Source of the DNA: Nucisporomicrobium flavum
GTDB taxonomy: Bacteria > Actinomycetota > Actinomycetes > Mycobacteriales > Micromonosporaceae
Assembly: GCF_016464385.1 (NCBI RefSeq)
Contig: NZ_JADMLH010000001.1
Span: 519,431 to 583,430 of the forward strand
Length of the DNA stretch: 64,000 nt
Direction of reading: 5' to 3'
Part shown: piece after piece, positions 1-64,000 of the stretch
Position numbering within the stretch: the stretch's first letter is position 1
Layout of the letters: each line of letters starts with the position of its first letter
The notes under the pieces: generated by a model
Database searches by the model: none
The model's input: the letters and a program-made list of their open reading frames with translations, nothing else
What the model was told of the DNA's origin: nothing
Made by a program: the position numbers and the translations under genes

Positions 1-3000
1 CCATGTTCTCGGTGCCCGAGGACATCGAGATGCGCGCGCCCGCGGACAGCGCGAACCACTCCAGCGGCACCCGCATCCGCTCGGCCAGGTCCAGCGCGGC
101 GATCACCCGGGAGCATTCCGGCTCCGACAGCGCGCCCAGCGCCTTGGTGGGATCGCCGAGCAGCACGACCCGCGTGACGCCCTCGGGGTGCCGTTCGGTC
201 GGGGTGGTGACGACCCCGGCGACGATCGCCGCGGTGTTGCGGCCCTTCGGGCGGTCCACCGGCACGAGCGCGCCGCTGTCGTCGAGGTCGTGCTCGGCGA
301 ACCGGCCGCCGGGCCCGGCGAGGATGTCGGTCAGCTCGTACGGGTAGACGTTGCCCCGGCGGGCGGCGCGCAGCACCTTCTGCCGGTAGTCGTCGAGCGG
401 CTGGATCGGCTCGGTGGACGGCTCGCCGATGTGCAGCCGCGCGCCGTGCCCCGGGTCCAGCGTGATCCGGACGGCGACCTCGGTGAGCTCCCCGCCGCTG
501 GTGCGCTGGCGGGCCACGAACTGGACCTCCTCCAGCCCGGCGCCGGCGGTGGTGGGCAGGATCCGGTCCACCACGGTGGTGAGCTCGTCGGTGCTGAGCT
601 CGGTGGCCGGCCACACGTACATGAGGATGCGGTTGGTGTCGAACCGCTTGTTCTGCGGCCGCTGGGCCTGGATGTTGCGGATCGCGTCGAGCCCGGCGGT
701 GATCGCGTCCTCGACCGCGGGCAGCGCGACCAGCCGCCCATCGGCCTCGCGCAGCGGGGTCAGGTCCCGGACCTGGCCCATCGCGACGAGCCGCTCGTCG
801 GCCGGGTTGTCCCGGGCGACCGCCTTGAACAGGTAGATCTCCTCGTCGGCCGAGGGCAGCCGGGTCAGCTCGAAGTCGCGCAGCCGGTGCAGCTGCAGGC
901 GCTGGGCGATCTGCGGGTGCAGGCCCCGGATCAGCCGGTCCTCGACGACGGTGCCGCCGTCTCGCCGGAACGTGAAGTGGTGGTGCATGACCGCGCCGCT
1001 GGTGCCGGCCACGGTGGTGGTGATCCGGCGCACGGCCACGGGCAGCGGGCGCTCGGCGAGCAGCCGGCCGAGCTCGGCGGCCATCTCGCCGGCGTCCGGC
1101 TGGCCGGCCCAGGTGACGTACAGGTCGGCGACCAGGCCGTTCTCGGGTACGCCCTCGGCGAGCGTGGCCAGCGCGGCGATCGCGCCGGACAGCGCGGTGA
1201 TGTCGGCCGCCGTGGCCAGCACGCGGGTGGTGCCCGCCGTGCCCGCGAGCTCGGCGGTGACGAAGCGGCAGCCGCCCGCCTCCCGCACGGTGATGTCCGA
1301 CAGCCGGCGGTTGCCGTAGTAGCGGCGGGTCACCACCTCCAGCAGCGGCGCGTGATCCCGGCCGGGCCGGCCGATGCGCTGGCCGATCAGCCGGACCAGC
1401 GGCTCGGCGCTGGCCACCATCGCCCGGATGCGCTGCGCCCGGTCCGGGGCGTCCGGGTTCTGGTCGAGGTAGCTGAGGTGACTGCGGACGTCGGCGTAGA
1501 CCTCGGCCCGGTTGCGGCGCAGCAGCGGCTGCGCGAACCAGCGGAAGACCAGGCCGCGGGCCAGGTCGGAAACCGCCGGGAAGCGCACCTGCGTGGCCTC
1601 GATGAGGTGCTCGAGCACGCGGCCGGCCCGTTCCCGCAGCTCACCCACCGGCGCCGACCCGGCCAGCCACTGCCGCAGCACCTCGGAGACGACCGCGACG
1701 TCCGTCGAGATGCGCTGCTGGGCGAGGAAGACGCGGAAGACGGCGGACTCGAGCTGCGGCGTACGGTCCAGATCGGACACACCGTAGTGGCCGAGCACCC
1801 GGCGCAGCTTGGCCTGGAAGTCCGCGGTGACGCCGGCCCGCTCGACGTCCAGGCTCTGCAGGTAGCTGTGGAAGTACTCGCGGGGGCTGTGCACCGGGCT
1901 GCCCGGCTCGACGTCGAGCTCGTTGCCCGGCTTGTTGCGGCTCAGCTCGCACAGGTCGGCGAAGACCGTCAGCAGGTCCAGCTCGCCCGGCTGGGGGCGG
2001 TCGCCGTCCTGAGCGCGGGCGGCCAGGTAGCCGGTCAGCACCCGGCGCGGGTCCTCGGGGTCGCCGTCGAAGCCCAGCAGCAGCGCGCGCAGGTCCTGCA
2101 GGCCGCGCTCCACCCGGGCCGCTGCGGAGACGCCGGCCGGCTCCGCCGGAAGATCGATCTCGACGGTACGGGCGTCCTCGGGCGCCTCCTGCTCGGCCCC
2201 GTCGGCGAGCGGCTCGAGGCGCAGCAGGGCCGCGCCCGTCTCGACCTGGCTGCCCACCGACACCGGGCACTCGCGGACCCGGGCGCGGAACGGCGCGCGC
2301 AGCACCGTCTCCATCTTCATGCTCTCCAGCACCAGGATCGGCGCACCCGACTCGACCTCGGCACCGACGGCCACGGGCGTGGCGACCACGAGCGCGGGGG
2401 CCGGGGAGCGCACCACGCCGCCCTCGTCGCGGCTGATCCGGTGCGCCACCCCGTCGACCTCGACGAGGTGGATCGGGCCGTAGGACGCGGTCACCAGCCG
2501 GAAGCGGTGGCCGTTGACCACGATGCGGCCGCTGCGCGAGTCGAACCGCTCGAGCTCGACGTCGGCCGTACGCGTGTCCGCGCCGGACGTCACACTGACC
2601 CGGAACCGGGAGGGACCGACCCGGGCCGCGCGCACCCGGTAGCCGATGCCGCGGAGCTTGAGGTCGAGCGGCCGGCCGGTGTCGTGCCGTGCGTGCGGGC
2701 GCCCGCCGTGCGCGGTGGACAGCAGCTGCCCCTGGCTGATCTCCTCGTCGTCCTCGTACGCCTCGATGGCGGCCGCCGCCAGGGCGACCGCGGAGTGCCG
2801 GTGCCCGACGAGGCGGCCCTCGGCGCGGACCCGGTCGATCCAGCCGGTGTCGGCGCTGCCGTCGATCACCTCCGGCTGGTCGAGCAGGTCCAGCACGAAG
2901 CTCTTGTTGGTGGTGCCGCCGTCGATGAGCACCGTGGTCTCGGCCATCGCGCGGCGCAGCCGGCCGAGCGCCTGCTCGCGGTCACGCCCGTACGCGATGA

Positions 3001-4177
3001 TCTTGGCGATCATGGAGTCGAAGTCGGCGGGGATGGTGTCGCCCTCGCTGACGCCGGTGTCAACCCGGATGCCGGGGCCGGCGGGCAGCACGAGCCGGCT
3101 GATCCGGCCGGGCGCCGGGGCGAAGTCGCGGTCCGGGTCCTCGGCGTTGAGGCGGGCCTCGACGGCGTGGCCGCTCTCGGCCGGCGGGGCGCCCTCGAGC
3201 CGGCCGCCGCCGGCGACGTGCAGCTGCAGCCGGACCAGGTCGGTGCCGGTGGTGATCTCGGTGATCGGGTGCTCGACCTGCAGGCGCGTGTTGACCTCGA
3301 GGAAGGCGAACAGCTTGTCGCCCGGGTGGTACAGGAACTCGACGGTGCACGCGCCGCGGTAGCCGACGGCCACGGCGAGCCGCTCGGCGGACGCCTTGAG
3401 CTCCGCGACCTGGCCGGGAGCGAGGACCGGCGACGCCGACTCCTCGATGATCTTCTGGTTGCGCCGCTGCACCGAGCAGTCGCGTACGCCCAGCGCCCAC
3501 GCGGTGCCCTGCCCGTCGGCGATCACCTGGACCTCGACGTGCCGGGCGCCGGTGACCAGGCGCTCCAGGAAGACCACGCCGGAGCCGAAGGCGCGCAGGG
3601 CCTCCTGGCTGGTGCGTTCGTACGCGTCGGCGAGGTCCGCGCCGGAGGCCACCATGCGGATGCCCCGGCCGCCGCCACCCGCGGTGGCCTTGAGCATCAG
3701 CGGGTAGCCGATCTCGTCGCCGGCCTTCAGCGCCGCCTCGAGCGTGGCGACCTCACCGCGGCTCCACGGCGCGACCGGCACGCCGACCTCCTCGGCGATC
3801 AGCTTCGCGCCGATCTTGTCGCCGAGCCGGCGCATGGCCTCGGGGCTCGGCCCGACGAAGGTGACGCCGATCTTCTCGCACAGTTCGGCGAAGGCCGGGT
3901 CCTCGGCGACGAAGCCCCACCCGACCCAGGCGGCGTCGGCGCCGGACTCCACCAGCGCGCGCTCCAGCACGGCCAGGTCGAGGTACGGCCGGGCCGAGGC
4001 GGGACCCAGCGGGTACGCGATGTCCGCCTCGCGCACGAAGGTGGCCGTACGGTCGGCGTCGGTGTAGAGGGCGACCGTCTCGATCCGCTCGCCCGTTTCC
4101 GCCGAAAGGTCCCGGACTGCGTGGATGAGCCGCATCGCGGCCTCTCCACGGTTGACGATCGCCACGCGATTGAACAC
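1..4177 (-). CDS. Eukaryote-like multidomain acetyl/acyl-CoA carboxylase (N-terminal 1392 aa; 3' end off window)
   Basis: Biotin-dependent carboxylase carrying biotin carboxylase (BC), biotin carrier and carboxyltransferase on one chain; it should make malonyl-CoA or a related acyl product in the cytoplasm. BC is about residues 1-450, with the glycine-rich ATP-grasp loop KATAGGGGRG near residue 161. The biotinylation motif ESMKME sits near residue 620. A long central region contains IRGLHPQIAQRLQLHRL, as in the central domain of eukaryotic ACC, and the visible end enters a carboxyltransferase N domain (RVVLLGDPTKALGAL). Start is GTG with GGGAGG about 9 bases upstream. The frame is open to the left edge, and roughly 430 residues are probably missing compared with actinobacterial relatives of about 1800 aa. 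The acyl substrate cannot be settled from what is visible. Confidence 0.9.
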   Translation of the reverse strand, partial: MFNRVAIVNRGEAAMRLIHAVRDLSAETGERIETVALYTDADRTATFVREADIAYPLGPASARPYLDLAVLERALVESGADAAWVGWGFVAEDPAFAELCEKIGVTFVGPSPEAMRRLGDKIGAKLIAEEVGVPVAPWSRGEVATLEAALKAGDEIGYPLMLKATAGGGGRGIRMVASGADLADAYERTSQEALRAFGSGVVFLERLVTGARHVEVQVIADGQGTAWALGVRDCSVQRRNQKIIEESASPVLAPGQVAELKASAERLAVAVGYRGACTVEFLYHPGDKLFAFLEVNTRLQVEHPITEITTGTDLVRLQLHVAGGGRLEGAPPAESGHAVEARLNAEDPDRDFAPAPGRISRLVLPAGPGIRVDTGVSEGDTIPADFDSMIAKIIAYGRDREQALGRLRRAMAETTVLIDGGTTNKSFVLDLLDQPEVIDGSADTGWIDRVRAEGRLVGHRHSAVALAAAAIEAYEDDEEISQGQLLSTAHGGRPHARHDTGRPLDLKLRGIGYRVRAARVGPSRFRVSVTSGADTRTADVELERFDSRSGRIVVNGHRFRLVTASYGPIHLVEVDGVAHRISRDEGGVVRSPAPALVVATPVAVGAEVESGAPILVLESMKMETVLRAPFRARVRECPVSVGSQVETGAALLRLEPLADGAEQEAPEDARTVEIDLPAEPAGVSAAARVERGLQDLRALLLGFDGDPEDPRRVLTGYLAARAQDGDRPQPGELDLLTVFADLCELSRNKPGNELDVEPGSPVHSPREYFHSYLQSLDVERAGVTADFQAKLRRVLGHYGVSDLDRTPQLESAVFRVFLAQQRISTDVAVVSEVLRQWLAGSAPVGELRERAGRVLEHLIEATQVRFPAVSDLARGLVFRWFAQPLLRRNRAEVYADVRSHLSYLDQNPDAPDRAQRIRAMVASAEPLVRLIGQRIGRPGRDHAPLLEVVTRRYYGNRRLSDITVREAGGCRFVTAELAGTAGTTRVLATAADITALSGAIAALATLAEGVPENGLVADLYVTWAGQPDAGEMAAELGRLLAERPLPVAVRRITTTVAGTSGAVMHHHFTFRRDGGTVVEDRLIRGLHPQIAQRLQLHRLRDFELTRLPSADEEIYLFKAVARDNPADERLVAMGQVRDLTPLREADGRLVALPAVEDAITAGLDAIRNIQAQRPQNKRFDTNRILMYVWPATELSTDELTTVVDRILPTTAGAGLEEVQFVARQRTSGGELTEVAVRITLDPGHGARLHIGEPSTEPIQPLDDYRQKVLRAARRGNVYPYELTDILAGPGGRFAEHDLDDSGALVPVDRPKGRNTAAIVAGVVTTPTERHPEGVTRVVLLGDPTKALGALSEPECSRVIAALDLAERMRVPLEWFALSAGARISMSSGTENM

Positions 4178-4208
4178 CGGCCGAGCCTCCCAGGACATGT
4201 CAACAGGA

Positions 4209-4237
4209 GGCGACGCCCGGATCTCGGACGTCGCCTG
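4209..4237 (-). promoter_or_regulatory. Stem-loop in the leader of the carboxylase gene
   Basis: AGGCGACG (4209-4216) pairs perfectly with CGTCGCCT (4230-4237) across a 13-base loop, ending 32 bases before the carboxylase GTG. It could be a leader hairpin or a terminator for the small upstream gene. No riboswitch family was recognised. Confidence 0.4.
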
Positions 4238-4311
4238 TCTCCACCCTCTACCTTGCTGGATGAGACCCCATGACACCGATGTCCGGCGCCACCATGCCCC
4301 GGGTCGCCCCG

Positions 4312-4328
4312 TTGTAGGTTTCCTACAA
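4312..4328. promoter_or_regulatory. Perfect palindrome, probable operator of the carboxylase promoter
   Basis: TTGTAGG (4312-4318), spacer TTT, CCTACAA (4322-4328): a perfect 7+7 inverted repeat about 135 bases upstream of the carboxylase start. It is unusually AT-rich for this genome. Its size and placement fit a dimeric repressor site; the regulator is unknown. Confidence 0.45.
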
Positions 4329-4367
4329 ACGCGATTGGCCGAAGCCTACGGCCGGGCGTCGCGACGC

Positions 4368-4742
4368 TCAGCGCAGGCCGCTGACGACCAGCCCCTCGGC
4401 GGCGACGCGGGCCACGGCGGCGTCCCACCAGTACGCGTTCCCGTTGACGTACAGGCACGGCGCCTCGGCGGTGAGGTCGTCGCGCAGGCGGGACACGTCG
4501 GCACCCGGCATGAGCAGCCGCAGCAGGGTGCCGTCGGAGAACGGCAGGTCCCACCCGAAGCGGCCGTCGCGGTCCGCCGCCGGGTCGCGCACCGGCTCGC
4601 CGGTCAGATCGCTGACGCGTACGGCCGGAGGCCCGCCCATGCCGGCGACGCGCGCCCGTACCGCGTCGAGGAACACCGCCAGGTTCGCGGCGGCCGCCTG
4701 CTCGTCGGCGCCCTCGACCGGGGCCGTACCGGGGTTGATCAT
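4368..4742 (-). CDS. Hypothetical acidic protein, 124 aa
   Basis: I do not recognise the family. The product is small and cytoplasmic, with no signal peptide or membrane helix. It has an alternating hydrophobic C-terminal part with an aromatic patch (LYVNGNAYWWDAAVARVA) and otherwise Asp/Ala-rich helices. The ATG at 4742 was chosen because the extra upstream residues are Arg/Ala-rich and would overlap the promoter region of the divergent peptidase gene. No strong ribosome binding site precedes it. It lies on the same strand as the carboxylase with a 190-base gap, so it is probably a separate transcript. Confidence 0.6.
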   Translation of the reverse strand: MINPGTAPVEGADEQAAAANLAVFLDAVRARVAGMGGPPAVRVSDLTGEPVRDPAADRDGRFGWDLPFSDGTLLRLLMPGADVSRLRDDLTAEAPCLYVNGNAYWWDAAVARVAAEGLVVSGLR

Positions 4743-4871
4743 GGCGGCACCGTAGGCCCGGCCGGCCGCCCGGCGGGCCGGAAGCGGGCAAATGCTGACC
4801 GCTAGGGTGATATGCACCCGACACACATATGAATAGTTTTCAGGCTTCTACGTCAAAGCCTGGAGGATTCG

Positions 4872-6596
4872 GTGTCGCTGAGCTCTCGTGTGACCGGGGC
4901 GGTGACCGCGGCACTGATGGTCGCGGCATCCCTCGTCATGCCCACCGCGGGACACGCCGCGGACCCCACCGGCGAGCTGGAGGCCCAGCGCGTCGACAGC
5001 GTCCCGGCGCCGGAGCTCGCCTGGTTCACCTGCTACGGCATCGCGCAGTGCGCCACCGCACAGCTGCCGCTGGACTACGACGACCCGCAGGGCGCGTCCG
5101 TGCGGATCGCGGTCGTACGGGTGAAGGCCCGCAAACCGGCGAGCCGCATCGGCAGCCTCTTCGTCAACCCGGGCGGCCCGGGCGGCTCCGGCACCGAGAT
5201 GGCCCTGGCCGCGTCCGGCTTCCTCAGCGACTCGGTGCTGGACCGCTTCGACGTCGTCGGCTTCGACCCCCGCGGCGTCGGATCCAGCGACGCCCTCAAG
5301 TGCTTCCCCTCCACCCGGGACCAGAGCGTCGCCCTGGCCCGCATGGCCATGTTCTTCCCGTACGGGGCCAAGGAGGAGAGCGGCTACATCCGAGGTGCCC
5401 AGGCGCTCGGCCGGGCCTGCTCGGACACCGGTGGTGAGCTCGCGTCGGCCATGTCCACCGCCGAGGCCGCCCGGGACATGGACGTGCTCCGGCGCGCCCT
5501 GGGCGACGCGAAGCTCACGTACCTGGGGTTCAGCTACGGCACCGCCCTCGGCCAGTACTACGCCAACATGTTCCCCGACCGGGTCCGCGCGCTCGCCCTC
5601 GACGGCGTGATCAACCCCGTCTCGTGGGTGGGCACCGAGGCGACGGGCGGGCGGCTGCAGGACGACCGGCTGCGCTCCGCGGACGGGGCGTACCGGGCCC
5701 TGACGAAACTGCTGGAACGCTGCGACCGGGTCGGGACCAAGCGGTGCGAGCTGGCCAAGGGCGACCCCGCCAAGCGCTTCGCCGCCGTGGCCCGCAAGCT
5801 GAGGGCCGAGCCGCTGGTGCTGGGCAAGGACCCGGTCGCCGGGACCGTACGCCTGACGTACGCGCTGTTCATCGGCCTGACGCTCAGCGCGCTCTACACC
5901 CCCGTGGCCGGCGACCTCGTCACCCAGATGACCGCCGAGGTGGAGACCATGCAGGCCGGCTCGGCCGGGAAGGCACGGCTGCGCGCCGCCGCCCGTGCGG
6001 CGCTGCTCGACCGGGTCACGCAGCTGCGGACGCCGGCGCGCGACTTCCCGTACGACAACTCGCTCGAGGCGTTCGCCGGGGTGATGTGCACCGACGGCCG
6101 CCACCCCGCCGACGCCGCGGCGTGGCCCGCGCTGACGGCGGCGGCGGACCGGCGCGCGCCGTACTTCGGCCGGGCCTGGGGCTGGGGCAGCGCCCCCTGC
6201 GCCGGCGACACGTGGACCGCTCAGGACGAGGACGCCTACGTGGGCCCGTTCAACCGGCGTACCAGCGCGCCCGTGCTGCTCGTCGGCAACTACTGGGACC
6301 CGGCCACCAACTACCGCGAAGCCGTCTCAGCGTCGAAGCTGCTGCCCGGGAGCCGGCTGCTGACCAGCGACAACTGGGGACACACCGCGTACGGCACCTC
6401 CACCTGCGTGACCCGGGCGGTGGACGCGTACCTGCTGCGCGTCGCGCTGCCCCGCGCGGGGACCGTGTGCCGCTCGCCGCTGCAGCCGTTCACCGGGAGC
6501 CCGGGGATGATGTTCTCGCGGCAGGCTTCCGCCGCGGAGGCGGGCAAGCAGCTGCCTCCGGTGACGGCACCGGTGGGAGCCGGCCCGCGCCGCTGA
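4872..6596 (+). CDS. Secreted alpha/beta-hydrolase, tripeptidyl aminopeptidase (TAP) type
   Basis: Exported serine peptidase of the actinomycete TAP family, which removes N-terminal di- or tripeptides outside the cell; 574 aa is the usual length. A signal peptide of about 30 residues ends near AGHA. The oxyanion-hole motif NPGGPGGSG and nucleophile motif GFSYGT (Ser near residue 221) mark the hydrolase fold. The C-terminal TAP-like domain carries the Asp (NYWDPATNY) and His (DNWGHTAYG) of the triad. Cysteines late in the chain suggest disulfides. Start is GTG with GGAGGA 4-5 bases upstream (4862-4867). It stands alone, divergent from the small hypothetical gene. Substrate preference is not visible. 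Confidence 0.92.
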   Translation: MSLSSRVTGAVTAALMVAASLVMPTAGHAADPTGELEAQRVDSVPAPELAWFTCYGIAQCATAQLPLDYDDPQGASVRIAVVRVKARKPASRIGSLFVNPGGPGGSGTEMALAASGFLSDSVLDRFDVVGFDPRGVGSSDALKCFPSTRDQSVALARMAMFFPYGAKEESGYIRGAQALGRACSDTGGELASAMSTAEAARDMDVLRRALGDAKLTYLGFSYGTALGQYYANMFPDRVRALALDGVINPVSWVGTEATGGRLQDDRLRSADGAYRALTKLLERCDRVGTKRCELAKGDPAKRFAAVARKLRAEPLVLGKDPVAGTVRLTYALFIGLTLSALYTPVAGDLVTQMTAEVETMQAGSAGKARLRAAARAALLDRVTQLRTPARDFPYDNSLEAFAGVMCTDGRHPADAAAWPALTAAADRRAPYFGRAWGWGSAPCAGDTWTAQDEDAYVGPFNRRTSAPVLLVGNYWDPATNYREAVSASKLLPGSRLLTSDNWGHTAYGTSTCVTRAVDAYLLRVALPRAGTVCRSPLQPFTGSPGMMFSRQASAAEAGKQLPPVTAPVGAGPRR

Positions 6597-6621
6597 GCAC
6601 TTCGCGGGCCCGCGTCGCGCC

Positions 6622-6721
6622 GCGGGATGCGGGGCCGGCTCGCCCAGCGGGATGCGGGGCCGGGTCGCCCAGCGGGATGCGGTGCCGCGTCGTCCGGTGG
6701 GATGGGGGTCCGGGTAGCCGG
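6622..6721. repeat. Four 25-bp tandem repeats in a 411-bp intergenic gap
   Basis: The core GCGGGATGCGGGGCCGG recurs at 6622, 6647, 6672 and, degenerate, at 6697, giving an exact 25-base period with no spacer. The gap runs from 6597 to 7007 between two + strand genes. Apart from the repeats it holds only a small inverted repeat (ACGAT-CAC-ATCGT, 6815-6827) and the ribosome binding site of the next gene. The minus-strand open frames across it are Pro/Arg-rich and look like GC artefacts. Confidence 0.75.
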
Positions 6722-7007
6722 ACGGGCTCGGGGGCGGGAACCCGTCCGGCCGATCGGCACGGGGGTCGGGCCGATCGTTCGCGGACACCGGCGCGCACGC
6801 CGGCGGCGATGAGAACGATCACATCGTAGGGCCCGATCCGTCCCGAACTCAACCGGAAGCGGCCCTCCACCGGCGATGGAACCCGGGCGTGCGTTGATCC
6901 GCCGGTCCCCGCGGTCACGTATGGACAGTCGAGCACGCTCGCAGGCCCCGGACGTCCGCGCCGGGGCCCAGCGCCTCATGCCGCCGCCACGCCAGGAGGA
7001 CCAGCCG

Positions 7008-8048
7008 ATGCCCGACCTCGATCCGTACGGTGATCACCCCCCGGCACCGGCCCCGGCCGCCTGGCCCAGGGTGTCCGACTACTGGCCCGACCTGCCGCAC
7101 CGCATCGCCCCGGCCGCCGACTTCCACAGCGGCGACGCCGCTGTGACCTCGACCGCGCCCGGGGCCAGGGCCGGGGCCGACACGGCCGAGATCCCGGCTG
7201 CTCCCCGGACAGCCGCCGCACCGGCGCCACGACGCGCCCGGCGGCGGGCGATCCCCGCGCTCCTGGTCCTGGTCCTGGTCGTGGGTGGGGCGGTCTATGC
7301 CGGCTCGTGGTGGCACCGGCAGACGACCGGCCAGGTCACCGGGCGGGCGCCGGCACCCGAGGCGGCCCCGGCGGACCGCGCGGACCAGGCGGAACAGGCG
7401 GACCCGGCGGACCAGGCCCCGCGCTTCGCCGAGCCCGTCGTCCTCACCGGACCCAACGACAATGTCCGGAAGGCGAGCTTCCACCTCAGCGGCGACGCGG
7501 CCACGGTCATCGTGCGGACGGCCGATCTCGACGACACCCTGTACCGGATCAGCGCCGCCCCGGACAGCGCCGTGCTGCCCTCGGCCACGTTCGGCGCGGG
7601 CACCGTACGCGCCACGCTGCGCGACAGTGGCCGGCGCGGCGAGTCCACCGTCACGGTGACGCTGGCGGTGGGGGTGCGGTGGTTCCTCGACATCAGCAGT
7701 GACCTGCGGCTGGGCGACATCGACGTCTCCGGCGGGGAGCTGACCCGGGTCGTGCTCGCCGGTGACGCCGCGGACATCCGGCTCGCTCTGCCGCAGCCGG
7801 CCGGCACGCTGCCCGTACGGGTCTCCGGCGGCATCAACCGGCTGAAGATCACCGTACCCGGGGCGGCGCCGGTGCGGATCCGGGCCCGCCGCGGCGCCGG
7901 TCAGGCCACTCTGGACGGCCGGACCGTGGCCGGAGTGGCCCGCAACACCTCGTTCCAGTCGCCGCGCTGGCGCAGCGGCGGCTCCGGCATCGATGTGGAC
8001 GCGGTGCACGGGCTCGGCGCGGTCACCGTTCATCGATCTGATCGGTAG
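7008..8048 (+). CDS. Single-pass membrane protein with C-terminal beta-solenoid (DUF4097-like)
   Basis: 346 aa. An N-terminal Pro/Ala-rich cytoplasmic part is followed by an Arg-rich stop and one membrane helix (residues about 80-105), then an extracellular Ala/Asp/Gln-rich linker. The C-terminal half is made of regular beta-strand repeats (DLRLGDIDVSGGELTRVVLA) like the adhesin-type DUF4097 fold. The ATG at 7008 was chosen because AGGAGGA (6994-7000) sits 7 bases upstream; longer forms lack a site. Function is unknown; a cell-surface role is inferred from topology only. It is followed by another single-pass surface protein. Confidence 0.75.
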   Translation: MPDLDPYGDHPPAPAPAAWPRVSDYWPDLPHRIAPAADFHSGDAAVTSTAPGARAGADTAEIPAAPRTAAAPAPRRARRRAIPALLVLVLVVGGAVYAGSWWHRQTTGQVTGRAPAPEAAPADRADQAEQADPADQAPRFAEPVVLTGPNDNVRKASFHLSGDAATVIVRTADLDDTLYRISAAPDSAVLPSATFGAGTVRATLRDSGRRGESTVTVTLAVGVRWFLDISSDLRLGDIDVSGGELTRVVLAGDAADIRLALPQPAGTLPVRVSGGINRLKITVPGAAPVRIRARRGAGQATLDGRTVAGVARNTSFQSPRWRSGGSGIDVDAVHGLGAVTVHRSDR

Positions 8049-8144
8049 CAGACAACGACCCCTTGCTTTCCCGCGGCCCGGCCCCGAGGATGACGGGGCC
8101 GGGCGTCCGGCGCCGCCGACGAACCGTGGGAGACATCGACCACC

Positions 8145-8903
8145 ATGCCTGTCTCGCCGGCCCCTGCCGACTCCCGTTCCGGCGACGTCCGCGGCCGGGC
8201 GCTGCTGCTGGGCGCCATGATCGTGGCCGGAGCGCTGCTCGTTCTGGCCGCCCGGGCGGTGCTCGGCGACGGCGGCACGCCGCCGATGACCCCGCAGCCG
8301 CCGATCGCCTTCTCCTTCGAGCCGCTGCCGTCCGCGATCGAGCTGCAGTCGGCTCCGCCCGGCCCGGACCGCACCCCGGGGCCACCCACCCGGACCGCTC
8401 CCGCCGGGCGCAGCTGGTCGCCGGTCGCCGAGCGCGCCACCACCCCGCCGGCCACCCCGGCTCCGGCCGCCGACCTGGCCGTGGGCCGCACGGTCGGCCT
8501 GGAGCTCGCCGGCCGCGCCGGGCTGCGCGTGCGGCACCGCGACTTCCTCGGCCGCGTCGACCCGATCACGGCGGCGAGCGGGGCGACGGCCCGGCGGGAC
8601 GCGACGTTCACCGTCCGCGCGGGGCTGGCCGGCCGCGGCTGCGTCTCCCTCGAGTCGGTCAACTTCCCCGGGCGTTTCCTGCGCCACCGCGATTTCGTCA
8701 TCCACCTCGACGTCCGGCAGAACGATCCCCTGTACGCCGCCGACGCGACGTTCTGCGCGGTTCCCCGGTCCGGCGGGAGCAGCATCTCCCTGCGGTCCTG
8801 GAACTACCCGGACCGGTTCGTGAACGAGCAGCGGTCGGCGCTCGTGCTCACGACCCGGCGGCCGGCCGACGCCACCGCGTACGTCGTCCGCCCCCCGCTG
8901 TAG
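8145..8903 (+). CDS. Membrane-anchored protein with AbfB (arabinofuranose-binding, CBM42-like) domain
   Basis: 252 aa: one N-terminal membrane helix (about residues 25-45), a Pro-rich linker, then a beta-trefoil-like AbfB domain from about residue 120 to the end. Visible repeats are SLESVNFPGRFLRHRDF and SLRSWNYPDRFVNEQ, the recurring strand/turn units of that family. AbfB domains bind arabinofuranosyl side chains, but no catalytic domain is present. It may tether to cell-wall arabinan or detect plant arabinoxylan (inference). A weak ribosome binding site lies 13 bases upstream of the ATG. Confidence 0.75.
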   Translation: MPVSPAPADSRSGDVRGRALLLGAMIVAGALLVLAARAVLGDGGTPPMTPQPPIAFSFEPLPSAIELQSAPPGPDRTPGPPTRTAPAGRSWSPVAERATTPPATPAPAADLAVGRTVGLELAGRAGLRVRHRDFLGRVDPITAASGATARRDATFTVRAGLAGRGCVSLESVNFPGRFLRHRDFVIHLDVRQNDPLYAADATFCAVPRSGGSSISLRSWNYPDRFVNEQRSALVLTTRRPADATAYVVRPPL

Positions 8904-8933
8904 GGCGGCGGGCCGGTCCGGCAGGATCGTGAC

Positions 8934-9998
8934 ATGGATGCCACGCCGGAGCTGCGCGCCGACTCCATCGAGGGCATCGGCGTACGGCTGCGGCGGTACC
9001 GGCCCGCGGACGCGGGCGCCGTCCTGGCCGCCTGCAACGACCCGCTGACCCAGCGGTTCCTGCCCGCGCTGCCGCGGCCGTACACCGAGGCCGACGCGCA
9101 CTGGTGGGTCACCGAGGGCGCCGCGGCGGCGTCCCCCAGCGGCGGGAACTATGCCCTCGCGGACCCGGTGACGGACGAGCTCATCGGGAGCATCGGCCTG
9201 CTGTACGCCCAGGAGAACGTGGGCAGCATCGGCTACTGGATCGCGCCGCAGGCCCGCGGCCGCGGCGTCGCGACGGCGGCGACCCGGGCGCTCACCGAGT
9301 TCGCCTTCACCGCCGGGTACGCCCGCATCGAGCTGCGTACCGAGCTTGAGAACGCGGCCAGCCAGCGGGTGGCGCTCGGGGCCGGGTACACGTGGGAGGG
9401 CGTCGGGCGCGCCGCGGGCGCCGGTCCGGGCGGGCGCCACGACCTGATCGTGTGGGCGCGGGTGGCCGGCGATCCGCCCGGCCCCACGCCACGGCGCCTG
9501 CCTGACCTGCCCGGTGGTGAGCTGACCGACGGGGTGGTGCGCCTGATGCCGATGCGTGCCGCCGACGCCCCGGAGGTCGGGCTGCTGACCTCCGCGCCAC
9601 CGGCCCCGGCGGAGCTCACACGCTACTGCGCCCACGCGGACGCCGAGTGGCTCGCGGACCGGGAGATCCGGCTGACGATCCGGGACGCGGCCACCGGCGC
9701 CTTCGCCGGCAAGGCCGGGCTGACGGTCCAGCATCCGGACACGGCACAGGCGGAGATCGACTACCACCTGACCCCGGACAGGCGAGGACACGGGTACGCG
9801 TCCCGCGCGGTGAAGCTGCTCTGCGGGTGGGCGTTCACGCGTACGGTGCTCGAACGGCTCGTGGCCGGCGTGCCCACGCCCGACCTCGCCGCGCAGCGCG
9901 TGCTGGAACGGTCGGGCTTCGTCCGGGAAGGACAGGAGCGCCGCACCGGCGGGCGCGCGGACGTCTACCGGTACGCCCTGCTCCGGCCCGGCTCCTGA
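8934..9998 (+). CDS. Tandem GNAT acetyltransferase (RimJ/RimL-like)
   Basis: 354 aa with two GNAT domains: residues about 8-180 (IGYWIAPQARGRGVATAATRAL, acetyl-CoA loop) and about 190-350 (YHLTPDRRGHGYASRAVKLL, the second loop). Both resemble RimJ/RimL N-acetyltransferases, which transfer acetyl from acetyl-CoA to amino groups. The acceptor is unknown. ATG at 8934 follows GCAGGATC. It ends 15 bases before the convergent MarR gene. Confidence 0.85.
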   Translation: MDATPELRADSIEGIGVRLRRYRPADAGAVLAACNDPLTQRFLPALPRPYTEADAHWWVTEGAAAASPSGGNYALADPVTDELIGSIGLLYAQENVGSIGYWIAPQARGRGVATAATRALTEFAFTAGYARIELRTELENAASQRVALGAGYTWEGVGRAAGAGPGGRHDLIVWARVAGDPPGPTPRRLPDLPGGELTDGVVRLMPMRAADAPEVGLLTSAPPAPAELTRYCAHADAEWLADREIRLTIRDAATGAFAGKAGLTVQHPDTAQAEIDYHLTPDRRGHGYASRAVKLLCGWAFTRTVLERLVAGVPTPDLAAQRVLERSGFVREGQERRTGGRADVYRYALLRPGS

Positions 9999-10012
9999 GG
10001 CAGGACGTCCCG

Positions 10013-10453
10013 TCAGGAAGCCGGCGCGCCCGCCAGGGACAGCGGCTGCTCCAGGACCTGGCGCAGCAGGCCCGCGAGCCGGTCGAGGTCGTCCTCGCCC
10101 AGCCCGGCGAACGACTGCGTCACCACCGCCAGCACCCGCTCCTCCCCCGCCGCCCGCAGCTGCTCGCCCCGGGGAGTGAGGCGGTGCCGCACCGCCCGGC
10201 CCGGACCGGGCATCCGCTCGATCAGCCCCCGGTCGACCATGCGGGCCGCCAGCGTGCCGAAGGACTGGTCCGTCTGATACGTGAGCTGCGCCAGGTCGTG
10301 CAGTGACGCGTCCGGCTGCCGGTGCAGATGCCGCAGCGTGTCCCACTGCACGAGGGAGACCCCGAGATCCGCGAGCGCCGCGGTGAGGGCTCGGTGGTGC
10401 CGGTGCTGCACGCGCTTGACCAGGATGCCGACCTCTTCGGCGGTGGTTGCCAT
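10013..10453 (-). CDS. MarR-family transcriptional regulator
   Basis: 146 aa winged-helix protein; the DNA-binding core includes SLVQWDTLRHLHRQPDASLHDL and the wing RAVRHRLTPRGEQL. It is divergent from an MFS exporter and a hydrolase, with a perfect 20-bp inverted repeat between them, so it most likely represses that operon and itself until a ligand binds. ATG at 10453 has AAGGTGA 4-5 bases upstream. Ligand unknown; an antibiotic or phenolic compound would be usual for such loci. Confidence 0.9.
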   Translation of the reverse strand: MATTAEEVGILVKRVQHRHHRALTAALADLGVSLVQWDTLRHLHRQPDASLHDLAQLTYQTDQSFGTLAARMVDRGLIERMPGPGRAVRHRLTPRGEQLRAAGEERVLAVVTQSFAGLGEDDLDRLAGLLRQVLEQPLSLAGAPAS

Positions 10454-10491
10454 GCGATCACCTTAAACCAGGTTCCTTATTTCAGGTTGCT

Positions 10492-10511
10492 TATATCAGG
10501 ATGCTGATATA
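10492..10511. promoter_or_regulatory. MarR operator in divergent promoter
   Basis: TATATCAG (10492-10499), spacer GATG, CTGATATA (10504-10511): perfect 8+8 inverted repeat ending 11 bases before the MFS start. That start has no ribosome binding site, so transcription probably begins at or near the ATG and the palindrome overlaps the promoter. Related AT-rich copies (GGTTCCTTAT, GGTTGCTTAT) lie just upstream. Confidence 0.75.
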
Positions 10512-10522
10512 GCGTCGCCGGC

Positions 10523-11929
10523 ATGACAGCGACCGCAGCGACGCCCCGCGCCGGAACCCGTCCGGTTGCGGGCGACCTCCGCACCCTGAGCGTCGCCTGC
10601 GTGGCCATGCTCGTCTCCTACCTGCCCTTCTCCGGGCTCAACGGGATCCTCGGACGCATCGCCGCGCAGACCGGCGCCGCGACCAGCGACCTGCAGTGGC
10701 TCACCTCCGCCTTCACGGTCGCGCTGGCCGCCTCCGTCCTGCCCGCGGGCGTCCTCGCCGGCCGGTACGGTCCGCGGCGGCTCGCCCGCGCCGGGATCGC
10801 GCTGACCGCAGCGGGCGCCGCCGCGGGCTGGGCGGTCAGCCTGCCCGGCACGCTGACCGGCGTCCGGCTGCTGTGGCTCACCCAGGCGGTGTGCGGCGTG
10901 GGCGCCGGCGTGGTGATGTCGTCGACGCTGGCCCTCATCTCCGCGACCGCCGCCGACGGCTACGCCCGGGCCCGCCGGATCAGCTGGTGGTCCGGCGCGC
11001 TGGTCACCGGCCTCGGCGCCGGGCCGTTCCTGGCCGGGCCGATCACTGACGCCACCGCCTCGGCGTGGTTCCTCGGCGTGGTCGCCGTCCTCGCCGCCGG
11101 GGCGACGGCCACCCTGCGGCTCGCCGCCACGGTGCCAGGTGCGGCCACCGCCCGGGCGGACGTGGCCGGGCAGGTCTGCGCCACCGTCGCCGTCGTCGGG
11201 CTGATCGCCGCGGTCATCGAGGGCGGCTCGGCCGGCTGGACCAGCCCGGCCTGCCTGATCGGCGCCGCCGCAGCGGCCGCCGGAGCCGCCGCCTTCGCCG
11301 TCGTCGAGCGGCACGCCGAGGCGCCGCTGCTGGACCCGCGGCTGTTCCGCTCGGGTGGCTTCGTGGGCGCCGGCCTGGCCGCGATGACCGTCCTGTTCGC
11401 CCTGGTCGGCCTGGTCTTCGCGCTGAGCCTGGCGCTGTCCGCGGCGCACGTCGGCACGCTCGGCATCGCGCTACGGCTGGGTGTCATGTTCGCCGCCAAC
11501 GTCGCGGGCAGCCTGGCCGCCGCCCGGCTGCAGCACCGTTTCGGGGCCGGCTCGGTCCTGGTCGGCGGCCTGGTCGTCCTCGCAGCCGGCGCGGCGAGCC
11601 TCGCCACCCTGGGCGCCGCCACCGGCCTCGGTCAGCTGACCTGGCGGCTGCTCCTGCTGGGCGCCGGCAGCGGTGTCGCCATGGCCACGAGCTCCGCGGT
11701 GGCCGTCCAGGCCGTGCCCGCGCCGCAGGCGGCGATCGCCGGCGCGGCCAACAACGCCCTGCGCCAGACCGGCGCCGCGCTCGGCCCGGCGGTCATCGGC
11801 GCGGTCATCGCCGCCCGGGCCGGCGGCGGCCCGGCCGCCGCCGGGATGCCCGCGGCCGCCATCGCGGTCGCCGCCCTGCTCGTCCTCGTCACGCTCGCCA
11901 CGGCCGCGCTGCTCGCCGGCCGCCGCTGA
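10523..11929 (+). CDS. MFS drug-efflux-type transporter
   Basis: 468 aa integral membrane protein with about 14 hydrophobic segments, as in the DHA2 drug:proton antiporters. The motif-A-like loop GVLAGRYGPRRLARAG follows helix 2, and an antiporter-type motif C (GVGAGVVMSSTLALI) follows. It should export a small molecule using the proton gradient. Probably leaderless: no ribosome binding site precedes the ATG. A hydrolase gene follows after 53 bases on the same strand, so the pair may act on the same compound. Confidence 0.88.
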   Translation: MTATAATPRAGTRPVAGDLRTLSVACVAMLVSYLPFSGLNGILGRIAAQTGAATSDLQWLTSAFTVALAASVLPAGVLAGRYGPRRLARAGIALTAAGAAAGWAVSLPGTLTGVRLLWLTQAVCGVGAGVVMSSTLALISATAADGYARARRISWWSGALVTGLGAGPFLAGPITDATASAWFLGVVAVLAAGATATLRLAATVPGAATARADVAGQVCATVAVVGLIAAVIEGGSAGWTSPACLIGAAAAAAGAAAFAVVERHAEAPLLDPRLFRSGGFVGAGLAAMTVLFALVGLVFALSLALSAAHVGTLGIALRLGVMFAANVAGSLAAARLQHRFGAGSVLVGGLVVLAAGAASLATLGAATGLGQLTWRLLLLGAGSGVAMATSSAVAVQAVPAPQAAIAGAANNALRQTGAALGPAVIGAVIAARAGGGPAAAGMPAAAIAVAALLVLVTLATAALLAGRR

Positions 11930-11982
11930 CCTGCCGGCGCGCTGCCGCGCACCGGAATTCACCCCTTCCGCAAGGAGCAAAG

Positions 11983-12747
11983 ATGTCCGTCACCCTGCAC
12001 GAGTCCGGCTCCGGCCACCCGTTCCTGCTGCTGCACGGCGGCGCCGGCCCGATGTCGGTCGCCGGCTTCGCCGACCGCCTCGCCGCCGCCCGGCCCGCCC
12101 GCGTTCTGGTGCCCACCCACCCCGGCTTCAACGGCACGCCGCGCCCCGACGACCTGACCGACGTCCCCGGCCTGGCCCGGCTCTACGCCGGCCTGCTCGA
12201 GGAGCGCGGCCTCACCGACGTCACGGTCGTGGGCAACTCGATCGGCGGCTGGATCGCCGCCGAGATGGCCGTGCTGGCGAGCCCGCGGGTCAGCAGCGTC
12301 ATCATCGTCAACGGGGTGGGCCTCGAGGTGCCCGGACACCCGGTGGCCGACTTCTTCTCGCTGTCCATGGACCAGCTGGCCGACCTGTCGTACCACGAGC
12401 CGGACAAGTTCCGGACGGACCCGGCGAGCCTCTCCGAGGCCCAGAAGGCGCTCATGGCGGGCAACCGGCCGGCCATCGCCCAGTACGCGGGCAGCACCAT
12501 GACCGACCCGACCCTGGCCGGCCGGCTCGCCGAGGTCACCGTGCCCGTGCTCGTGCTGTGGGGGCAGAGCGACCGCATCGTCGACCCGGCGTACGGGCGC
12601 GCGTACGCGGCGGCCATCCCCACCGCCACCTACCAGCCGCTGGAGAACACCGGGCACCTGCCGCAGATCGAGACCCCGGAGCAGACGCTGACCGCCTTCT
12701 GGGACTTCGCCGCCAAGCACGCCACGGGCGGTCCCGCCGGCGAATGA
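11983..12747 (+). CDS. Alpha/beta-fold hydrolase
   Basis: 254 aa cytoplasmic hydrolase. Oxyanion region LLLHGGAGPMS, nucleophile GNSIGGW (Ser near residue 86), Asp in LWGQSDRIVD and His in ENTGHLPQIE make a full triad. ATG at 11983 has AAGGAG 7 bases upstream. Its position behind the MarR-controlled exporter suggests it hydrolyses the exported or inducing compound, perhaps an ester. The substrate is unknown. Confidence 0.88.
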   Translation: MSVTLHESGSGHPFLLLHGGAGPMSVAGFADRLAAARPARVLVPTHPGFNGTPRPDDLTDVPGLARLYAGLLEERGLTDVTVVGNSIGGWIAAEMAVLASPRVSSVIIVNGVGLEVPGHPVADFFSLSMDQLADLSYHEPDKFRTDPASLSEAQKALMAGNRPAIAQYAGSTMTDPTLAGRLAEVTVPVLVLWGQSDRIVDPAYGRAYAAAIPTATYQPLENTGHLPQIETPEQTLTAFWDFAAKHATGGPAGE

Positions 12748-12811
12748 CCGGACCTGGGGCGGGCGGCGCCCCGTGCGGGCTGGACACTGGGGGGATGGGA
12801 CGGGGGCGGCG

Positions 12812-14152
12812 GTGAGGCGCGAGCCGGTCATCGCCCATGTCGACCTGGACGCGATGTTCGCCGCGGTCGAGCAGCGGGACAAGGTGTCGCTGCGCGGCCG
12901 GCCGGTGATCGTCGGCGGCACGGCCGGCCGCGGCGTCGTCGCCACCGCGTCCTACGAGGCCCGCCGGTACGGCGCCCGTTCCGCGATGCCGACCGCTGAG
13001 GCCCGGCGCCGGTGCCCGCCCGGCACGGCGTTCCTCGCACCGCGCTTCGCCGCGTACCGCCGGACCAGCGAGGTCGTCATGGCCCTGCTGGACGACGTGT
13101 CACCGCTGGTGGAACAGGTCTCGATCGACGAGGCGTACCTGGATCTCGGCGCCGGCGGCCACGACCTTTCCGTGCCCGGCGTCACCGCGCTGGCGGACCG
13201 GCTGAAGGCCACGATCGCGGCGGCCACCGGCGGGGTGACCGCCTCGATCGGGGTCGGCACGTCCAAGCTGGTCGCCAAGATCGGCTCGGACCTGCGCAAA
13301 CCCGACGGGCTGACGGTGGTCGCCCCCGGCGACGAGCAGGCGGTGCTGCACCCGCTGCCGGTGACCCGGCTGCCCGGCGTCGGCCCGGCCACCGACGAGC
13401 GGCTGCGCCGGTCGGGCGTACGGACGATCGGCGACCTCGCGCGTGTGCCGCTGCCGGACCTGCTGGACTGGTTCGGCCAGGCCCACGGCGCCGGCCTGTA
13501 CCGGCTGGCCCGCGCCGACGACGAGCGCCCGGTCATCAGCGAGCACGAGGCGAAGTCACTGTCGGCCGAGGAGACCTTCGACGTCGACCTCACCGACCGC
13601 GGCCGCCTCGGGACCGAGATCGATCAGCTCGCCGGCCGGGTCGGCGCCCGGCTGCGCGCCGCGGGCCTGTCCGCCCGGACGGTCACCGTGAAGATCCGCC
13701 ACTACGACTTCACCACGATCACCCGGTCGCTCACCCGCACCCAGCCCACCGACGACCCGCGGCTCGTCGCCCAGCTCGCGCACCGGCTGCTCGCCGAGGT
13801 GGACACGTCGGCCGGCGTACGCCTGCTCGGTGTCGGGGTCACCACGCTGGCCGATTTCGTGCAGGACGACCTGTTCACCACGGCGACCCCGGACGACGCG
13901 GACCCGCGGTCACCGGAGCGGCCGGACGCCGCCGCGGATCCGCCGCCGGCAACCCCGGTCACCACGTGGCGGCCCGGTCAGGACGTGCGGCACGACGCGT
14001 ACGGGCCCGGCTGGGTCTGGGGCAGCGGCCTCGGCCGGGTCAGCGTCCGGTTCGAGGGACCGGGTACGCCCCCCGGGCCGGTACGCACCTTCGCCACCGA
14101 CGACCCGGCGCTGCATCCGGCCGATCCTCCGGACTGGACCGTCGCCTCCTGA
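12812..14152 (+). CDS. dinB: DNA polymerase IV (Y-family translesion polymerase)
   Basis: Error-prone polymerase that copies past damaged bases. Palm motifs HVDLDAMFAAVEQRD and SIDEAYLDL carry the metal-binding Asp/Glu residues. The steric and nucleotide contacts ASYEARRYGARSAMPTAEA are present, the helix-hairpin-helix LPGVGPATDERLRR lies near residue 185, and the little-finger domain follows. After it comes a C-terminal extension of about 60 residues (YGPGWVWGSGLGRVSVRFEG) common in actinobacterial DinB. 446 aa from the GTG at 12812; a longer form from 12773 is possible. No beta-clamp motif was confidently recognised. Confidence 0.92.
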   Translation: MRREPVIAHVDLDAMFAAVEQRDKVSLRGRPVIVGGTAGRGVVATASYEARRYGARSAMPTAEARRRCPPGTAFLAPRFAAYRRTSEVVMALLDDVSPLVEQVSIDEAYLDLGAGGHDLSVPGVTALADRLKATIAAATGGVTASIGVGTSKLVAKIGSDLRKPDGLTVVAPGDEQAVLHPLPVTRLPGVGPATDERLRRSGVRTIGDLARVPLPDLLDWFGQAHGAGLYRLARADDERPVISEHEAKSLSAEETFDVDLTDRGRLGTEIDQLAGRVGARLRAAGLSARTVTVKIRHYDFTTITRSLTRTQPTDDPRLVAQLAHRLLAEVDTSAGVRLLGVGVTTLADFVQDDLFTTATPDDADPRSPERPDAAADPPPATPVTTWRPGQDVRHDAYGPGWVWGSGLGRVSVRFEGPGTPPGPVRTFATDDPALHPADPPDWTVAS

Positions 14153-14293
14153 CGTCGCGGCCCGTGAGGAGCCGACCGCGCCGCGTGGAGCCGAACCGCC
14201 CCTACGCGACATTCCCGCCACCTGCGCAGATGGGGCCGGTCGGCCCTTGTGGCGGCGGCGACTCTCGGGTGTTTCCCCCAGGCCCTGGTCGGG

Positions 14294-14299
14294 TAGGAT
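14294..14299 (+). promoter_or_regulatory. Candidate -10 element (TAGGAT) for the kinase gene
   Basis: TAGGAT is a good actinobacterial housekeeping -10 and lies about 60 bases upstream of the kinase ATG. A convincing -35 was not seen. The rest of the 205-base dinB-kinase gap shows nothing else. Confidence 0.35.
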
Positions 14300-14357
14300 C
14301 TGCGGCACTCACAGCTTGATCACAGGCCGGTGCGAACGACGGCGGGGAGGGGTCTCG

Positions 14358-15803
14358 ATGCGATCACTCGCCGGTCGGTACCGGGTCGAGGAGGCGGTCG
14401 GGCGCGGCGGCAGCGCTGTCGTGCACAGCGGCTGGGACCGCACGCTCAAGCGGCGCGTCGCCATCAAGCTGTTCTCGGCGTACCGGCCGGACAGCACCGC
14501 GCCCTCGATCGACGTGCTGCGCGAGGCACAGACCGCGGCGGCGCTCAACCACCCGAACGTGGCCCGGGTGTACGACTACGGCGAGGCGACCGAGGGCAGT
14601 CAGCGGGTGCCCTACCTGGTGATGGAGTTCCTCGAGGGCGACACCCTCGCCGACCGGCTGGCCACGACCGGCGCGCTCGACTGGCGCGAGGCGGCGGCGA
14701 TCTGCGCGGACACCGCCGCCGCGCTGGCCGCCGCCCACGAGCGCAACCTCGTGCACCGCGACGTGAAGCCGCGCAACGTCATGCTCACCCCGGGCGGGGT
14801 GAAGGTCCTCGACTTCGGGATCGCCGCCGTCTCCGGGCAGAACAGCTTCGACACCCACGGGCGGCTCTGGGGCACCCCGGCGAACCTCGCGCCCGAGCAG
14901 CTCCGCGGCGAGCCCACGTTCCCCGCCGCGGACGTGTACGCGCTCGCCCTGGTGCTGTTCGAGTGCCTCACCGGCGCCCGCGCCTGGCCGGGCACCAGCG
15001 TCGGCGAGGTCCTCGCCGCCCGCCACGAGCGCCGCACCCCGCGCCTGCCGCACGTCGCCGGGCTCCCCCGCGAGATCACCCGGCTGTACGAGGCCTGCAT
15101 CGCCGACGACCCGGCCCGGCGCCCGACGGCCGCGCAGGTCGCCGAGGGCCTGCGGCGGGCCTCCGGCACGGCACCGGCCGTCCGGCCCGCGGCCCTGCTC
15201 ACCCGCAGCGTCCCGGCGCTCACCCGCACCGTCCCGGCCGCCCAGCGCACCCGGTCCCGCCGTCGCGCCGCCGTCACCGCCTCGGCCGCCGTCGCCGCCG
15301 CGGTCATCAGCATCCTCGGGCTGCAGGTGGCCAACGGCTATTCGACGCTGCGCGGCCGTCAGGCCGAGGCCGCCGTCGAGCGCGCGCCCGGCGCCGGCAT
15401 CCCGGCGCGCACGCCGCAGCCGATGACCACGCCGCGGGTCACCTCGGCCGCGCCGGTGCTGGTGGCGCCCCTCGAGCGCGACCAGCCGGTCCGCGCGACC
15501 ACCGACACCGCCACCGGCACCCAGGTGCGCGACGACACCCGGCCGCACCGGCCCGTCCGGACCACTCCCCCGGCACCGCCGACCAGCGCCCCGGCCACGC
15601 CGACCAGACCGCCGACGACGCCGCCGCACACCCCGAGCAATCCGCCGCCGACCTCGTCGCAGCCCGACCCGGAGCCGTCGCAGACGCCGCCGCACACCAC
15701 GCCCCCGCCGGAGTCCACGGAGACGCCGCCGACCCCGGACCCCACGGATCCGCCGGCCACCACGGCGCCCGCGGAGGACGTCGTGCTCGCCGAGGCGAGC
15801 TGA
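14358..15803 (+). CDS. Transmembrane Ser/Thr protein kinase (PknB-like)
   Basis: 481 aa. Kinase domain about 1-275: glycine loop GRGGSAVV, catalytic Lys in VAIKLF, HRDVKPRNVML catalytic loop, DFG, and LAPEQ for the APE motif. One membrane helix follows near residues 300-325. The extracellular tail of about 150 residues is almost entirely Pro/Thr/Ala with no PASTA or other sensor domain. ATG at 14358 follows GGGGAGGGG. It should phosphorylate cytoplasmic proteins in response to something sensed at the wall (inference). Confidence 0.92.
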   Translation: MRSLAGRYRVEEAVGRGGSAVVHSGWDRTLKRRVAIKLFSAYRPDSTAPSIDVLREAQTAAALNHPNVARVYDYGEATEGSQRVPYLVMEFLEGDTLADRLATTGALDWREAAAICADTAAALAAAHERNLVHRDVKPRNVMLTPGGVKVLDFGIAAVSGQNSFDTHGRLWGTPANLAPEQLRGEPTFPAADVYALALVLFECLTGARAWPGTSVGEVLAARHERRTPRLPHVAGLPREITRLYEACIADDPARRPTAAQVAEGLRRASGTAPAVRPAALLTRSVPALTRTVPAAQRTRSRRRAAVTASAAVAAAVISILGLQVANGYSTLRGRQAEAAVERAPGAGIPARTPQPMTTPRVTSAAPVLVAPLERDQPVRATTDTATGTQVRDDTRPHRPVRTTPPAPPTSAPATPTRPPTTPPHTPSNPPPTSSQPDPEPSQTPPHTTPPPESTETPPTPDPTDPPATTAPAEDVVLAEAS

Positions 15804-15829
15804 CGGTTTCGGGCGCCGGTCCGGTCAGC
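15799..15829. terminator. Probable bidirectional terminator between kinase and oxidase
   Basis: GCTGAC (15799-15804) and GTCAGC (15824-15829) pair around a GC-rich loop and overlap both stop codons of the convergent genes. Confidence 0.4.
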
Positions 15830-17387
15830 CGCTCGCGGCCCGGGTGGTGAAGACGCTCATCATCGCCATGTCCTCGTGTTCGAGGTTGTGGCAGTGCAGC
15901 ACGTACCGGCCCGGGTAGTCGGCGAACGACACCGCGATGGTCGCCTGCTCGGCCGGGCGCAGGTCGATGGTGTCGCGGGGGCCGTGGTCGTACGGCCCCG
16001 GCCCGCCGATGCCCCGGGACAGCACCCGGAAGTGGCCGAGGTGCAGGTGCACCGGGTGATGGAAGTCCGAGACGAGCCGCCAGACCTCGGTGTCGCCCAG
16101 CAGCGGGTCGGCAATGCTGTGCGCGGGGTCGAACGGGGTGCCGTTGACCGTCCAGCCCGGCATTCCCCGTACGGTGTCGTGCCGGAAGCGCAGCGTGCGC
16201 ACCACCGCCGCCGCACCGGGCGCTGCGACGGGGTCCCCGGACAGCCGGTCGGGAATGCGGCTGGGATCCGGCGCCGCGCCGCTCACCCGGAACCGCATCA
16301 CCACGCCGGTCGTCCGGTCGCCGAACTGGTTGCGCAGCGTGACCTCGCGGCCGGGGCCGTACCGGGCGAAGTCGACGACGACGTCGCAGCGCTGCCCGGG
16401 CGCGAGCTCGACCGCGTCGTGCCCGATCGGCTCGGGGAGCAGGCCGCCGTCGGTGCCGACCTGGATCAGCGCGGGGCCGCCGCGCGGCGCGGGGTCCAGT
16501 GAAAGACGGTAGCGCCGGGCGTTCGAGGCGTTGAGCAGCCGGAGCCGGTGGCGGACAGCCGGCACCTCGGCGAGCGGCCACGGTACGCCGTTGACGAGCA
16601 GCACATCGCCGAGGACCCCGGCACCGTACGGCGCGGCGACGCCCGGGGTGTGCAGCAGCTCCGGGTCCAGGCTCGGATAGCGCAGGCTCCCGTCCGCGGC
16701 GAACGCCCGGTCCGCGATCATCACCGGCAGGTCGCGGTCGCCGGCGGGCAGGCCGAGCCGGTCCTCCGCGGGGTCATGGACGAGGTGGAAGCCGGCGAGC
16801 CCGCGCCACACGGCCGGCCCGGTGAAGTCCATCCGGTGGTCGTGGTACCAGAGCGTCGCCGCGGGCTGGCGTACCGGATATCGGTAGGTCCGGGTGCCGT
16901 AGGCCGGCGTGCCCGCGTGCTGGTGGTCGTGCGGCCGCGCGGGCGCGCCGGCCGGGTGGAGCAGGTCGGTCGGGAAGCCGTCGTGGTCCGCCGGTGTGTG
17001 GCCGCCGTGCAGGTGCACCACGACCGGTACGGGCAGCTCGTTGCGGTGCGTCACGGTGGTCGGCCGGCCGCGGGTGGACACGATCGTCGGGCCGGGGAAG
17101 ATGCCGTTGTAGCCCCAGATCGGCGTACGCACCCCGGGAAGGATCTCCGCCGTCGCGGCCCGTTGGACGATCTCGTAGTGGTCGCCGGCCGCGTCGCGCC
17201 GGGTGGGTGCCAGCACCGGCGGCACCCGGAACGGCAGGGTGAACGGCCGCGGCAGCGGCATGAGGCTGGGCAGCAGCGCGCCGGTCGAGGTGCTGCCGGA
17301 CAGGCCGGAGAGCAGCGGGACGCCGACCGCCGCGGAGGCTCCGGCGCCACCGAGCAGCGTCAGCAGCGTACGGCGGCTGACCCTCAT
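15825..17387 (-). CDS. Tat-exported multicopper oxidase (laccase/CotA-like)
   Basis: 520 aa. A twin-arginine signal (SRRTLLTLLGGAGAS) predicts folded export. All four copper motifs are present: HLHGGHT, WYHDH, HPVHLHLGH and HCHNLEHEDMAMM, supplying type 1 and trinuclear ligands. It oxidises phenols or metal ions with O2 reduction to water. The layout matches CotA/bilirubin-oxidase-type three-domain enzymes. ATG at 17387; its start overlaps the stop of the 4-helix membrane gene by 4 bases (ATGA), so the two are co-translated. It is likely controlled by the divergent MarR via the palindrome at 17845. Confidence 0.93.
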   Translation of the reverse strand: MRVSRRTLLTLLGGAGASAAVGVPLLSGLSGSTSTGALLPSLMPLPRPFTLPFRVPPVLAPTRRDAAGDHYEIVQRAATAEILPGVRTPIWGYNGIFPGPTIVSTRGRPTTVTHRNELPVPVVVHLHGGHTPADHDGFPTDLLHPAGAPARPHDHQHAGTPAYGTRTYRYPVRQPAATLWYHDHRMDFTGPAVWRGLAGFHLVHDPAEDRLGLPAGDRDLPVMIADRAFAADGSLRYPSLDPELLHTPGVAAPYGAGVLGDVLLVNGVPWPLAEVPAVRHRLRLLNASNARRYRLSLDPAPRGGPALIQVGTDGGLLPEPIGHDAVELAPGQRCDVVVDFARYGPGREVTLRNQFGDRTTGVVMRFRVSGAAPDPSRIPDRLSGDPVAAPGAAAVVRTLRFRHDTVRGMPGWTVNGTPFDPAHSIADPLLGDTEVWRLVSDFHHPVHLHLGHFRVLSRGIGGPGPYDHGPRDTIDLRPAEQATIAVSFADYPGRYVLHCHNLEHEDMAMMSVFTTRAASG

Positions 17388-17830
17388 CGCGCCGCCCCGG
17401 CCGCGGTCTCGGTCTCGGTCCCCGTCTCAGCCTCAGCCTCGGTCTCCTCAGCCGGCCGGTACCGCCAGGACCAGGCCGCCAGCCACACCGCCAACGAGAT
17501 GATCACGACGCCGAGCGGAACGTGCACCGCGAGGGCACGCCCGAACCCGGCGACGATCTGCACCGCGATCAGCCCGAACAGGCCGAGGCACGCGCCCAGC
17601 GGCCACAGCGGCCCGCGGGCCCGGCCGGCACCGGAGCACCGCAGCGGGACGGCGCACGCGGCGGCGACGAGCACCGCGATCCCCGAGTACGTGGCGTTCT
17701 CGCGATGGGTGTGCAGGGCCGTGAAGGAGCCGGCGAGGAACTGGCCGGCGAACACGGCCTGGTCGAGCAGCAGGAGGGCGGCGACGCCGGTGCTGAGACG
17801 GAACGGCCAATGGGCCCGGGAGGGGGTCAT
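17384..17830 (-). CDS. Four-helix membrane protein, oxidase partner
   Basis: 148 aa with four hydrophobic helices (about 13-33, 45-62, 72-92, 98-117) and an acidic Glu/Thr repeat tail. The His in the first loop (TALHTHREN) and in helix 4 (LAVHVPLG) could bind heme or copper, but this is inference. Family not recognised beyond small DoxX/cytochrome-like membrane proteins. First gene of the operon with the multicopper oxidase and directly downstream of the palindromic operator. Confidence 0.75.
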   Translation of the reverse strand: MTPSRAHWPFRLSTGVAALLLLDQAVFAGQFLAGSFTALHTHRENATYSGIAVLVAAACAVPLRCSGAGRARGPLWPLGACLGLFGLIAVQIVAGFGRALAVHVPLGVVIISLAVWLAAWSWRYRPAEETEAEAETGTETETAAGAAR

Positions 17831-17844
17831 GGATGGACCCTAGC

Positions 17845-17870
17845 AAGAAGTTCTCAGATGAGAAATTCTT
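17845..17870. promoter_or_regulatory. MarR/OhrR-like operator
   Basis: AAGAAGTTCTCA (17845-17856), GA, TGAGAAATTCTT (17859-17870): a 12+12 inverted repeat with one mismatch, sitting 15 bases before the membrane-protein start and 36 before the divergent MarR start. The core TTCTCAGATGAGAA is perfect and very AT-rich for this genome. Confidence 0.75.
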
Positions 17871-17905
17871 AGGTGTCACCTTCTCGTGATCGGTAAGCTG
17901 ATCCC

Positions 17906-18352
17906 GTGAGTGACGTGGCGACCCTCGGGCCCCAGATCGGTCAGCTGCTGCGGCTGGCACACCAGCGGGCCGCCCGGACCTTCGCCGAGGCGCTGGCTCC
18001 GCTGGAGATCGACGGGCGCCTGTTCGGGGTGCTCTCCGCGATCGCCCGGCTCGGCCCGGCGACCCAGGCGCAGCTCGTCACCGCGCTGGACACCGACAAG
18101 TCCGCGATGCTGCGGACGGTCGACGACCTCGAACAGCGCGGCTTCGTCGAACGGCAGCCGGTGCCGGGCGACCGGCGGGCACGGATCATCGCGCTCACCG
18201 ACCGGGGCCGGCAGTGCCTGGGCGAGGCCGAGGAGATCGCCCGGTCGGCGGCGGCCTCGATGTTCGGCTCGCTGAGCACGGACGAGCTGATCGCTCTGCG
18301 CGACACGCTCGCCCGGTTCGTCGACCGCGACCCGCCCCCCGCGGCAGAGTGA
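17906..18352 (+). CDS. MarR-family transcriptional regulator
   Basis: 148 aa winged-helix regulator: LFGVLSAIARLGPATQAQL, the recognition segment DTDKSAMLRTVDDLEQ and the wing VPGDRRARIIALTDRG. Divergent from the multicopper oxidase operon, with a 26-bp palindrome between, so it probably represses that operon. There is no Cys near the N terminus of the OhrR type, so sensing is unlikely to be OhrR-like thiol oxidation. GTG start without a clear ribosome binding site. Confidence 0.88.
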   Translation: MSDVATLGPQIGQLLRLAHQRAARTFAEALAPLEIDGRLFGVLSAIARLGPATQAQLVTALDTDKSAMLRTVDDLEQRGFVERQPVPGDRRARIIALTDRGRQCLGEAEEIARSAAASMFGSLSTDELIALRDTLARFVDRDPPPAAE

Positions 18353-18424
18353 CCGCGAGCTCGCTTCCTGCGACGGAGTGACCGTGCGGAGCAACGTTCT
18401 CGCCCGCCGCAGCGTCATGGAGGT

Positions 18425-18724
18425 ATGAACAAGCACTGCCGCCGGTGCAGCCGGCCCGGACCGGCGCATCGGCCGGGCCGCTGGTTCGTCTGCCCGCGGC
18501 CGCCGGCCCTCGCCGTCGCGGACGACCCGGACGGGGGCGCCCCCGCTTTCCTGCGGTGGCACCTGCTGGACGCCGGCGTCGAGCCGGGCCGGGACCACGT
18601 CCAGGCCATCCTGGTCCGCGCCCGCCGGATGGCGCGGCGCCGCCGGCTGCGGGACGCGGCGGCGCTCACCGTCCTCATCGTGGCAGCGGCGCTGCTCGGC
18701 CTCGCGCTCGGCGCGGCGCTCTGA
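18425..18724 (+). CDS. Small tail-anchored membrane protein, 99 aa
   Basis: Unrecognised. It has an N-terminal CRRC pair plus a third Cys (FVC), an acidic middle (DDPDGGAPAFLRWHLLDAG), a basic patch (RRMARRRRLRD) and one C-terminal membrane helix. GGAGG lies immediately before the ATG, which is too close for normal initiation, so the true start is uncertain. The frame is well conserved in composition, but the gene could still be spurious. Confidence 0.5.
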   Translation: MNKHCRRCSRPGPAHRPGRWFVCPRPPALAVADDPDGGAPAFLRWHLLDAGVEPGRDHVQAILVRARRMARRRRLRDAAALTVLIVAAALLGLALGAAL

Positions 18725-18726
18725 TT

Positions 18727-18758
18727 AAGGTTCCGCTGAGCCGACCTTTAAAGGTTCC
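18727..18758. promoter_or_regulatory. Direct repeats and palindrome upstream of the CAP gene
   Basis: AAGGTTCC occurs at 18727-18734 and again at 18751-18758, 24 bases apart, and ACCTTTAAAGGT (18744-18755) is a perfect 12-bp palindrome between them. AT-rich for this genome; likely a regulator or promoter site for the secreted protein downstream. Confidence 0.4.
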
Positions 18759-18877
18759 TCAAAGATTCGCCACGAGCGTCCAGGGTGGAGCAGTGTCGAC
18801 CCGCGCCCCACCGGCGCCCGTTCCCCTTGCCCGGAACGGCCGCGCGGGCCCCCGCCCGCCGACCGACGAGGACCACC

Positions 18878-19681
18878 GTGCCCACCCCCCACCGCAAGCG
18901 GACCCGTCTGATCGTGCTCAGCACCTGCGCGCTGGGCGTGCTCGGTGCCGGCGTCGCCGGCGTCGCCTCCGCGCAGACCGTCCACCGCCCGCACGCCGTC
19001 CGCCACGCGAGTCCCCTGCTCGGCCCGGCCACCACGGCGGCCGGCCACCACGGCCGCGGCCGGCACTGGCCGCGTCCCACGACCTCGGCGAGCACCCGCC
19101 CGACCGCGGTGCCCACCACCGTGGCCCCCACCACCGCGGTCCCCACGACATCGCCGACGAGCCGCCCGGCCACGCCGCCGACGAACCCGCCGGCGACGCG
19201 GCCCCCGGCGACCACGGCGCCCGCCACGACCCCGCCGCCGACCACGGAACCGCCGGCCGCCGACGCGGTCATCACGGCCGCCCTGCAGCACATCAACGCG
19301 GCGCGGACGGCGAACGGCCTGCAGCCGCTGACGCTCAGCGCGGAGCTGACCAGGGCCTCGCAGGCGCACAACGCCCTGATGGCCGGCGGCTGCGGCCTGT
19401 CGCACCAGTGCCCCGGCGAGGCGGGCCTCGGCGACCGGTTCACCGCCGCCGGCGTCTCGTGGCGCTCGGCCGGCGAGAACATCGGTCAGGGCAACGCGCG
19501 CGACAACGCCACCGAGATCATCGCCGCGGCCAACGGGCTCACCGACCTCATGCTGGCCGAGACGCCGCCGAACGACGGGCACCGCCGGAACCTGCTCAAC
19601 GCCGGCTTCACCCGGGTCGGCCTGGCCGTCACGCGCGACAGCGGCGGCAAGGTCTGGTTCACCCAGGACTTCGTCAACTGA
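18878..19681 (+). CDS. Secreted CAP/SCP-domain protein
   Basis: 267 aa: signal peptide ending near GVASAQ, then about 80 residues of Thr/Pro/Ala-rich linker, then a CAP (SCP/PR-1) domain of about 130 residues. CAP signatures seen: INAARTANGL, HNALMAGG, SAGENIG, and PPNDGHRRNLLNAGFTRVGL. Two Cys in CGLSHQC may pair. Bacterial CAP proteins act at the cell surface; a precise activity is not established. GTG at 18878 has GAGGA 6 bases upstream; the extra residues of the longer frame would precede the signal peptide. Confidence 0.88.
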   Translation: MPTPHRKRTRLIVLSTCALGVLGAGVAGVASAQTVHRPHAVRHASPLLGPATTAAGHHGRGRHWPRPTTSASTRPTAVPTTVAPTTAVPTTSPTSRPATPPTNPPATRPPATTAPATTPPPTTEPPAADAVITAALQHINAARTANGLQPLTLSAELTRASQAHNALMAGGCGLSHQCPGEAGLGDRFTAAGVSWRSAGENIGQGNARDNATEIIAAANGLTDLMLAETPPNDGHRRNLLNAGFTRVGLAVTRDSGGKVWFTQDFVN

Positions 19682-19694
19682 CGTACGGGCCGGT

Positions 19695-19724
19695 CCCCCA
19701 CCTCCGGCGAGCGGGAGGTGGGGG
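19695..19724. terminator. Bidirectional terminator hairpin
   Basis: CCCCCACCTCC (19695-19705) and GGAGGTGGGGG (19714-19724) form a perfect 11-bp stem with an 8-base loop, between the convergent CAP and dehydrogenase genes. Confidence 0.85.
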
Positions 19725-19733
19725 CCGTCGTGC

Positions 19734-20777
19734 TCAGCGCAGCGACGCGATGTCGATCACGAACCGGTAGCGCACGTCCGACTTCAGCACCCGCTCGTAC
19801 GCCTCGTTCACTGCGTCCGCTTCGATGACCTCGACCTCCGGGGCGATGCCCTTCTCGGCGCAGAAGTCCAGCATCTCCTGGGTCTCGGCGATGCCGCCGA
19901 TGCTGGAGCCGGCGAACGAGCGCCGGTTGCCGAACAGCGAGAAGACCTGCACCGGCAGCGGCTCCGGCGGCGCGCCCACGCTGACCAGGGTGCCGTCCAG
20001 GCGCAGCAGGCCCAGGTACGCGGCCATGTCGACCGGCGCGCTGACCGTGTTGACGATGAGGTCGAAGGTGTTCGCCAGCGCCTCGAACGTCGCCGGGTCG
20101 CCCGTGGCGTAGTAGTGCTGGGCGCCGAAGCGCAGGCCGTCGTCCTTCTTGCCCAGCGTCTGCGAGAGCACGGTCACCTCGGCGCCCATCGCGGCGGCGA
20201 TCTTCACGCCCATGTGCCCGAGCCCGCCCATGCCGACCACGGCGACCTTCCTGCCCGGTCCGGCCTTCCAGTGCGCCAGCGGCGAGTACGTGGTGATGCC
20301 CGCACACAGCAGCGGGGCGGCCGCCTCGTACGGGATGCTCTCCGGCACCCGCAGCACGAAGTCCTCGTCGACCACGATGTGCGTCGAGTAGCCACCCTGG
20401 GTGACCGTGCCGTCCCGGTCGACGCTCGCGTACGTCCCGGTGTTGCCGTTGGTGCAGTACTGCTCGTAGCCGGCCTTGCAGTTGTCGCACTCGCGGCACG
20501 AGTTGACCATGCAGCCGACCCCGACCCGGTCCCCGACGGCGTGCCGGGTGACCTCGGTACCGGCCTCGGCGACCCGGCCGACGATCTCGTGGCCGACGGT
20601 CAGCGGGTACGGCACGGGCCCCCAGTCGCCGCGCACGGTGTGGATGTCGGAGTGGCAGATGCCGGCGTACGCGATCTCGATCAGGATGTCGCGCGGTCCC
20701 AGGTCCCGGCGCTGCACGGTGGTGCGGACGAGCGCGTCGGTGGCCGAGGGAGCCGCAAGGGCGTTGACGGTGAGAAT
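19734..20777 (-). CDS. Zinc-dependent alcohol/aldehyde dehydrogenase (YahK type), apparent ATT start
   Basis: 347 aa if it starts at the ATT, matching the usual family length of about 350. Catalytic-zinc residues lie in [15 protein letters not shown] and GHEIVG; structural zinc cysteines in [20 protein letters not shown]; the NAD(P) loop is [11 protein letters not shown]. It reduces aldehydes or oxidises primary alcohols with NADP(H). No in-frame ATG, GTG or TTG exists near the expected start. GGAGG (20784-20788) lies exactly 6 bases before ATT (20777-20775). The next legal start, a GTG, would remove 16 conserved residues. It is divergent from an XRE regulator. Confidence 0.85.
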
Positions 20778-20860
20778 GGTGACCCTCCAAGGTCGTGTGG
20801 TTCCTACGCTCTTCGTACCCAGAAAAGCCGATGAAGTCCCTGCCGGAAAGGTCCTGATGA

Positions 20861-20883
20861 GGGGTGTACCGGTGGTGCACCCC
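20861..20883. promoter_or_regulatory. Operator candidate between dehydrogenase and XRE regulator
   Basis: GGGGTGTACC (20861-20870), GGT, GGTGCACCCC (20874-20883): inverted repeat with one mismatch, 33 bases before the regulator start and 84 before the dehydrogenase. Confidence 0.55.
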
Positions 20884-20915
20884 TGACGGGCCCGGGCGGC
20901 CGTACCGTCGCAGGG

Positions 20916-21788
20916 GTGAACAACCGAGCCGAGGTGCGCGAGTTCCTCACCACCCGCCGAGCGAAGATCACGCCGGAGCGGGCCGGGTTGCCGGCCGGCG
21001 GGCAGCGGCGGGTCCCCGGGCTGCGGCGCAGCGAGGTCGCCGCGCTGGCCGGCGTGAGCGTCGAGTACTACGCCAAGCTGGAGCGCGGGTCGCTGGCCGG
21101 GGTCTCCGCCGGCGTGCTGAACGCGATCGCCCGCGCCCTGCAGCTCGACGAGGCCGAACGGCTGCACCTGACCCGGCTCGCGCAGGAGGCCAACGGCAGC
21201 AACGCGCTGCTGCGGCCCCGGCGCACGAAGCAGTGGACCATCCGCCCCAGCCTGCAATGGTCCCTGGACGCGATCACCAGCCCGGCCATCCTGGTCAACA
21301 ACCGGCAGGACGTGCTGGCCGCCAACCTGCTGGGCCGGGCGATGTACAGCGAGATGTACAGCGACCCGGGTGCCGTGCCGAACTTCGGCCGGTTCACCTT
21401 CCTCGACAGCGCCGCGCGCCGGTTCTACCCGGACTGGGACCAGGCGGCGGAGATGACGGTCGCGAACCTGCGAACGGCCGCCGGCAAGGACCCGCACGAC
21501 AAGGGGCTGCACGACCTGGTCGGCGAGCTGTCCACCCGCAGCGACGAGTTCCGGCGCCGCTGGGGCTCGCACAACGTCCGCATCCACGGCACCGGCGTCA
21601 AGACGGTCCACCATCACGTCGTCGGCGACCTGGAGCTGGCGTACGAGAGCATGGACCTGCGCGCGGAGCCGGACGTGACCCTCAAGATCTTCGCCGCCGA
21701 GCCCGCCTCACCCTCCGCGCAGGCGCTGGCGCTGCTCGCCTCCTGGGCCGCCACGTCCGGCACCGGCCTGTCGGCGCCGGTCCGTTAG
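20916..21788 (+). CDS. XRE-family regulator with MmyB-like ligand domain
   Basis: 290 aa. N-terminal helix-turn-helix ([20 protein letters not shown], residues about 35-55), then the MmyB-type C-terminal domain (about 110-280) seen in actinomycete regulators of neighbouring oxidoreductases. Divergent from the zinc dehydrogenase with a palindrome between, so it probably controls that gene. GTG start at 20916 with only a weak GCAGGG upstream. Ligand unknown. Confidence 0.88.
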
Positions 21789-21822
21789 CCCGGCACCGGG
21801 CGCGGCCGTAGAGTCGCATCCC

Positions 21823-22833
21823 ATGAGGGCGATCGTGTTCAGCAACACCGGTGACAGCTCCGTCCTGAGCCTCGCCGAGCGGGACGTCCCGGAGCCGGGT
21901 GACGGCCAGATCCGGGTCCGGGTGATGCGCTCGGGCGTCAACCCGACCGACTGGAAACGCCGGTCCGCCGGTGACGCCGGCTTCGCCGAGGCAACACCCA
22001 ACATGGACGGGGCTGGGCTCGTGGACGCGGTCGGCCCCGGCGTGCTGTCGCACCACGTCGGCGACCGCGTGTGGGTCATGCTCGCCGCGCACGGCAGCCC
22101 GTACGGCACCGCCGCCGACTACGCGATCGTCGCCGCCGAGCACGCCTTCCCGCTGCCCGACGGCGTCTCGTACGACGTGGGGGCGGCCTTGGGTGTGCCG
22201 GCGATCACCGCGCACCGGGCCCTCACGGTCGCGGAGGCCGGACCCGCCCGGCTCGGCCCCGGCGCGCTCATCGGGCGCACCGTGCTGGTCGCCGGTGGTG
22301 CGGGCGCCGTCGGGCACGCCGCGATCCAGCTGGCCCGCTGGGCCGGCGCGACCGTCGTCACCACGGTCAGCAGCGCCGAGAAGGCGGCGCTGGCCACCGC
22401 CGCCGGCGCCCACCACGTCGTGAACTACCGGCGCGACGACGCCGCCGAGCAGATCCGGGCGGTCGCCCCGGAGGGCGTCGACCTCATCGTGGAGGTCTCC
22501 CCCGCCGCCAACGCGGCGCTCAACCAAGCGGTCGCGGCCAACCACGCCAGCATCGCGATCTACGCGAACAACGGCGGCGACACGGTCTCGTTCGACATCC
22601 GGCCGCACATGATGCTCAACGCCCGGGTGCAGTTCCTCATCCTGTACACCCTCGGCGAGCCGCTGCTGCAGGCCGCGGCCGAGGACGTCGGCGTGGCGCT
22701 GCGCGACGGCGCGCTGCCGGTCGGCGAGGAGCACGGCCTGCCGCTGCACCACTTCCCGCTGGAGCGGACCGCCGAGGCCCACGACGCCGTCGAGCGGGGC
22801 GTGGTCGGCAAGGTCCTCATCGCCGTGGCGTAA
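21823..22833 (+). CDS. NADPH:quinone reductase-like (zeta-crystallin) oxidoreductase
   Basis: 336 aa zinc-free medium-chain reductase. GroES-like N domain (SGVNPTDWKRRS), NADPH Rossmann loop VLVAGGAGAVGHAAIQLARW near residue 158, no zinc cysteines. It likely reduces quinones or enals using NADPH. It begins 34 bases after the XRE gene on the same strand and could be in its transcript, which would fit a role in carbonyl or quinone detoxification alongside the dehydrogenase (inference). Confidence 0.85.
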   Translation: MRAIVFSNTGDSSVLSLAERDVPEPGDGQIRVRVMRSGVNPTDWKRRSAGDAGFAEATPNMDGAGLVDAVGPGVLSHHVGDRVWVMLAAHGSPYGTAADYAIVAAEHAFPLPDGVSYDVGAALGVPAITAHRALTVAEAGPARLGPGALIGRTVLVAGGAGAVGHAAIQLARWAGATVVTTVSSAEKAALATAAGAHHVVNYRRDDAAEQIRAVAPEGVDLIVEVSPAANAALNQAVAANHASIAIYANNGGDTVSFDIRPHMMLNARVQFLILYTLGEPLLQAAAEDVGVALRDGALPVGEEHGLPLHHFPLERTAEAHDAVERGVVGKVLIAVA

Positions 22834-22872
22834 TCTTCGAGTTCTCCCACCTGGGCGCGGCACGCTCGCCGC

Positions 22873-24285
22873 GTGAGTGTGACGACGACGGGCCGCGTAC
22901 GGCTGGCACGGCCGCAGGACCGGATCGCCCCGCCGTCACCGCCGCGGCGGTGGTGGCGGGACCTCGCGGGATCGGCCGCGATCCTGAGCGTGGTCGCCGT
23001 GGTGGCGTTGTGGCTGGCCGGCGGCGGGGTAACCGATCTGCGGGGCGTGGGTGAGCCGGCGACGACCCTGGGCCGGCTGACCGGACTGGCCGGCTCCGAC
23101 CTCCTGCTGCTCCAGGTGCTGCTGATGGCCCGGATACCGGCGGTGGAGCGGGCATACGGGCAGGACCTGCTGGCCCGGCGGCACCGGGTGATCGGGTTCC
23201 TGTCGTTCTGGCTGATGCTCGCGCACGTCGTGCTGATCACGGTCGGCTACGCGCAGTCCGAGCCGGCGAGCGTGCTCGGTGAGGGCTGGAGCCTCGTGGT
23301 CACGTACCCGGGGATGCTGCTCGCGGCGGCCGGGACGCTGCTGCTGATCCTGGTGGTGGTCCTCTCGGTGCGGGCCGCGCGGCGCCGGCAACGGTACGAG
23401 ACCTGGCACCTGCTGCACCTGTACGCGTACCTCGGGGTCGGCCTGGCCCTGCCGCACCAGCTGTGGACCGGTGCCGACTTCACCGCCTCCCCCATGGCCC
23501 GCCTGTACTGGTGGGGGTTGTACGGCGCGACCCTGGCCTCCGTGCTCGCCTTCCGGGTCGCGCTGCCGCTGTGGCGCTCGGCCTACCACCGGCTGCGGGT
23601 CGGCACGGTGGTCGCCGAGGCGCCCGGGGTGGTGTCGGTGTACCTGCGCGGCCATCGGCTGGACCGGTTGCCCGTACGCGCGGGCCAGTTCTTCCTGTGG
23701 CGCTTCCTCGACGGGCCGGGGTGGTCGCGGGCGCACCCGTACACGCTGTCGGCGGCCCCGGGCCGGGACCTGCTGCGGATCACCGTCAAGGAGCTCGGCG
23801 ACGGCAGTGCCCGGGTCCGGCACCTGCGGCCCGGCACCCGCGTCCTGATCGAGGGGCCGTACGGGGCGCTCACCGCGGACCGCTCGACCGCCCGCCGACC
23901 GCTGCTGATCGCCGCGGGGGTGGGCATCACGACGATGCGCGCCCTGCTCGACGACCTGGGACCGGCCGGGACCGGCGCCACCCTTCTCTACCGGATCCGG
24001 ACCCACGCCGAGACGGTCTTCCGCGCCGAGCTCGACGACCTCGCCCGCCGCTACGGCGTCCGCGTGGTCTACCTGGAGGGCAGCCGGCCGCGGCACGGGT
24101 CCTGGCTCCCGGCCCGGTACAGCCGCGGCGACGACACGGCCGCACTGCGGTGGCTCGTTCCCGACGTCGCCGAGCGGGAGGCGTACCTGTGCGGGCCGCC
24201 GCCCTGGATGGCCGCCGTGCGCACGAGCCTGCGCGCGGCGGGCGTACCCGATGATCTGATCCACGCCGAGGAGTTCGCATGGTGA
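22873..24285 (+). CDS. Ferric-reductase-like transmembrane flavoprotein (module 1)
   Basis: 470 aa. N-terminal half: about six membrane helices with heme-type histidines (RRHRVIGFLSFW, MLAHVVLIT, WHLLHLYAYLG, LPHQLWTG). C-terminal half: cytoplasmic ferredoxin-NADP reductase-like domain with FAD motif RAHPYTLSA, nucleotide motif AAGVGITTMRALL and YLCGPPPWM. It should carry electrons from NAD(P)H across the membrane. The next gene, 7 bases on, is a membrane-anchored FMN protein and the likely electron acceptor. Full paralog at 28000. GTG start, no clear ribosome binding site. Confidence 0.88.
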   Translation: MSVTTTGRVRLARPQDRIAPPSPPRRWWRDLAGSAAILSVVAVVALWLAGGGVTDLRGVGEPATTLGRLTGLAGSDLLLLQVLLMARIPAVERAYGQDLLARRHRVIGFLSFWLMLAHVVLITVGYAQSEPASVLGEGWSLVVTYPGMLLAAAGTLLLILVVVLSVRAARRRQRYETWHLLHLYAYLGVGLALPHQLWTGADFTASPMARLYWWGLYGATLASVLAFRVALPLWRSAYHRLRVGTVVAEAPGVVSVYLRGHRLDRLPVRAGQFFLWRFLDGPGWSRAHPYTLSAAPGRDLLRITVKELGDGSARVRHLRPGTRVLIEGPYGALTADRSTARRPLLIAAGVGITTMRALLDDLGPAGTGATLLYRIRTHAETVFRAELDDLARRYGVRVVYLEGSRPRHGSWLPARYSRGDDTAALRWLVPDVAEREAYLCGPPPWMAAVRTSLRAAGVPDDLIHAEEFAW

Positions 24286-24292
24286 GGCCCGT

Positions 24293-24748
24293 ATGCGCCG
24301 CTTGACGCTCTGGATCGTGTCCACGGTCGCCGCCGTCGTCCTGCTGCTGAGCTACCGCACCAGCCTGGGCGGACCGGCGCCCTCCGCGGCGGCCGGCGCC
24401 GCCGCACCCGGCATCGTGCCCGCTCCGGCCCCGTCCGGGGGTTCCGCGCCGCCGGCCCGCCGGGCGAGGACCGTCACGGCCAACGGCACCGTCGCCCGGA
24501 CCCGCTGGGGGCCGGTCCAGGTCCAGGTCACCATCACCGGCGGCCGGATCACCGAGGTGCGCGCGCTGCGGCATCCGACGGGCAACGACCGGGACGACGA
24601 GATCAACGGGTACGCCCTGCCGCGGCTGCGCGCCGAGGTCCTGCAGGCCCAGAGCGCGCACATCGACGCCGTGAGCGGTGCGACGGTGACCAGCGGCGGC
24701 TACGCCGAGTCGCTGCAGGCCGCCCTGGACGCGGCGCATTTCGGGTGA
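24293..24748 (+). CDS. Membrane-anchored FMN-binding protein (covalent flavin), module 1
   Basis: 151 aa: an N-terminal membrane helix (LTLWIVSTVAAVVLLLSYRT), Ala/Pro linker, then an FMN_bind domain of about 90 residues. DAVSGATVTSGGY contains the Thr that ApbE flavinyl-transferases modify with FMN. Topology puts the flavin outside the membrane, next to the ferric-reductase-like partner encoded 7 bases upstream. No apbE gene is in the window, so the modifying enzyme must be elsewhere. Confidence 0.88.
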   Translation: MRRLTLWIVSTVAAVVLLLSYRTSLGGPAPSAAAGAAAPGIVPAPAPSGGSAPPARRARTVTANGTVARTRWGPVQVQVTITGGRITEVRALRHPTGNDRDDEINGYALPRLRAEVLQAQSAHIDAVSGATVTSGGYAESLQAALDAAHFG

Positions 24749-24807
24749 TCCGCGTATCACTGCGCTGAACCGGCGGCGGGCGAGCGCCGTACCTGCCGCA
24801 GGAAGCG

Positions 24808-25560
24808 ATGAGCGACAGGAAGGTGGAGCCGGTGATACGTCCTGTGTGGCTGGGCGGGTACGCGGTCGTGGCGGTGCTGGCTCTCGCGGCGTGCGCACCG
24901 TCGGCGGGCACGCCCGCGCCGCGGCGGACAGCGGCGGCCGGCGATCGCCGTGCCGGTCCCGGCACCTCCGGTCCCACCAGCGCCGCCTGCACCCGGGCCA
25001 CCAAGGTCGCGATCGTGGACCGGGCCACGGGCGACGGCGGTCACCGGTACGCGTTCAGCCCGGGCACGCTGACCATCGAGCGCGGGGCGTTCCTCGCTGT
25101 CACGAACCGGTCCGCCGAGGTGCACGAACTGATCGCCGAGCCGGACGCCGGGATGGTCACGAGCGTGCTCGACCTCGCCGAGCGGCAGGTGATCCAGTTC
25201 CCCGAGGCGGGCAGCTTCACCGTGCGCAGCGCGACCGAGCATCGCGCCGTGCTGCGCCTGAGGGTCGCCGGCGAGAGCGGCTGCGCGGCGCCGGAGCCCA
25301 CCCTGACGATCACCGGCGGCGACACGGTCGAGCCGGCGCGCCTGTCGGTGGCGGCGACCCAGAACTTCGCCGTGGTCAACGAGTCCGCCGGCCCGCAGAC
25401 CGTGACCTGCTCGGGCGGCGACGGCGACAACTCCCGGGTCGACCCGGGCGAGACGCAGCTGCTCGCCATCGACGAGCCGGGCCGCTACACCTGTACGAGC
25501 AGGCAGCACCCGGGGTTGCGGGCCACGGTCACGGTGTCCGGACGTCGGGCACGAGGCTGA
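24808..25560 (+). CDS. Lipoprotein with two degenerate cupredoxin-like domains
   Basis: 250 aa. Lipobox LALAAC near residue 29 predicts lipid anchoring outside the membrane. Two beta-sandwich domains follow. Domain 1 keeps one cupredoxin-like His (EVHELIAEP). Domain 2 ends YTCTSRQHPGLRATV, which resembles the Cys-x4-His copper loop, but the Met ligand is Leu and the first His is missing (PQTVT). So a classical type 1 copper site is absent or shared between domains. A GTG start at 24832 with GGAG upstream is equally possible. It overlaps the convergent ATPase gene by 32 bases. Confidence 0.75.
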   Translation: MSDRKVEPVIRPVWLGGYAVVAVLALAACAPSAGTPAPRRTAAAGDRRAGPGTSGPTSAACTRATKVAIVDRATGDGGHRYAFSPGTLTIERGAFLAVTNRSAEVHELIAEPDAGMVTSVLDLAERQVIQFPEAGSFTVRSATEHRAVLRLRVAGESGCAAPEPTLTITGGDTVEPARLSVAATQNFAVVNESAGPQTVTCSGGDGDNSRVDPGETQLLAIDEPGRYTCTSRQHPGLRATVTVSGRRARG

Positions 25561-27817
25561 ACGCGCCCTCCTCCTCCTGGGCGTTGTGCAGCCGCAGGAT
25601 CGCGTACAGGCCGTAGAGCAGCCGCCGTACGTCGGTGACGTCCTCCGGCTCGGCCTCCCCGACGAGGTCCTCGACGGTCCGGCGCAGGCGCCCCACCTGG
25701 TGGTCGATCTCGGCGTGGGTACGGCTGAGCCCGCTGGTCACCTCGGTGCCGCCGAGCGCCCGCGCCATGATCGGCAGCAGCTCGGCCTCCTCGGCGTGCT
25801 CGTGGGCGAGCAGCCGCACCTCCAGGTCCTCGAGGAGCTCGCGCACCGGGCCCAGGTCGTACGGCGGGCTGTTCAGCGCGTCGGCGACCGTACGGACCTG
25901 CTCGACCACCGGGCGCACCTCGCGGTGCTCGGCGTACAGCCGCTGGGCGGTGGCGACGTCGGCCGGGTTCATGGTGACGGTGTGCGACCGGCCGGGCAGC
26001 AGCGCGGCGAGCGCGATGGCGATGGCGGCGACGTCGATGACCTCCTGCAGCACCGCGCCGGCGGCGGGCGGCAGGTACCCGGCCGCCGCCACCAGCATCG
26101 CGGCCGCCGACAGGCCCATGCCGACGGCGACCGCCCACAGCGCGATCCGGCGGCAGCGCCGGGCGATGAGGATGGCGTCGGCGAGCGCGTCGATGCGGTC
26201 GACCGTGAGCACCACGTCGGCCGCTTCCGCGGACGCGGTGGCTCCCCGGGCCGCCAGGGCGACGCCCACACCCGCGGCGGCCAGCGCCGGCGCGTCGTTG
26301 ATGCCGTCGCCCACCATGATCGTCGGGGCGTGCTCCTGCTCGGCTCCCACCAGGGCCAGCTTGTCGCCGGGGTCGCAGTCGGCGTGCACGGCGTCGACGC
26401 CGACGATGCGCCCCACAGCCTCGGCGGTGTCCGCGCGGTCGCCGGTCACCAGCACGACCCGGCCGATCCCGGCGTCGCGCAACGCCCGGACCATCCGGGG
26501 GGCCTGCGGGCGTACGGGGTCCTCCAGCAGCAGCACCCCGGCCGGCTCGCCGTCGACCGCCGCGAACACCGTCAGCGAGCCGTCGAGGGTGGCCCTGCGG
26601 CGCGCGTGGCGTACCCAGGCCGGGGGCTCGCCGGGCACCACCCACGCCGCCTTGCCGAGTCGTACGCGGCGCCCGCCCACGACGCCTTCCACGCCGTACC
26701 CGTGCCGTTCGTGCACGTCGTCCGCGGGTGACAGGCGCAGCCCGCGGTCGTGGGCGGCCGTGACGATCGCGCCGGCCAGCACGTGCGCGGAGCTCTGGTC
26801 CAGGCTCGCCGCGAGCCGCAGCACCTCCCCGGCGGGCAGCCGTTCCCCGGCGGGCGTCACCACGTCGGTGAGCACGGGCCGGCCGGCGGTCAGCGTCCCG
26901 GTCTTGTCGAACAGCAGGACCCGGCCCGCCGCAAGCCGTTCCAGGGCGCCCCCGCCCTTGACCACGACGCCGGAGCGCGCGGCCCGGGACAACCCCGACA
27001 TGATCGCGATGGGCGCGGCGAGCAGCAGGGGGCACGGTGTGGCCACGACCAGCACCGCCACGGCGCGTACCGGGTCGCCCGCGACCGCCCACGCGATCCC
27101 CGCCAGCGCCAGGGTCACCGGGACGAACGCCACCGCGAACCGGTCCGCGATCCGGACGAACGGCGCACTCCCCGCCTGCGCCTGTTCCACCAGCCGGACG
27201 ACCCCCGCGTACGTCGACGCCTCCGCGCTCGCGGTGGCCGTCAGCCGCATCGGCGAGCCGGCGTTGACCACACCGCTGCGGACGTCCTCACCGGTACGCC
27301 GCTCCACCGGCAGCGGCTCGCCGGTGAGCGCCGACTCGTCGAGCACCGCCGGGCCGAGCAGCCGGCCGTCGACCGGCACGATCTCGCCGGAGCCGACCAC
27401 GAGCCGGTCCCCGATGCCGACCTCGGCGACCGGGATCTCGACCGGACCGGACGCGGTGTCCCGCCGCGCGGTCCGCGGCGCCCGGGCCACCAGCGCGCTG
27501 AGCTCGCGGTGCGCCCGAGCGGCGGCCCTGGCCTCCAGCAGCACGCCGCTGGCCAGCATGACCGCGATCACGGCGCCCGCGAACGCCTCGCCGACCCCCA
27601 GCGCGCCGACCAGCGCCAGCCACGCGATCACGTCGACGCTCGGTTCCCGCCGCCGGGCCGCCACGACCAGCGACGCCGTCGAGTACGCCAGGCCCAGCAC
27701 GGTCGCCGCGATCCACATCGCCTCCGCGGCGTCCCGGGCACCCGCCGCGGCGACCAGCAGTCCCGCCAGCACCAGCAGCGTCGTGGCCGCGAACAGGAGC
27801 TGTTCCCGCCGTCGCAT
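25529..27817 (-). CDS. P1B-5 metal-transporting ATPase with C-terminal hemerythrin domain
   Basis: 762 aa. Transport core: actuator motif LTGEPLP, membrane metal motif ATPCPLLLA (TPC), phosphorylation DKTGTLT, nucleotide-binding HGYGVEG, hinge GDGINDAPAL. No N-terminal metal domain. After the last helices a hemerythrin-like four-helix domain (about 615-755) shows AEHREVRP, LLAHEHAEEAELLP, SRTHAEIDHQ and LRLHNAQEEE, the expected di-iron ligand pattern. This TPC plus hemerythrin architecture defines P1B-5 ATPases, linked to Fe/Ni efflux, with the hemerythrin thought to sense iron, O2 or redox state. It lies between the two flavin modules, with a DosR-like box just upstream. Confidence 0.92.
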   Translation of the reverse strand: MRRREQLLFAATTLLVLAGLLVAAAGARDAAEAMWIAATVLGLAYSTASLVVAARRREPSVDVIAWLALVGALGVGEAFAGAVIAVMLASGVLLEARAAARAHRELSALVARAPRTARRDTASGPVEIPVAEVGIGDRLVVGSGEIVPVDGRLLGPAVLDESALTGEPLPVERRTGEDVRSGVVNAGSPMRLTATASAEASTYAGVVRLVEQAQAGSAPFVRIADRFAVAFVPVTLALAGIAWAVAGDPVRAVAVLVVATPCPLLLAAPIAIMSGLSRAARSGVVVKGGGALERLAAGRVLLFDKTGTLTAGRPVLTDVVTPAGERLPAGEVLRLAASLDQSSAHVLAGAIVTAAHDRGLRLSPADDVHERHGYGVEGVVGGRRVRLGKAAWVVPGEPPAWVRHARRRATLDGSLTVFAAVDGEPAGVLLLEDPVRPQAPRMVRALRDAGIGRVVLVTGDRADTAEAVGRIVGVDAVHADCDPGDKLALVGAEQEHAPTIMVGDGINDAPALAAAGVGVALAARGATASAEAADVVLTVDRIDALADAILIARRCRRIALWAVAVGMGLSAAAMLVAAAGYLPPAAGAVLQEVIDVAAIAIALAALLPGRSHTVTMNPADVATAQRLYAEHREVRPVVEQVRTVADALNSPPYDLGPVRELLEDLEVRLLAHEHAEEAELLPIMARALGGTEVTSGLSRTHAEIDHQVGRLRRTVEDLVGEAEPEDVTDVRRLLYGLYAILRLHNAQEEEGAFSLVPDVRTP

Positions 27818-27902
27818 CGCATCCCCCCACCGGCCGCCGGCGGGTCACGCGCCCACCGGTGCACCTCATGATCGACGGGCCCGCGGGGCACCGGCAGGGC
27901 CG

Positions 27903-27918
27903 CAAGGCCCGAAGTCCC
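27903..27918 (-). promoter_or_regulatory. DosR-like box between P1B-5 ATPase and flavin module 2
   Basis: GGGACTTCGGGCCTTG reads on the minus strand, 86 bases upstream of the ATPase start and 82 upstream of the divergent reductase. It matches the recurring box of the 41-58 kb island. GGGCC-GCAA-GGCCC abuts it. Confidence 0.55.
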
Positions 27919-27999
27919 GGCTCGCCGTTCATAGCGACTTCATAGGTGGCCCATAGCTCCGGGCCCCGTTTCCTCAGCTCCGGCGCCGATCGTTAGGTC

Positions 28000-29412
28000 A
28001 TGACCGCTCCAGCCATGCCCAGGACCGCGCCGCCCGCGGCCGCTCCCGCCCCGCCACGCCGGACCACGCCCCGCTGGTGGGCGGACGCGGGCGGCCTCGG
28101 CGCCGGCGTGAGCCTGCTGATCGTCACCGCCCTGTGGGTGGGCAACGGCGGCGTGCGGCAGCTGTCCGGCGGCGGCCCGGACGCGGTGTCGGCGATCGGC
28201 CGGCTGACCGGCCTGTGGGCCTCCGACCTGCTGCTCCTGCAGGTGCTGCTGATGGCCCGGATCCCGCTGGTCGAGCGCGCCTTCGGCCAGGACCGGCTGG
28301 CCCGATGGCACCGCTGGACCGGCTTCACCTCGTTCTGGATGATGATCGGGCACATCGTGCTCATCACGCTGGGCTACGCCGGGGCGGCCCACGCCAACGC
28401 GCTCGCCGAGCTGTGGGACATGATCTGGACGTACCCCGGCATGCTGCTGGCCACCGCCGGCACGGTCGCCCTCCTCATGGTGGTCGTCACCTCGATCCGC
28501 GCCGCCCGGCGCAAGCTGCGCTACGAGTCCTGGCACCTGCTGCACCTGTACGCGTACCTCGGGGTGGGCCTGGCCCTGCCGCACCAGCTCTGGACCGGCA
28601 CCGACTTCCTCGGCTCAGCCGCCTCGACGGCGTACTGGTGGACGCTGTACGCGGTATCCGCGGGCGCGGTCCTCGTCTACCGGGTGGGCGTGCCGGTGTG
28701 GCGCAGCCGGCGACACCGCCTCGTCGTCTCGCACGTCAAGCCGGACGGCCCCGGGCTGACCTCCGTCTACCTCACCGGCCGCGACCTGCACGCCCTCCCG
28801 GCGCGCGCCGGGCAGTTCTTCCAGTGGCGCTTCCTCGACGGTCCCGGGTGGAGCCGGGCGCACCCGTACTCGCTGTCGGCCACCCCCAACGGCCGGATGG
28901 TGCGCATCACCGTCAAGGACCTCGGCGACGGCAGCGCCCGGGTGGCCTCGCTGCGGCCCGGCACCCGGGCGCTCATCGAGGGGCCGTACGGCCGGCTGAC
29001 CGGCGAGACGTACACCGGCGGGCCGGTCGTGCTGCTGGCGTGCGGCATCGGGGTCACTCCCCTGCTGTCCCTGCTCGGCGAGCTGCCGTACGCCCCCGGC
29101 GAGGCGACGCTGGTCTACCGGGCCCGTACCGAGGCGGAGATCGCGTTCCGGTCCGAACTGGACTGGTTCGCCGCGCACCGCGGGGTCCGGGTCGTGCACC
29201 TGCTCGGCCCGCGCGCCGCCCGGCCGTCCTGGCTGCCCGCCCCGTTCGCGGACCACGGCGACGCGGACGCGCTGCGGCAGATCGCCCCGTCGATCGCCGG
29301 CTCACACGTCTACGTGTGCGGTCCCGAGGCGTGGACGCGGGCCGCCCGCGCCGCCGCGACCGAGGCCGGCGTCGCCCCCGGGCGGCTGCACACCGAACTC
29401 TTCTCCTGGTGA
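28000..29412 (+). CDS. Ferric-reductase-like transmembrane flavoprotein (module 2)
   Basis: 470 aa, the same length and layout as the protein at 22873, and clearly its paralog. Membrane histidines lie in RWHRWTGFTSFW, GHIVLITLGYAG, WHLLHLYAYLG and LPHQLWTG; FAD motif RAHPYSLSA; nucleotide motif ACGIGVTPLLSLL; VYVCGPEAW. It should pass NAD(P)H electrons outward to the FMN protein encoded 20 bases downstream. The DosR-like box in the divergent promoter suggests hypoxic or redox control, unlike copy 1, which has no such box. Confidence 0.88.
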   Translation: MTAPAMPRTAPPAAAPAPPRRTTPRWWADAGGLGAGVSLLIVTALWVGNGGVRQLSGGGPDAVSAIGRLTGLWASDLLLLQVLLMARIPLVERAFGQDRLARWHRWTGFTSFWMMIGHIVLITLGYAGAAHANALAELWDMIWTYPGMLLATAGTVALLMVVVTSIRAARRKLRYESWHLLHLYAYLGVGLALPHQLWTGTDFLGSAASTAYWWTLYAVSAGAVLVYRVGVPVWRSRRHRLVVSHVKPDGPGLTSVYLTGRDLHALPARAGQFFQWRFLDGPGWSRAHPYSLSATPNGRMVRITVKDLGDGSARVASLRPGTRALIEGPYGRLTGETYTGGPVVLLACGIGVTPLLSLLGELPYAPGEATLVYRARTEAEIAFRSELDWFAAHRGVRVVHLLGPRAARPSWLPAPFADHGDADALRQIAPSIAGSHVYVCGPEAWTRAARAAATEAGVAPGRLHTELFSW

Positions 29413-29432
29413 TCCGGAAAGGACCCGCGACG

Positions 29433-29855
29433 ATGCGACGCATCAGCATGTGGCTGTTCTCCACGGTGGTGGCCGTGGTGCTGCTCTTCAGCTACCGCAC
29501 CAGCACGAACGCCACCACCGAGGCCCCTGCCACCGCCGCCGCCTCCACCGCGGGCGGCTCCGGCTCGACGTCCGGCGGCAAGACGTACACCGGCTCGGTG
29601 GCCTCGACGCGCTGGGGTGACGTCCAGGTCGCCATCACGGTCGCCGACGGCACGATCACCGAGGTGACGGTGCCGGTCCACCCCTCCGAGAACGGCAAGG
29701 ACCGGGAGATCAACGCGTACGCCCTGCCGGTGCTGAAGCAGGAGACCCTGGCGGCGCAGAGCGCGGACATCGACGCGGTGTCCGGCGCGACCGTCACCAG
29801 CGACGGCTACGTGGAGTCGCTGCAGTCCGCGCTCGACGCGGCGCACCTGTCCTGA
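29433..29855 (+). CDS. Membrane-anchored FMN-binding protein, module 2
   Basis: 140 aa paralog of the protein at 24293: anchor helix ISMWLFSTVVAVVLLFSYRT, Thr/Ala/Ser linker, FMN_bind domain with DAVSGATVTSDGY (flavinylation Thr). ATG at 29433 has AAAGGA about 9 bases upstream. It forms an operon with the preceding reductase. Confidence 0.88.
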   Translation: MRRISMWLFSTVVAVVLLFSYRTSTNATTEAPATAAASTAGGSGSTSGGKTYTGSVASTRWGDVQVAITVADGTITEVTVPVHPSENGKDREINAYALPVLKQETLAAQSADIDAVSGATVTSDGYVESLQSALDAAHLS

Positions 29856-30007
29856 GGGGGATTCCGGCAGGCCGACGCGAGCACACCGCCTCTGCCGCGG
29901 CCCGGCCACCGCCCGGAACGATGGGTGTACCGGGCGAACGGCGACCTGTGCCGCCGAGCCTTCGCGTCGCCGCTCGTCCGCGGGACATCTCGCGAAGGGA
30001 GATCGCC
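29855..30007 (+). repeat. Duplicated leader, copy A
   Basis: The segment GGGGATTCCGGCAGGCCGA, through GCGAGCACACCGCCTCTG, and the final GCGAAGGGAGATCGCC recur almost exactly upstream of the paralogous gene at 31725. Gene and leader were therefore duplicated together. Confidence 0.75.
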
Positions 30008-31543
30008 ATGAAGCGACCCCGATCACTGATCAGCGCTATCGCAGCCGTCCTGCTGGCGGGCACCGCGGCCGCGACCACCGCAGGGGGACCCGCCGCGGCG
30101 CAGCCCGGCTCCACGGGCCTCGCCGGCGTCGTCCGCGACACCCGCGGCGCGGCCGTCAGCGGTGCGACGATCATCGTCTACCCGGCCGACCTGTCCGGCT
30201 CCGAGGCCGGGCGGGGTACCACCGGCAGCACGGGCCGGTTCCGCGTGCCGGACCTGCAAGCGGGCACGTACAAGATTGTCATCGACCGGGACGGCTGGTC
30301 CGAATGGGCCCCCGGCCGGATCACCGATCCGGCCCGCGCGGCGTCGTACCGGGTCGTCACGGGACACACCACGATGGCGAACAGCGTCGTCACGGCGCCC
30401 GGGTTCATCGCCGGGCGCGTCACCACCTCCCGAGGGGGACCGGCCGCGGGCATCGCCGTCAACGTCGGTGACCCGACCCTGTCCTCCTGGGACACCACCA
30501 CGGCCCGCGACGGCACGTACGCCTTCAGCCTGCCGCCGGGCACCGGCTACGTCGTCAGCTTCACCAACGGCCAGCTGACGCAGTATTCGCGGCGCACGCT
30601 GGAGTGGGCGCAGGCCGAGCACTACACGGTCACGTCCGGCCGCACCACGCGCGTCGACGAGCGGCTGCTGCCGCCGGCGGTCCTGACCGGACGGCTCACC
30701 GACGAGTCCGGGACGCCGGTCGCCGACGCCGGCGTCGAGGTGACCATGGTGGCCACGGCGAGCACCGCGCGGACCACCACCGGAGCGGACGGCCGGTACC
30801 TGTTCGAGGCCCTGCCGCCCGGCGAGGTCGTCGTCGGCTTCACCGCCTCCGGCGGCCGGTCGCAGTGGGCGTACCAGAAGAGGTCGATGAGCGACGCCGA
30901 CCTGTTCACCCTCCACCTGGGCACGGTGACCACGGTCGACGACACGCTGCTCCCGGCCATCCCCGACGGAGCGATCGCCGGTCTGGTCACGACGGCCACC
31001 GGCGGCCCGGCCGCGGGCATCACCGTCACCATCGACGAACCGACCCTGTCCTCGTGGGACACCACGACGGCCGCCGACGGCACCTATTCGGTGAGCCTGC
31101 CGCCCGGCAGCGGCTACACGGTCAGCTTCACCAACGGCAAGCTGACGCAGTACTCGCCGCGCACCCTGGACTGGTCGCAGGCCCAGCGCTACACGGTCAT
31201 GTCCGGCGTCACCACGCGCGTCGACGAGACGCTGCTGGCCCCGGCCGTGCTGACCGGCCGCTTCGTGGACGCCTCCGGCACGCCGATCGCCGGCGCGGGC
31301 GTTTACGTGAGCATGTCCGCCACGGCCGGCAGCGTGCAGGCCACCACCGGCACGGACGGCCGGTACCTGTTCGCCGCCATGCCGCCCGGCGACGTCGTGA
31401 TCGGCTTCACCGCCCCCGGCCACCCCGAACAGTGGGCGTACGGCAAGACGGACGGCGCTCTCGCCGACCACTTCACCCTGTCGCTGGGCACGGTGACCAC
31501 GGTCGACGACACCCTTCTCCCGCTCCCGGCCCCGGCCCGCTGA
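30008..31543 (+). CDS. Secreted protein of five carboxypeptidase-regulatory-like beta repeats
   Basis: 511 aa: signal peptide to about residue 33 (GGPAAAQP), then about five beta-sandwich repeats of roughly 95 residues. Recurrent signatures are VTTxxGGPAAGIxV, SSWDTTTAxDGTY, SLPPGxGYxVSFTNG, LTQYSxRTL and GRYLFxxxPPGxVVxGFTA. These resemble CarboxypepD_reg/Cna-B-type domains. No anchor or catalytic motif; probably released or wall-associated structural or adhesive protein. ATG at 30008 follows AAGGGAG. Tandem paralog at 31725. Confidence 0.8.
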   Translation: MKRPRSLISAIAAVLLAGTAAATTAGGPAAAQPGSTGLAGVVRDTRGAAVSGATIIVYPADLSGSEAGRGTTGSTGRFRVPDLQAGTYKIVIDRDGWSEWAPGRITDPARAASYRVVTGHTTMANSVVTAPGFIAGRVTTSRGGPAAGIAVNVGDPTLSSWDTTTARDGTYAFSLPPGTGYVVSFTNGQLTQYSRRTLEWAQAEHYTVTSGRTTRVDERLLPPAVLTGRLTDESGTPVADAGVEVTMVATASTARTTTGADGRYLFEALPPGEVVVGFTASGGRSQWAYQKRSMSDADLFTLHLGTVTTVDDTLLPAIPDGAIAGLVTTATGGPAAGITVTIDEPTLSSWDTTTAADGTYSVSLPPGSGYTVSFTNGKLTQYSPRTLDWSQAQRYTVMSGVTTRVDETLLAPAVLTGRFVDASGTPIAGAGVYVSMSATAGSVQATTGTDGRYLFAAMPPGDVVIGFTAPGHPEQWAYGKTDGALADHFTLSLGTVTTVDDTLLPLPAPAR

Positions 31544-31565
31544 GCCCTTCTCCTGGTGGGCCGGA

Positions 31566-31724
31566 CGGGGATTCCGGCAGGCCGATGCGAGCACACCGCC
31601 TCTGGCGGGCTCCCCCGCGCACCGCGCAGCATGGGGACGTCTCGCGGACGGCGACCAGCACCGTCGATCGGCCCCTTCGCGTCGCCACTTCTCCGCGGGA
31701 CACACCTCGCGAAGGGAGATCGCC
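31566..31724 (+). repeat. Duplicated leader, copy B
   Basis: Second copy of the leader described at 29855, with GCGAAGGGAGATCGCC directly before the ATG. The first codons after it (ATGAAGCGACCCCGATCA) are identical in both copies. Confidence 0.75.
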
Positions 31725-32984
31725 ATGAAGCGACCCCGATCATTCATCACCGCCATCGCGGCCGTCGTCCTGGCGGGCGCCGCCGCGATCGCCGGGGCGC
31801 CGCCCGCCGCCGCGCAGACCGGCGCCACGGTGCCCGGGTCCATCGCCGGGCGCGTCACCGCGCCCAGGGGCGGACCGGCCGCCGGCATCACGGTGACCGT
31901 CGAGGACAACGGCACCGCGTCCTCGTGGTACGCCGCCACGGCGGCCGACGGCACCTACTCCGTGAGCCTGCCGCCGGGCCGCGGCTACACCGTCAGCTTC
32001 ACCAACGGCAGGCTGACGCAGTACTCGCCGCGCACCCTGGACTGGGCCAAGGCCCAGAGGTACACGGTCCTGCCTGGCCGGACCACGCGTGTCAACGAGC
32101 GGCTGCTGCCGCCGGCGATCCTCACCGGACGGCTGGTCGACGAGGCCGGGTCACCGATCGCCGGTGCCGGCGTCGAGGTCGACATGCTCGCCACGGCGGG
32201 CACCGTGTGGACCACCACCGGGGCGAACGGCCGGTACCGGTTCGACACCATGCCGCCCGGCGAGGTCGTGGTCGGGTTCACCGCCCCTGACGGGCGTAGG
32301 CAGTGGGCGTACCAGAAGAGGTCGATGAGCGACGCCGACCGGTTCACCCTGCGCCTGGGCGCGGTGACCACGGTCGACGACACGCTGCTCCCGGCCATCC
32401 CCGACGGAGCGATCGCCGGCACGGTCACCACCGCCGCGGGCGGACCGGGCGCGGGGATCACCGTGACCGTCGAGGACATCTCCACCGCGTCGTCGTGGGA
32501 CACCACCACAGCCACGGACGGCACCTACTCGGTGACCCTCCCGCCCGGCTCGAGCTACATCGTCGTCTTCACCAACGGCGAGCTGAGGGAGTACTCGCCG
32601 CACACCCTGGAATGGTCGCAGGCCCAGCACTACACGGTCGCCTCCGGCGCCACCACGCGCGTCGACGAGACGCTGCTGGCCCCGGCCGTGCTGACCGGCC
32701 GATTCGTGGACACCTCCGGTACGCCGATCGCCGGCGCCGGCGTCTACGTGAGCATCTCGGCCACCGCCAGCGGGGTGCGGACCACCACCGGCGCGGACGG
32801 CCGGTACCTGCTCGACGCCATGCCGCCCGGCGACGTGGTGATCGGCTTCACCGCCGCCGGCCACCCTGAGCAGTGGGCGTACGGCAAGACGGACGGGGAT
32901 CTCGCCGACCACTTCACCCTGTCGCTGGGCACGGTGACCACGGTGGACGAGACGCTCCTGCCGCTGCCCGCCGCGGCCCGCTGA
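31725..32984 (+). CDS. Secreted protein of four carboxypeptidase-regulatory-like beta repeats (paralog)
   Basis: 419 aa, one repeat shorter than its upstream paralog and lacking that protein's first, divergent domain. Signal peptide ends near PPAAAQT. Some stretches are near-identical at DNA level (for example the codons for AYQKRSMSDAD at about 30867 and 32308, and the C-terminal HPEQWAYGKTDG block), which suggests recent duplication or gene conversion. A hairpin at 33003-33025 ends the pair. Confidence 0.8.
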   Translation: MKRPRSFITAIAAVVLAGAAAIAGAPPAAAQTGATVPGSIAGRVTAPRGGPAAGITVTVEDNGTASSWYAATAADGTYSVSLPPGRGYTVSFTNGRLTQYSPRTLDWAKAQRYTVLPGRTTRVNERLLPPAILTGRLVDEAGSPIAGAGVEVDMLATAGTVWTTTGANGRYRFDTMPPGEVVVGFTAPDGRRQWAYQKRSMSDADRFTLRLGAVTTVDDTLLPAIPDGAIAGTVTTAAGGPGAGITVTVEDISTASSWDTTTATDGTYSVTLPPGSSYIVVFTNGELREYSPHTLEWSQAQHYTVASGATTRVDETLLAPAVLTGRFVDTSGTPIAGAGVYVSISATASGVRTTTGADGRYLLDAMPPGDVVIGFTAAGHPEQWAYGKTDGDLADHFTLSLGTVTTVDETLLPLPAAAR

Positions 32985-33002
32985 GACCGCACGACCCGGG
33001 TC

Positions 33003-33025
33003 GCCTGCCTCCGTCGGCGGCAGGC
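33003..33025 (+). terminator. Terminator hairpin after the repeat-protein pair
   Basis: GCCTGCC (33003-33009) pairs with GGCAGGC (33019-33025), 9-base loop. Confidence 0.6.
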
Positions 33026-33077
33026 GGCCCATTCACGTGCCGGACGTCGTAACCTCATCGCGAGGGGAGGCTCTCAG

Positions 33078-35447
33078 GTGATCCGGCATCCGGCATACCC
33101 GGTCGAGCCGTGGCACGTCCGGGAGACGTACCTCGACAAGCAGGCGCTGGCGCGGTCCGAGTCGATCTTCGCCCTGTCGAACGGGCACATCGGGCTGCGG
33201 GCCAACCTCGACGAGGGCGACCCGCACGCGCTGCCCGGCTCCTACCTCAACTCGTTCTACGAACTGCGGCCGCTGCCGTACGCCGAGGCCGGCTACAGCT
33301 ATCCCGAGTCCGGTCAGACGATCGTCAACGTGACCGACGGCAAGGTGATCCGGCTGCTCGTCGACGACGAGCCGTTCGACGTCAGGGACGGGCGGCTGCA
33401 CCGGCACGAGCGGGTGCTCGACCTGCGCGCTGGGCTGCTGCACCGCGAGGTCGAATGGGAGTCCGGTGCCGGCCGTGCCGTCCGGGTGGGCTCCACCCGC
33501 CTGGTGTCGTTCGCCCAGCGGTCGGTCGCCGCCATCCGGTACGAGGTGCAGCCCGTGGACGCGCCGATCCGGGTGATCGTCCAGTCGGAGCTGGTCGCCA
33601 ACGAGACGATGCCCGGACCGGCGAAGGACCCGCGGGTGGCGGCCGTGCTCGAGGCGCCGCTCGTGGCCGAGGCGGGGCACGCCACCGACACCGGCGCGGT
33701 GCTCGTGCACGTGACGCGCGAGAGCGGGCTGCGCCTGGCCGCCGCCATGGAGCACGTCGTGACCGGGCCGCCCGGCGTACGGTGCAGCAGCGAGGCGTAC
33801 CCCGACCTGGCCCGTACGACGACGGTCTGCCGGCTGGAGCCCGGGCAGCGGCTGACCGTCGTGAAGCTGGTGGCGTACGGCGCGTCGAGCCGGCGCTCGG
33901 TGGCGGCACTGCGCGACCAGGTGGCCGCCGCGCTCGAGGGCGCGCTCATCGACGGTTGGGACGGGCTGGTCGCCGCACAGCGGGCGTACCTGGACACCTT
34001 CTGGGACGCGGCGGACATCGAGCTGGACGGCGACGCCGAGGTGCAGCAGGCGGTCCGGTTCGCCATGTTCCAGGTGCTGCAGGCCGGGGCGCGGGCCCAG
34101 CGGCGCCCGATCGCGGCCAAGGGGCTGACCGGTCCCGGGTACGACGGGCACGTGTTCTGGGACACCGAACGCTTCGTGCTGCCGGTGCTGACGTACCTGC
34201 AGCCGGGCGCGGTCGCCGAGGCGCTGCGCTGGCGGCACGCCACGCTGGACCTGGCGCGGGAGCGGGCCGAGACGCTCGGCTGGGCCGGCGCGGCGTTCCC
34301 GTGGCGCACGATCCGCGGACACGAGTGCTCCGGCTACTGGCCGGCCGGCACGGCGGCCGTGCACCTCGGCGCGGACATCGCCGACGCCGTGGTGCGCTAC
34401 GTGAACGCGACCGGCGACGAGGCGTTCGAACGCGACGTCGGCGTCGACCTGCTCGTGGAGACCGCGCGGCTGTGGGCGTCGTTCGGCCACCACGACCGGC
34501 ACGGCGCGTTCCACCTCGACGGGGTCACCGGCCCGGACGAGTACACCGCCGTCGCGGACGACAACATCTACACGAACCTCATGGCGCGGCGGAACCTGAC
34601 GGCGGCCGCCGACGTGGTGGCACGTCATCCCGATCGGTCGCGGATGCTCGGCGTGACCACCGACGAGGTGGCCACCTGGCGCGCCGCCGCCGCGGCCATG
34701 AGCATCCCGTACGACGAGCAGCTCGGCGTCCACGCCCAGGTGCGCGGCTTCACGCTGCGCAGGGAGTGGGACTTCGCCGGCACCACCCCGGACCTGTACC
34801 CGTTGCTGCTGCACTTCCCGTACCTCGACCTGTACCGCAGCCAGGTGGTCAAACAGGCGGACCTGGTGCTCGCGATGCACTGGTGCGGCGACGCGTTCAG
34901 CGCCGGGGAGAAGACGCGCAACTTCGCGTACTACGAGCCCCGTACGGTCCGCGATTCCTCGCTGTCGGCCTGCAGCCAGGCGATCCTGGCCGCCGAGGTC
35001 GGCCATCTGGAGCTGGCGCACGACTACCTCGGCGAGGCCGCGCTGATGGACCTGGCGGACCTGCACCACAACACCCGCGACGGCCTGCACATCGCCTCCC
35101 TGGCCGGCGCGTGGCTCGCGCTCGTCGCCGGCCTGGGCGGCATGCGCGACCACCACGGGGAGCTGTCCTTCGCGCCGCGCCTCCCGTCGCGGATCGACCG
35201 GCTCGCGTTCTCCCTGCTGTGGCGCGGGCTGCGGCTGCACGTGACCGTACGCCCGCACGAGGCCGTCTACTCGCTGCGCAACCGCCACGACGACGCCCGC
35301 CTCGAGCTGCGCCACCACGGCGAGCCGCTGACCGTCACGACGCGGGCCCCCGTGTCCCGCCCCATCCCGGCCGCACCGGACGCGGGTGCGCCGCCGGCCC
35401 AGCCGCCCGGCCGCAGCCCCGTGCACCGCCCCGACCTGCTGCGGTGA
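33078..35447 (+). CDS. Glycoside hydrolase family 65 (trehalose/maltose/kojibiose phosphorylase type)
   Basis: 789 aa, the usual size of GH65 inverting phosphorylases. N-terminal beta-sandwich (LSNGHIGLRANLDEG), then the (alpha/alpha)6 barrel. The catalytic acid lies in VTGPDEYT (Glu near residue 490). Further barrel signatures are DTERFVLPVLTY and WRTIRGHECSGYWPAGTAA. The enzyme splits an alpha-glucosyl disaccharide with phosphate, giving beta-glucose-1-phosphate. The exact disaccharide cannot be read from sequence. Cytoplasmic, no signal peptide. GTG start at 33078 with GGGGAGG upstream. No beta-phosphoglucomutase gene is adjacent. Confidence 0.9.
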   Translation: MIRHPAYPVEPWHVRETYLDKQALARSESIFALSNGHIGLRANLDEGDPHALPGSYLNSFYELRPLPYAEAGYSYPESGQTIVNVTDGKVIRLLVDDEPFDVRDGRLHRHERVLDLRAGLLHREVEWESGAGRAVRVGSTRLVSFAQRSVAAIRYEVQPVDAPIRVIVQSELVANETMPGPAKDPRVAAVLEAPLVAEAGHATDTGAVLVHVTRESGLRLAAAMEHVVTGPPGVRCSSEAYPDLARTTTVCRLEPGQRLTVVKLVAYGASSRRSVAALRDQVAAALEGALIDGWDGLVAAQRAYLDTFWDAADIELDGDAEVQQAVRFAMFQVLQAGARAQRRPIAAKGLTGPGYDGHVFWDTERFVLPVLTYLQPGAVAEALRWRHATLDLARERAETLGWAGAAFPWRTIRGHECSGYWPAGTAAVHLGADIADAVVRYVNATGDEAFERDVGVDLLVETARLWASFGHHDRHGAFHLDGVTGPDEYTAVADDNIYTNLMARRNLTAAADVVARHPDRSRMLGVTTDEVATWRAAAAAMSIPYDEQLGVHAQVRGFTLRREWDFAGTTPDLYPLLLHFPYLDLYRSQVVKQADLVLAMHWCGDAFSAGEKTRNFAYYEPRTVRDSSLSACSQAILAAEVGHLELAHDYLGEAALMDLADLHHNTRDGLHIASLAGAWLALVAGLGGMRDHHGELSFAPRLPSRIDRLAFSLLWRGLRLHVTVRPHEAVYSLRNRHDDARLELRHHGEPLTVTTRAPVSRPIPAAPDAGAPPAQPPGRSPVHRPDLLR

Positions 35448-35451
35448 CGCG

Positions 35452-36128
35452 TCAGTAGCCTGCGGCCAGCCCCACCGCCGCACTCGCGCCGGCCAGGTAG
35501 CCGGAGGCCACGGCGGCGGCCGTCGACGGCGGTACCGTGGCCGCCGCGTCCCCGGCCGCGTAGAGGCCCGGGACGCCGGTCCGCTGCGCCGGGTCCACCC
35601 GGATGGCCTCGACGCCGAGCATCTCGTCGGGTTCCGTCACCGTGGCGCCGAGGTTCCGGGCCAGCGACGAGCGCTGGACAGGTACGTCTTCACCAGCAGC
35701 GCCTCGATCGGCAGCGTGCCGCCGTCGGCGAAGCGTACGGACCGCAGCCGCGTACCCGGGCCGTCGAGGGCGGCGACCGGCCGCTCGTCCAGCGCCACGC
35801 CCCCGGCGGCCAGCTGGTCGCGCTGCGCATCGCTCAGGTGCCCGCCGCCGTTGGTGAGCACCGTGCGTGCCCGCTCGCGGCGCCCGTCGCCCGTCGTCAC
35901 GCCGAAGCGGCCGCCCGGATCCCGCGTACCGTCCACGATCTCTCCCCTTCGGACCGTGACCGACGGGTACGCCGCCAGTTCCGCCGACGCCGCCTCGTAG
36001 TATTCCGCCGGGGACCGCCGATCGTGGCCGAGCAGACCGCCGATGCCCGCCGCCACCCGGTTGGCCGGGCGTCCCCCGTCGACCACCAGCGTGCTCCGGC
36101 GCGCCCGGCCCAGGGTCAGCGCGGCTGC
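35452..36128 (-). pseudogene. Broken thioredoxin-reductase-like FAD oxidoreductase
   Basis: Homology begins abruptly at AALTLGRARRSTLVVDGG near 36125, so the N-terminal FAD-binding GxGxxG segment and start codon are missing. Near 35685 the frame changes: upstream the frame reads DGGTLPIEALLVK, downstream another frame reads VPVQRSSLARNLGATV and continues to the C-terminal VPGLYAAGDAAATVPPSTA. About 225 of the usual 310 or so residues remain, in two frames. Nonfunctional. Confidence 0.8.
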
Positions 36129-36271
36129 TGCGGGAGACCGACGCGCCGCTGGCGACGGTCGCCCGCCGGGTCGGGTATGCCACCGGGTTCGCGTTCGCCG
36201 CGGCCTTCCGTCGCGAGTTCGGCCTGCCGCCCGGCCGTTTCCGCGACGCGTCCCGGGCCGGCGCGCCATGA
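36119..36271 (+). pseudogene. C-terminal fragment of an AraC-family regulator
   Basis: Fifty codons encode the second helix-turn-helix of an AraC protein (RETDAPLATVARRVGYAT, AAAFRREFGLPPGRFRD) and end at a TGA. Nothing AraC-like lies to the left, where the oppositely oriented oxidoreductase remnant starts within 10 bases. Confidence 0.75.
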
Positions 36272-36277
36272 CGTCAC

Positions 36278-36306
36278 ACGAACATGTACGTAACGAACAT
36301 GTTCGT
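36278..36306. promoter_or_regulatory. Two adjacent TetR-like operators
   Basis: ACGAACATGTTCGT (36293-36306) is a perfect 14-bp palindrome; ACGAACATGTACGT (36278-36291) is an imperfect copy 15 bases upstream. They end 14 bases before the monooxygenase ATG. No TetR gene adjoins them. Confidence 0.65.
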
Positions 36307-36320
36307 GCTAGCGTCGGGGC

Positions 36321-37481
36321 ATGACGCAGCCGCAGCACATCGCCATCGTGGGCGCCGGCCTGTCCGGCCTGGTCCTGGCCCGCATCCTGCAGGCCCACGG
36401 CATCGCGTCGACCGTCCACGAGTCGGACGCCGGGCGGAACGCCCGCCGGCAGGGCGGATCCCTCGACATCCACGAGGAGTCCGGGCAGGTCGCCCTGCGG
36501 GAGGCCGGCCTGTACGAGGAATTCCGCCGCCACACGCACCCGCGGGGTGAGCACGTCCGCGTCCTCGACAAGGCCGCGCACGTCCACCTCGACGCCGGCG
36601 GTGACAACGGGCGCCCGGAGATCGACCGTACGGTGCTGCGCGACCTGCTCATCGACTCGCTCGCACCCGGCAGCATCCGGTGGGGCCACAAGGTCACCGC
36701 CGTCGCCGCGGCACCCGGCGGCCGGAGCGAGCTCACCTTCGCCGACGGCGGCCGGGCCACCGCGGACCTGCTCGTCGGGGCCGACGGCACGTGGTCGAAG
36801 GTGCGCCGGCTGGTGTCACCGGCCACCCCGCGGTACAGCGGGATCACGCACGTCGAGATCACGATCGCCGACCCCGCGGCCCACCCCCGGCTCGCCGGGA
36901 TCGTGGGTCCTGGCATGATCTTCGCGCTCTCCGATCACAAGGCGCTGCTCGGGCACGGCGGCAGCCGCATCGAGCTCGGCGTCTCGCTGCGCGTACCACA
37001 GGACTGGGTGGAGACCGGCGGCGTCGACTGGTCCGACCCGGCCGCGGCCCGCGCCGCCCTGCTGGCACCGTTCGCCGACTGGTCCGGCGACCTGACGGAC
37101 CTCATCCGCCATTGCGACGACACCATCACTCCGCGCAGGATCTTCGGCCTGCCGCCCGGCCACCGCTGGGAACGGGTGCCCGGGGTGACGCTCGCCGGGG
37201 ACGCCGCGCACGTGATGCCGCCGTACGCCGGCGAGGGCGCGAACCTCGCGATGCTGGACGGTGCCGAGCTGGCGCTCGCGTTGATCAGGCACGGCGGCGA
37301 CACCGAGGCCGCGCTGGCGCAGTACGAGACCGCGATGTTCGCCCGCGCACACGCCGCCGCGGAGGCGACCGCCCATGGCCTCGAGCTCATCTTCGACGCC
37401 GGCACCCCGCGCGAGCTGGTCGCCTTCTTCGCCGGCCCGCCCCGGGAAGGTGCCGGCGCGGGGTCCCGGCGCGCGGGCTGA
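36321..37481 (+). CDS. FAD-dependent monooxygenase (TetX/PHBH-like)
   Basis: 386 aa class A flavin monooxygenase. FAD motif IVGAGLSGLVLARIL at the N terminus, the DG-type motif LLVGADGTWSKVR near residue 152, and the second FAD site LAGDAAHVMPPYAGEGANLA near residue 292. It inserts oxygen into an aromatic or tetracycline-like substrate using NAD(P)H. Actual tetracycline inactivation cannot be claimed. Tandem palindromes upstream suggest drug- or substrate-inducible repression. Confidence 0.88.
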   Translation: MTQPQHIAIVGAGLSGLVLARILQAHGIASTVHESDAGRNARRQGGSLDIHEESGQVALREAGLYEEFRRHTHPRGEHVRVLDKAAHVHLDAGGDNGRPEIDRTVLRDLLIDSLAPGSIRWGHKVTAVAAAPGGRSELTFADGGRATADLLVGADGTWSKVRRLVSPATPRYSGITHVEITIADPAAHPRLAGIVGPGMIFALSDHKALLGHGGSRIELGVSLRVPQDWVETGGVDWSDPAAARAALLAPFADWSGDLTDLIRHCDDTITPRRIFGLPPGHRWERVPGVTLAGDAAHVMPPYAGEGANLAMLDGAELALALIRHGGDTEAALAQYETAMFARAHAAAEATAHGLELIFDAGTPRELVAFFAGPPREGAGAGSRRAG

Positions 37482-37516
37482 GGCCGTCACCTACCGTACT
37501 GACGGGAGGTGGGCGG

Positions 37517-38269
37517 ATGACGCGGACCGGGGGTGCCGGCGCCCTGCTGCTGCTCCGGCACGGGCAGAGCGTGAGCAACGCGGCCGACGTCTTCACCGGG
37601 TGGTCCGACGCGCCGCTCAGCGACCTCGGAGCCGACCAGGCCCGTGGCGCCGCGGCGGCGCTGCGTGCCCTGGGCGTACGCCCGACCAGCGTGCACACCT
37701 CCCTGCTGCGGCGCTCGATCGCGACCGCGGAGCTCGTGATGCACGAACTGGGCCGCGGGTGGGTGCCGGTGCACCGGTCGTGGCGGCTCAACGAGCGGCA
37801 CTACGGCGCGCTCACCGGCCGCGACAAACGCGCCGTCGCCGCGGAGGCCGGCGCCGCTGAGTTCCGCGCATGGCACCGCTCGTACGCCGTCGCGCCGCCG
37901 CCGATGAGCGAGGACGACGCCGCCGCGATGTACGCCGACGCCCGCTACGCCGCCCTCCCCGCGCAGGCCCGGCCCCGTACGGAGAGCCTCGCCGACGTCC
38001 GGGCGCGGCAGCTGCCGTACTGGTCCGACGTGCTGTACCCCGAAGTGCTGGCCGGCGGGACACCGCTGGTCGTGGGGCATGGCAACAGCCTGCGGGCGTT
38101 CGTGATGCACCTGGAGGGCATGGCGCCCGCCGAGGTCGAGCGGCTCGACATCCCGACGGCCGTGCCGATGCGCTACCGGCTGGACCGGCTCGGCTGCCCG
38201 GTCGCCGAGCCGGGCGGGCGCTACCTCGACCCGGTCGGCGCCCGCGAACCGGTCCGGATCGGCCGGTAG
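37517..38269 (+). CDS. gpmA: 2,3-bisphosphoglycerate-dependent phosphoglycerate mutase
   Basis: 250 aa glycolytic enzyme interconverting 3- and 2-phosphoglycerate. Phosphohistidine motif LLRHGQSVSN, FTGWSDAPLS, the RRSIATAE segment, RLNERHYGALTG, and the second catalytic His in GHGNSLRAFVMHLEG. ATG at 37517 follows GGGAGGTGGGCGG. Its 3' end overlaps the convergent HAF-repeat gene by 49 bases. It may be a second copy beside a housekeeping gene elsewhere. Confidence 0.9.
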   Translation: MTRTGGAGALLLLRHGQSVSNAADVFTGWSDAPLSDLGADQARGAAAALRALGVRPTSVHTSLLRRSIATAELVMHELGRGWVPVHRSWRLNERHYGALTGRDKRAVAAEAGAAEFRAWHRSYAVAPPPMSEDDAAAMYADARYAALPAQARPRTESLADVRARQLPYWSDVLYPEVLAGGTPLVVGHGNSLRAFVMHLEGMAPAEVERLDIPTAVPMRYRLDRLGCPVAEPGGRYLDPVGAREPVRIGR

Positions 38270-39255
38270 ACGACCGCCGAGGTCCCGACGTCCGCGTACT
38301 CGTAGCCGGCGATCTGCGCCCGGTCGTTGAAGCCGTTGATCATCGGATACTCCGGGAGGCCGTACGGGGCCAGGTCTTTCATCCGCCCGCGCTCCCAGAT
38401 GAACGCGTGGGCCGCGCCCGGCCGGGGCAGCTCGCTGTATCCGAGCACCTGCCCGCGGTTGTTGAGGTCGACGACCCCGGTGTTGTCGGCGCCCAGGTTG
38501 CCCAGATCGGTGATCACGCCGGCGCGCCACAGGAAGGCATGGGCCGGGATCAGCGACTCGTTGTGCCCGGCGATCCATCCGCGATCGTTGATGGCGACCG
38601 CCATGGTCCACTCGACCGGTCCGGTGTCGAGGTTGACGAGCTTCCCCCTGCGCCACAGGGCGGCGTGATCGGCGGAGGTGCCGAACATGCTCGTGCCCAC
38701 CACCTCTCCCCGGTTGTTGATGTCGAACGCCATCCGCATGCCCAGGTCCCGCATCCGGCCGCGCTGCCACAGGAACCCGTGGACGCCCGCCGCCGTGCCG
38801 GTGTCGCTGTAGCCGACGACCTGCCCGCGGTCGTTGATGGCGGTGGCGCGGCTCGAGCGCCCGCCGAGCGTGCCCAGGTCGGTCAGGCGGCCCCGCTGCC
38901 ACAGGAAGGCGTGCTGGGCGGGGTGCTCCTCGTCATCGGCGTTGACCACGCTGTTCCCGACGACCTGCCCCCGGTTGTTGATGTCCGTGGCGCTGCCGTG
39001 CTCGAACTCGCCCCGGTCGAGCACCCCGAGGTCGATCGTCCGGCCGTGGTCGCGCAGGAACGGGTGGAAGCTGCCGGGCGTGAACACGCCGTACCCGACG
39101 ACCTGCCCCCGGTCGTTGATCGCCTGCGCCGCCCCGGAGATGCCGAGGTCGACGGTCCGGTACGTCCCGACCGCCGCCGCCGCGGGAGCCGCCGGGACGG
39201 CGACCAGCCCGCACGACACCAGAACCGCCAGCATGCCTTTCCCACGCGGTCTCAT
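38221..39255 (-). CDS. Secreted HAF-repeat protein
   Basis: 344 aa: signal peptide to about residue 28 (APAAAAVG), then seven to eight repeats of about 40 residues of the form AINDRGQVVGY...HAFLWxxGxxxDLG, the extracellular HAF-repeat family, likely a beta-propeller. No enzymatic motif. Its start overlaps the upstream membrane gene by 4 bases (ATGA), implying co-translation. The last 49 bases overlap the mutase gene on the opposite strand. Confidence 0.85.
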   Translation of the reverse strand: MRPRGKGMLAVLVSCGLVAVPAAPAAAAVGTYRTVDLGISGAAQAINDRGQVVGYGVFTPGSFHPFLRDHGRTIDLGVLDRGEFEHGSATDINNRGQVVGNSVVNADDEEHPAQHAFLWQRGRLTDLGTLGGRSSRATAINDRGQVVGYSDTGTAAGVHGFLWQRGRMRDLGMRMAFDINNRGEVVGTSMFGTSADHAALWRRGKLVNLDTGPVEWTMAVAINDRGWIAGHNESLIPAHAFLWRAGVITDLGNLGADNTGVVDLNNRGQVLGYSELPRPGAAHAFIWERGRMKDLAPYGLPEYPMINGFNDRAQIAGYEYADVGTSAVVYRPIRTGSRAPTGSR

Positions 39256-40250
39256 GAACGCTTCCCTTCCGCTCGGCGTGAATCCTCACCCGACGCTAGG
39301 GCCGTGCGGGAGACCACCCGTAGAGCCGAACGACCTCCGCCTGGGCCCCGGCTCTGGCGCCGGGCCTGCAGGACCGCCGCCACCACGAGGACCAGGCCGG
39401 TCGTCAGCACCGCCATGGCCGCGCTCACCATCCCGGGGAACCACAGCCCGACGACGGCCGGCAGGATGAGCAGCACTCCCGCCGCGGCCACGATGAGCAG
39501 GACCGTGTCCCGGATCGTGACCGCCGCCGCGACCAGCGCGAGCACCGTAGCCACCGCGAGCGCGGACCCCCAGCCCACGCCGGCGATCGCGACGGCTCCG
39601 CCGGTCGCGGCGAGTGCGCCGAACCACCGGCCCAGCAGGGGCGGACGGACCACACCGGCCCAGGCCGCGAGCCCCCACGCCACGCCGACGGCCCACACCG
39701 CGAGACCGGGCAGGACGCCCGGATGCGGCAGCAGGCCCACCACCGCGGCGGCCAGGAGCAGACCCGCTGCGAACGCCGTCGCGTGCTGCAGCGGGTGCCG
39801 CGAGAGTGCCCAGAACACCGCCGCGCACAGCAGCGCGCCGGCCGCGGCGACCACGAGAGCCGTCTCCGCGCCCCACCCGGCCAGCTCATCGGCCAGCAGG
39901 ACGGTGCCGAGGACCGCACCACAGGCGCCCGACCACAGCACCGCCCGCAGCCGCGCCGCCGATCCCGTCGAGGACGGCACCATCACCCCGGCGCCGGCCA
40001 GCAGCAGGGCGATCGCCCCGACGACGACGGGCCGGCCCACCCGGCCCAGCTCGGCCCAGAACTCCCCGGCGACCAGTCCCGCGGCGACCGCCACCAGCGC
40101 GCCGCCGAGGTAACCCAGGCCTTCGGCGACCAGCCCGGCACGCCGCGGCGGAGCGGGCAGGTCGGCTCGCAGCCGCCGCGCCTGTTCCGGGCTCATCAGC
40201 CCGGCGCGCGTCCAGTGCTCGATCAACGCGCCGGCGTCGCTCCGTCTCAT
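39252..40250 (-). CDS. DUF2157-like polytopic membrane protein
   Basis: 332 aa. A short cytoplasmic N-terminal helix bundle (ALIEHWTRAGLMSPEQARRL) is followed by about ten hydrophobic helices, the layout of DUF2157 proteins. Function unknown. Operon with the HAF-repeat gene. Confidence 0.8.
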   Translation of the reverse strand: MRRSDAGALIEHWTRAGLMSPEQARRLRADLPAPPRRAGLVAEGLGYLGGALVAVAAGLVAGEFWAELGRVGRPVVVGAIALLLAGAGVMVPSSTGSAARLRAVLWSGACGAVLGTVLLADELAGWGAETALVVAAAGALLCAAVFWALSRHPLQHATAFAAGLLLAAAVVGLLPHPGVLPGLAVWAVGVAWGLAAWAGVVRPPLLGRWFGALAATGGAVAIAGVGWGSALAVATVLALVAAAVTIRDTVLLIVAAAGVLLILPAVVGLWFPGMVSAAMAVLTTGLVLVVAAVLQARRQSRGPGGGRSALRVVSRTALASGEDSRRAEGKRS

Positions 40251-40277
40251 CGCCCCTGTCCTTCCTGTGATCCGGTC

Positions 40278-41498
<1,221 letters not shown>

Positions 41499-41609
41499 GG
41501 CCGCCTCCCCTCACCACCGGCCGCCGGCGGGCCGCCCGGCGACCACCTCCAGTACATCGCCGCGCGCACCCCGGCCACCAGCGGCGACGGGCCGGTCCGA
41601 TCGTGCCTT

Positions 41610-41626
41610 TGGACCTTCCGGCCCTG
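41610..41626 (+). promoter_or_regulatory. DosR-like box (variant) upstream of the Cys-rich protein
   Basis: TGGACCTTCCGGCCCTG lies 55 bases before the ATG at 41682. It carries one extra base relative to the other boxes. Confidence 0.45.
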
Positions 41627-41681
41627 CTGACCGCCCGGCGACCCGCCTAGCGTCGGGTGCGGACCGGCGGAAGGAGCCGAG

Positions 41682-42008
41682 ATGAGCATCCTGCGCAGCG
41701 CGTTGTGCGCGATGGGCCGGCACACCGGGCAGTGGTCGAACCCCGGCCCGCGGTGCGAGGCCGAACGGGTCTGCGACGAGTGCGGCCGGCGCGAGGAACG
41801 GACGCGGCACACGTGGGCGCCGTTCGCCTACGTCGCCCCCGCACGGTGCGAGCAGAGCCGGCGGTGCGAGCGGTGCGCCGCCACCGAGGCGAGAACGGTG
41901 CACGAGTGGGGGCCCTGGTTCTACTACGAGAACGAGATCACCACGCCGCAGATCCACACGTGCCGGCGGTGCCACGAGAGCGAGCGGACCGCGTACACGG
42001 TGCGCTGA
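41682..42008 (+). CDS. Small Cys-rich (zinc-ribbon-like) protein, 108 aa
   Basis: Family not recognised. Three CxxC knuckles (CDEC, CERC, CRRC) plus additional single Cys and His are spaced regularly, with a repeated pattern of CxxC, charged turn, then H-W/E-W-x-P/G-W/F. This suggests two or three zinc-binding units built by internal duplication. No signal peptide. ATG at 41682 with AAGGAG upstream. A DosR-like box precedes it, so it is a candidate member of the dormancy set. Confidence 0.75.
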   Translation: MSILRSALCAMGRHTGQWSNPGPRCEAERVCDECGRREERTRHTWAPFAYVAPARCEQSRRCERCAATEARTVHEWGPWFYYENEITTPQIHTCRRCHESERTAYTVR

Positions 42009-42104
42009 GCCGTCCCGGCCTCCACACCGTCTCCCCATCGGCTGCACACCGCGGCCACGCCCGCGAGCGACCGTGAGGGTGTCCGGTACGAGCAAGGAGG
42101 AGCC

Positions 42105-42785
42105 ATGAAGGGAATCAGCCACCGCGCGGCCACCGTCGTGGCGGCCGGCGTGCTCGGCGTGGGCGCGCTCGCGGCCGCGGCCCCGGCGCTGGCCGGCGCC
42201 GGCCCGTTCGCCACCCCGGGCCCGGCGAGCACCGCCCCCGGCCCCGGTCACATGGGATCCGGCATGGGCATGGGTTCGGGCAGGGGCATGGGATCCGGGT
42301 ACGGAATGGGTCGCGGCACCGCCACCTGCCCCGGGTTCGGCGTCCAGGCTGCGAAGGGCACGCTCACCGCGGCTCAGCAGACGACGCTGCAGTCGATGGC
42401 GCAGGAGGAGAAGCTCGCGCATGACCTGTACGCGACCTTCGCCGGCCGCCAGGGGACGGCACCCTTCGCCCACCTCGCCATGTCCGAGAACCACCACCTG
42501 ACCGCGGTCCGCACCCTGCTGCAGCGGTACGCCCTCACGGACCCGACCGCGGGCCGGCCCGCCGGCAGGTTCACCGATCCCGCCGTCCAGGCCGCGTACG
42601 ACCGGCTGCTGGCGCAGGGCGGCGCGAGCCCGGAGGCGGCCCGGACGGCCGGACGGCAGGTCGAACGCGACGACATCGCCGCGCTGAAGGCCGCCTCGGC
42701 GGGACTGACCGCGCCGGACGTCCAGCAGCTGTACACGATGCTGCTCTCGGCGTCCGAGCAGCATCTCGCCCTGCTCGGCGGCTGA
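42105..42785 (+). CDS. Secreted DUF2202 (ferritin-like) protein with Met/Gly-rich segment
   Basis: 226 aa: signal peptide to about residue 28, a segment of repeated GMG/GSG units (residues about 45-68), then a DUF2202 four-helix domain. Ferritin-like helices show EEKLAHDLY, MSENHHLTAV, ERDDIAAL and SASEQHLALL, suggesting a di-metal site. The Met-rich stretch may bind copper (inference). AGGAGGAG precedes the ATG. Confidence 0.85.
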   Translation: MKGISHRAATVVAAGVLGVGALAAAAPALAGAGPFATPGPASTAPGPGHMGSGMGMGSGRGMGSGYGMGRGTATCPGFGVQAAKGTLTAAQQTTLQSMAQEEKLAHDLYATFAGRQGTAPFAHLAMSENHHLTAVRTLLQRYALTDPTAGRPAGRFTDPAVQAAYDRLLAQGGASPEAARTAGRQVERDDIAALKAASAGLTAPDVQQLYTMLLSASEQHLALLGG

Positions 42786-42804
42786 CACCCCACCCCGGCG
42801 GGAC

Positions 42805-42820
42805 GGGACCTTCGCCCCTG
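42805..42820 (+). promoter_or_regulatory. DosR-like box upstream of USP/ABC operon
   Basis: GGGACCTTCGCCCCTG, 57 bases before the GTG at 42878. One of the best matches to the recurring consensus. Confidence 0.6.
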
Positions 42821-42877
42821 ACCCGGCCGCCGGGGCGAGCGGCACGGTGAGGGCAGGACCGACGGACGGAGGTCGCC

Positions 42878-43795
42878 GTGACACCCCTCGATCGGGCCGC
42901 GCACGCGGCACGGCACCCGCAGGGGACGGCCATGATCGGCTCGATCGCCGCCGGCGTCGGCGGTGCCGGTGGATGGCAGGCGCTGGCCTGGGCCGCCGAG
43001 GAGGCGGAACGGACCGGCGCCCGGCTCGTGCTGGTGCACGTGTGCCCGCCGGACTCGCCGCTGGGCCGGGCCGGGACCGAGCCGTCGGCGGCCGAGGTGG
43101 AGCTGGCGGACCCGGCCCTGGCCCACGCGTACGCCGGCATCCAGACCCGCCTCGGCGGGCACCGGACCGCCCTGCACCTCCACCGCGGCGACCCGGCGAC
43201 GGCGCTGGTCGGCGCGTCGGCGGACGCCCGGCTGCTCGCGATCGGCGCGGGCGGGACCGGCCGGACGGCCCGCCGGGTGCTGCGGCACGCCCACTGCCCC
43301 GTCGTCGTGATCCGCCCGCAGGCGCCGCCGGACCCGCGGGCGCCGCTCGCCGGGCACGTCGTCGTCGGGGTCGACGGCTCCCCCGCCGGCCGCACCGCCC
43401 TGGAGTTCGGGTTCGCTCAGGCCGACGAGCACCACGTCCCGCTGGCCGCCGTGCACGTGTCCGAGGCAAGCCACGACGACTACTTCTACGACGACGTGAC
43501 GCTGTCCACCCACTTCGCCGTCGAGCCGGCCGCGCTGGACCTGCTGGCCACCGAGACGGAACCGCTCGCCGCGGACCATCCCGCGGTGCCGGTACGGCGA
43601 GCCGTCCTGCACGGCACCGTGGCCGACGCATTGATCCGGGCCGGTTCGGGCGCCCGGCTCCTCGTCGTGGGCGACAAACGCCGCGGCGTGGTGGGGCGGG
43701 TCCGCACCGGCGACGTCCCGGGAGTCGTCGCGGCCGGGGCGCACTGCCCGGTCGCCGTCGTCCCGCTGCACCAGCTGGAGGGGGAGCCACGGTGA
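42878..43795 (+). CDS. Tandem-domain universal stress protein
   Basis: 305 aa with two USP folds (about 20-145 and 160-300). Both end in the beta5 region (CPVVVIRPQ; CPVAVVPLH). The first has an imperfect nucleotide loop (AIGAGGTGRTARRVLRHA); the second is VVGDKRRGVVGRV. Dormancy-type USPs bind ATP or act as stress signalling proteins. GTG start with GGAGG 6 bases upstream. Its stop overlaps the ABC ATPase start (GTGA), so the three genes to 46381 form one operon. Confidence 0.9.
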   Translation: MTPLDRAAHAARHPQGTAMIGSIAAGVGGAGGWQALAWAAEEAERTGARLVLVHVCPPDSPLGRAGTEPSAAEVELADPALAHAYAGIQTRLGGHRTALHLHRGDPATALVGASADARLLAIGAGGTGRTARRVLRHAHCPVVVIRPQAPPDPRAPLAGHVVVGVDGSPAGRTALEFGFAQADEHHVPLAAVHVSEASHDDYFYDDVTLSTHFAVEPAALDLLATETEPLAADHPAVPVRRAVLHGTVADALIRAGSGARLLVVGDKRRGVVGRVRTGDVPGVVAAGAHCPVAVVPLHQLEGEPR

Positions 43796-44709
43796 ACGCG
43801 CCGGCGATCACCGTCCGGGGCCTGGTCCGCGCGTACGGGCCCGTCCGCGCCGTCGACGGGCTGAGCTTCACGGTCGGCCGGGGCGAGATCTTCGCGCTGC
43901 TCGGCCCCAACGGCGCCGGGAAGACCACCACCGTGGAGATCCTCGAGGGCTACCGGGACCGCGACGGCGGCGACGTCTCGGTGCTCGGCTTCGACCCGGC
44001 CACCGGCGGTACGGCGTACCGGGAGCGGATCGGCATCGTGCTGCAGGCGGCCGGTTTCGAGGAGGAGTTCACCGTCCGCGAGCTGGTCCGCCTGCAGACC
44101 TCGCTGTACCCGCGGCGGCACGACCCGGACGAGCTCATCGACCTGGTCGAGCTCACCGACAAGCGCCACGTCCGCGTCAAGGCGCTCTCCGGCGGCCAGC
44201 GTCGCCGCCTCGACCTGGCGCTGGGCCTGGCCGGCGCGCCGGACCTGCTCTTCCTGGACGAGCCGACGACCGGCTTCGACCCCGCGGCGCGGCACCGGGC
44301 CTGGGAGCTCATCGAGCGGCTGCGCGGGCTGGGCACCACGATCCTGCTCACCACGCACTACCTGGAGGAGGCGCAACGCCTCGCCGACCGGGTCGCCGTG
44401 ATCGTCGCCGGCCGGCTGGTGGCGCTGAGCTCGCCGGAGGGCCTGCGGACCCGGGGCCGGCTGCCGACGGTGATCACGTTCGAGCTGCCGGCCGGCACGG
44501 ACCTCGCCGCGCTGCCGGGGCTGACCGGCACGGCCGAGGCCGACGGCGCGACGGTCCGGGTGCGAACGCATTCCCCGCTGGTCGACACGTGGCGGCTCAC
44601 CACGTGGGCCGTCGGCGCAGGCCTCGACCTGCCCGGCCTGGCCGTCGAGCCGCCGACGCTGGAGGACGCCTACCTCGCGCTGACCGGCGAGGCCCACGAT
44701 GGACGATGA
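43792..44709 (+). CDS. ABC-2 exporter ATPase (DrrA-like)
   Basis: 305 aa. Walker A GPNGAGKTT, signature LSGGQRRRLDLALGL, Walker B LLFLDEPTTGFD, H-loop LLTTHYLEEA, then a C-terminal DrrA-type domain. It drives the fused permease encoded immediately after (11-base overlap). The gene starts at the GTG overlapping the USP stop. Substrate unknown: drug, lipid or polysaccharide would be usual. Confidence 0.9.
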   Translation: MNAPAITVRGLVRAYGPVRAVDGLSFTVGRGEIFALLGPNGAGKTTTVEILEGYRDRDGGDVSVLGFDPATGGTAYRERIGIVLQAAGFEEEFTVRELVRLQTSLYPRRHDPDELIDLVELTDKRHVRVKALSGGQRRRLDLALGLAGAPDLLFLDEPTTGFDPAARHRAWELIERLRGLGTTILLTTHYLEEAQRLADRVAVIVAGRLVALSSPEGLRTRGRLPTVITFELPAGTDLAALPGLTGTAEADGATVRVRTHSPLVDTWRLTTWAVGAGLDLPGLAVEPPTLEDAYLALTGEAHDGR

Positions 44710-46381
44710 CCGGCCGGCCCGCCCGCGGCCCACGCTGACGCTGTCCCGGCACGCCGTACGGGCGTTCTTCCGCAACCCCATGGCGGCGTTCTTCACGCTG
44801 GCCTTCCCGCTGGTGTTCCTGGTGATCATCGGCTCGCTGGTGGGCGACGAGCGCACCCCGGAGGGCGTACGGGTGGTGCAGTTCCTCGTCGCCCCGTTCG
44901 CGGTGTTCGGCGTGGCCCAGGCGTCGTTCAGCGTGCTGGCCATCGACACGGCGATCCTGCGCGAGAGTGGCGTGCTGCTGCGCCTGCGCGGGGCGCCGGT
45001 GCCACGGTGGTCGGTGCTGGTGTCGCGGGTGGTGGCCTCGGTGGTCGCGTCGTTCGCGTCGTTCCTGCTCGTCGGCGCGGTCGGGGTGCTGGCCTTCGGC
45101 GTGACGCTGCAGTGGCGCACGCTGCCGGCGCTGGTGGTGACCCTGCTGGCCGGTACGGCGTGCCTGGCCGCGCTCGGCATGGCGCTGACGTCGGTCACCC
45201 GGACCGTGCTCGCCGCCCAGACGGCCGCGCAGGGCCTGCTCATCCCGCTGGCCTTCGTCTCCGACGTGTTCATCGTCGGCGCCGACCTGCCCGGCTGGCT
45301 GTCCGCGATCGGCACCGCCCTGCCGCTCAAGCACTTCGCCGACGCCGCCGCGGCCACCTTCGAGCCCGGCTCCGGGTACGCCTTCTCCCCCGGCCATCTC
45401 GCCGTCCTCGCGCTGTGGACGGTCGTGGGCGCGGCCGTGGCGGTGTGGCGCTTCGGGTGGAGTCCCCGCGGCTCGGGAGACGGCCGGAAAGGTCCGCCGC
45501 CGGCCGCTCCTGCTCCCGCGGAGGTCCTCCGGCAACCGTCCGCGGCCGCCACGACGGCTCGGCCCACCGCCGTGACGCTGCTGCTGGGGCAGACCCGCTT
45601 CGCGCTGCTCGGCATGCGCCGCGACGCCCTGGCCACCTTCTTCACGCTGGTGTTCCCGGCGCTGATCCTCGTGCTGTTCCCGGTCGTGTTCGGCAGCGCC
45701 CGGGTGCACGGGCTGACCATGGCGCAGTACCTCCTGCCCGGCATGATCGCGTACGCGGCCGCCCTCGCCGGCTACGTGAACCTCCCGGAGTCCGTGGCGG
45801 CGGCCCGTGCCGACGGCGTGCTCAAACGGCTCGGCGGCACCCCGCTGCCCGTGCGCTGGTACCTCGGCGGCCGGGTACTGTGCGCCCTGCTCATCGGGGT
45901 ACTGGGCGCCGTCGTGCTGAGCGTGGTGGCGGTCGTCGCGCAGGGTGTGCGGCTGGATCCCGTACGCCTGCCCGCCGTCCTGCTCGCCGTGGTCCTCGGC
46001 GGGGCCTGCTTCTGCGCGCTCGGCCTGGCCCTGGCCGCCGCGCTCCCCCGGCTGCGCTCGCTCACCGCGATCACGCTGGGCACGCTGCTGCCGCTGTGCT
46101 TCGTCTCGGAGATCTTCGTCGTCGGTGAGGCGCCCCTGCCCGGCTGGCTGCGGACCATCGGCGACGTCTTCCCGCTGCGGCATCTGATGCAGTCGCTGCT
46201 GACCGCGACGCGCCCGGACGGCGACGGGTCCGGTATCGCCTGGTCCCACCTGGCCGTGGTGGCCGTCTGGGCCGCGGCGGGTGCCGTCGTGACGGCCCGG
46301 CGGCGCGGTGCCTTCGCCGGCGCCGAGCACGCCGCGACGCCGACGCGCCCGCTGCGCATCGGCGTCGCCGTCCACCGCTGA
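44699..46381 (+). CDS. Fused double ABC-2 permease
   Basis: 560 aa. Two homologous ABC-2 membrane halves in one chain, about 10-255 and 290-540. Each begins with a similar amphipathic segment (AFFRNPMAAFFTLAFPLVF; LGMRRDALATFFTLVFPALI) and ends with SDVFIVGADLPGWL or SEIFVVGEAPLPGWL. A Pro/Ala linker joins them. One chain therefore forms a whole transporter channel with the DrrA-like ATPase. Most relatives encode the halves as separate genes or homodimers. Confidence 0.88.
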   Translation: MDDDRPARPRPTLTLSRHAVRAFFRNPMAAFFTLAFPLVFLVIIGSLVGDERTPEGVRVVQFLVAPFAVFGVAQASFSVLAIDTAILRESGVLLRLRGAPVPRWSVLVSRVVASVVASFASFLLVGAVGVLAFGVTLQWRTLPALVVTLLAGTACLAALGMALTSVTRTVLAAQTAAQGLLIPLAFVSDVFIVGADLPGWLSAIGTALPLKHFADAAAATFEPGSGYAFSPGHLAVLALWTVVGAAVAVWRFGWSPRGSGDGRKGPPPAAPAPAEVLRQPSAAATTARPTAVTLLLGQTRFALLGMRRDALATFFTLVFPALILVLFPVVFGSARVHGLTMAQYLLPGMIAYAAALAGYVNLPESVAAARADGVLKRLGGTPLPVRWYLGGRVLCALLIGVLGAVVLSVVAVVAQGVRLDPVRLPAVLLAVVLGGACFCALGLALAAALPRLRSLTAITLGTLLPLCFVSEIFVVGEAPLPGWLRTIGDVFPLRHLMQSLLTATRPDGDGSGIAWSHLAVVAVWAAAGAVVTARRRGAFAGAEHAATPTRPLRIGVAVHR

Positions 46382-46396
46382 CCGCGGCCCGGTCAG
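46378..46396. terminator. Short hairpin between convergent permease and nitroreductase genes
   Basis: CTGACC (46378-46383) pairs with GGTCAG (46391-46396) over both stop codons. Confidence 0.4.
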
Positions 46397-47379
46397 TCCG
46401 GCATCAGCACCTCGGACAGGTCGCGGCGGGGACTGGCGGGTGCCGGGCGGCCGTACCCGATCCGGACGACCATCTGGGCCCACAGGCCCTCGGCGCCGGC
46501 GGTGAGCCGCCGCCGCACGGCCGGCACCTCGACCGGCTGGCTGACCGGCGTGGTGGCCAGGTTCTGCCACGTCGCGGCGAGCAGCACCCGTTGCAGCGCC
46601 TGCCCGGCGGTCACCCAGTGCTGCCGGTCGTCGCCCGCCGTCGCCAGCACCAGGATCATCGGGTACGGCTCGAACGCCCCGGTCACCGGCGGCTGCTCCG
46701 GGAGCAGCCCGAAGTCGCGGGTGGGTACGGACTCCAGGGCGTCCCACGGCCCGACGGGCAGGTGCGGCGTCCCGTCGCGCCGGGCGTGCCGGGCGGAGCG
46801 GATCGTCGCGGCGCGGTAGCCGCCCCGGGCGCGCAGGCTGCGGTCAGCCGCCCGGGACAACGCGACGATCGCGTCCCGGGTCGCGGCGTCGGCGACGGAG
46901 AGCACCGCGTCCTCGCGTCCCGCGGCGTCGCGCAGCAGCTCCAGCGCCACCGCCGGTACGGGAACCTCCGTGAACGGCCCGCGGTTGCTGTGCCGATGAG
47001 CGATGGCATCGGCGAGCGCCACCACCGCCGGGCTCGGCTCGGCCGGGCGGCCGATCGCGATGCGGGCCACGAAGTTCTCGTCGTCCGGGTCGGGGAACAG
47101 GGTGCAGTGCGTCAGGAAACCCTCCCGCCGGATCGCCAGGCGCAGCGTGAAGAGCGCGGCGCCGACGCTGATGAACAGCTCCCGGCCGGCCGGGTCGAGC
47201 GCGTCCAGCCGCCGGCGGGGATCGGCGTGCACCTCCACGGCGTCCCCGGTGATCCGGAACAGCCAGGGCTGGCTGTTGTGCAGCGACGGCGCGCGGGTCG
47301 CCGAGCGGACGCACCCGCTCAGCGCGTCCGGCGGCAGCGTCCGCGGCGTTCCGGCGCCGCCGGTCCGCAGTGTGGTCAT
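46393..47379 (-). CDS. Acg-type nitroreductase-like FMN protein
   Basis: 328 aa, the size of Acg proteins of the mycobacterial DosR regulon, made of two tandem half-nitroreductase domains. The first half shows SATRAPSLHNSQPW; the middle HRHSNRGPFTE; the second half WVTAGQALQRVLLAAT. Acg relatives bind and may sequester FMN rather than act as ordinary nitroreductases. ATG at 47379 has AAGGAG upstream. It lies 34 bases downstream of the AMIN-like lipoprotein gene and probably shares its transcript. Confidence 0.88.
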   Translation of the reverse strand: MTTLRTGGAGTPRTLPPDALSGCVRSATRAPSLHNSQPWLFRITGDAVEVHADPRRRLDALDPAGRELFISVGAALFTLRLAIRREGFLTHCTLFPDPDDENFVARIAIGRPAEPSPAVVALADAIAHRHSNRGPFTEVPVPAVALELLRDAAGREDAVLSVADAATRDAIVALSRAADRSLRARGGYRAATIRSARHARRDGTPHLPVGPWDALESVPTRDFGLLPEQPPVTGAFEPYPMILVLATAGDDRQHWVTAGQALQRVLLAATWQNLATTPVSQPVEVPAVRRRLTAGAEGLWAQMVVRIGYGRPAPASPRRDLSEVLMPD

Positions 47380-47413
47380 CGCGGGTCTCCTTGTCGGTGA
47401 GCGCCGGCGCGGG

Positions 47414-48034
47414 TCACGCGGCGACGTCGAGGTAGATGCGGCCGGGCAGCTCGCCGACGCGGTACCCGACGACGTCGTCGAGCCCGATGGCGACGGAGAC
47501 GTGGCCCTCGAAGTCACCGGCGACGGCGTAGCCCTTCAGCATCGGCAGGCCGGTGGTGTGGGTGCCGGAGACCGTGGCGCTGCCGTCGTCCCGGTGCGCC
47601 TGCGCCGGGTTGAGCACGACGAGCAGGAAGCGCCGGCCGGGTACGCGTACCGGCTGGTCGGAGGGGTCGGCGCGGACCTCGGACACGTAGCGCACCGAGT
47701 AGCCGGGCAGCGCGTTGCCGATGTCGAAGACGATCCGGTCGAACCCCTCCTGGGAGTGCGCCGCGTACCGGATACCGGTGAGGACCGGGACCGGCGGAAC
47801 GGCGGGATCGTGCCGGACGGTGACCGGCCCGGACGTCCAGTGGGCCGGGGCCGGCGCCGTGGTGGAGGTGCCACCCCGGCCGGTCGCGGGCGGGACGGTC
47901 GCGGTGGTCGGCGTGGTGATCGTGGGCTCGGGCGCGGGCCCCGGCGACCGCGGCGAGCCGCCGCCTCCGCACCCGCTCAGCAGGACGGCCGCCGCCGCGA
48001 GGGCGGCCACTGCCCGTCCGGACGTTCTTCTCAT
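47414..48034 (-). CDS. AMIN-like domain lipoprotein
   Basis: 206 aa. Lipobox LLSGC at residues 18-22, Thr/Pro-rich linker, then a beta-rich AMIN-like domain of about 130 residues (HSQEGFDRIVFDIGNALPGY, YVSEVRADPS, GRRFLLVVLNPAQAH, GRIYLDVA). Such domains are found at the cell envelope, sometimes with peptidoglycan binding. Operon with the Acg-like gene, divergent from a USP. Confidence 0.85.
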   Translation of the reverse strand: MRRTSGRAVAALAAAAVLLSGCGGGGSPRSPGPAPEPTITTPTTATVPPATGRGGTSTTAPAPAHWTSGPVTVRHDPAVPPVPVLTGIRYAAHSQEGFDRIVFDIGNALPGYSVRYVSEVRADPSDQPVRVPGRRFLLVVLNPAQAHRDDGSATVSGTHTTGLPMLKGYAVAGDFEGHVSVAIGLDDVVGYRVGELPGRIYLDVAA

Positions 48035-48162
48035 CGCAGTGCCCTTCTCGCGGGAGGGGCATCGCCGTCGCCCCTCCCCCAGGCCCAGCGTGGGCGTCCC
48101 GGCCCGGGCGCGCCCAGAGGCACCCGGCCCTTCGCCGCGGGTCCAGCGGCGGCGGCCGGTCG

Positions 48163-48178
48163 CGGACCATCGCCCCTG
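48163..48178 (+). promoter_or_regulatory. DosR-like box between AMIN lipoprotein and USP
   Basis: CGGACCATCGCCCCTG, 63 bases before the USP ATG. A weaker GGCCCTTCGCCGCG lies at 48126-48139, on the side of the lipoprotein gene. Confidence 0.5.
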
Positions 48179-48241
48179 GGTGCCGGCCCCGCGGCGGACC
48201 ATGCTTGCTACACGGCCGCCGGCGGACAAGGACGGTGAGCG

Positions 48242-48841
48242 ATGGACACGTCTCCTGCCTCCCCGCCGGTCCGCGCCGGCGAGCTCGCCGCCGCGGTCCG
48301 CGACCTGCTGCGCACGCGCCGGCCGGACTGTGGCGGGCCGGTGATCGCGGGCGACGCCGTCCTGGTGCCCGGCCGCTCCCCCCGCTCGGCGGCGATCTCC
48401 GTCGTCGCGGCCCTCGACGACGACGCCAACCCGGGCCGGGTCCTGGGGTTCGCCGCCGTCGAGGCGGTCCGCCGCGGCGTACCGCTGCGGGCCGTGCACG
48501 TCTGCACGCGGCTCGGCCGGCCGTCCGAGCGTGCCCGCCGCCTCGGCCACGACCGGATGATGACCGATGCCGATCATCTGCTCTCCCAGGTGCTCTACGA
48601 CCACCTGCCGGCCGACCGGGCGGACGCCGCGGAGCGGGAGATCCTGTACGACGACGAACCCGTCCGCGCCCTGATCGACCTCAGCCGCACGTCCTCGCTG
48701 CTCGTGCTGGCGGCGCGCGGCTCCGGCGGCGCCGCAGCGATCGGTTCCACGGTGCGCGGCCTGATCGGCCGTACGTACTGCCCGCTCGTGGTGCTGACGC
48801 CCGCCGCTCCGGCCGCGCCCGGCGCCCCGCCCGGTTGGTGA
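48242..48841 (+). CDS. Divergent universal stress protein
   Basis: 199 aa with one USP-like fold. The N-terminal part (about 1-50) is unusual and the first strand lacks the normal VGVDGS motif (ISVVAALDDDANPG instead). The C-terminal half has LVLAARGSGGAAAIGSTVRGL and CPLVVLTP, so a GxxGx9GS/T-like loop survives. ATG with AAGGACGG upstream. A member of the dormancy set by family and by its upstream box. Confidence 0.8.
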   Translation: MDTSPASPPVRAGELAAAVRDLLRTRRPDCGGPVIAGDAVLVPGRSPRSAAISVVAALDDDANPGRVLGFAAVEAVRRGVPLRAVHVCTRLGRPSERARRLGHDRMMTDADHLLSQVLYDHLPADRADAAEREILYDDEPVRALIDLSRTSSLLVLAARGSGGAAAIGSTVRGLIGRTYCPLVVLTPAAPAAPGAPPGW

Positions 48842-48853
48842 CCCCGCGCGTTC

Positions 48854-48871
48854 GGGACTTTCGGCCCCTTG
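48854..48871 (+). promoter_or_regulatory. DosR-like box upstream of long hibernation factor
   Basis: GGGACTTTCGGCCCCTTG, 48 bases before the ATG at 48920. Closest match in the window to the mycobacterial primary DosR half-site GGGACTTT. Confidence 0.65.
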
Positions 48872-48919
48872 TAGGTGATCAATCGGTCACCCAGAGTGGA
48901 CCCCCGAAGGGGGCTGCCG

Positions 48920-49720
48920 ATGCCAGGCTTCAGAACCGCCGTCGTGCCCGACGAGGACGTGGACATCCTGGTCCGCGGGCCGGTGACCACCCAGGACATC
49001 GCGTACGTGGGTCACGCCGTCGCCGGGGCGGGGCTGGCGGGCACCGGGGCCGGCCACCTGCGCTTCAAGCTGGCGGAGTACCGCGGCGGTGACCGCGGGA
49101 CCGTCGGAGTGGCGCAGCTCACCGTGGAGCTCGCCGGCCGGATGGTGCGCGGTCAGGCGTCCGCGGGCACGGTGGAGGCGGCGATCGACGGAGCCGTGGC
49201 GGCGCTCGTCCCGCGCATCGACCGGCTGGCGCAGCGCCTGACGCCCGCCGAGGCGGGGCCGCCGTCCTTCACCGGCGAAGCCTGGGACCTGCGGACGGCA
49301 CGAGCACTGCCGGCGGTCGTCCGGATCGGCGGGAAGGCGCGCCGCGTCGCCCGGCACAAGGCCTGTCCCCCGGCGGCGCAGACCCTCGGCGCCGCGGCGC
49401 TGACCATGGACCTGCGCGACTATGACTTCCACCTGTTCGCCGACGAGGCCAGCGGTCAGGACGCCGTCGTCACGCGGGCCGGCGCCGCCGGGTACAGGGT
49501 GGCCGCCGACCGGCCCGACCTGCTGGGCAGCGCGCCCGACGGCGTACCCGTCGCGGACGCACCCTCCCGCCTGCCCGGCCTCACCCTGCCGGAGGCGGCC
49601 CTTGCGCTGGACGCCTCGGCGGCCGCGTTCCTGGCCTTCACCGGCGTCGGCTCGGGCCGGGCCGCGGTGCTCTACCGGCGGTTCGACGGCCACCTCGGCC
49701 TGCTCAGTCCCCTGTGGTGA
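48920..49720 (+). CDS. hpf: Long ribosome hibernation promoting factor (S30AE/HPF) with duplicated C-terminal domain
   Basis: 266 aa. The N-terminal S30AE fold (about 10-110: HLRFKLAEYRGGDRGTVGVAQ) binds the 30S decoding centre. Two S30AE C-terminal dimerisation domains follow: LTMDLRDYDFHLFADEASGQ and LPEAALALDASAAAFLAFTG...VLYRRFDGHLGLLSP. The second keeps the YRR-DG-GL signature; the first is diverged. Homologous to the hypoxia-induced HPF of mycobacteria, which dimerises ribosomes in dormancy. ATG has AAGGGGG 8 bases upstream. Confidence 0.88.
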   Translation: MPGFRTAVVPDEDVDILVRGPVTTQDIAYVGHAVAGAGLAGTGAGHLRFKLAEYRGGDRGTVGVAQLTVELAGRMVRGQASAGTVEAAIDGAVAALVPRIDRLAQRLTPAEAGPPSFTGEAWDLRTARALPAVVRIGGKARRVARHKACPPAAQTLGAAALTMDLRDYDFHLFADEASGQDAVVTRAGAAGYRVAADRPDLLGSAPDGVPVADAPSRLPGLTLPEAALALDASAAAFLAFTGVGSGRAAVLYRRFDGHLGLLSPLW

Positions 49721-49741
49721 TCGCCGCCCGGCGCTGACCGG

Positions 49742-49790
49742 GTTCACCCATGTCGCCATTTGCGGCAGTTCACCCCGCTGGCCATGGGTG
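49742..49790 (+). promoter_or_regulatory. Repeat motifs upstream of the GAF-protein gene
   Basis: GTTCACCC occurs at 49742-49749 and 49768-49775 (26-base period). CACCCATG (49745-49752) pairs with CATGGGTG (49783-49790). No DosR-like box is present here, so this gene may be controlled differently. Confidence 0.4.
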
Positions 49791-49842
49791 CGAGACTGGG
49801 CGGGGTCAGCAGCTCGCAGCGGCAAGGCGGGGAGCGTGCCCG

Positions 49843-51147
49843 ATGAGCGACACAGACGACCTGTCCTTCCCCCACGCGGCCCGGCTGGAGTTCGACGAGA
49901 TCCTCGAACGGCTCGTCGCCAGCGCCCGCGAGGTCCAGGCGACCCAGGGACGGCTGCGCGGGCTGCTCCGGGCGTACCTCGCGATCGCCCGCGCCGACGA
50001 TCTCGACGACGTGCTGCGGCACGTCGTGGACGCCGCCAAGGTCCTGGTCCGGGCCCGGTACGCCGCCCTCGGCGTGGTGTCGCACGGCGGCCTGGTCCGG
50101 TTCATCCACTCCGGGATCGACGAGGACACCGCCCGGCGCATCGGTCACCTGCCGCAGGGCAAGGGCATGCTGGGCCTGCTGGTCGACGACCCGCGGCCGG
50201 TGCGCCTGCGCGACATCTGCGGCCACCCCGCCTCGGTCGGGTTCCCCGCCGGGCACCCCCGGATGACCTCCTTCCTCGGCGTGCCGGTCCGGGTGGGCGA
50301 CCGCGTCTTCGGCAACCTGTACCTCACCGACAAGCAGGGCGGGGCGGCCTTCACCGCCGACGACGAGGAGCTGGTCCTGGCGCTCGCCGCCGCGGCCGGC
50401 GTGTCCATCGAGAACGCCACGCTGCTCGCACAGGGGCGGCGCCGGCAGGCCTGGCAGTCGGCCATGGTGGAGGCCACGAACGCGCTGCTCGCGGACGCCG
50501 ACCCGGACGTGGCGCTGCTGCAGTTCGTGACCAGCGCCCAGGAGACGCTGGGCGGGACGGGGGCGGCCGCCGCCGTACCCGCCGACGACGACACGACCCT
50601 GCGGGTGGCGGTGGGTGTCGGCATGTACGGCCGCTACACCGGTACGGTCATCCGGCTCGAGGACTCGATCGTGGGCGACGCCGTGCAGCTGACGGCGCCC
50701 GTGGCCGGGGACCGGTCGCGCCTTCCGCAGGGCTGGCCGGCCCGCCGGGACACCGCGATCGGCGCCTGCCTGGCCGCGCCCATGCTCGCCGACCGCCGGC
50801 TCGTCGGCGTGCTGCTGGTGTCGCGCAGCCCGGACGACGGCGCGTTCGACGAGCTGGACCACGACATCCTCGCCGGCGCCGCCGGGCAGGCCGGGCTCGC
50901 CCTGCGGCTCGCCGAGGCGCGGCACGACAGCGAACGCCTCCGGATGCTGGAGGACCGCGAGCACCTCGCCGCCGACCTGCGGGACCGGGTCATCCAGCGG
51001 CTGTTCCGCCACGGTCTCGCCCTGCAGTGCGCGGCGGCCCGCGTCGGCACCGGCGAGCCGCGGCAGCGCCTCCAGGACCAGATCGACGAGGTCGACGCGA
51101 TCATCCGCGACATCCGCGACACCGTGCTGTCGCTGGAGCGCGGGTAG
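49843..51147 (+). CDS. DosS-like tandem-GAF protein lacking kinase function
   Basis: 434 aa. N-terminal helix, GAF-A (about 55-195) with the DosS signature GFPAGHPRMTSFLGVPV and NLYLTDK, GAF-B (about 215-360), then a HisKA_3-like helix pair. The phospho-acceptor motif, normally DLHDxVIQRLF, reads DLRDRVIQRLF, with Arg in place of His. The chain ends 55-60 residues later (TVLSLERG) with no HATPase domain, and the next DNA is a DosR-like box and another gene. DosS relatives have about 570 residues. GAF-A may still bind heme and sense O2/NO/CO, but autophosphorylation is not expected. Confidence 0.88.
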   Translation: MSDTDDLSFPHAARLEFDEILERLVASAREVQATQGRLRGLLRAYLAIARADDLDDVLRHVVDAAKVLVRARYAALGVVSHGGLVRFIHSGIDEDTARRIGHLPQGKGMLGLLVDDPRPVRLRDICGHPASVGFPAGHPRMTSFLGVPVRVGDRVFGNLYLTDKQGGAAFTADDEELVLALAAAAGVSIENATLLAQGRRRQAWQSAMVEATNALLADADPDVALLQFVTSAQETLGGTGAAAAVPADDDTTLRVAVGVGMYGRYTGTVIRLEDSIVGDAVQLTAPVAGDRSRLPQGWPARRDTAIGACLAAPMLADRRLVGVLLVSRSPDDGAFDELDHDILAGAAGQAGLALRLAEARHDSERLRMLEDREHLAADLRDRVIQRLFRHGLALQCAAARVGTGEPRQRLQDQIDEVDAIIRDIRDTVLSLERG

Positions 51148-51161
51148 TCCGGCGGCGACAA

Positions 51162-51177
51162 AGGACCTTTGCACCTG
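51162..51177 (+). promoter_or_regulatory. DosR-like box upstream of USP
   Basis: AGGACCTTTGCACCTG, 33 bases before the ATG at 51211; CAAAGG-A-CCTTTG here is a perfect short palindrome. Confidence 0.55.
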
Positions 51178-51210
51178 TCCCGGCCGACGGGTGCCGCCCA
51201 CGCTGGTGAC

Positions 51211-51714
51211 ATGGATCTCACATCTGTCCGGCGCGGGGCGACGGGCCCGGTCCTGGTCGGCGTGGACGGTCACGACCACGACGCCCGGGTCGTCACGACG
51301 GCCGGGGCCCACGCCGATCGGCTGGGCACCGGCCTGCAGGTCGTGCACGTGCTGGACGTGGCGGGCGAGCCGCTCCGGCCGGCCACGCTGCCCACCGTCG
51401 CCCTGCGCCGCAGCCACGAGCGCCGCCGCAAGCTCGACGACGCCCGGGCGGAACTGCGCGAGCGTCTGCAGACCTTCGTCACCGGCCTGACGGACGTCGA
51501 CCTGGCGAACGTCGATCTACGGACGACCGTCGGCGACCCGGCGACCGTGCTGCTCGCGATGTCCCGCCGGGCCTGCCTGCTCGTGCTCGGCACCCGTAGC
51601 GGACCGGCGCGCAGCCCGTTCCTGCTCGGCACGGTGTGCCAGGACGTGGCCGTCCACGCGAGCTGCCCGGTGCTGCTGGTCCCGTGGGCCAAGGACGGGG
51701 ACGAGCCGGGCTGA
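51211..51714 (+). CDS. Universal stress protein
   Basis: 167 aa, one USP fold: VLVGVDGHDHDARVV at the N terminus, LLVLGTRSGPARSPFLLGTVCQDVA as the nucleotide-loop region (imperfect), CPVLLVPW at the end. ATG at 51211 preceded by CTGGTGAC only. Follows the GAF gene on the same strand but has its own box. Confidence 0.88.
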   Translation: MDLTSVRRGATGPVLVGVDGHDHDARVVTTAGAHADRLGTGLQVVHVLDVAGEPLRPATLPTVALRRSHERRRKLDDARAELRERLQTFVTGLTDVDLANVDLRTTVGDPATVLLAMSRRACLLVLGTRSGPARSPFLLGTVCQDVAVHASCPVLLVPWAKDGDEPG

Positions 51715-51726
51715 CCGGTACGCCGC

Positions 51727-52014
51727 TCAGCCCGGCGGTGCGTCACCCGGCAGGCCGGGAAGCGGATGCCGGTCGGTGTCGCGCTCGGCGAGCCGGCGCA
51801 TGGCGTTGCGGTACTGCCGCGGCGTGATCTCATGGGCGATCACCTGCCGGACGAGGACGCCCTCCAGCGACTCCGCCGGCGCCGGCGGCTCGATCACCGC
51901 CGCCCGATCGCGCGCCTCGTCCGCATCGGTCGAGCGCTTCCAGTCCAGGATGGCCGCCCACGAGGAACCGACGACCAGCGCCGCCATCAGCGCCAGAACC
52001 AGGATCACCACCAT
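51727..52014 (-). CDS. Small membrane protein with SHOCT-like tail (copy 1)
   Basis: 95 aa: N-terminal membrane helix (VVILVLALMAALVVGSSWAA), charged linker, then LEGVLVRQVIAHEITPRQYRN...MRRLAERD, a helix pair resembling SHOCT domains. Paralog of the next gene on the same strand, 29 bases away, sharing the pattern LVxQxxAxEIxxxQYxxAMxxLAxRDxxRHPL. Role unknown; SHOCT segments usually mediate oligomerisation. GAGGAG precedes the ATG. Confidence 0.75.
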   Translation of the reverse strand: MVVILVLALMAALVVGSSWAAILDWKRSTDADEARDRAAVIEPPAPAESLEGVLVRQVIAHEITPRQYRNAMRRLAERDTDRHPLPGLPGDAPPG

Positions 52015-52043
52015 CGCCGTCTCCTCTCAGCGCCCGGCAGCGG

Positions 52044-52319
52044 TCAGGCGCCGGCGGCGGCCGGGCCGTTGTCGGGCGGTACGGCCAGCGGATGGCGCGC
52101 GTCGTCGCGGGCGGCAAGCTTCTCCATGGCGCGCACGTACTGCGGCCGGCTGATCTCCCCGGCCACGAGCTGCGTGACCAGCGCCCCTTCGAGGGTCACC
52201 GGCTCGCGTGCGGGTGTGGCGCCCGCGGTTCCCGCCTCCTCGGCGGCGTCGTCCCGTGGCCACACCGTGTACGCGCAGGCGCCCACCAGCGCCGCGGTCA
52301 ACGCCAGGATCAGGAGCAT
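52044..52319 (-). CDS. Small membrane protein with SHOCT-like tail (copy 2)
   Basis: 91 aa paralog of the preceding entry: membrane helix LLILALTAALVGACAYTVW, Ala/Glu linker, LEGALVTQLVAGEISRPQYV, AMEKLAARDDARHPL. First gene of the two-gene unit and preceded by a strong DosR-like box. ATG at 52319 chosen for GGAGGAGG upstream; a longer form adds 8 residues. Confidence 0.75.
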   Translation of the reverse strand: MLLILALTAALVGACAYTVWPRDDAAEEAGTAGATPAREPVTLEGALVTQLVAGEISRPQYVRAMEKLAARDDARHPLAVPPDNGPAAAGA

Positions 52320-52368
52320 GGCGGCCACCTCCTCCCCCTCCATGCTCTGCGGGCGCGCCGGAGGCGGG

Positions 52369-52384
52369 CAGGGTCCAAAGTCCC
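52369..52384 (-). promoter_or_regulatory. DosR-like box upstream of the SHOCT pair
   Basis: GGGACTTTGGACCCTG on the minus strand, 49 bases before the ATG at 52319. Confidence 0.6.
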
Positions 52385-52418
52385 GGTCCACGGTGGCCTC
52401 GTTCCCGCCGCCCACCAC

Positions 52419-52434
52419 AACGGACAAAGGTCCC
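52419..52434. promoter_or_regulatory. DosR-like box upstream of USP
   Basis: GGGACCTTTGTCCGTT on the minus strand; nearly symmetric, so it also reads CGGACAAAGGTCCCGG on the plus strand, 88 bases before the USP at 52523. Paired with the box at 52369 in a divergent promoter. Confidence 0.55.
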
Positions 52435-52522
52435 GGGCCCGCGGGCCCGCCTGCCCTACCCGCCGGCGGGCGCCCGGGGCCTGAATGAGAGTGCCGCAAT
52501 GGACCCACCGGAGGGAGCAGCC

Positions 52523-52996
52523 ATGAGCGCCACCCATCTCATCGTCGCCGGGGTCGACGGCTCCGAGGGAGGCCGTCGCGCCCTCGACTGGGCGGTCACC
52601 GAGGCGTCCGGGCGCGGCGGTGCCGTGCAGGCCGTCGTCGCCTGGTCCTGGGACGGCATGGAGTACGGCCCCATCGCCGCCACCAGCCCGCGGGAGGCCG
52701 CCGATCAGGCCGCCGCCCTGCTCGACCGCGAGGTCAAGGCGCTGGTCGCGCGGCACGGCTCACACGTGCCGGTCGCCGGCGAGATCATCGAGGGCCGGCC
52801 GGCCGACGTGCTGACCGCCGCCGCCCGTACGGCGAACCTGCTGGTGCTGGGCAGCCACGGGCACAGCCGCGTCCGGCACACCGTCCTGGGCTCGGTCAGC
52901 GAGGAGTGCATCCGCAAAGCCGTCTGCCCGGTCGTGGTGCTGCCCGTGCCGGTGGACCAGCCGGCGCCGTCGTCCGAGCCGGCCGTGCGCCGGTGA
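52523..52996 (+). CDS. Canonical ATP-binding universal stress protein
   Basis: 157 aa single-domain USP. VAGVDGSEGGRRALDWAV at the N terminus and the complete nucleotide motif LGSHGHSRVRHTVLGSVS (G-2x-G-9x-GS) near residue 115, then CPVVVLPV. This is the only one of the four USPs with an intact ATP loop. ATG at 52523 with GGAGGGAG upstream. DUF1918 follows after 47 bases and is probably co-transcribed. Confidence 0.92.
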   Translation: MSATHLIVAGVDGSEGGRRALDWAVTEASGRGGAVQAVVAWSWDGMEYGPIAATSPREAADQAAALLDREVKALVARHGSHVPVAGEIIEGRPADVLTAAARTANLLVLGSHGHSRVRHTVLGSVSEECIRKAVCPVVVLPVPVDQPAPSSEPAVRR

Positions 52997-53043
52997 GCCC
53001 GGAACCGTCCCCTGTCGCACAGAGCGAAGAGACCGGAGGAACC

Positions 53044-53235
53044 ATGAACGCCCACACCGGAGACCGGCTGGTCATGAAGGGCATCCACGTCGGCGACCCG
53101 CAGCGCGTCGGGCTCATCATCGGCGTGCCGCACCCGGACGGCAGCCCGCCGTACCAGGTGCGCTGGCTGGACAGCGATCACGAGGCGCTGGTGTTCCCCG
53201 GGCCGGAGGCGCACGTCGAGCACCGGTCGTCGTGA
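53044..53235 (+). CDS. DUF1918 protein
   Basis: 63 aa, the normal length. Signature GDRLVMKGIHVGDPQRVGLI, PPYQVRWLDSDHEALVFPGP. SH3-like small beta fold of unknown function, common beside actinobacterial stress genes. GGAGG precedes the ATG. Confidence 0.9.
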   Translation: MNAHTGDRLVMKGIHVGDPQRVGLIIGVPHPDGSPPYQVRWLDSDHEALVFPGPEAHVEHRSS

Positions 53236-53241
53236 CGCCGC

Positions 53242-53272
53242 CCGGGCACGCGGCCGTGGGTCGCGTGCCCGG
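53242..53272. terminator. Bidirectional terminator hairpin
   Basis: CCGGGCACGCG (53242-53252) and CGCGTGCCCGG (53262-53272): perfect 11-bp stem with a 9-base loop between convergent genes. Confidence 0.85.
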
Positions 53273-53280
53273 ACCCGGAC

Positions 53281-54810
53281 TCAGCGGCGGCTCCGTACGC
53301 GCGCCGCGCCGATGATCAGCAGAGCTCCCACCAGCACCAGCACCCCACCGAGAGCGGCTCGGACGCCGGCCGGCGTACCCGTGATCGGCAGGCCGCCACC
53401 CTGCCCGGAGTCGTCACCCGGCGCGGGCCGTACCGGCCACACCTCGATCCTGGCGGCGTCGTTGCCCGGCCGCGGGTCGTCGACGCCCCCGGCGGCGGTG
53501 ACCAGCCCGACGCTCGTCGTGTCGGAGCGCAGCCGTACGCGCAGCCCGACCGTGACCGTGGTCCCCGGATCGACCGTGACCATCGTCCCCGGATCGTTCG
53601 GGTCCTCGATGAAGCAGCGGTACCGCGGCAGCCCCGGCTCAATGCGCCCGAGGACGTCCCCGACGTAGCCGTAGCAGCCCGACGACACCACGTCCACGCC
53701 GGACGGGACGTCGACGGTCAGGCTCGCCCACGCCGGATCGTTCCAGCGCACCTCGTCGCCCGCGGGGCCGGACACCTGGGCGGGCCCGTGGTTGGTGAAC
53801 CGCAGGCTCATCGTGACGGTGTCGCCGGTACGGCCGCGGACGCGCCCCGCCCCGGCGCTCAGGTCGGCCGGGTTCGACGTCGTGTGCAGATAGAAGACGC
53901 CCCCGTTGTCGAGGTAGTCGGCGTCCGGGCTGTCGGCGAATGTGGTCGCCTGCCGGTCGAGCCTCAGCTCCGGCCCGCTCCCGGGCCGGGCATCGCCCGG
54001 ATCGAACGGCACACCGGCCGGCATCGGGTCGACCGTCCAGGCGACCTCCTGCCGACTCAACCCCGGCACCCAGGACGGCACGGACGCCGTCAGCGGGGTC
54101 GAGCGGCTCACCGCCGCGCGTTCACCGGGCGCCAGCCGGAACTCCGGGAACGGGCACTGCACCTGGTCGCCGCTGTAGTAGCAGTTGCGGTACCGGTCGC
54201 GCGCCGGTTGCTTCGACGGCAGGGTGGCCTGGAGCAGCACCCCGGACGCCGCATCATCGCCGACGTTGGCGAAGCGCGGGTACAGCGGCACGCGGCTGCC
54301 CGGCCGGACGCCCTCGAGGTGCTCGAAAGCGGCGGACATGTCAGGCCGCGGACCGGTCAGCGTGAACCCCTGCCGGTACCCGACGGGAACGGCGCCGTCA
54401 GCGGTGAGATCGACGTCGAACGTCACCTCCGTGCCGGGCTCGGCGCCGGGCGCGGGGGTGTACCGCAGCAGCAGGACGTTGCGGGTCCAATCCGGGCTGG
54501 CGATGTCCAGCGTGCAGGTGAGCACCGCCTCGTCCTGCGTGCAGCCGGGCGTCGGCTCGGCGGTGGTGATCCGCAGCCAGGGCGCGGCCGCGGTGGCGTC
54601 CAGCCGGAAGGTCGCCCGCGGTGGCGGGGTACCCGTCCGGACTCCGTACCTCGCGGCGAGCACCTTGCCCGCGGAAGCACCGGCCGGCATCCCCCGCGAG
54701 TACAGCTCCAGCTGCAGTTCCGGAACAGGACCGGCTTCCCGGGCGACCGCCACCCCGGGCGACACGCCGATGATTCCGGCCGCCACGGCGGCGAGCATCC
54801 GCCATCGCAT
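53281..54810 (-). CDS. LPxTG-anchored secreted surface protein
   Basis: 509 aa. Signal peptide to about residue 24 (GVAVA), beta-rich Ig/DUF11-like domains (ITTAEPTPGCTQDEAVLTC; VTMSLRFTNHGPAQVSGP; VTVGLRVRLRSD), then the sorting signal LPITGTPAG, a hydrophobic helix and RVRSRR. A sortase should link it to peptidoglycan; none is in the window. AAGGAGGT sits 6 bases before the ATG. Function unknown, probably structural or adhesive. Confidence 0.88.
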   Translation of the reverse strand: MRWRMLAAVAAGIIGVSPGVAVAREAGPVPELQLELYSRGMPAGASAGKVLAARYGVRTGTPPPRATFRLDATAAAPWLRITTAEPTPGCTQDEAVLTCTLDIASPDWTRNVLLLRYTPAPGAEPGTEVTFDVDLTADGAVPVGYRQGFTLTGPRPDMSAAFEHLEGVRPGSRVPLYPRFANVGDDAASGVLLQATLPSKQPARDRYRNCYYSGDQVQCPFPEFRLAPGERAAVSRSTPLTASVPSWVPGLSRQEVAWTVDPMPAGVPFDPGDARPGSGPELRLDRQATTFADSPDADYLDNGGVFYLHTTSNPADLSAGAGRVRGRTGDTVTMSLRFTNHGPAQVSGPAGDEVRWNDPAWASLTVDVPSGVDVVSSGCYGYVGDVLGRIEPGLPRYRCFIEDPNDPGTMVTVDPGTTVTVGLRVRLRSDTTSVGLVTAAGGVDDPRPGNDAARIEVWPVRPAPGDDSGQGGGLPITGTPAGVRAALGGVLVLVGALLIIGAARVRSRR

Positions 54811-54876
54811 ATCCGTACCTCCTTCACGGAAACGGCAAGGGCGGCGGGTACCGGCCCGCCGCCCTCGATTCCGGCG

Positions 54877-55271
54877 TCACTCGCCGGCCGTGACCTCGAT
54901 CCGGCGCCCCGACGACGCGGGCGCGGTCAACGGCACGATCACCTCGAGGATTCCCTTGCGGTACGTGGCCTTGATCCCCGCCTCGTCCGCGTTCGCCGGC
55001 AACCGCACGGAACGGTGCAGCATGCCGTACCGGAACTCGGAGCGGTTGAGGCCTTTCTCCTCCTCGCGGCGTTCCGCCTTGATGGTGAGCAGCCCGTGTG
55101 GGCCGTGATCTGCACGTCCTTGTCGGGCTCCAGTCCCGGCAGCTCGGCGCGCAGCACGTACTCCTTGTCGCTGACCTTGTCCTCGAACCGGATCGGGGGC
55201 ACGGGACGCGGGAAATCCATCTCGAACCAGTCGGTCATGTCACCGAACAGACGTGGCAGCAGCGCAGCCAT
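54877..55271 (-). pseudogene. hsp20: Hsp20/alpha-crystallin small heat shock protein, frameshifted
   Basis: Starts normally at ATG 55271 with GGAAGGAGG upstream (MAALLPRLFGDMTDWF...LRAELPGLEPDKDVQI). After TAHTG near 55100 the frame is lost. Removing the shift (reading CACAACGGG where CACACGGG is present) restores a normal alpha-crystallin domain: LLTIKAERREEEKG, SEFRYGMLHRSVRLP, KGILEVIVPL, ending at the TGA at 54877. Start and stop differ by one base in frame, and the restored protein is 131 aa. HspX-type chaperone if intact. The shift could be a true mutation or a sequencing error. Confidence 0.8.
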
Positions 55272-55334
55272 GTCCGGCCTCCTTCCCTTCTCTGTCCGTT
55301 GTCTCCATCGGACCTCGCCGGCGTGGGCGGCGGT

Positions 55335-55350
55335 CAGGGCCGAACGGCCC
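55335..55350 (-). promoter_or_regulatory. DosR-like box upstream of hsp20
   Basis: GGGCCGTTCGGCCCTG on the minus strand, 63 bases before the hsp20 ATG, in the gap after the phosphoribosyltransferase gene. Confidence 0.55.
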
Positions 55351-55354
55351 GCGG

Positions 55355-56032
55355 TCAGCCCCGGACCGCGCTGGGACGGGCCGCGGCGCGGGCGAGTACC
55401 GCAACGAGTTCTTCGTCGGAGACCGGCGGCAGATCCCGGTACGCCTGCCCGACGCTCACCAGCCCGTGCAGGCGGTACAGGCACACCACGCCGTCCGCCA
55501 CACCGGCCAGCAGGGCCGCGGCGCCCGGGCGGGCCACCGGCACCGCCACCACGATCCGCTCCGCGCCGCGTTCCCGGGCCGTCATGCAGGCCACCCGCGC
55601 CGTGGCGCCGGTCGCCATGCCGTCGTCGACGACGACGGCCGTACGCCCGACCAGCGGCTCGCACCAGCGGCTCTCGCGGAGCACGGCGGCGCTGTGCTGC
55701 ACCGCCACCCGCGCGGCCCGCTCTGCCCGGTGCAGCTCCTGCCAGGTCACGAGGTGCGTTTTGATCGTCTCGGTGTCCAGCGCCGTGATGTCGTCCTCGC
55801 TCACCGCGCCGGCGACCAGGCCGGGCCGTCCGGGCACGGTGACCCGCCGGACCACCACGACGTCGAGCGGCGCGCCCAGCAGGCGGGCGACCTCCGCCGC
55901 CACCGGTACGCCGCCGCGGGGCAGCCCGAGCACAACGACGTCGGGGCCGCGCAGGTACGACAGCACGCCGGCCATCTGACGGCCCGCCTCCGACCTGCTC
56001 GGGAACAGCGGACCCGCTGCAGTCATGGTCAT
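55355..56032 (-). CDS. Phosphoribosyltransferase-fold protein (Rv0571c-like)
   Basis: 225 aa. PRPP loop VVVDDGMATGATA near residue 130, N-terminal VLGLPRGGVPVAAEVA. This subgroup occurs in DosR regulons; its substrate base is not established. ATG at 56032 with GGAGG upstream. It lies upstream of hsp20 on the same strand. Confidence 0.88.
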   Translation of the reverse strand: MTMTAAGPLFPSRSEAGRQMAGVLSYLRGPDVVVLGLPRGGVPVAAEVARLLGAPLDVVVVRRVTVPGRPGLVAGAVSEDDITALDTETIKTHLVTWQELHRAERAARVAVQHSAAVLRESRWCEPLVGRTAVVVDDGMATGATARVACMTARERGAERIVVAVPVARPGAAALLAGVADGVVCLYRLHGLVSVGQAYRDLPPVSDEELVAVLARAAARPSAVRG

Positions 56033-56130
56033 GGCACACCTCCGCCGGGGTTCGCCGCGGAAGCGGCCTCCCCGTTCCAGCAGACGCGACCGGCGCCGCG
56101 CCGCGGAAGTGCCGCCCAGCCCACCCGGCC

Positions 56131-56146
56131 GGGACCGCCGCCCTCA
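56131..56146 (+). promoter_or_regulatory. Weak DosR-like box upstream of the phosphoribosyltransferase
   Basis: GGGACCGCCGCCCTCA, 99 bases before the start of the minus-strand gene and in the opposite orientation. Weak match. Confidence 0.3.
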
Positions 56147-56194
56147 CTCCGGCGTGGCGGATCCCCTCCCTGACGCAGCAGCACCGGCGATCGT

Positions 56195-56926
56195 TCACCC
56201 GGCGATCAGGAAGATGACTCCCGAGATGATCAGGCCGGCCTCCACGAGGGTCACGAACGCGCGGTCGCCGATGCGGCCGACGATCCTGCGCCCGGCCCAG
56301 GCACCGGCCAGGGTGGCCGGCGTCAGCGCCGCCCCGAGCAGCAGCACCCGGCCGGTCAGCAGGTTCCCCGCGCCGTAGGCGGCGATCTTCGCCAGGTGCA
56401 TCGTCAGCGCGGCGGCGGCCTCGGTGCCGATGAACGCCGCCCGGGTCAGCCCGTACGCCAGGAAGAAGGGCGCGGTCAGCGGCCCGACCGAGCCCAGCAG
56501 CGACGAGCCGAGCCCGGAGGCGGCGCCCACCGCGGCGAAGGTGCGATCGCCCGGCCTGCGCGGACGGGGGTTGAGCCGCCGCCAGATCACCACCCCGATC
56601 AGGAAGACGCCGAGCAGGCGGTGCAGCGCTCCCAGCGGCGCGTGGGCCAGCAGCAGCCCACCGGCCACGGCGAGCGGCACCGCGCCTGCCGCGAACCAGC
56701 CGATCAGCCGCCAGTGCAGCTCCGCGCGGTTGAGCCACACCCGGAACCCGTTGCTCGACACCTGCGTCAGGGTCAGCATCGGTACGGCCACCGGCAGCCC
56801 GAACAGCGCGGTGAACACGGGCAACAGCAGCACCCCGCCCCCGAAGCCGGCCACCGCGGACAGCAGCGCCAGCGCGAACGCCGCCAGCGACGCGAGCGCG
56901 AGCGTCGGCAGCTGGTGAACGATCAT
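56195..56926 (-). CDS. TauE/SafE-family anion exporter
   Basis: 243 aa with about eight hydrophobic helices in two repeats. The glycine-rich GFGGGVLLLPVF and GSSLLGSVGPLTAPF mark the two TauE/SafE halves. It probably exports sulfite, sulfoacetate or a similar anion. No sulfur genes adjoin. ATG with weak CAGGCTGG upstream. Confidence 0.85.
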   Translation of the reverse strand: MIVHQLPTLALASLAAFALALLSAVAGFGGGVLLLPVFTALFGLPVAVPMLTLTQVSSNGFRVWLNRAELHWRLIGWFAAGAVPLAVAGGLLLAHAPLGALHRLLGVFLIGVVIWRRLNPRPRRPGDRTFAAVGAASGLGSSLLGSVGPLTAPFFLAYGLTRAAFIGTEAAAALTMHLAKIAAYGAGNLLTGRVLLLGAALTPATLAGAWAGRRIVGRIGDRAFVTLVEAGLIISGVIFLIAG

Positions 56927-56956
56927 CCGGCCAGCCTGCCAGGACCGCGGACGCGA

Positions 56957-56985
56957 CGAGGGCCCGCCGGCACGGCAGGCCCTCG
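56957..56985 (-). terminator. Terminator hairpin after short hpf
   Basis: CGAGGGCC (56957-56964) pairs with GGCCCTCG (56978-56985), 13-base loop, 14 bases past the hpf stop. Confidence 0.65.
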
Positions 56986-56998
56986 ATCTTCGCTGCGG

Positions 56999-57346
56999 CT
57001 ACGGGAACGCCGGCTCCTCCAGCGGCGGAGCGGCCGGTCCCTGGTCCGGGCGCCGGCGGATCCGGCGCAGGCACGAGCGCAGCTTCTGCTGCATCAGATC
57101 GGTCGCCTCCTGCAGTCCGCTGCCCACGGCGTGCACGTGGACCGGTACGCCGTTGACGTCGACGTGGGCGTCGACCCGGTCGCCGTACGCCGCCGAGTCG
57201 AGAGTGAGCCACGACCGCAGCACCGGCGCCGGGGCGTGGTGCAGAGCGGCTTCGAGCTTCTCTACGGCGTACGTCCGCGCGGCCTCGTCAACGGGACCGT
57301 GGGTGCGGACGTTCGGGGCGGTGATGGTCGGGCTGATGCGCGCCAT
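56999..57346 (-). CDS. hpf: Short ribosome hibernation factor (HPF/YfiA-like, S30AE)
   Basis: 115 aa, S30AE fold only, without the dimerisation domain. Signatures: ITAPNVRTHGPVDEAARTYA, VEKLEAAL, LTLDSAAYGDRVDAHVDVNG, LQEATDLMQQKL, then a basic C terminus (LRRIRRRP). Likely binds the 30S subunit and stalls translation. Second S30AE protein in the window, after the long form at 48920. ATG at 57346 with GGGAGG upstream; a DosR-like box lies 77 bases upstream. Confidence 0.82.
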   Translation of the reverse strand: MARISPTITAPNVRTHGPVDEAARTYAVEKLEAALHHAPAPVLRSWLTLDSAAYGDRVDAHVDVNGVPVHVHAVGSGLQEATDLMQQKLRSCLRRIRRRPDQGPAAPPLEEPAFP

Positions 57347-57422
57347 GGCTTGCCTCCCGGATCCTGCCTTGCCCTCGTGCAAGGGACCTATGAAGATCGT
57401 CCGTCGCGCGAAGGGCACCGCA

Positions 57423-57438
57423 CAGGGTCGTTGGACCC
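57423..57438 (-). promoter_or_regulatory. DosR-like box upstream of short hpf
   Basis: GGGTCCAACGACCCTG on the minus strand, a nearly perfect inverted repeat (GGGTC...GACCC). Confidence 0.5.
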
Positions 57439-57456
57439 GGTCCGACAGTCCCGAAG

Positions 57457-57933
57457 CTACGGGCCCGCGTGCGGCGCGGGGTCGCAGCCGGCGGGCGGCA
57501 GGTGTGTCATCGCCCGGAACAGAGCGACGACTTGCACCACCAGCGCGATGATGCTGCCGGCGATGCCAACGGCGAGCACGACCCGCACGACTGTTCCCCA
57601 GGCGACCGCCGCGTCGGCGAAGTCGAACGGGAACACCTGCCACAGCCGGACCATGACAGCGATTCCGACGGCGGTGGTGGTGAGCGAGCCCAGCGCCACC
57701 ATCCACGGCGGGTCGTGGACGAACTGCAGGGCGTCGACGACGAGCCCGACGATCAGCGAGGCGTTGACGAGCCCCAGGACGAGGGTGGTGTCCGGGGTGA
57801 GGAACGCGACAGCGTCCCAGCCCGGGCGTACGTTGATCAGATAGAGCAGCACGACGTTGACGGCGGCGGCCACGGTGTAGCCGAAGCGGCGCGCGGCCGG
57901 CGCCGGACGACGCTTGCTGACGTCGGCGGACAT
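57457..57933 (-). CDS. Four-helix membrane protein of the dormancy cluster
   Basis: 158 aa with four hydrophobic helices (about 20-40, 46-65, 75-95, 112-135) and short loops. Family not named with confidence; similar small membrane proteins accompany actinobacterial stress clusters. ATG at 57933 with GGAGG upstream and a partial DosR-like box 51 bases upstream. Confidence 0.75.
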   Translation of the reverse strand: MSADVSKRRPAPAARRFGYTVAAAVNVVLLYLINVRPGWDAVAFLTPDTTLVLGLVNASLIVGLVVDALQFVHDPPWMVALGSLTTTAVGIAVMVRLWQVFPFDFADAAVAWGTVVRVVLAVGIAGSIIALVVQVVALFRAMTHLPPAGCDPAPHAGP

Positions 57934-57983
57934 GGCAGACCTCCTCGAGGCACCTCCCACGCTAGGCATCCGGACAGCCGGCC

Positions 57984-58002
57984 GGGTAGCGGCGAACGGC
58001 CC
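57984..58002 (-). promoter_or_regulatory. Partial DosR-like box upstream of membrane protein gene
   Basis: GGGCCGTTCGCCGCTACCC on the minus strand; the left half matches the box upstream of hsp20. Confidence 0.4.
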
Positions 58003-58024
58003 GCGCGCCCGGGGCGGCCGGTCG

Positions 58025-59086
58025 TCAGCAGATGCGCGGCAGCTGCTCCCCGAGCAGCATGTCCAGCACCCGCCGCGAGCCCACACCGGTACGCATCCGG
58101 ACGCGCCCGGGCTCCTCGGCCAGCACGCTGCCGATGCGCACCGCGTCGCGGCCCTCGGGGCATACGCGCATGGCCGCCAGCACCTGCGCCGCCCGGTCCG
58201 GGGCCACGAAGGCGACCAGGCAGCCCTCGTTGGCCACATGGGCGACGTCCAGACCGAGCATCTCGCAGGCGGCCCGCACCGCGCCGGGTACGGGCAGCGC
58301 CTGCTCGTCGATCTCCACGCCCACCGCGGAGGCCTGCGCGATCTCGTTGACCGCCGAGGCGAGGCCGCCGCGGGTCGGGTCACGCAGCGCGTGCAACGCC
58401 TCGCCGCCCACCCCCACCATCGCCTCCACGAGCCGGTGCAGGGGCCGGGTGTCGGAGCGTACGTCCGCCTCGAAGCCCAGGCCCTCGCGTGTGCTCAGCA
58501 CGGTCACGCCGTGGCTGCCGATCGGGCCGGACAGCAGCACGACGTCGCCGGGCACCGCTCCCGCCGCCGAGGGCGCCGTACCGGGCAGCCGCCGGCCGAG
58601 CCCGGTGGACACGACGAACAGGCCGTCGGCGGCGCCACGGTTCACCACTTTGGTGTCCCCGGTGACCACGCGGACGCCGGCGTCGCGGGCGGCCTCACCG
58701 ACGGAGGCGGCCACGCGGCGCAGGTCCTCGAGCGGGAAACCCTCTTCGATGACGTACGCGACACACAGCGCGAGCGGCATCGCGGCACGCATGGCGAGGT
58801 CGTTGACGGTGCCGTGGACGGCCAGCCGGCCGATGTCGCCGCCGGGGAAGAACAGCGGGGTCACCACGTACGCGTCGGTGCTGAGCGCCAGGTCGGCTCC
58901 GGCCGCCGTGACCAGCGCGGCGTCCTCCAGCGGGCCCGGGACCGCGGCCTCGCCCAGCGCGGGGACCAGGACGTCGGCGATCAGCTCGGCGGACAGCCGG
59001 CCGCCGGAGCCGTGGCCCAGCAGCACCCGTTCGCTCTCCCGCCGCGGGGCCGGGCAGGCGCCGGAGAGCAGGTCGGCGGTGCTCAC
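58025..59086 (-). CDS. hypE: Hydrogenase maturation factor HypE
   Basis: 353 aa. HypE dehydrates the carbamoyl group on its own C-terminal Cys to a thiocyanate, supplying CN ligands for the [NiFe] centre. The chain ends PRIC, the required C terminus. N-terminal [14 protein letters not shown] and [20 protein letters not shown] bind ATP. GTG start overlaps the hypD stop by 4 bases. Confidence 0.95.
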
Positions 59087-60198
59087 TGCACGATCCCCGG
59101 TACGGCCGCCGCCCTGGTCCGGCCGGCGGCGAAGTAGGCGGCACAGGTGCCCTCGCTGGACACCATGGGGGCGCCCAGCGGGTTCCGTGGCGTGCATATC
59201 GTGCCGTAGGCGGTGCAGTCGGTGGGCTCCCGCGTCCCGGTGAGGACGGCCCCCGCGATGCACTCGGAGTGCTCGCGGGCCGTCAGGTCTCCGACGTCGA
59301 AGCGGCGTTCGGCGTCGAAGGCGGCGTACTCCGCGGCCAGCACGAGCCCGCCGGCCGGGATCGTGCCCACCCCGCGCCACGCCCGGTCGGCGATCCGGAA
59401 CACCCTGCGGATGGCGTCCTGCGCGGCGGTGTTGCCGTCGCGGCGTACGGCCCGGGCGTACTGGTTCTCCACCTCGTACCGGCCCTGCTCGAGCTGCGTC
59501 ACGGCCATCAGGATCCCCTCCAGCAGGTCCAGCGGTTCGAATCCGGTGACGACGATCGGCACCCGGTGGCGGGCGGCGAGCGGCTCGTACTGCGTCCAGC
59601 CCATCACCGCGCAGACGTGCCCGGCCGCCAGGAAAGCCTGCACCTGGCAGTCCGGTGAGTCGAGCAGCGCCGTCATCGCGGGCGGGACGAGGACGTGGCT
59701 GACCAGCAGACTGAAGTTGGCCAGGCCCAGGTCGGCGGCGTGCAGCACGGCCATGGCGTTCGCCGGCGCGGTCGTCTCGAAGCCCACGGCGAGGAACACC
59801 ACCTGCCGGTCCGGGTGCCGTTGGGCGAGCGCAACCGCGTCCATGGGCGAGTAGACGACCCGGACGTCGCAGCCGCGGGCCCGCAACGCCAGCAGGTCGG
59901 TGTGCGAGCCGGGTACCCGCAGCATGTCACCGAAGCTGGTGAGGATCGTGCCCGGCCGGGCGGCGATCGCCATGGCCCGGTCCAGCGTCTCCAGCGGGGT
60001 CACGCACACCGGGCAGCCGGGACCGTGGATCATGCGGATCCCGGCCGGCAGCAGCTCGTCGATGCCCTGCCGCACGATCGTGTGGGTCTGCCCGCCGCAC
60101 ACCTCCATCAGCCGCCACGGGCGGGTGGCGACCCGGCGCAGGCGGTCCAGCAGCATCCGGGCGAGCCGGGGGTCGCGGTACTCGTCGAGGTATCTCAC
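59083..60198 (-). CDS. hypD: Hydrogenase maturation factor HypD
   Basis: 371 aa iron-sulfur protein that assembles Fe(CN)2CO with HypC. Motifs [39 protein letters not shown] and the late Cys region ([11 protein letters not shown]) are all present. GTG start overlapping the hypC stop. Confidence 0.95.
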
Positions 60199-60452
60199 GG
60201 CAGGGGCTCCCCGAGCTCGGCAGCGACCGCGTCACCCATCGCGCGCAGGACCTGCAGGGTGCGCTCGGCCTCCACGGCGTCGACGAGGGTGATCGCGAAT
60301 CCGACGTGGACGATGACGTAGTCCCCGGTGCGCACGCCCGGCACGTACTCGAGGCAGACCAGCTTGCGTACCCCGCCGAAGTCGACCGTGCCCATCAGCA
60401 GGCCGTCGTCACGGTCGGTGGTGGTGACCTTTCCAGGGATGCCCAGGCACAT
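60195..60452 (-). CDS. hypC: Hydrogenase maturation chaperone HypC
   Basis: 85 aa. HypC must expose Cys2, so ATG at 60452 (MCLGIPGKV) is preferred over the ATG at 60461; GGAAGG lies about 9 bases before the former and abuts the latter. The ATG at 60461 overlaps the hypF stop (ATGA). Chaperone carrying the Fe(CN)2CO unit with HypD. Confidence 0.93.
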
Positions 60453-60457
60453 CTCGA

Positions 60458-62758
60458 TCATCCTTCCGCGGCGGTCAGGGCGGCGGCGACGACCGCCTGG
60501 CCGTAGCTGATGCCGCCGTCGCCCGCCGGCACCTCGCTGCTGAGCCGGGCGTCGAGCCCGGCCGCGGCCAGCGCGGGTGGCAGCTCCGCGGCGAGGAGGC
60601 CGTTCTGCAGGCAGCCGCCGGACAGGCACACGACGGTCACGCCTGTGCGCTCCGCCGCCCGCGCGCACATCTCGGCGGTCACCGCGACGACCGTACGGTG
60701 GAAGCCCGCCGCCAGCGCCGCCACGGGCTCGCCGGCCCGCATCGCCTCGCCCAGCGCCGCGAGCGTCACGCCGCTGTCGTACACCCACAGGCCGCCGGCC
60801 GTGCGCAGCTTCCACGGCAGCGGGGCGGTCGACGACGGCGCCGCCGCCGCCACGGACTCCAGCATGACGGCGGCCTCGCCCTCGTAGCTCGCGTCGTCGC
60901 AGACCCCGAGCAGGGCGGCCACGGCATCGAAGAGCCGTCCCGCGCTGCCGGCCTGCGGGCAGTTCACGCGGCGTTCCACCATGCGCCGGACGACCTGACG
61001 TTCGCGAGCGTCGAGGCGGTCGAGGACCCCGGCGTCCCCGGTGGTGAACTCCCCGCCGTACAGGTATCCCAGCGCCATCCGGGCCGGCCGGCGCACGGCG
61101 GCTTCACCCCCGGGCATCGGCGCGCGAGAGAAGCGGCCGACCCTACGGAAGCCCGTGTACGAAGCCAGCAGCAGTTCCCCGCCCCAGAAGGTGCCGTCGT
61201 CACCCCACCCCAGCCCGTCGTACGCCACCCCGAGGAATGGCGCCTCCACCCCGTTCTCCGCGGCGCAGGCGGCGACGTGGGCGTGGTGGTGCTGGACCGC
61301 GATCCGCCGCACGGCGGGAGCGGCCTCGAGGGCGTACGCGGTGGACAGGTAGCCGGGGTGCCGGTCGTGAGCCACGATCTCGGGCACGAACCGGTGCAGC
61401 CGGCACAGCTGTTCCCGGGTGGCCGCGAACGCGGCGAGGGCGTCCGCATCGTCGAGGCTCCCGCCGTGCGGCCCGATCAGCGCCAGGCCGCCGCGCGCCA
61501 GCGTGAACGTGTGCTTGAGCTGCGCTCCCACGGCCAGAACCGGACGCCGCGCGGTGACCGGCAGCGGCACCGGCCGGGGCGCGTAGCCGCGGGCCCGGCG
61601 CACCACCCGGCCCCGGCCGCCGCTCGCGCGCACCACCGAGTCGTCGTAGCGGGCCCGGATCGGCCGGTCGTGGTGCAGGAACGCGTCGGCGACGGCGGCC
61701 AGCGAGCGCCGGGCCTGCCGGTCGTCGATGGCGATCGGCTCGTCCGACACGTTGCCGCTGGTGACCACGAGCGGCCGGGCCATGGCTCGCAGCAGCAGGT
61801 GATGCAGCGGTGTCGCGGGCAGGAACAGCCCGGCCAGGCGGGTGCCGGGGTGCACGCCGACCGCCAGGTCGTTCCCCGGAAGCGCGGGCGCCAGCACGAT
61901 GGGCCGGGCCGGGGACGACAGCAGGGCAAGGTCCACGTCGGTGAGCCGGGCGTGCCCGCCCGCGGCGGCGGCATCGGCCACCATGACGGCGAAGGGCTTA
62001 CGGGGACGGCGTTTCCGCGTGCGCAGGGTGGCCACGGCCGTCGCATCCGTCGCGTCGCAGACGAGCTGATAGCCGCCGAGACCCTTGAGGGCCACGATGC
62101 CGCCCCGCGACAAGGCTGTGACCGCCGCGGTCAGCGCATCCTCGGCGTACGCATCCTCCGGACCACAGGTCCACAGCAGACGAGGTCCACAGGCGGGGCA
62201 GGCGATCGGTTCGGCGTGGAACCGGCGGTCGGCGGGATCGTGGTACTCGCGGGTGCAATCCGGGCACAGCGCGAACCGGGCCATCGCCGTGCGCTCCCGG
62301 TCGTACGGAAGCTCGTCGATGATCGTGGCCCGCGGCCCGCAGGCGGTGCAGTTGAGGAACGGATAGCGGTAGCGGCGGTCCGCCGGGTCGAACAGCTCCC
62401 GCAGGCAGTCGTCGCAGGTGGCGAGGTCCGGAGGCAGACCGGCGAAGCCGTTGCCGGTCACCGGGGCCTCGCCCGCGCTGAGCTCCACGGCGAAGCCGCT
62501 GCGGACCGGTAGCGATCCGACCCGCCGGACGCTGACCTCGTTGACGGTCGCGTGCGGTGGCGGGTTCTCACGGATCGCGCGGGCCAGCGCCGCCACGGCT
62601 GCCGGGGGCGCCGTGACCTCGATGCACACGTCACCGCCGACGTTGCGCACCACGCCGTCGAGCCGGAGCCCGGTCGCGATCCGGTGGACGTACGGGCGGA
62701 AGCCCACGCCCTGCACGGTGCCGCGGACCTGGACCAGCCAGCCGGCCGGCGCCGTCAC
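60458..62758 (-). CDS. hypF: Carbamoyltransferase HypF
   Basis: 766 aa, normal length. Acylphosphatase domain (VRGTVQGVGFRPYVHRIA), two zinc knuckle pairs (CDDCLRELF...CTAC; CPDCTREYH...CPAC), YrdC domain (GGIVALKGLGGYQLVCDA) and C-terminal Kae1-like domain (VQHHHAHVAACAAENG, LSGGCLQNGLLAAEL). It transfers a carbamoyl group to the HypE Cys. GTG start overlaps the protease stop by 4 bases. Confidence 0.95.
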   Translation of the reverse strand: MTAPAGWLVQVRGTVQGVGFRPYVHRIATGLRLDGVVRNVGGDVCIEVTAPPAAVAALARAIRENPPPHATVNEVSVRRVGSLPVRSGFAVELSAGEAPVTGNGFAGLPPDLATCDDCLRELFDPADRRYRYPFLNCTACGPRATIIDELPYDRERTAMARFALCPDCTREYHDPADRRFHAEPIACPACGPRLLWTCGPEDAYAEDALTAAVTALSRGGIVALKGLGGYQLVCDATDATAVATLRTRKRRPRKPFAVMVADAAAAGGHARLTDVDLALLSSPARPIVLAPALPGNDLAVGVHPGTRLAGLFLPATPLHHLLLRAMARPLVVTSGNVSDEPIAIDDRQARRSLAAVADAFLHHDRPIRARYDDSVVRASGGRGRVVRRARGYAPRPVPLPVTARRPVLAVGAQLKHTFTLARGGLALIGPHGGSLDDADALAAFAATREQLCRLHRFVPEIVAHDRHPGYLSTAYALEAAPAVRRIAVQHHHAHVAACAAENGVEAPFLGVAYDGLGWGDDGTFWGGELLLASYTGFRRVGRFSRAPMPGGEAAVRRPARMALGYLYGGEFTTGDAGVLDRLDARERQVVRRMVERRVNCPQAGSAGRLFDAVAALLGVCDDASYEGEAAVMLESVAAAAPSSTAPLPWKLRTAGGLWVYDSGVTLAALGEAMRAGEPVAALAAGFHRTVVAVTAEMCARAAERTGVTVVCLSGGCLQNGLLAAELPPALAAAGLDARLSSEVPAGDGGISYGQAVVAAALTAAEG

Positions 62759-63237
62759 GGCGTCCTCGCCAGGTCGCGGGCCCGCAGGGCGATCGGCCGC
62801 ACGGCCGCTGCCACCTCGGGGGTCCGGCCCGTCCCGAAGCCGAACTCCTTGCCGCACACGGCGAGCACCACGAGGCGGCGCGGGAGGCGTCCGAGCACGC
62901 GGCCCAGGGCGACGGTCTCACCGAGGGCGATGGCGTGCGAGGTGGCGACCGGCTCGTCGTCCTGCGCCGCGAGGTCGTCGGCGACCAGCTCGTGGAGGTG
63001 ACCGGGCGGCGCGCCGTCCATGCGGACCGCATCGACGACGACGGCGACCTCGGCGCCGGCCCACAGGGTCAGCAGGCCGGCCGGCTCGCCGTCGCTGACC
63101 CGCAGCTCCACCCCGGACAGCACCGGGTCGTCCGGCTGCCGGGCGAGCAGCTCGGCGATCACCAGCGGGCCCACCGCGTCGTCGCAGCGGTACTCGTTGC
63201 CGATGCCGACGATGAGGCGCCGGTGCGGGCCGCCCAC
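62755..63237 (-). CDS. [NiFe]-hydrogenase maturation protease
   Basis: 160 aa HybD/HycI-type endopeptidase that trims the large-subunit C terminus after nickel insertion. GIGNEYRCDDAVGP holds the first nickel-sensing acid; VVVDAVRMDGAPPG the next; SHAIALGETVALG follows. It lies 3 bases after the large-subunit stop, its presumed substrate. Confidence 0.92.
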   Translation of the reverse strand: MGGPHRRLIVGIGNEYRCDDAVGPLVIAELLARQPDDPVLSGVELRVSDGEPAGLLTLWAGAEVAVVVDAVRMDGAPPGHLHELVADDLAAQDDEPVATSHAIALGETVALGRVLGRLPRRLVVLAVCGKEFGFGTGRTPEVAAAVRPIALRARDLARTP

Positions 63238-63240
63238 GCT

Positions 63241-64000
63241 TCACCCCCGGTCGACGACGAGATCGAGGAAGTGGGTCGCGCAGGAGATGCACGGGTCGTA
63301 GTTGCGGATGGCCTGCTCGCACTCGCGGGTCAGCCGCTCCTCGTCGTGGCCGAGGCGGGCGGCGACGAAGCGGCGCAGGTCGTCCTCGATCGCCGCCTGG
63401 TTCTGCGACGTCGGCGGGACGATCCGCGCGGCGGTGATCAGGCCGTGGTCGTCCAGACCGTACCGGTGGAAGAGGATGCCGCGGGGGGCCTCGGTGGCAC
63501 CGTAACCGACGCCGGCGCGGGGCGGCACGTCCACGAAGGGCCGCGGCGGTGGCTCGTACGTGTCGATGATCGCCAGCGCCTCCTCCACCGCGACGACGTT
63601 CTCGACGGCCCGCACGACGATGCTGCGGTACGGGTTGCGGCAGTCCGCACCGAGCCCCGCCGCCTCGGCCGCCTCCCGGGCCACCGGCGGCAGCCACTGC
63701 CGGTTGAGCGCGTACCTGGCCGCCGGGCCGACGACGTACGTGCCCCGGCCGGCCAGGCTCGCGTGCAGGGCTGTGGAGTGCTCCACCTGCTCCTCGACGA
63801 CGTACCGCTCGAACTCCCGCGGCGGGAACGTCAGTCCGCCGGTCGTGGTCACCGTTCCGGACTCGATGGCGTACCGGCCGGGGCTGACCAGGGCGAGCAT
63901 CTCGTGGTCGTGGGTGAAGTCCGGGAACTCGAAACCAGCCACCCAGTCCACCGTGTCGCAGGCCAGGTCCAGCGCCCGCCGCAGGGACTCGCGCAGCCCG
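63241..64000 (-). CDS. [NiFe]-hydrogenase large subunit (C-terminal 253 aa; 5' end off window)
   Basis: The C-terminal nickel motif DPCISCATH is followed by a short tail (FLDLVVDRG) that the neighbouring protease should remove after the His. The middle shows GYGATEAPRGILFHRYG, as in group 3 (cytoplasmic, bidirectional, NAD(P)- or F420-linked) hydrogenase large subunits. The frame is open through the right edge; the N-terminal CxxC lies outside. Subgroup cannot be fixed. First visible gene of the maturation operon. Confidence 0.92.
   Translation of the reverse strand, partial: GLRESLRRALDLACDTVDWVAGFEFPDFTHDHEMLALVSPGRYAIESGTVTTTGGLTFPPREFERYVVEEQVEHSTALHASLAGRGTYVVGPAARYALNRQWLPPVAREAAEAAGLGADCRNPYRSIVVRAVENVVAVEEALAIIDTYEPPPRPFVDVPPRAGVGYGATEAPRGILFHRYGLDDHGLITAARIVPPTSQNQAAIEDDLRRFVAARLGHDEERLTRECEQAIRNYDPCISCATHFLDLVVDRG

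Follow-up and report, generated by a model that had tools for sequence, protein, structure and literature searches.

A DevR-type box ahead of stress and ribosome hibernation genes in Nucisporomicrobium flavum points to a predicted dormancy regulon with a kinase-less DevS-like protein

The 64,000-nucleotide stretch of Nucisporomicrobium flavum DNA analysed here (the window) carries a recurring palindromic box ahead of genes for USP, HPF and Hsp20 proteins, which raises the question of which regulator would read this box and whether the genes behind it form a dormancy regulon. Positions without prefix are those of the window; C1 is the contig bearing it (0.87 Mb of the 9.02 Mb genome). The seven strong boxes of the original prediction are all found in the window sequence where they had been placed (Table 1), and their consensus in this genome is about GGGACCTTCGGCCCTG. 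Among the four weaker boxes proposed with them only 48163 holds; candidates 41610 (8.7 bits), 57984 (8.3 bits) and 56131 (-1.4 bits) were dropped and may be chance occurrences. Box centres lie 41-119 bases upstream of the likely gene starts, a slightly wider range than the 30-100 bases first given. Box 42805 precedes a USP gene starting at 42932 that is followed by ABC transporter genes. Two small proteins had been read as a SHOCT pair, for which no support was obtained as neither matches any Pfam model. No RNA family reached gathering scores in an Rfam search of 41000-58500. Note that the hydrogenase box lies 1.2 kb past the window end and faces the USP/small-subunit side, whereas the hyp genes are inside the window.

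Table 1. DevR-type boxes and neighbouring genes in the window. Scores are matrix scores in bits for boxes and Pfam scores for genes; LOO, leave-one-out matrix score; ANNNT, offset of the -10-like element.
Feature	Position	Strand	Sequence	Score	LOO	ANNNT	Remarks
DevR-type box	42805..42820	+	GGGACCTTCGCCCCTG	21.5	19.9	+32	
DevR-type box	48163..48178	+		15.0		+31	upstream of USP 48242
DevR-type box	48854..48869	+	GGGACTTTCGGCCCCT	18.6	14.2	+32	upstream of long HPF
DevR-type box	51162..51177	+	AGGACCTTTGCACCTG	20.3	12.2	+31	upstream of USP 51211
DevR-type box	52369..52384	-	GGGACTTTGGACCCTG	21.8	18.0	+31 (minus strand)	
DevR-type box	52419..52434	-	GGGACCTTTGTCCGTT	20.6	13.8	+33 (minus strand)	
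DevR-type box	55335..55350	-	GGGCCGTTCGGCCCTG	16.4	11.7	none at fixed distance	upstream of hsp20 (start 55271)
DevR-type box	57423..57438	-	GGGTCCAACGACCCTG	15.9	only 5.5	+31	upstream of short HPF
Tandem USP	42932..43795	+					
USP	48242..48841	+					
Long HPF, ribosome hibernation factor	48920..49720	+		59.6			Ribosom_S30AE_C
Kinase-less DevS-like protein	49843..51147	+					two GAF domains and DHp remnant
USP	51211..51714	+					
Small protein	52044..52319	-					3' of two minus-strand boxes
USP	52523..52996	+					box 52419 lies 96 bases upstream, facing away
hsp20	54877..55271	-					reading frame broken between N- and C-terminal parts, which are not in one frame
Short HPF-like protein	56999..57346	-		21.1			Ribosomal_S30AE, below cut-off of 23.7

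A matrix built from the seven strong window sites was applied with a threshold of 11 bits. In C1:431001-771000 outside the window, a part of the genome, this intergenic versus coding scan bore out the promoter preference of the box, with 28 sites falling in promoter-intergenic DNA (21,047 bases), 10 in coding DNA (242,113 bases) and 1 in the remaining 12,840 bases (promoter versus coding, Fisher 4e-23). Sixty column-permuted matrices gave on average 2.4 promoter sites and at most 6. A 400 kb background holds 3 sites in 31,649 promoter bases and 8 in 342,027 coding bases, a comparison that is selection-biased because C1:431001-771000 was picked after pattern matches had already been seen there. 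A region of a second genome (G090), chosen by its DevS genes and not by the box, has 15 sites in 10,045 promoter bases versus 2 in 126,728 coding bases; this genome bears no exact pattern match. The exact pattern is found 14 times in the N. flavum genome (8 on C1) and 189 times in 121 genomes of the family, where the reversed pattern is found 10 times. With one mismatch allowed it is hardly commoner in N. flavum than its reversed control (70 versus 59), which makes weak sites unreliable. The motif is thus concentrated in promoters rather than equally common in coding DNA when judged by the matrix, whereas the one-mismatch pattern does not stand out.

The box also has a direction: 32 of 50 boxes, including 26 of the 40 that lie outside the window, have a -10-like ANNNT 31 or 32 bases from the centre. 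This feature is independent of the matrix, and other offsets have a mean of 1.07 and a maximum of 5. The element is found at this distance in 30 of the 38 boxes read in the written direction and in 2 of the 12 read in the opposite one; 18 of the 50 boxes, that of hsp20 among them, have none there. The spacing distinguishes non-coding boxes with a gene ahead (41/59) from coding boxes (7/33), and box orientation is biased 30 to 9. The fuller form TANNNT was discarded, being present in few boxes, while ANNNT fits. The fixed distance makes targets at divergent promoters assignable. Box 52419 had been attributed to the plus-strand USP gene at 52523, towards which there is no ANNNT; its direction and that of box 52369 point to both facing the small minus-strand gene, whose start at 52319 makes it the likely target of box 52369. 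A chance origin of the boxes, as GC-rich palindromes of intergenic DNA, might be suspected from the window GC content of 73-76% and from the one-mismatch counts, yet for the whole set this origin is ruled out by the permuted matrices and has a negligible probability given the fixed -10 distance, the orientation bias, the excess of exact matches among family genomes and the boxes in devR promoters described below.

The regulator of NarL/LuxR type that had been expected outside the window has a clear candidate. A search for DevR homologs gave one close orthologue (213 aa; C1:110735-111376), located about 408 kb ahead of the window and adjoining a full DevS kinase with HisKA_3 and HATPase domains. 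It scores 252.7 bits against M. tuberculosis DevR (3c3w), the next match being VraR with 149.3 bits, and has the receiver and DNA-binding domains of this family (Response_reg, 76.4 bits; GerE, 68.7 bits). The recognition-helix stretch EKTVKNYVS, whose residues have an established role in DevR, is identical to that of 3c3w. The segment VLD.RLPDGNGI with the phospho-acceptor Asp is aligned, corresponding to Asp54 of DevR (PMC3029386). A box of at least 11 bits is found in the devR promoters of 28 out of 30 genomes, and in 26 its centre is 41-43 bases upstream of the start; L208 has none and L188 stays below the threshold. The boxes of the N. flavum devR promoter itself (G000) are weak (11.0-12.8 bits). 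Exact boxes are found in 78 of 100 genomes with DevR versus 4 of 21 without (p 6e-7), the latter four still bearing them with no DevR match. The region between SCO5978 and SCO5979 of S. coelicolor holds a predicted OsdR site, CGGGACCTTCGGCCCT, and OsdR bound this region in EMSA (PMC5069765). The box core is common to this site, and the OsdR consensus given there is AGGGCCGATCGGCCCT, to be compared with about GGGACCTTCGGCCCTG here.

Another NarL-family regulator could share the box, with DevR merely one of its targets: the genome has 82 GerE matches and 53 places, DevR included, that match DevR at E<=1e-10, and an OmpR-type regulator gene also has a box. This is nevertheless improbable, since there is a single close DevR orthologue (the next-scoring protein in the genome is 45% identical to it, and other DevR-like proteins are at most 47% identical among the matches listed), its recognition helix is identical in the M. 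tuberculosis protein, DevR and the box occur together across the 121 genomes, and the consensus core equals the site in the OsdR-bound region. Judged from these comparisons, the DevR-type regulator encoded before the window likely binds the box.

The box survey covered 52 sites and 63 genes, 50 of which were run against Pfam. The families behind boxes include USP, nitroreductase, CBS, Rv2632c-like, WS/DGAT and molybdopterin oxidoreductase, and promoters of USP, nitroreductase, Hsp20 and hypoxia genes carry boxes, in agreement with the proposal that the gene families are those of the DosR regulon. Matches of the CBS, Rv2632c-like and remaining families to the M. tuberculosis DosR regulon are part of general knowledge of that system. 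For this regulon, PMC10034137 lists heat shock proteins, triacylglycerol synthases, USPs and nitroreductase, and its DevR boxes overlap promoters (PMC3029386). Common to both systems are the DevR-DevS genes, the palindromic box over or next to the -35 region and the USP, nitroreductase, Hsp20, CBS, Rv2632c-like and WS/DGAT families. Read from the side of the N. flavum genome only, the differences are boxes also before two HPF genes, the hydrogenase region, cytochrome bd, pyruvate formate-lyase and phosphoketolase, together with the kinase-less DevS-like protein and the fixed distance from box to -10-like element. In the S. coelicolor OsdR/OsdK system, too, boxes cluster near many USP genes; the main text of PMC5069765 nowhere uses the words hydrogenase, Hsp20 or ribosome. 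This regulon type is already known (DosR, OsdR), and a literature search for DevR with Actinoplanes gave nothing related by title. The best explanation of the whole, to which a probability of roughly 0.88 is given, is that the box is the DevR site of a predicted hypoxia/dormancy regulon of DosR/OsdR type.

The new part of the finding is the protein encoded at 49843..51147, a predicted haem gas sensor devoid of kinase parts. Its haem-type GAF-A domain is recognized in sequence and structure model (171 bits to DosS GAF-A). Compared to DosS/DosT, it keeps the haem histidine (His138), the distal Tyr and a Gly at the position of DosT Gly85, as counted here; the roles of these haem-pocket residues are described in PMC4082495. 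It differs from them in that Arg occupies the phospho-His position of the DHp and no HATPase domain is found by Pfam, the protein ending after the DHp. As both are missing it is not a kinase by sequence. Its gene lies behind that of the ribosome hibernation factor. A decaying pseudogene outside the circuit would account for the loss of histidine and ATPase, for the DHp remnant being the least constrained region (dN/dS 0.58 in one pair) and for the finding that only 5 of 11 cases have a box upstream with no more than a single intervening gene. This is unlikely as, in the 120 nearest homologues, the histidine is missing in 115 and the ATPase in 119 while the haem histidine is kept in 119; dN/dS in the same pair is 0.30 overall and 0.21 in GAF-A; and the placement between long HPF and USP is kept in G111 (L145), whose orthologous boxes are GCGACCATCGGCCCTG for 48163, GGGACCTTCGACCCCT for 48854 and GGGACCTTCGCACCTG for 51162. 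In the midpoint-rooted tree of DevS-like proteins the kinase-less L153_13 is basal to the full kinases, so that loss of the kinase may have occurred repeatedly. The DHp motif is also missing in L155-L158, a second group of relatives whose neighbours differ, with no intergenic boxes in the part of the neighbourhood shown. No literature on a kinase-less DevS was found by title or abstract start.

The role of this family in Micromonosporaceae can be proposed only tentatively, at somewhat less than even odds: its members may be DevS paralogues that shed their kinase and were retained as haem O2/NO sensors of the DevR regulon, where they pair with DevS (or with HPF/USP), gas binding setting the depth of dormancy. 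Slightly less favoured is a function independent of DevS, in which the protein would be a gas switch for its HPF/USP neighbours or a gas buffer. The position between long HPF and USP in the window and in G111, and the direct adjacency to USP in L147, L151 and L153, speak for such a function, against which stand the long C-terminal helices retained at the place of the DHp in the structure model and an HPF linkage confined to G000 and G111 among 11 cases.

In the proposed DevR circuit, DevS would sense gas via its haem and phosphorylate DevR, which would bind the box over the -35 region and recruit RNA polymerase (class II activation). The targets, among them USP, HPF, Hsp20, nitroreductases, cytochrome bd, pyruvate formate-lyase and WS/DGAT, would switch the cell to ribosome storage and survival at low oxygen, with autoactivation of devR. 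Gas binding by the kinase-less DevS-like protein would lead to no phosphorylation; most likely this protein would pair with DevS, tuning its activity as feedback. The DosR-type circuit has mostly been studied for tuberculosis; the like box, regulator and core genes indicate its presence in relatives of Actinoplanes, which would offer a safe setting for studying it. Here, with a box ahead of each HPF gene, the circuit seems to govern ribosome storage as well, and the predicted kinase-less haem sensors point to an additional level of gas control within it.

All seven strong DosR-like boxes of the original prediction are present in the window (C1:519431-583430; GC 73–76%, genome size 9.02 Mb), and they were used to build a 16-column matrix with a site threshold of at least 11 bits. 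Of the four weaker boxes proposed with them, 48163 holds with 15.0 bits while 41610, 57984 and 56131 were dropped (8.7, 8.3 and -1.4 bits). The comparison of intergenic with coding DNA, proposed as a check, revealed a promoter excess in the surrounding box-rich island (C1:431001-771000). Outside the window the island has 28 sites in 21,047 promoter-intergenic bases versus 10 in 242,113 coding bases, and one in 12,840 other bases, with gene calls from our own codon-usage script; 60 column-permuted matrices gave on average 2.4 promoter matches (maximum 6) against these 28. Twenty background stretches (400 kb) contain 3 promoter sites (31,649 bases) and 8 coding sites (342,027 bases). Their contrast with the island is biased because the island was picked after pattern matches had been seen there; the promoter versus coding contrast is less so. 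The exact pattern occurs 14 times in the genome, 8 of them on C1. With up to one mismatch there are 70 matches versus 59 for the reversed control (the pattern read backwards), so that weak sites carry little meaning. A test independent of box-based selection is provided by a 140 kb region of the related genome G090, picked by its DevS genes: 15 sites are found in 10,045 promoter bases versus 2 in 126,728 coding bases (p 1e-15), and five other G090 stretches have 2 in 9,659 and 2 in 82,107, respectively. In another relative, G111, likewise not selected by box, the figures are 6/10,535 versus 5/115,256 for contig C19 (p 1e-4) and 2/1,570 versus 1/18,077 for the devR locus (p 0.02). Across 121 genomes of the family the exact pattern has 189 matches versus 10 for the reversed control.

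The regulator had been expected outside the window, where the genome encodes a single close orthologue of DevR, scoring 252.7 bits against 3c3w. Divergent from devR, and preceded by a perfect box, are genes for a USP, for DevS in full length with its HisKA_3 and HATPase Pfam domains, and for two proteins that look like nitroreductases by sequence; the one submitted to Pfam (gene 107006) had no match at 1e-5. Elsewhere on C1 a response regulator sharing 46% identity with DevR adjoins a third DevS-like GAF protein; the two are possibly a second, related two-component system. Using a matrix trained without any devR promoter, a box of at least 11 bits was found in the devR promoters of 28 out of 30 genomes (N. 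flavum and 29 relatives, the best-scoring among 100 DevR-bearing genomes), 26 being centred 41–43 bases ahead of the start; 200 permuted matrices yielded a mean of 0.59 and a maximum of 4. By eye, most of these promoters (L101, L180-L208) show a GGTAGNAA-like element ~13 bases ahead of the start. This element at about -13, with the box at -42, suggests that devR mRNA may be leaderless. Exact boxes occur in 78/100 genomes with DevR versus 4/21 without it, one of the latter assigned by elimination.

Promoter anatomy was analyzed in 50 N. flavum boxes having a gene start 30–130 bases ahead. The element ANNNT lies 31 or 32 bases past the box centre in 32 of them (one has both offsets), namely in 30/38 in the written direction and 2/12 in the opposite one; outside the window the count is 26/40. 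Other offsets, outside the box and outside 27–37, have a mean of 1.07 boxes (maximum 5). With related stretches added, ANNNT is found at this distance in 41/59 boxes that are non-coding and face a gene in their written direction, compared with 7/33 coding boxes and 0/5 background promoter boxes. Boxes near a single gene point toward it in 30 cases and away in 9. Spacing and direction fit a box placed over the -35 region, the arrangement that excerpts of PMC3029386 give for promoters of M. tuberculosis. The assignment of box 52419 to a USP is doubtful: ANNNT sits in the written direction of 52369 and 52419, which thus point to a small minus-strand gene whose start is likely 52319.

Features of the predicted regulon and related loci (bare numbers are window positions; C1 and C47 are contigs)
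Feature	Position	Remarks
Boxes	42805, 48163, 48854, 51162, 52369, 57423	ANNNT at 31/32, written direction
Box	52419	ANNNT at 33, written direction
Box	55335	no ANNNT at the fixed distance
DevS-like protein	49843-51147 (+)	434 aa; 122 bases behind long HPF
hsp20	54877-55271 (-)	frame differs between N and C parts, through mutation or sequencing error
Hydrogenase box	C1:584606	1.2 kb past window end
Box ahead of USP/DevS	C1:108035	perfect
devR	C1:110735-111376	
Third DevS-like protein	C1:344850-346557	
Second box-rich island	C47:165001-205000	

A survey of 400 kb outside the background, window included, identified 52 sites flanked on at least one side by a gene start at 15–160 bases, 63 genes in all, the nearest-gene distance peaking at 60–75 bases (17/52). 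Fifty of the 63 proteins were searched in Pfam. Their families comprise USPs, CBS-BON, Rv2632c-like, WS/DGAT, nitroreductase, a 1219 aa molybdopterin oxidoreductase (NarG-like), cytochrome bd I, phosphoketolase, pyruvate formate-lyase, GAPDH, enolase, hemerythrin, FeoA, GGDEF and others, while several of the 50 had no Pfam match. Predicted window targets are three USPs (by box direction), the long and short HPFs, and hsp20 with its broken frame. The hydrogenase box separates two operons, cNMP-large subunit-hyp and USP-small subunit, and points toward the latter; box C19:26528 of G111 is similarly placed between two genes. The C47 island carries hemerythrin, enolase, FeoA and phosphoribosyltransferase genes.

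Box 48854 precedes both the long HPF gene and the gene of the DevS-like protein, which may also have a separate promoter in the gap behind HPF. The GAF-A domain of this protein scores 171 bits to DosS GAF-A, retains the haem histidine and, in the predicted structure (mean pLDDT 83.3), resembles that of DosS/DosT. The distal Tyr is invariant across 52 aligned sequences, and so is a Gly corresponding to DosT Gly85 (positions by our count); the roles of the haem-pocket residues are taken from excerpts of PMC4082495. An Arg replaces the phospho-His and the chain stops after DHp. Among the best 120 of 3,778 homologues (E<=1e-60), window protein counted in, 115 have no phospho-His, 119 no ATPase tail and 119 the haem His; the five with phospho-His lack the ATPase. 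The dN/dS of one pair (N. flavum-G111) is 0.30 for the whole protein, 0.21 for GAF-A, 0.29 for GAF-B and 0.58 for the DHp remnant. For the DevS-like protein, the closest relative bearing a name in the collection of genomes searched (one locus returned) is Pseudosporangium ferrugineum, Micromonosporaceae (82% identity). Other named homologues come from Actinoplanes, Krasilnikovia, Dactylosporangium, Rhizocola and Planosporangium, genera of the Micromonosporaceae.

A box upstream with at most one intervening gene is found for 5/11 kinase-less DevS-like genes in 10 genomes (the window and loci L145, L146, L150 and L153), yet the L150 box points the opposite way; L147, L148, L149, L151, L152 and L154 have no such box. 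Relatives of a separate group (L155-L158, ~452 aa), without the DHp histidine motif, have conserved neighbourhoods with no intergenic boxes in the part shown.

By analogy with the family, DevS would sense gas and phosphorylate DevR, which would then bind the box over -35 and activate transcription. The kinase-less sensor could be a switch for HPF or USP; that it would pair with DevS as feedback is favoured because its C-terminal helices remain. Judged from sequence, the boxes and their genes are a well-supported prediction of a new DosR/OsdR-type regulon, in which this predicted haem sensor, devoid of kinase, is the variant part relative to the known system.
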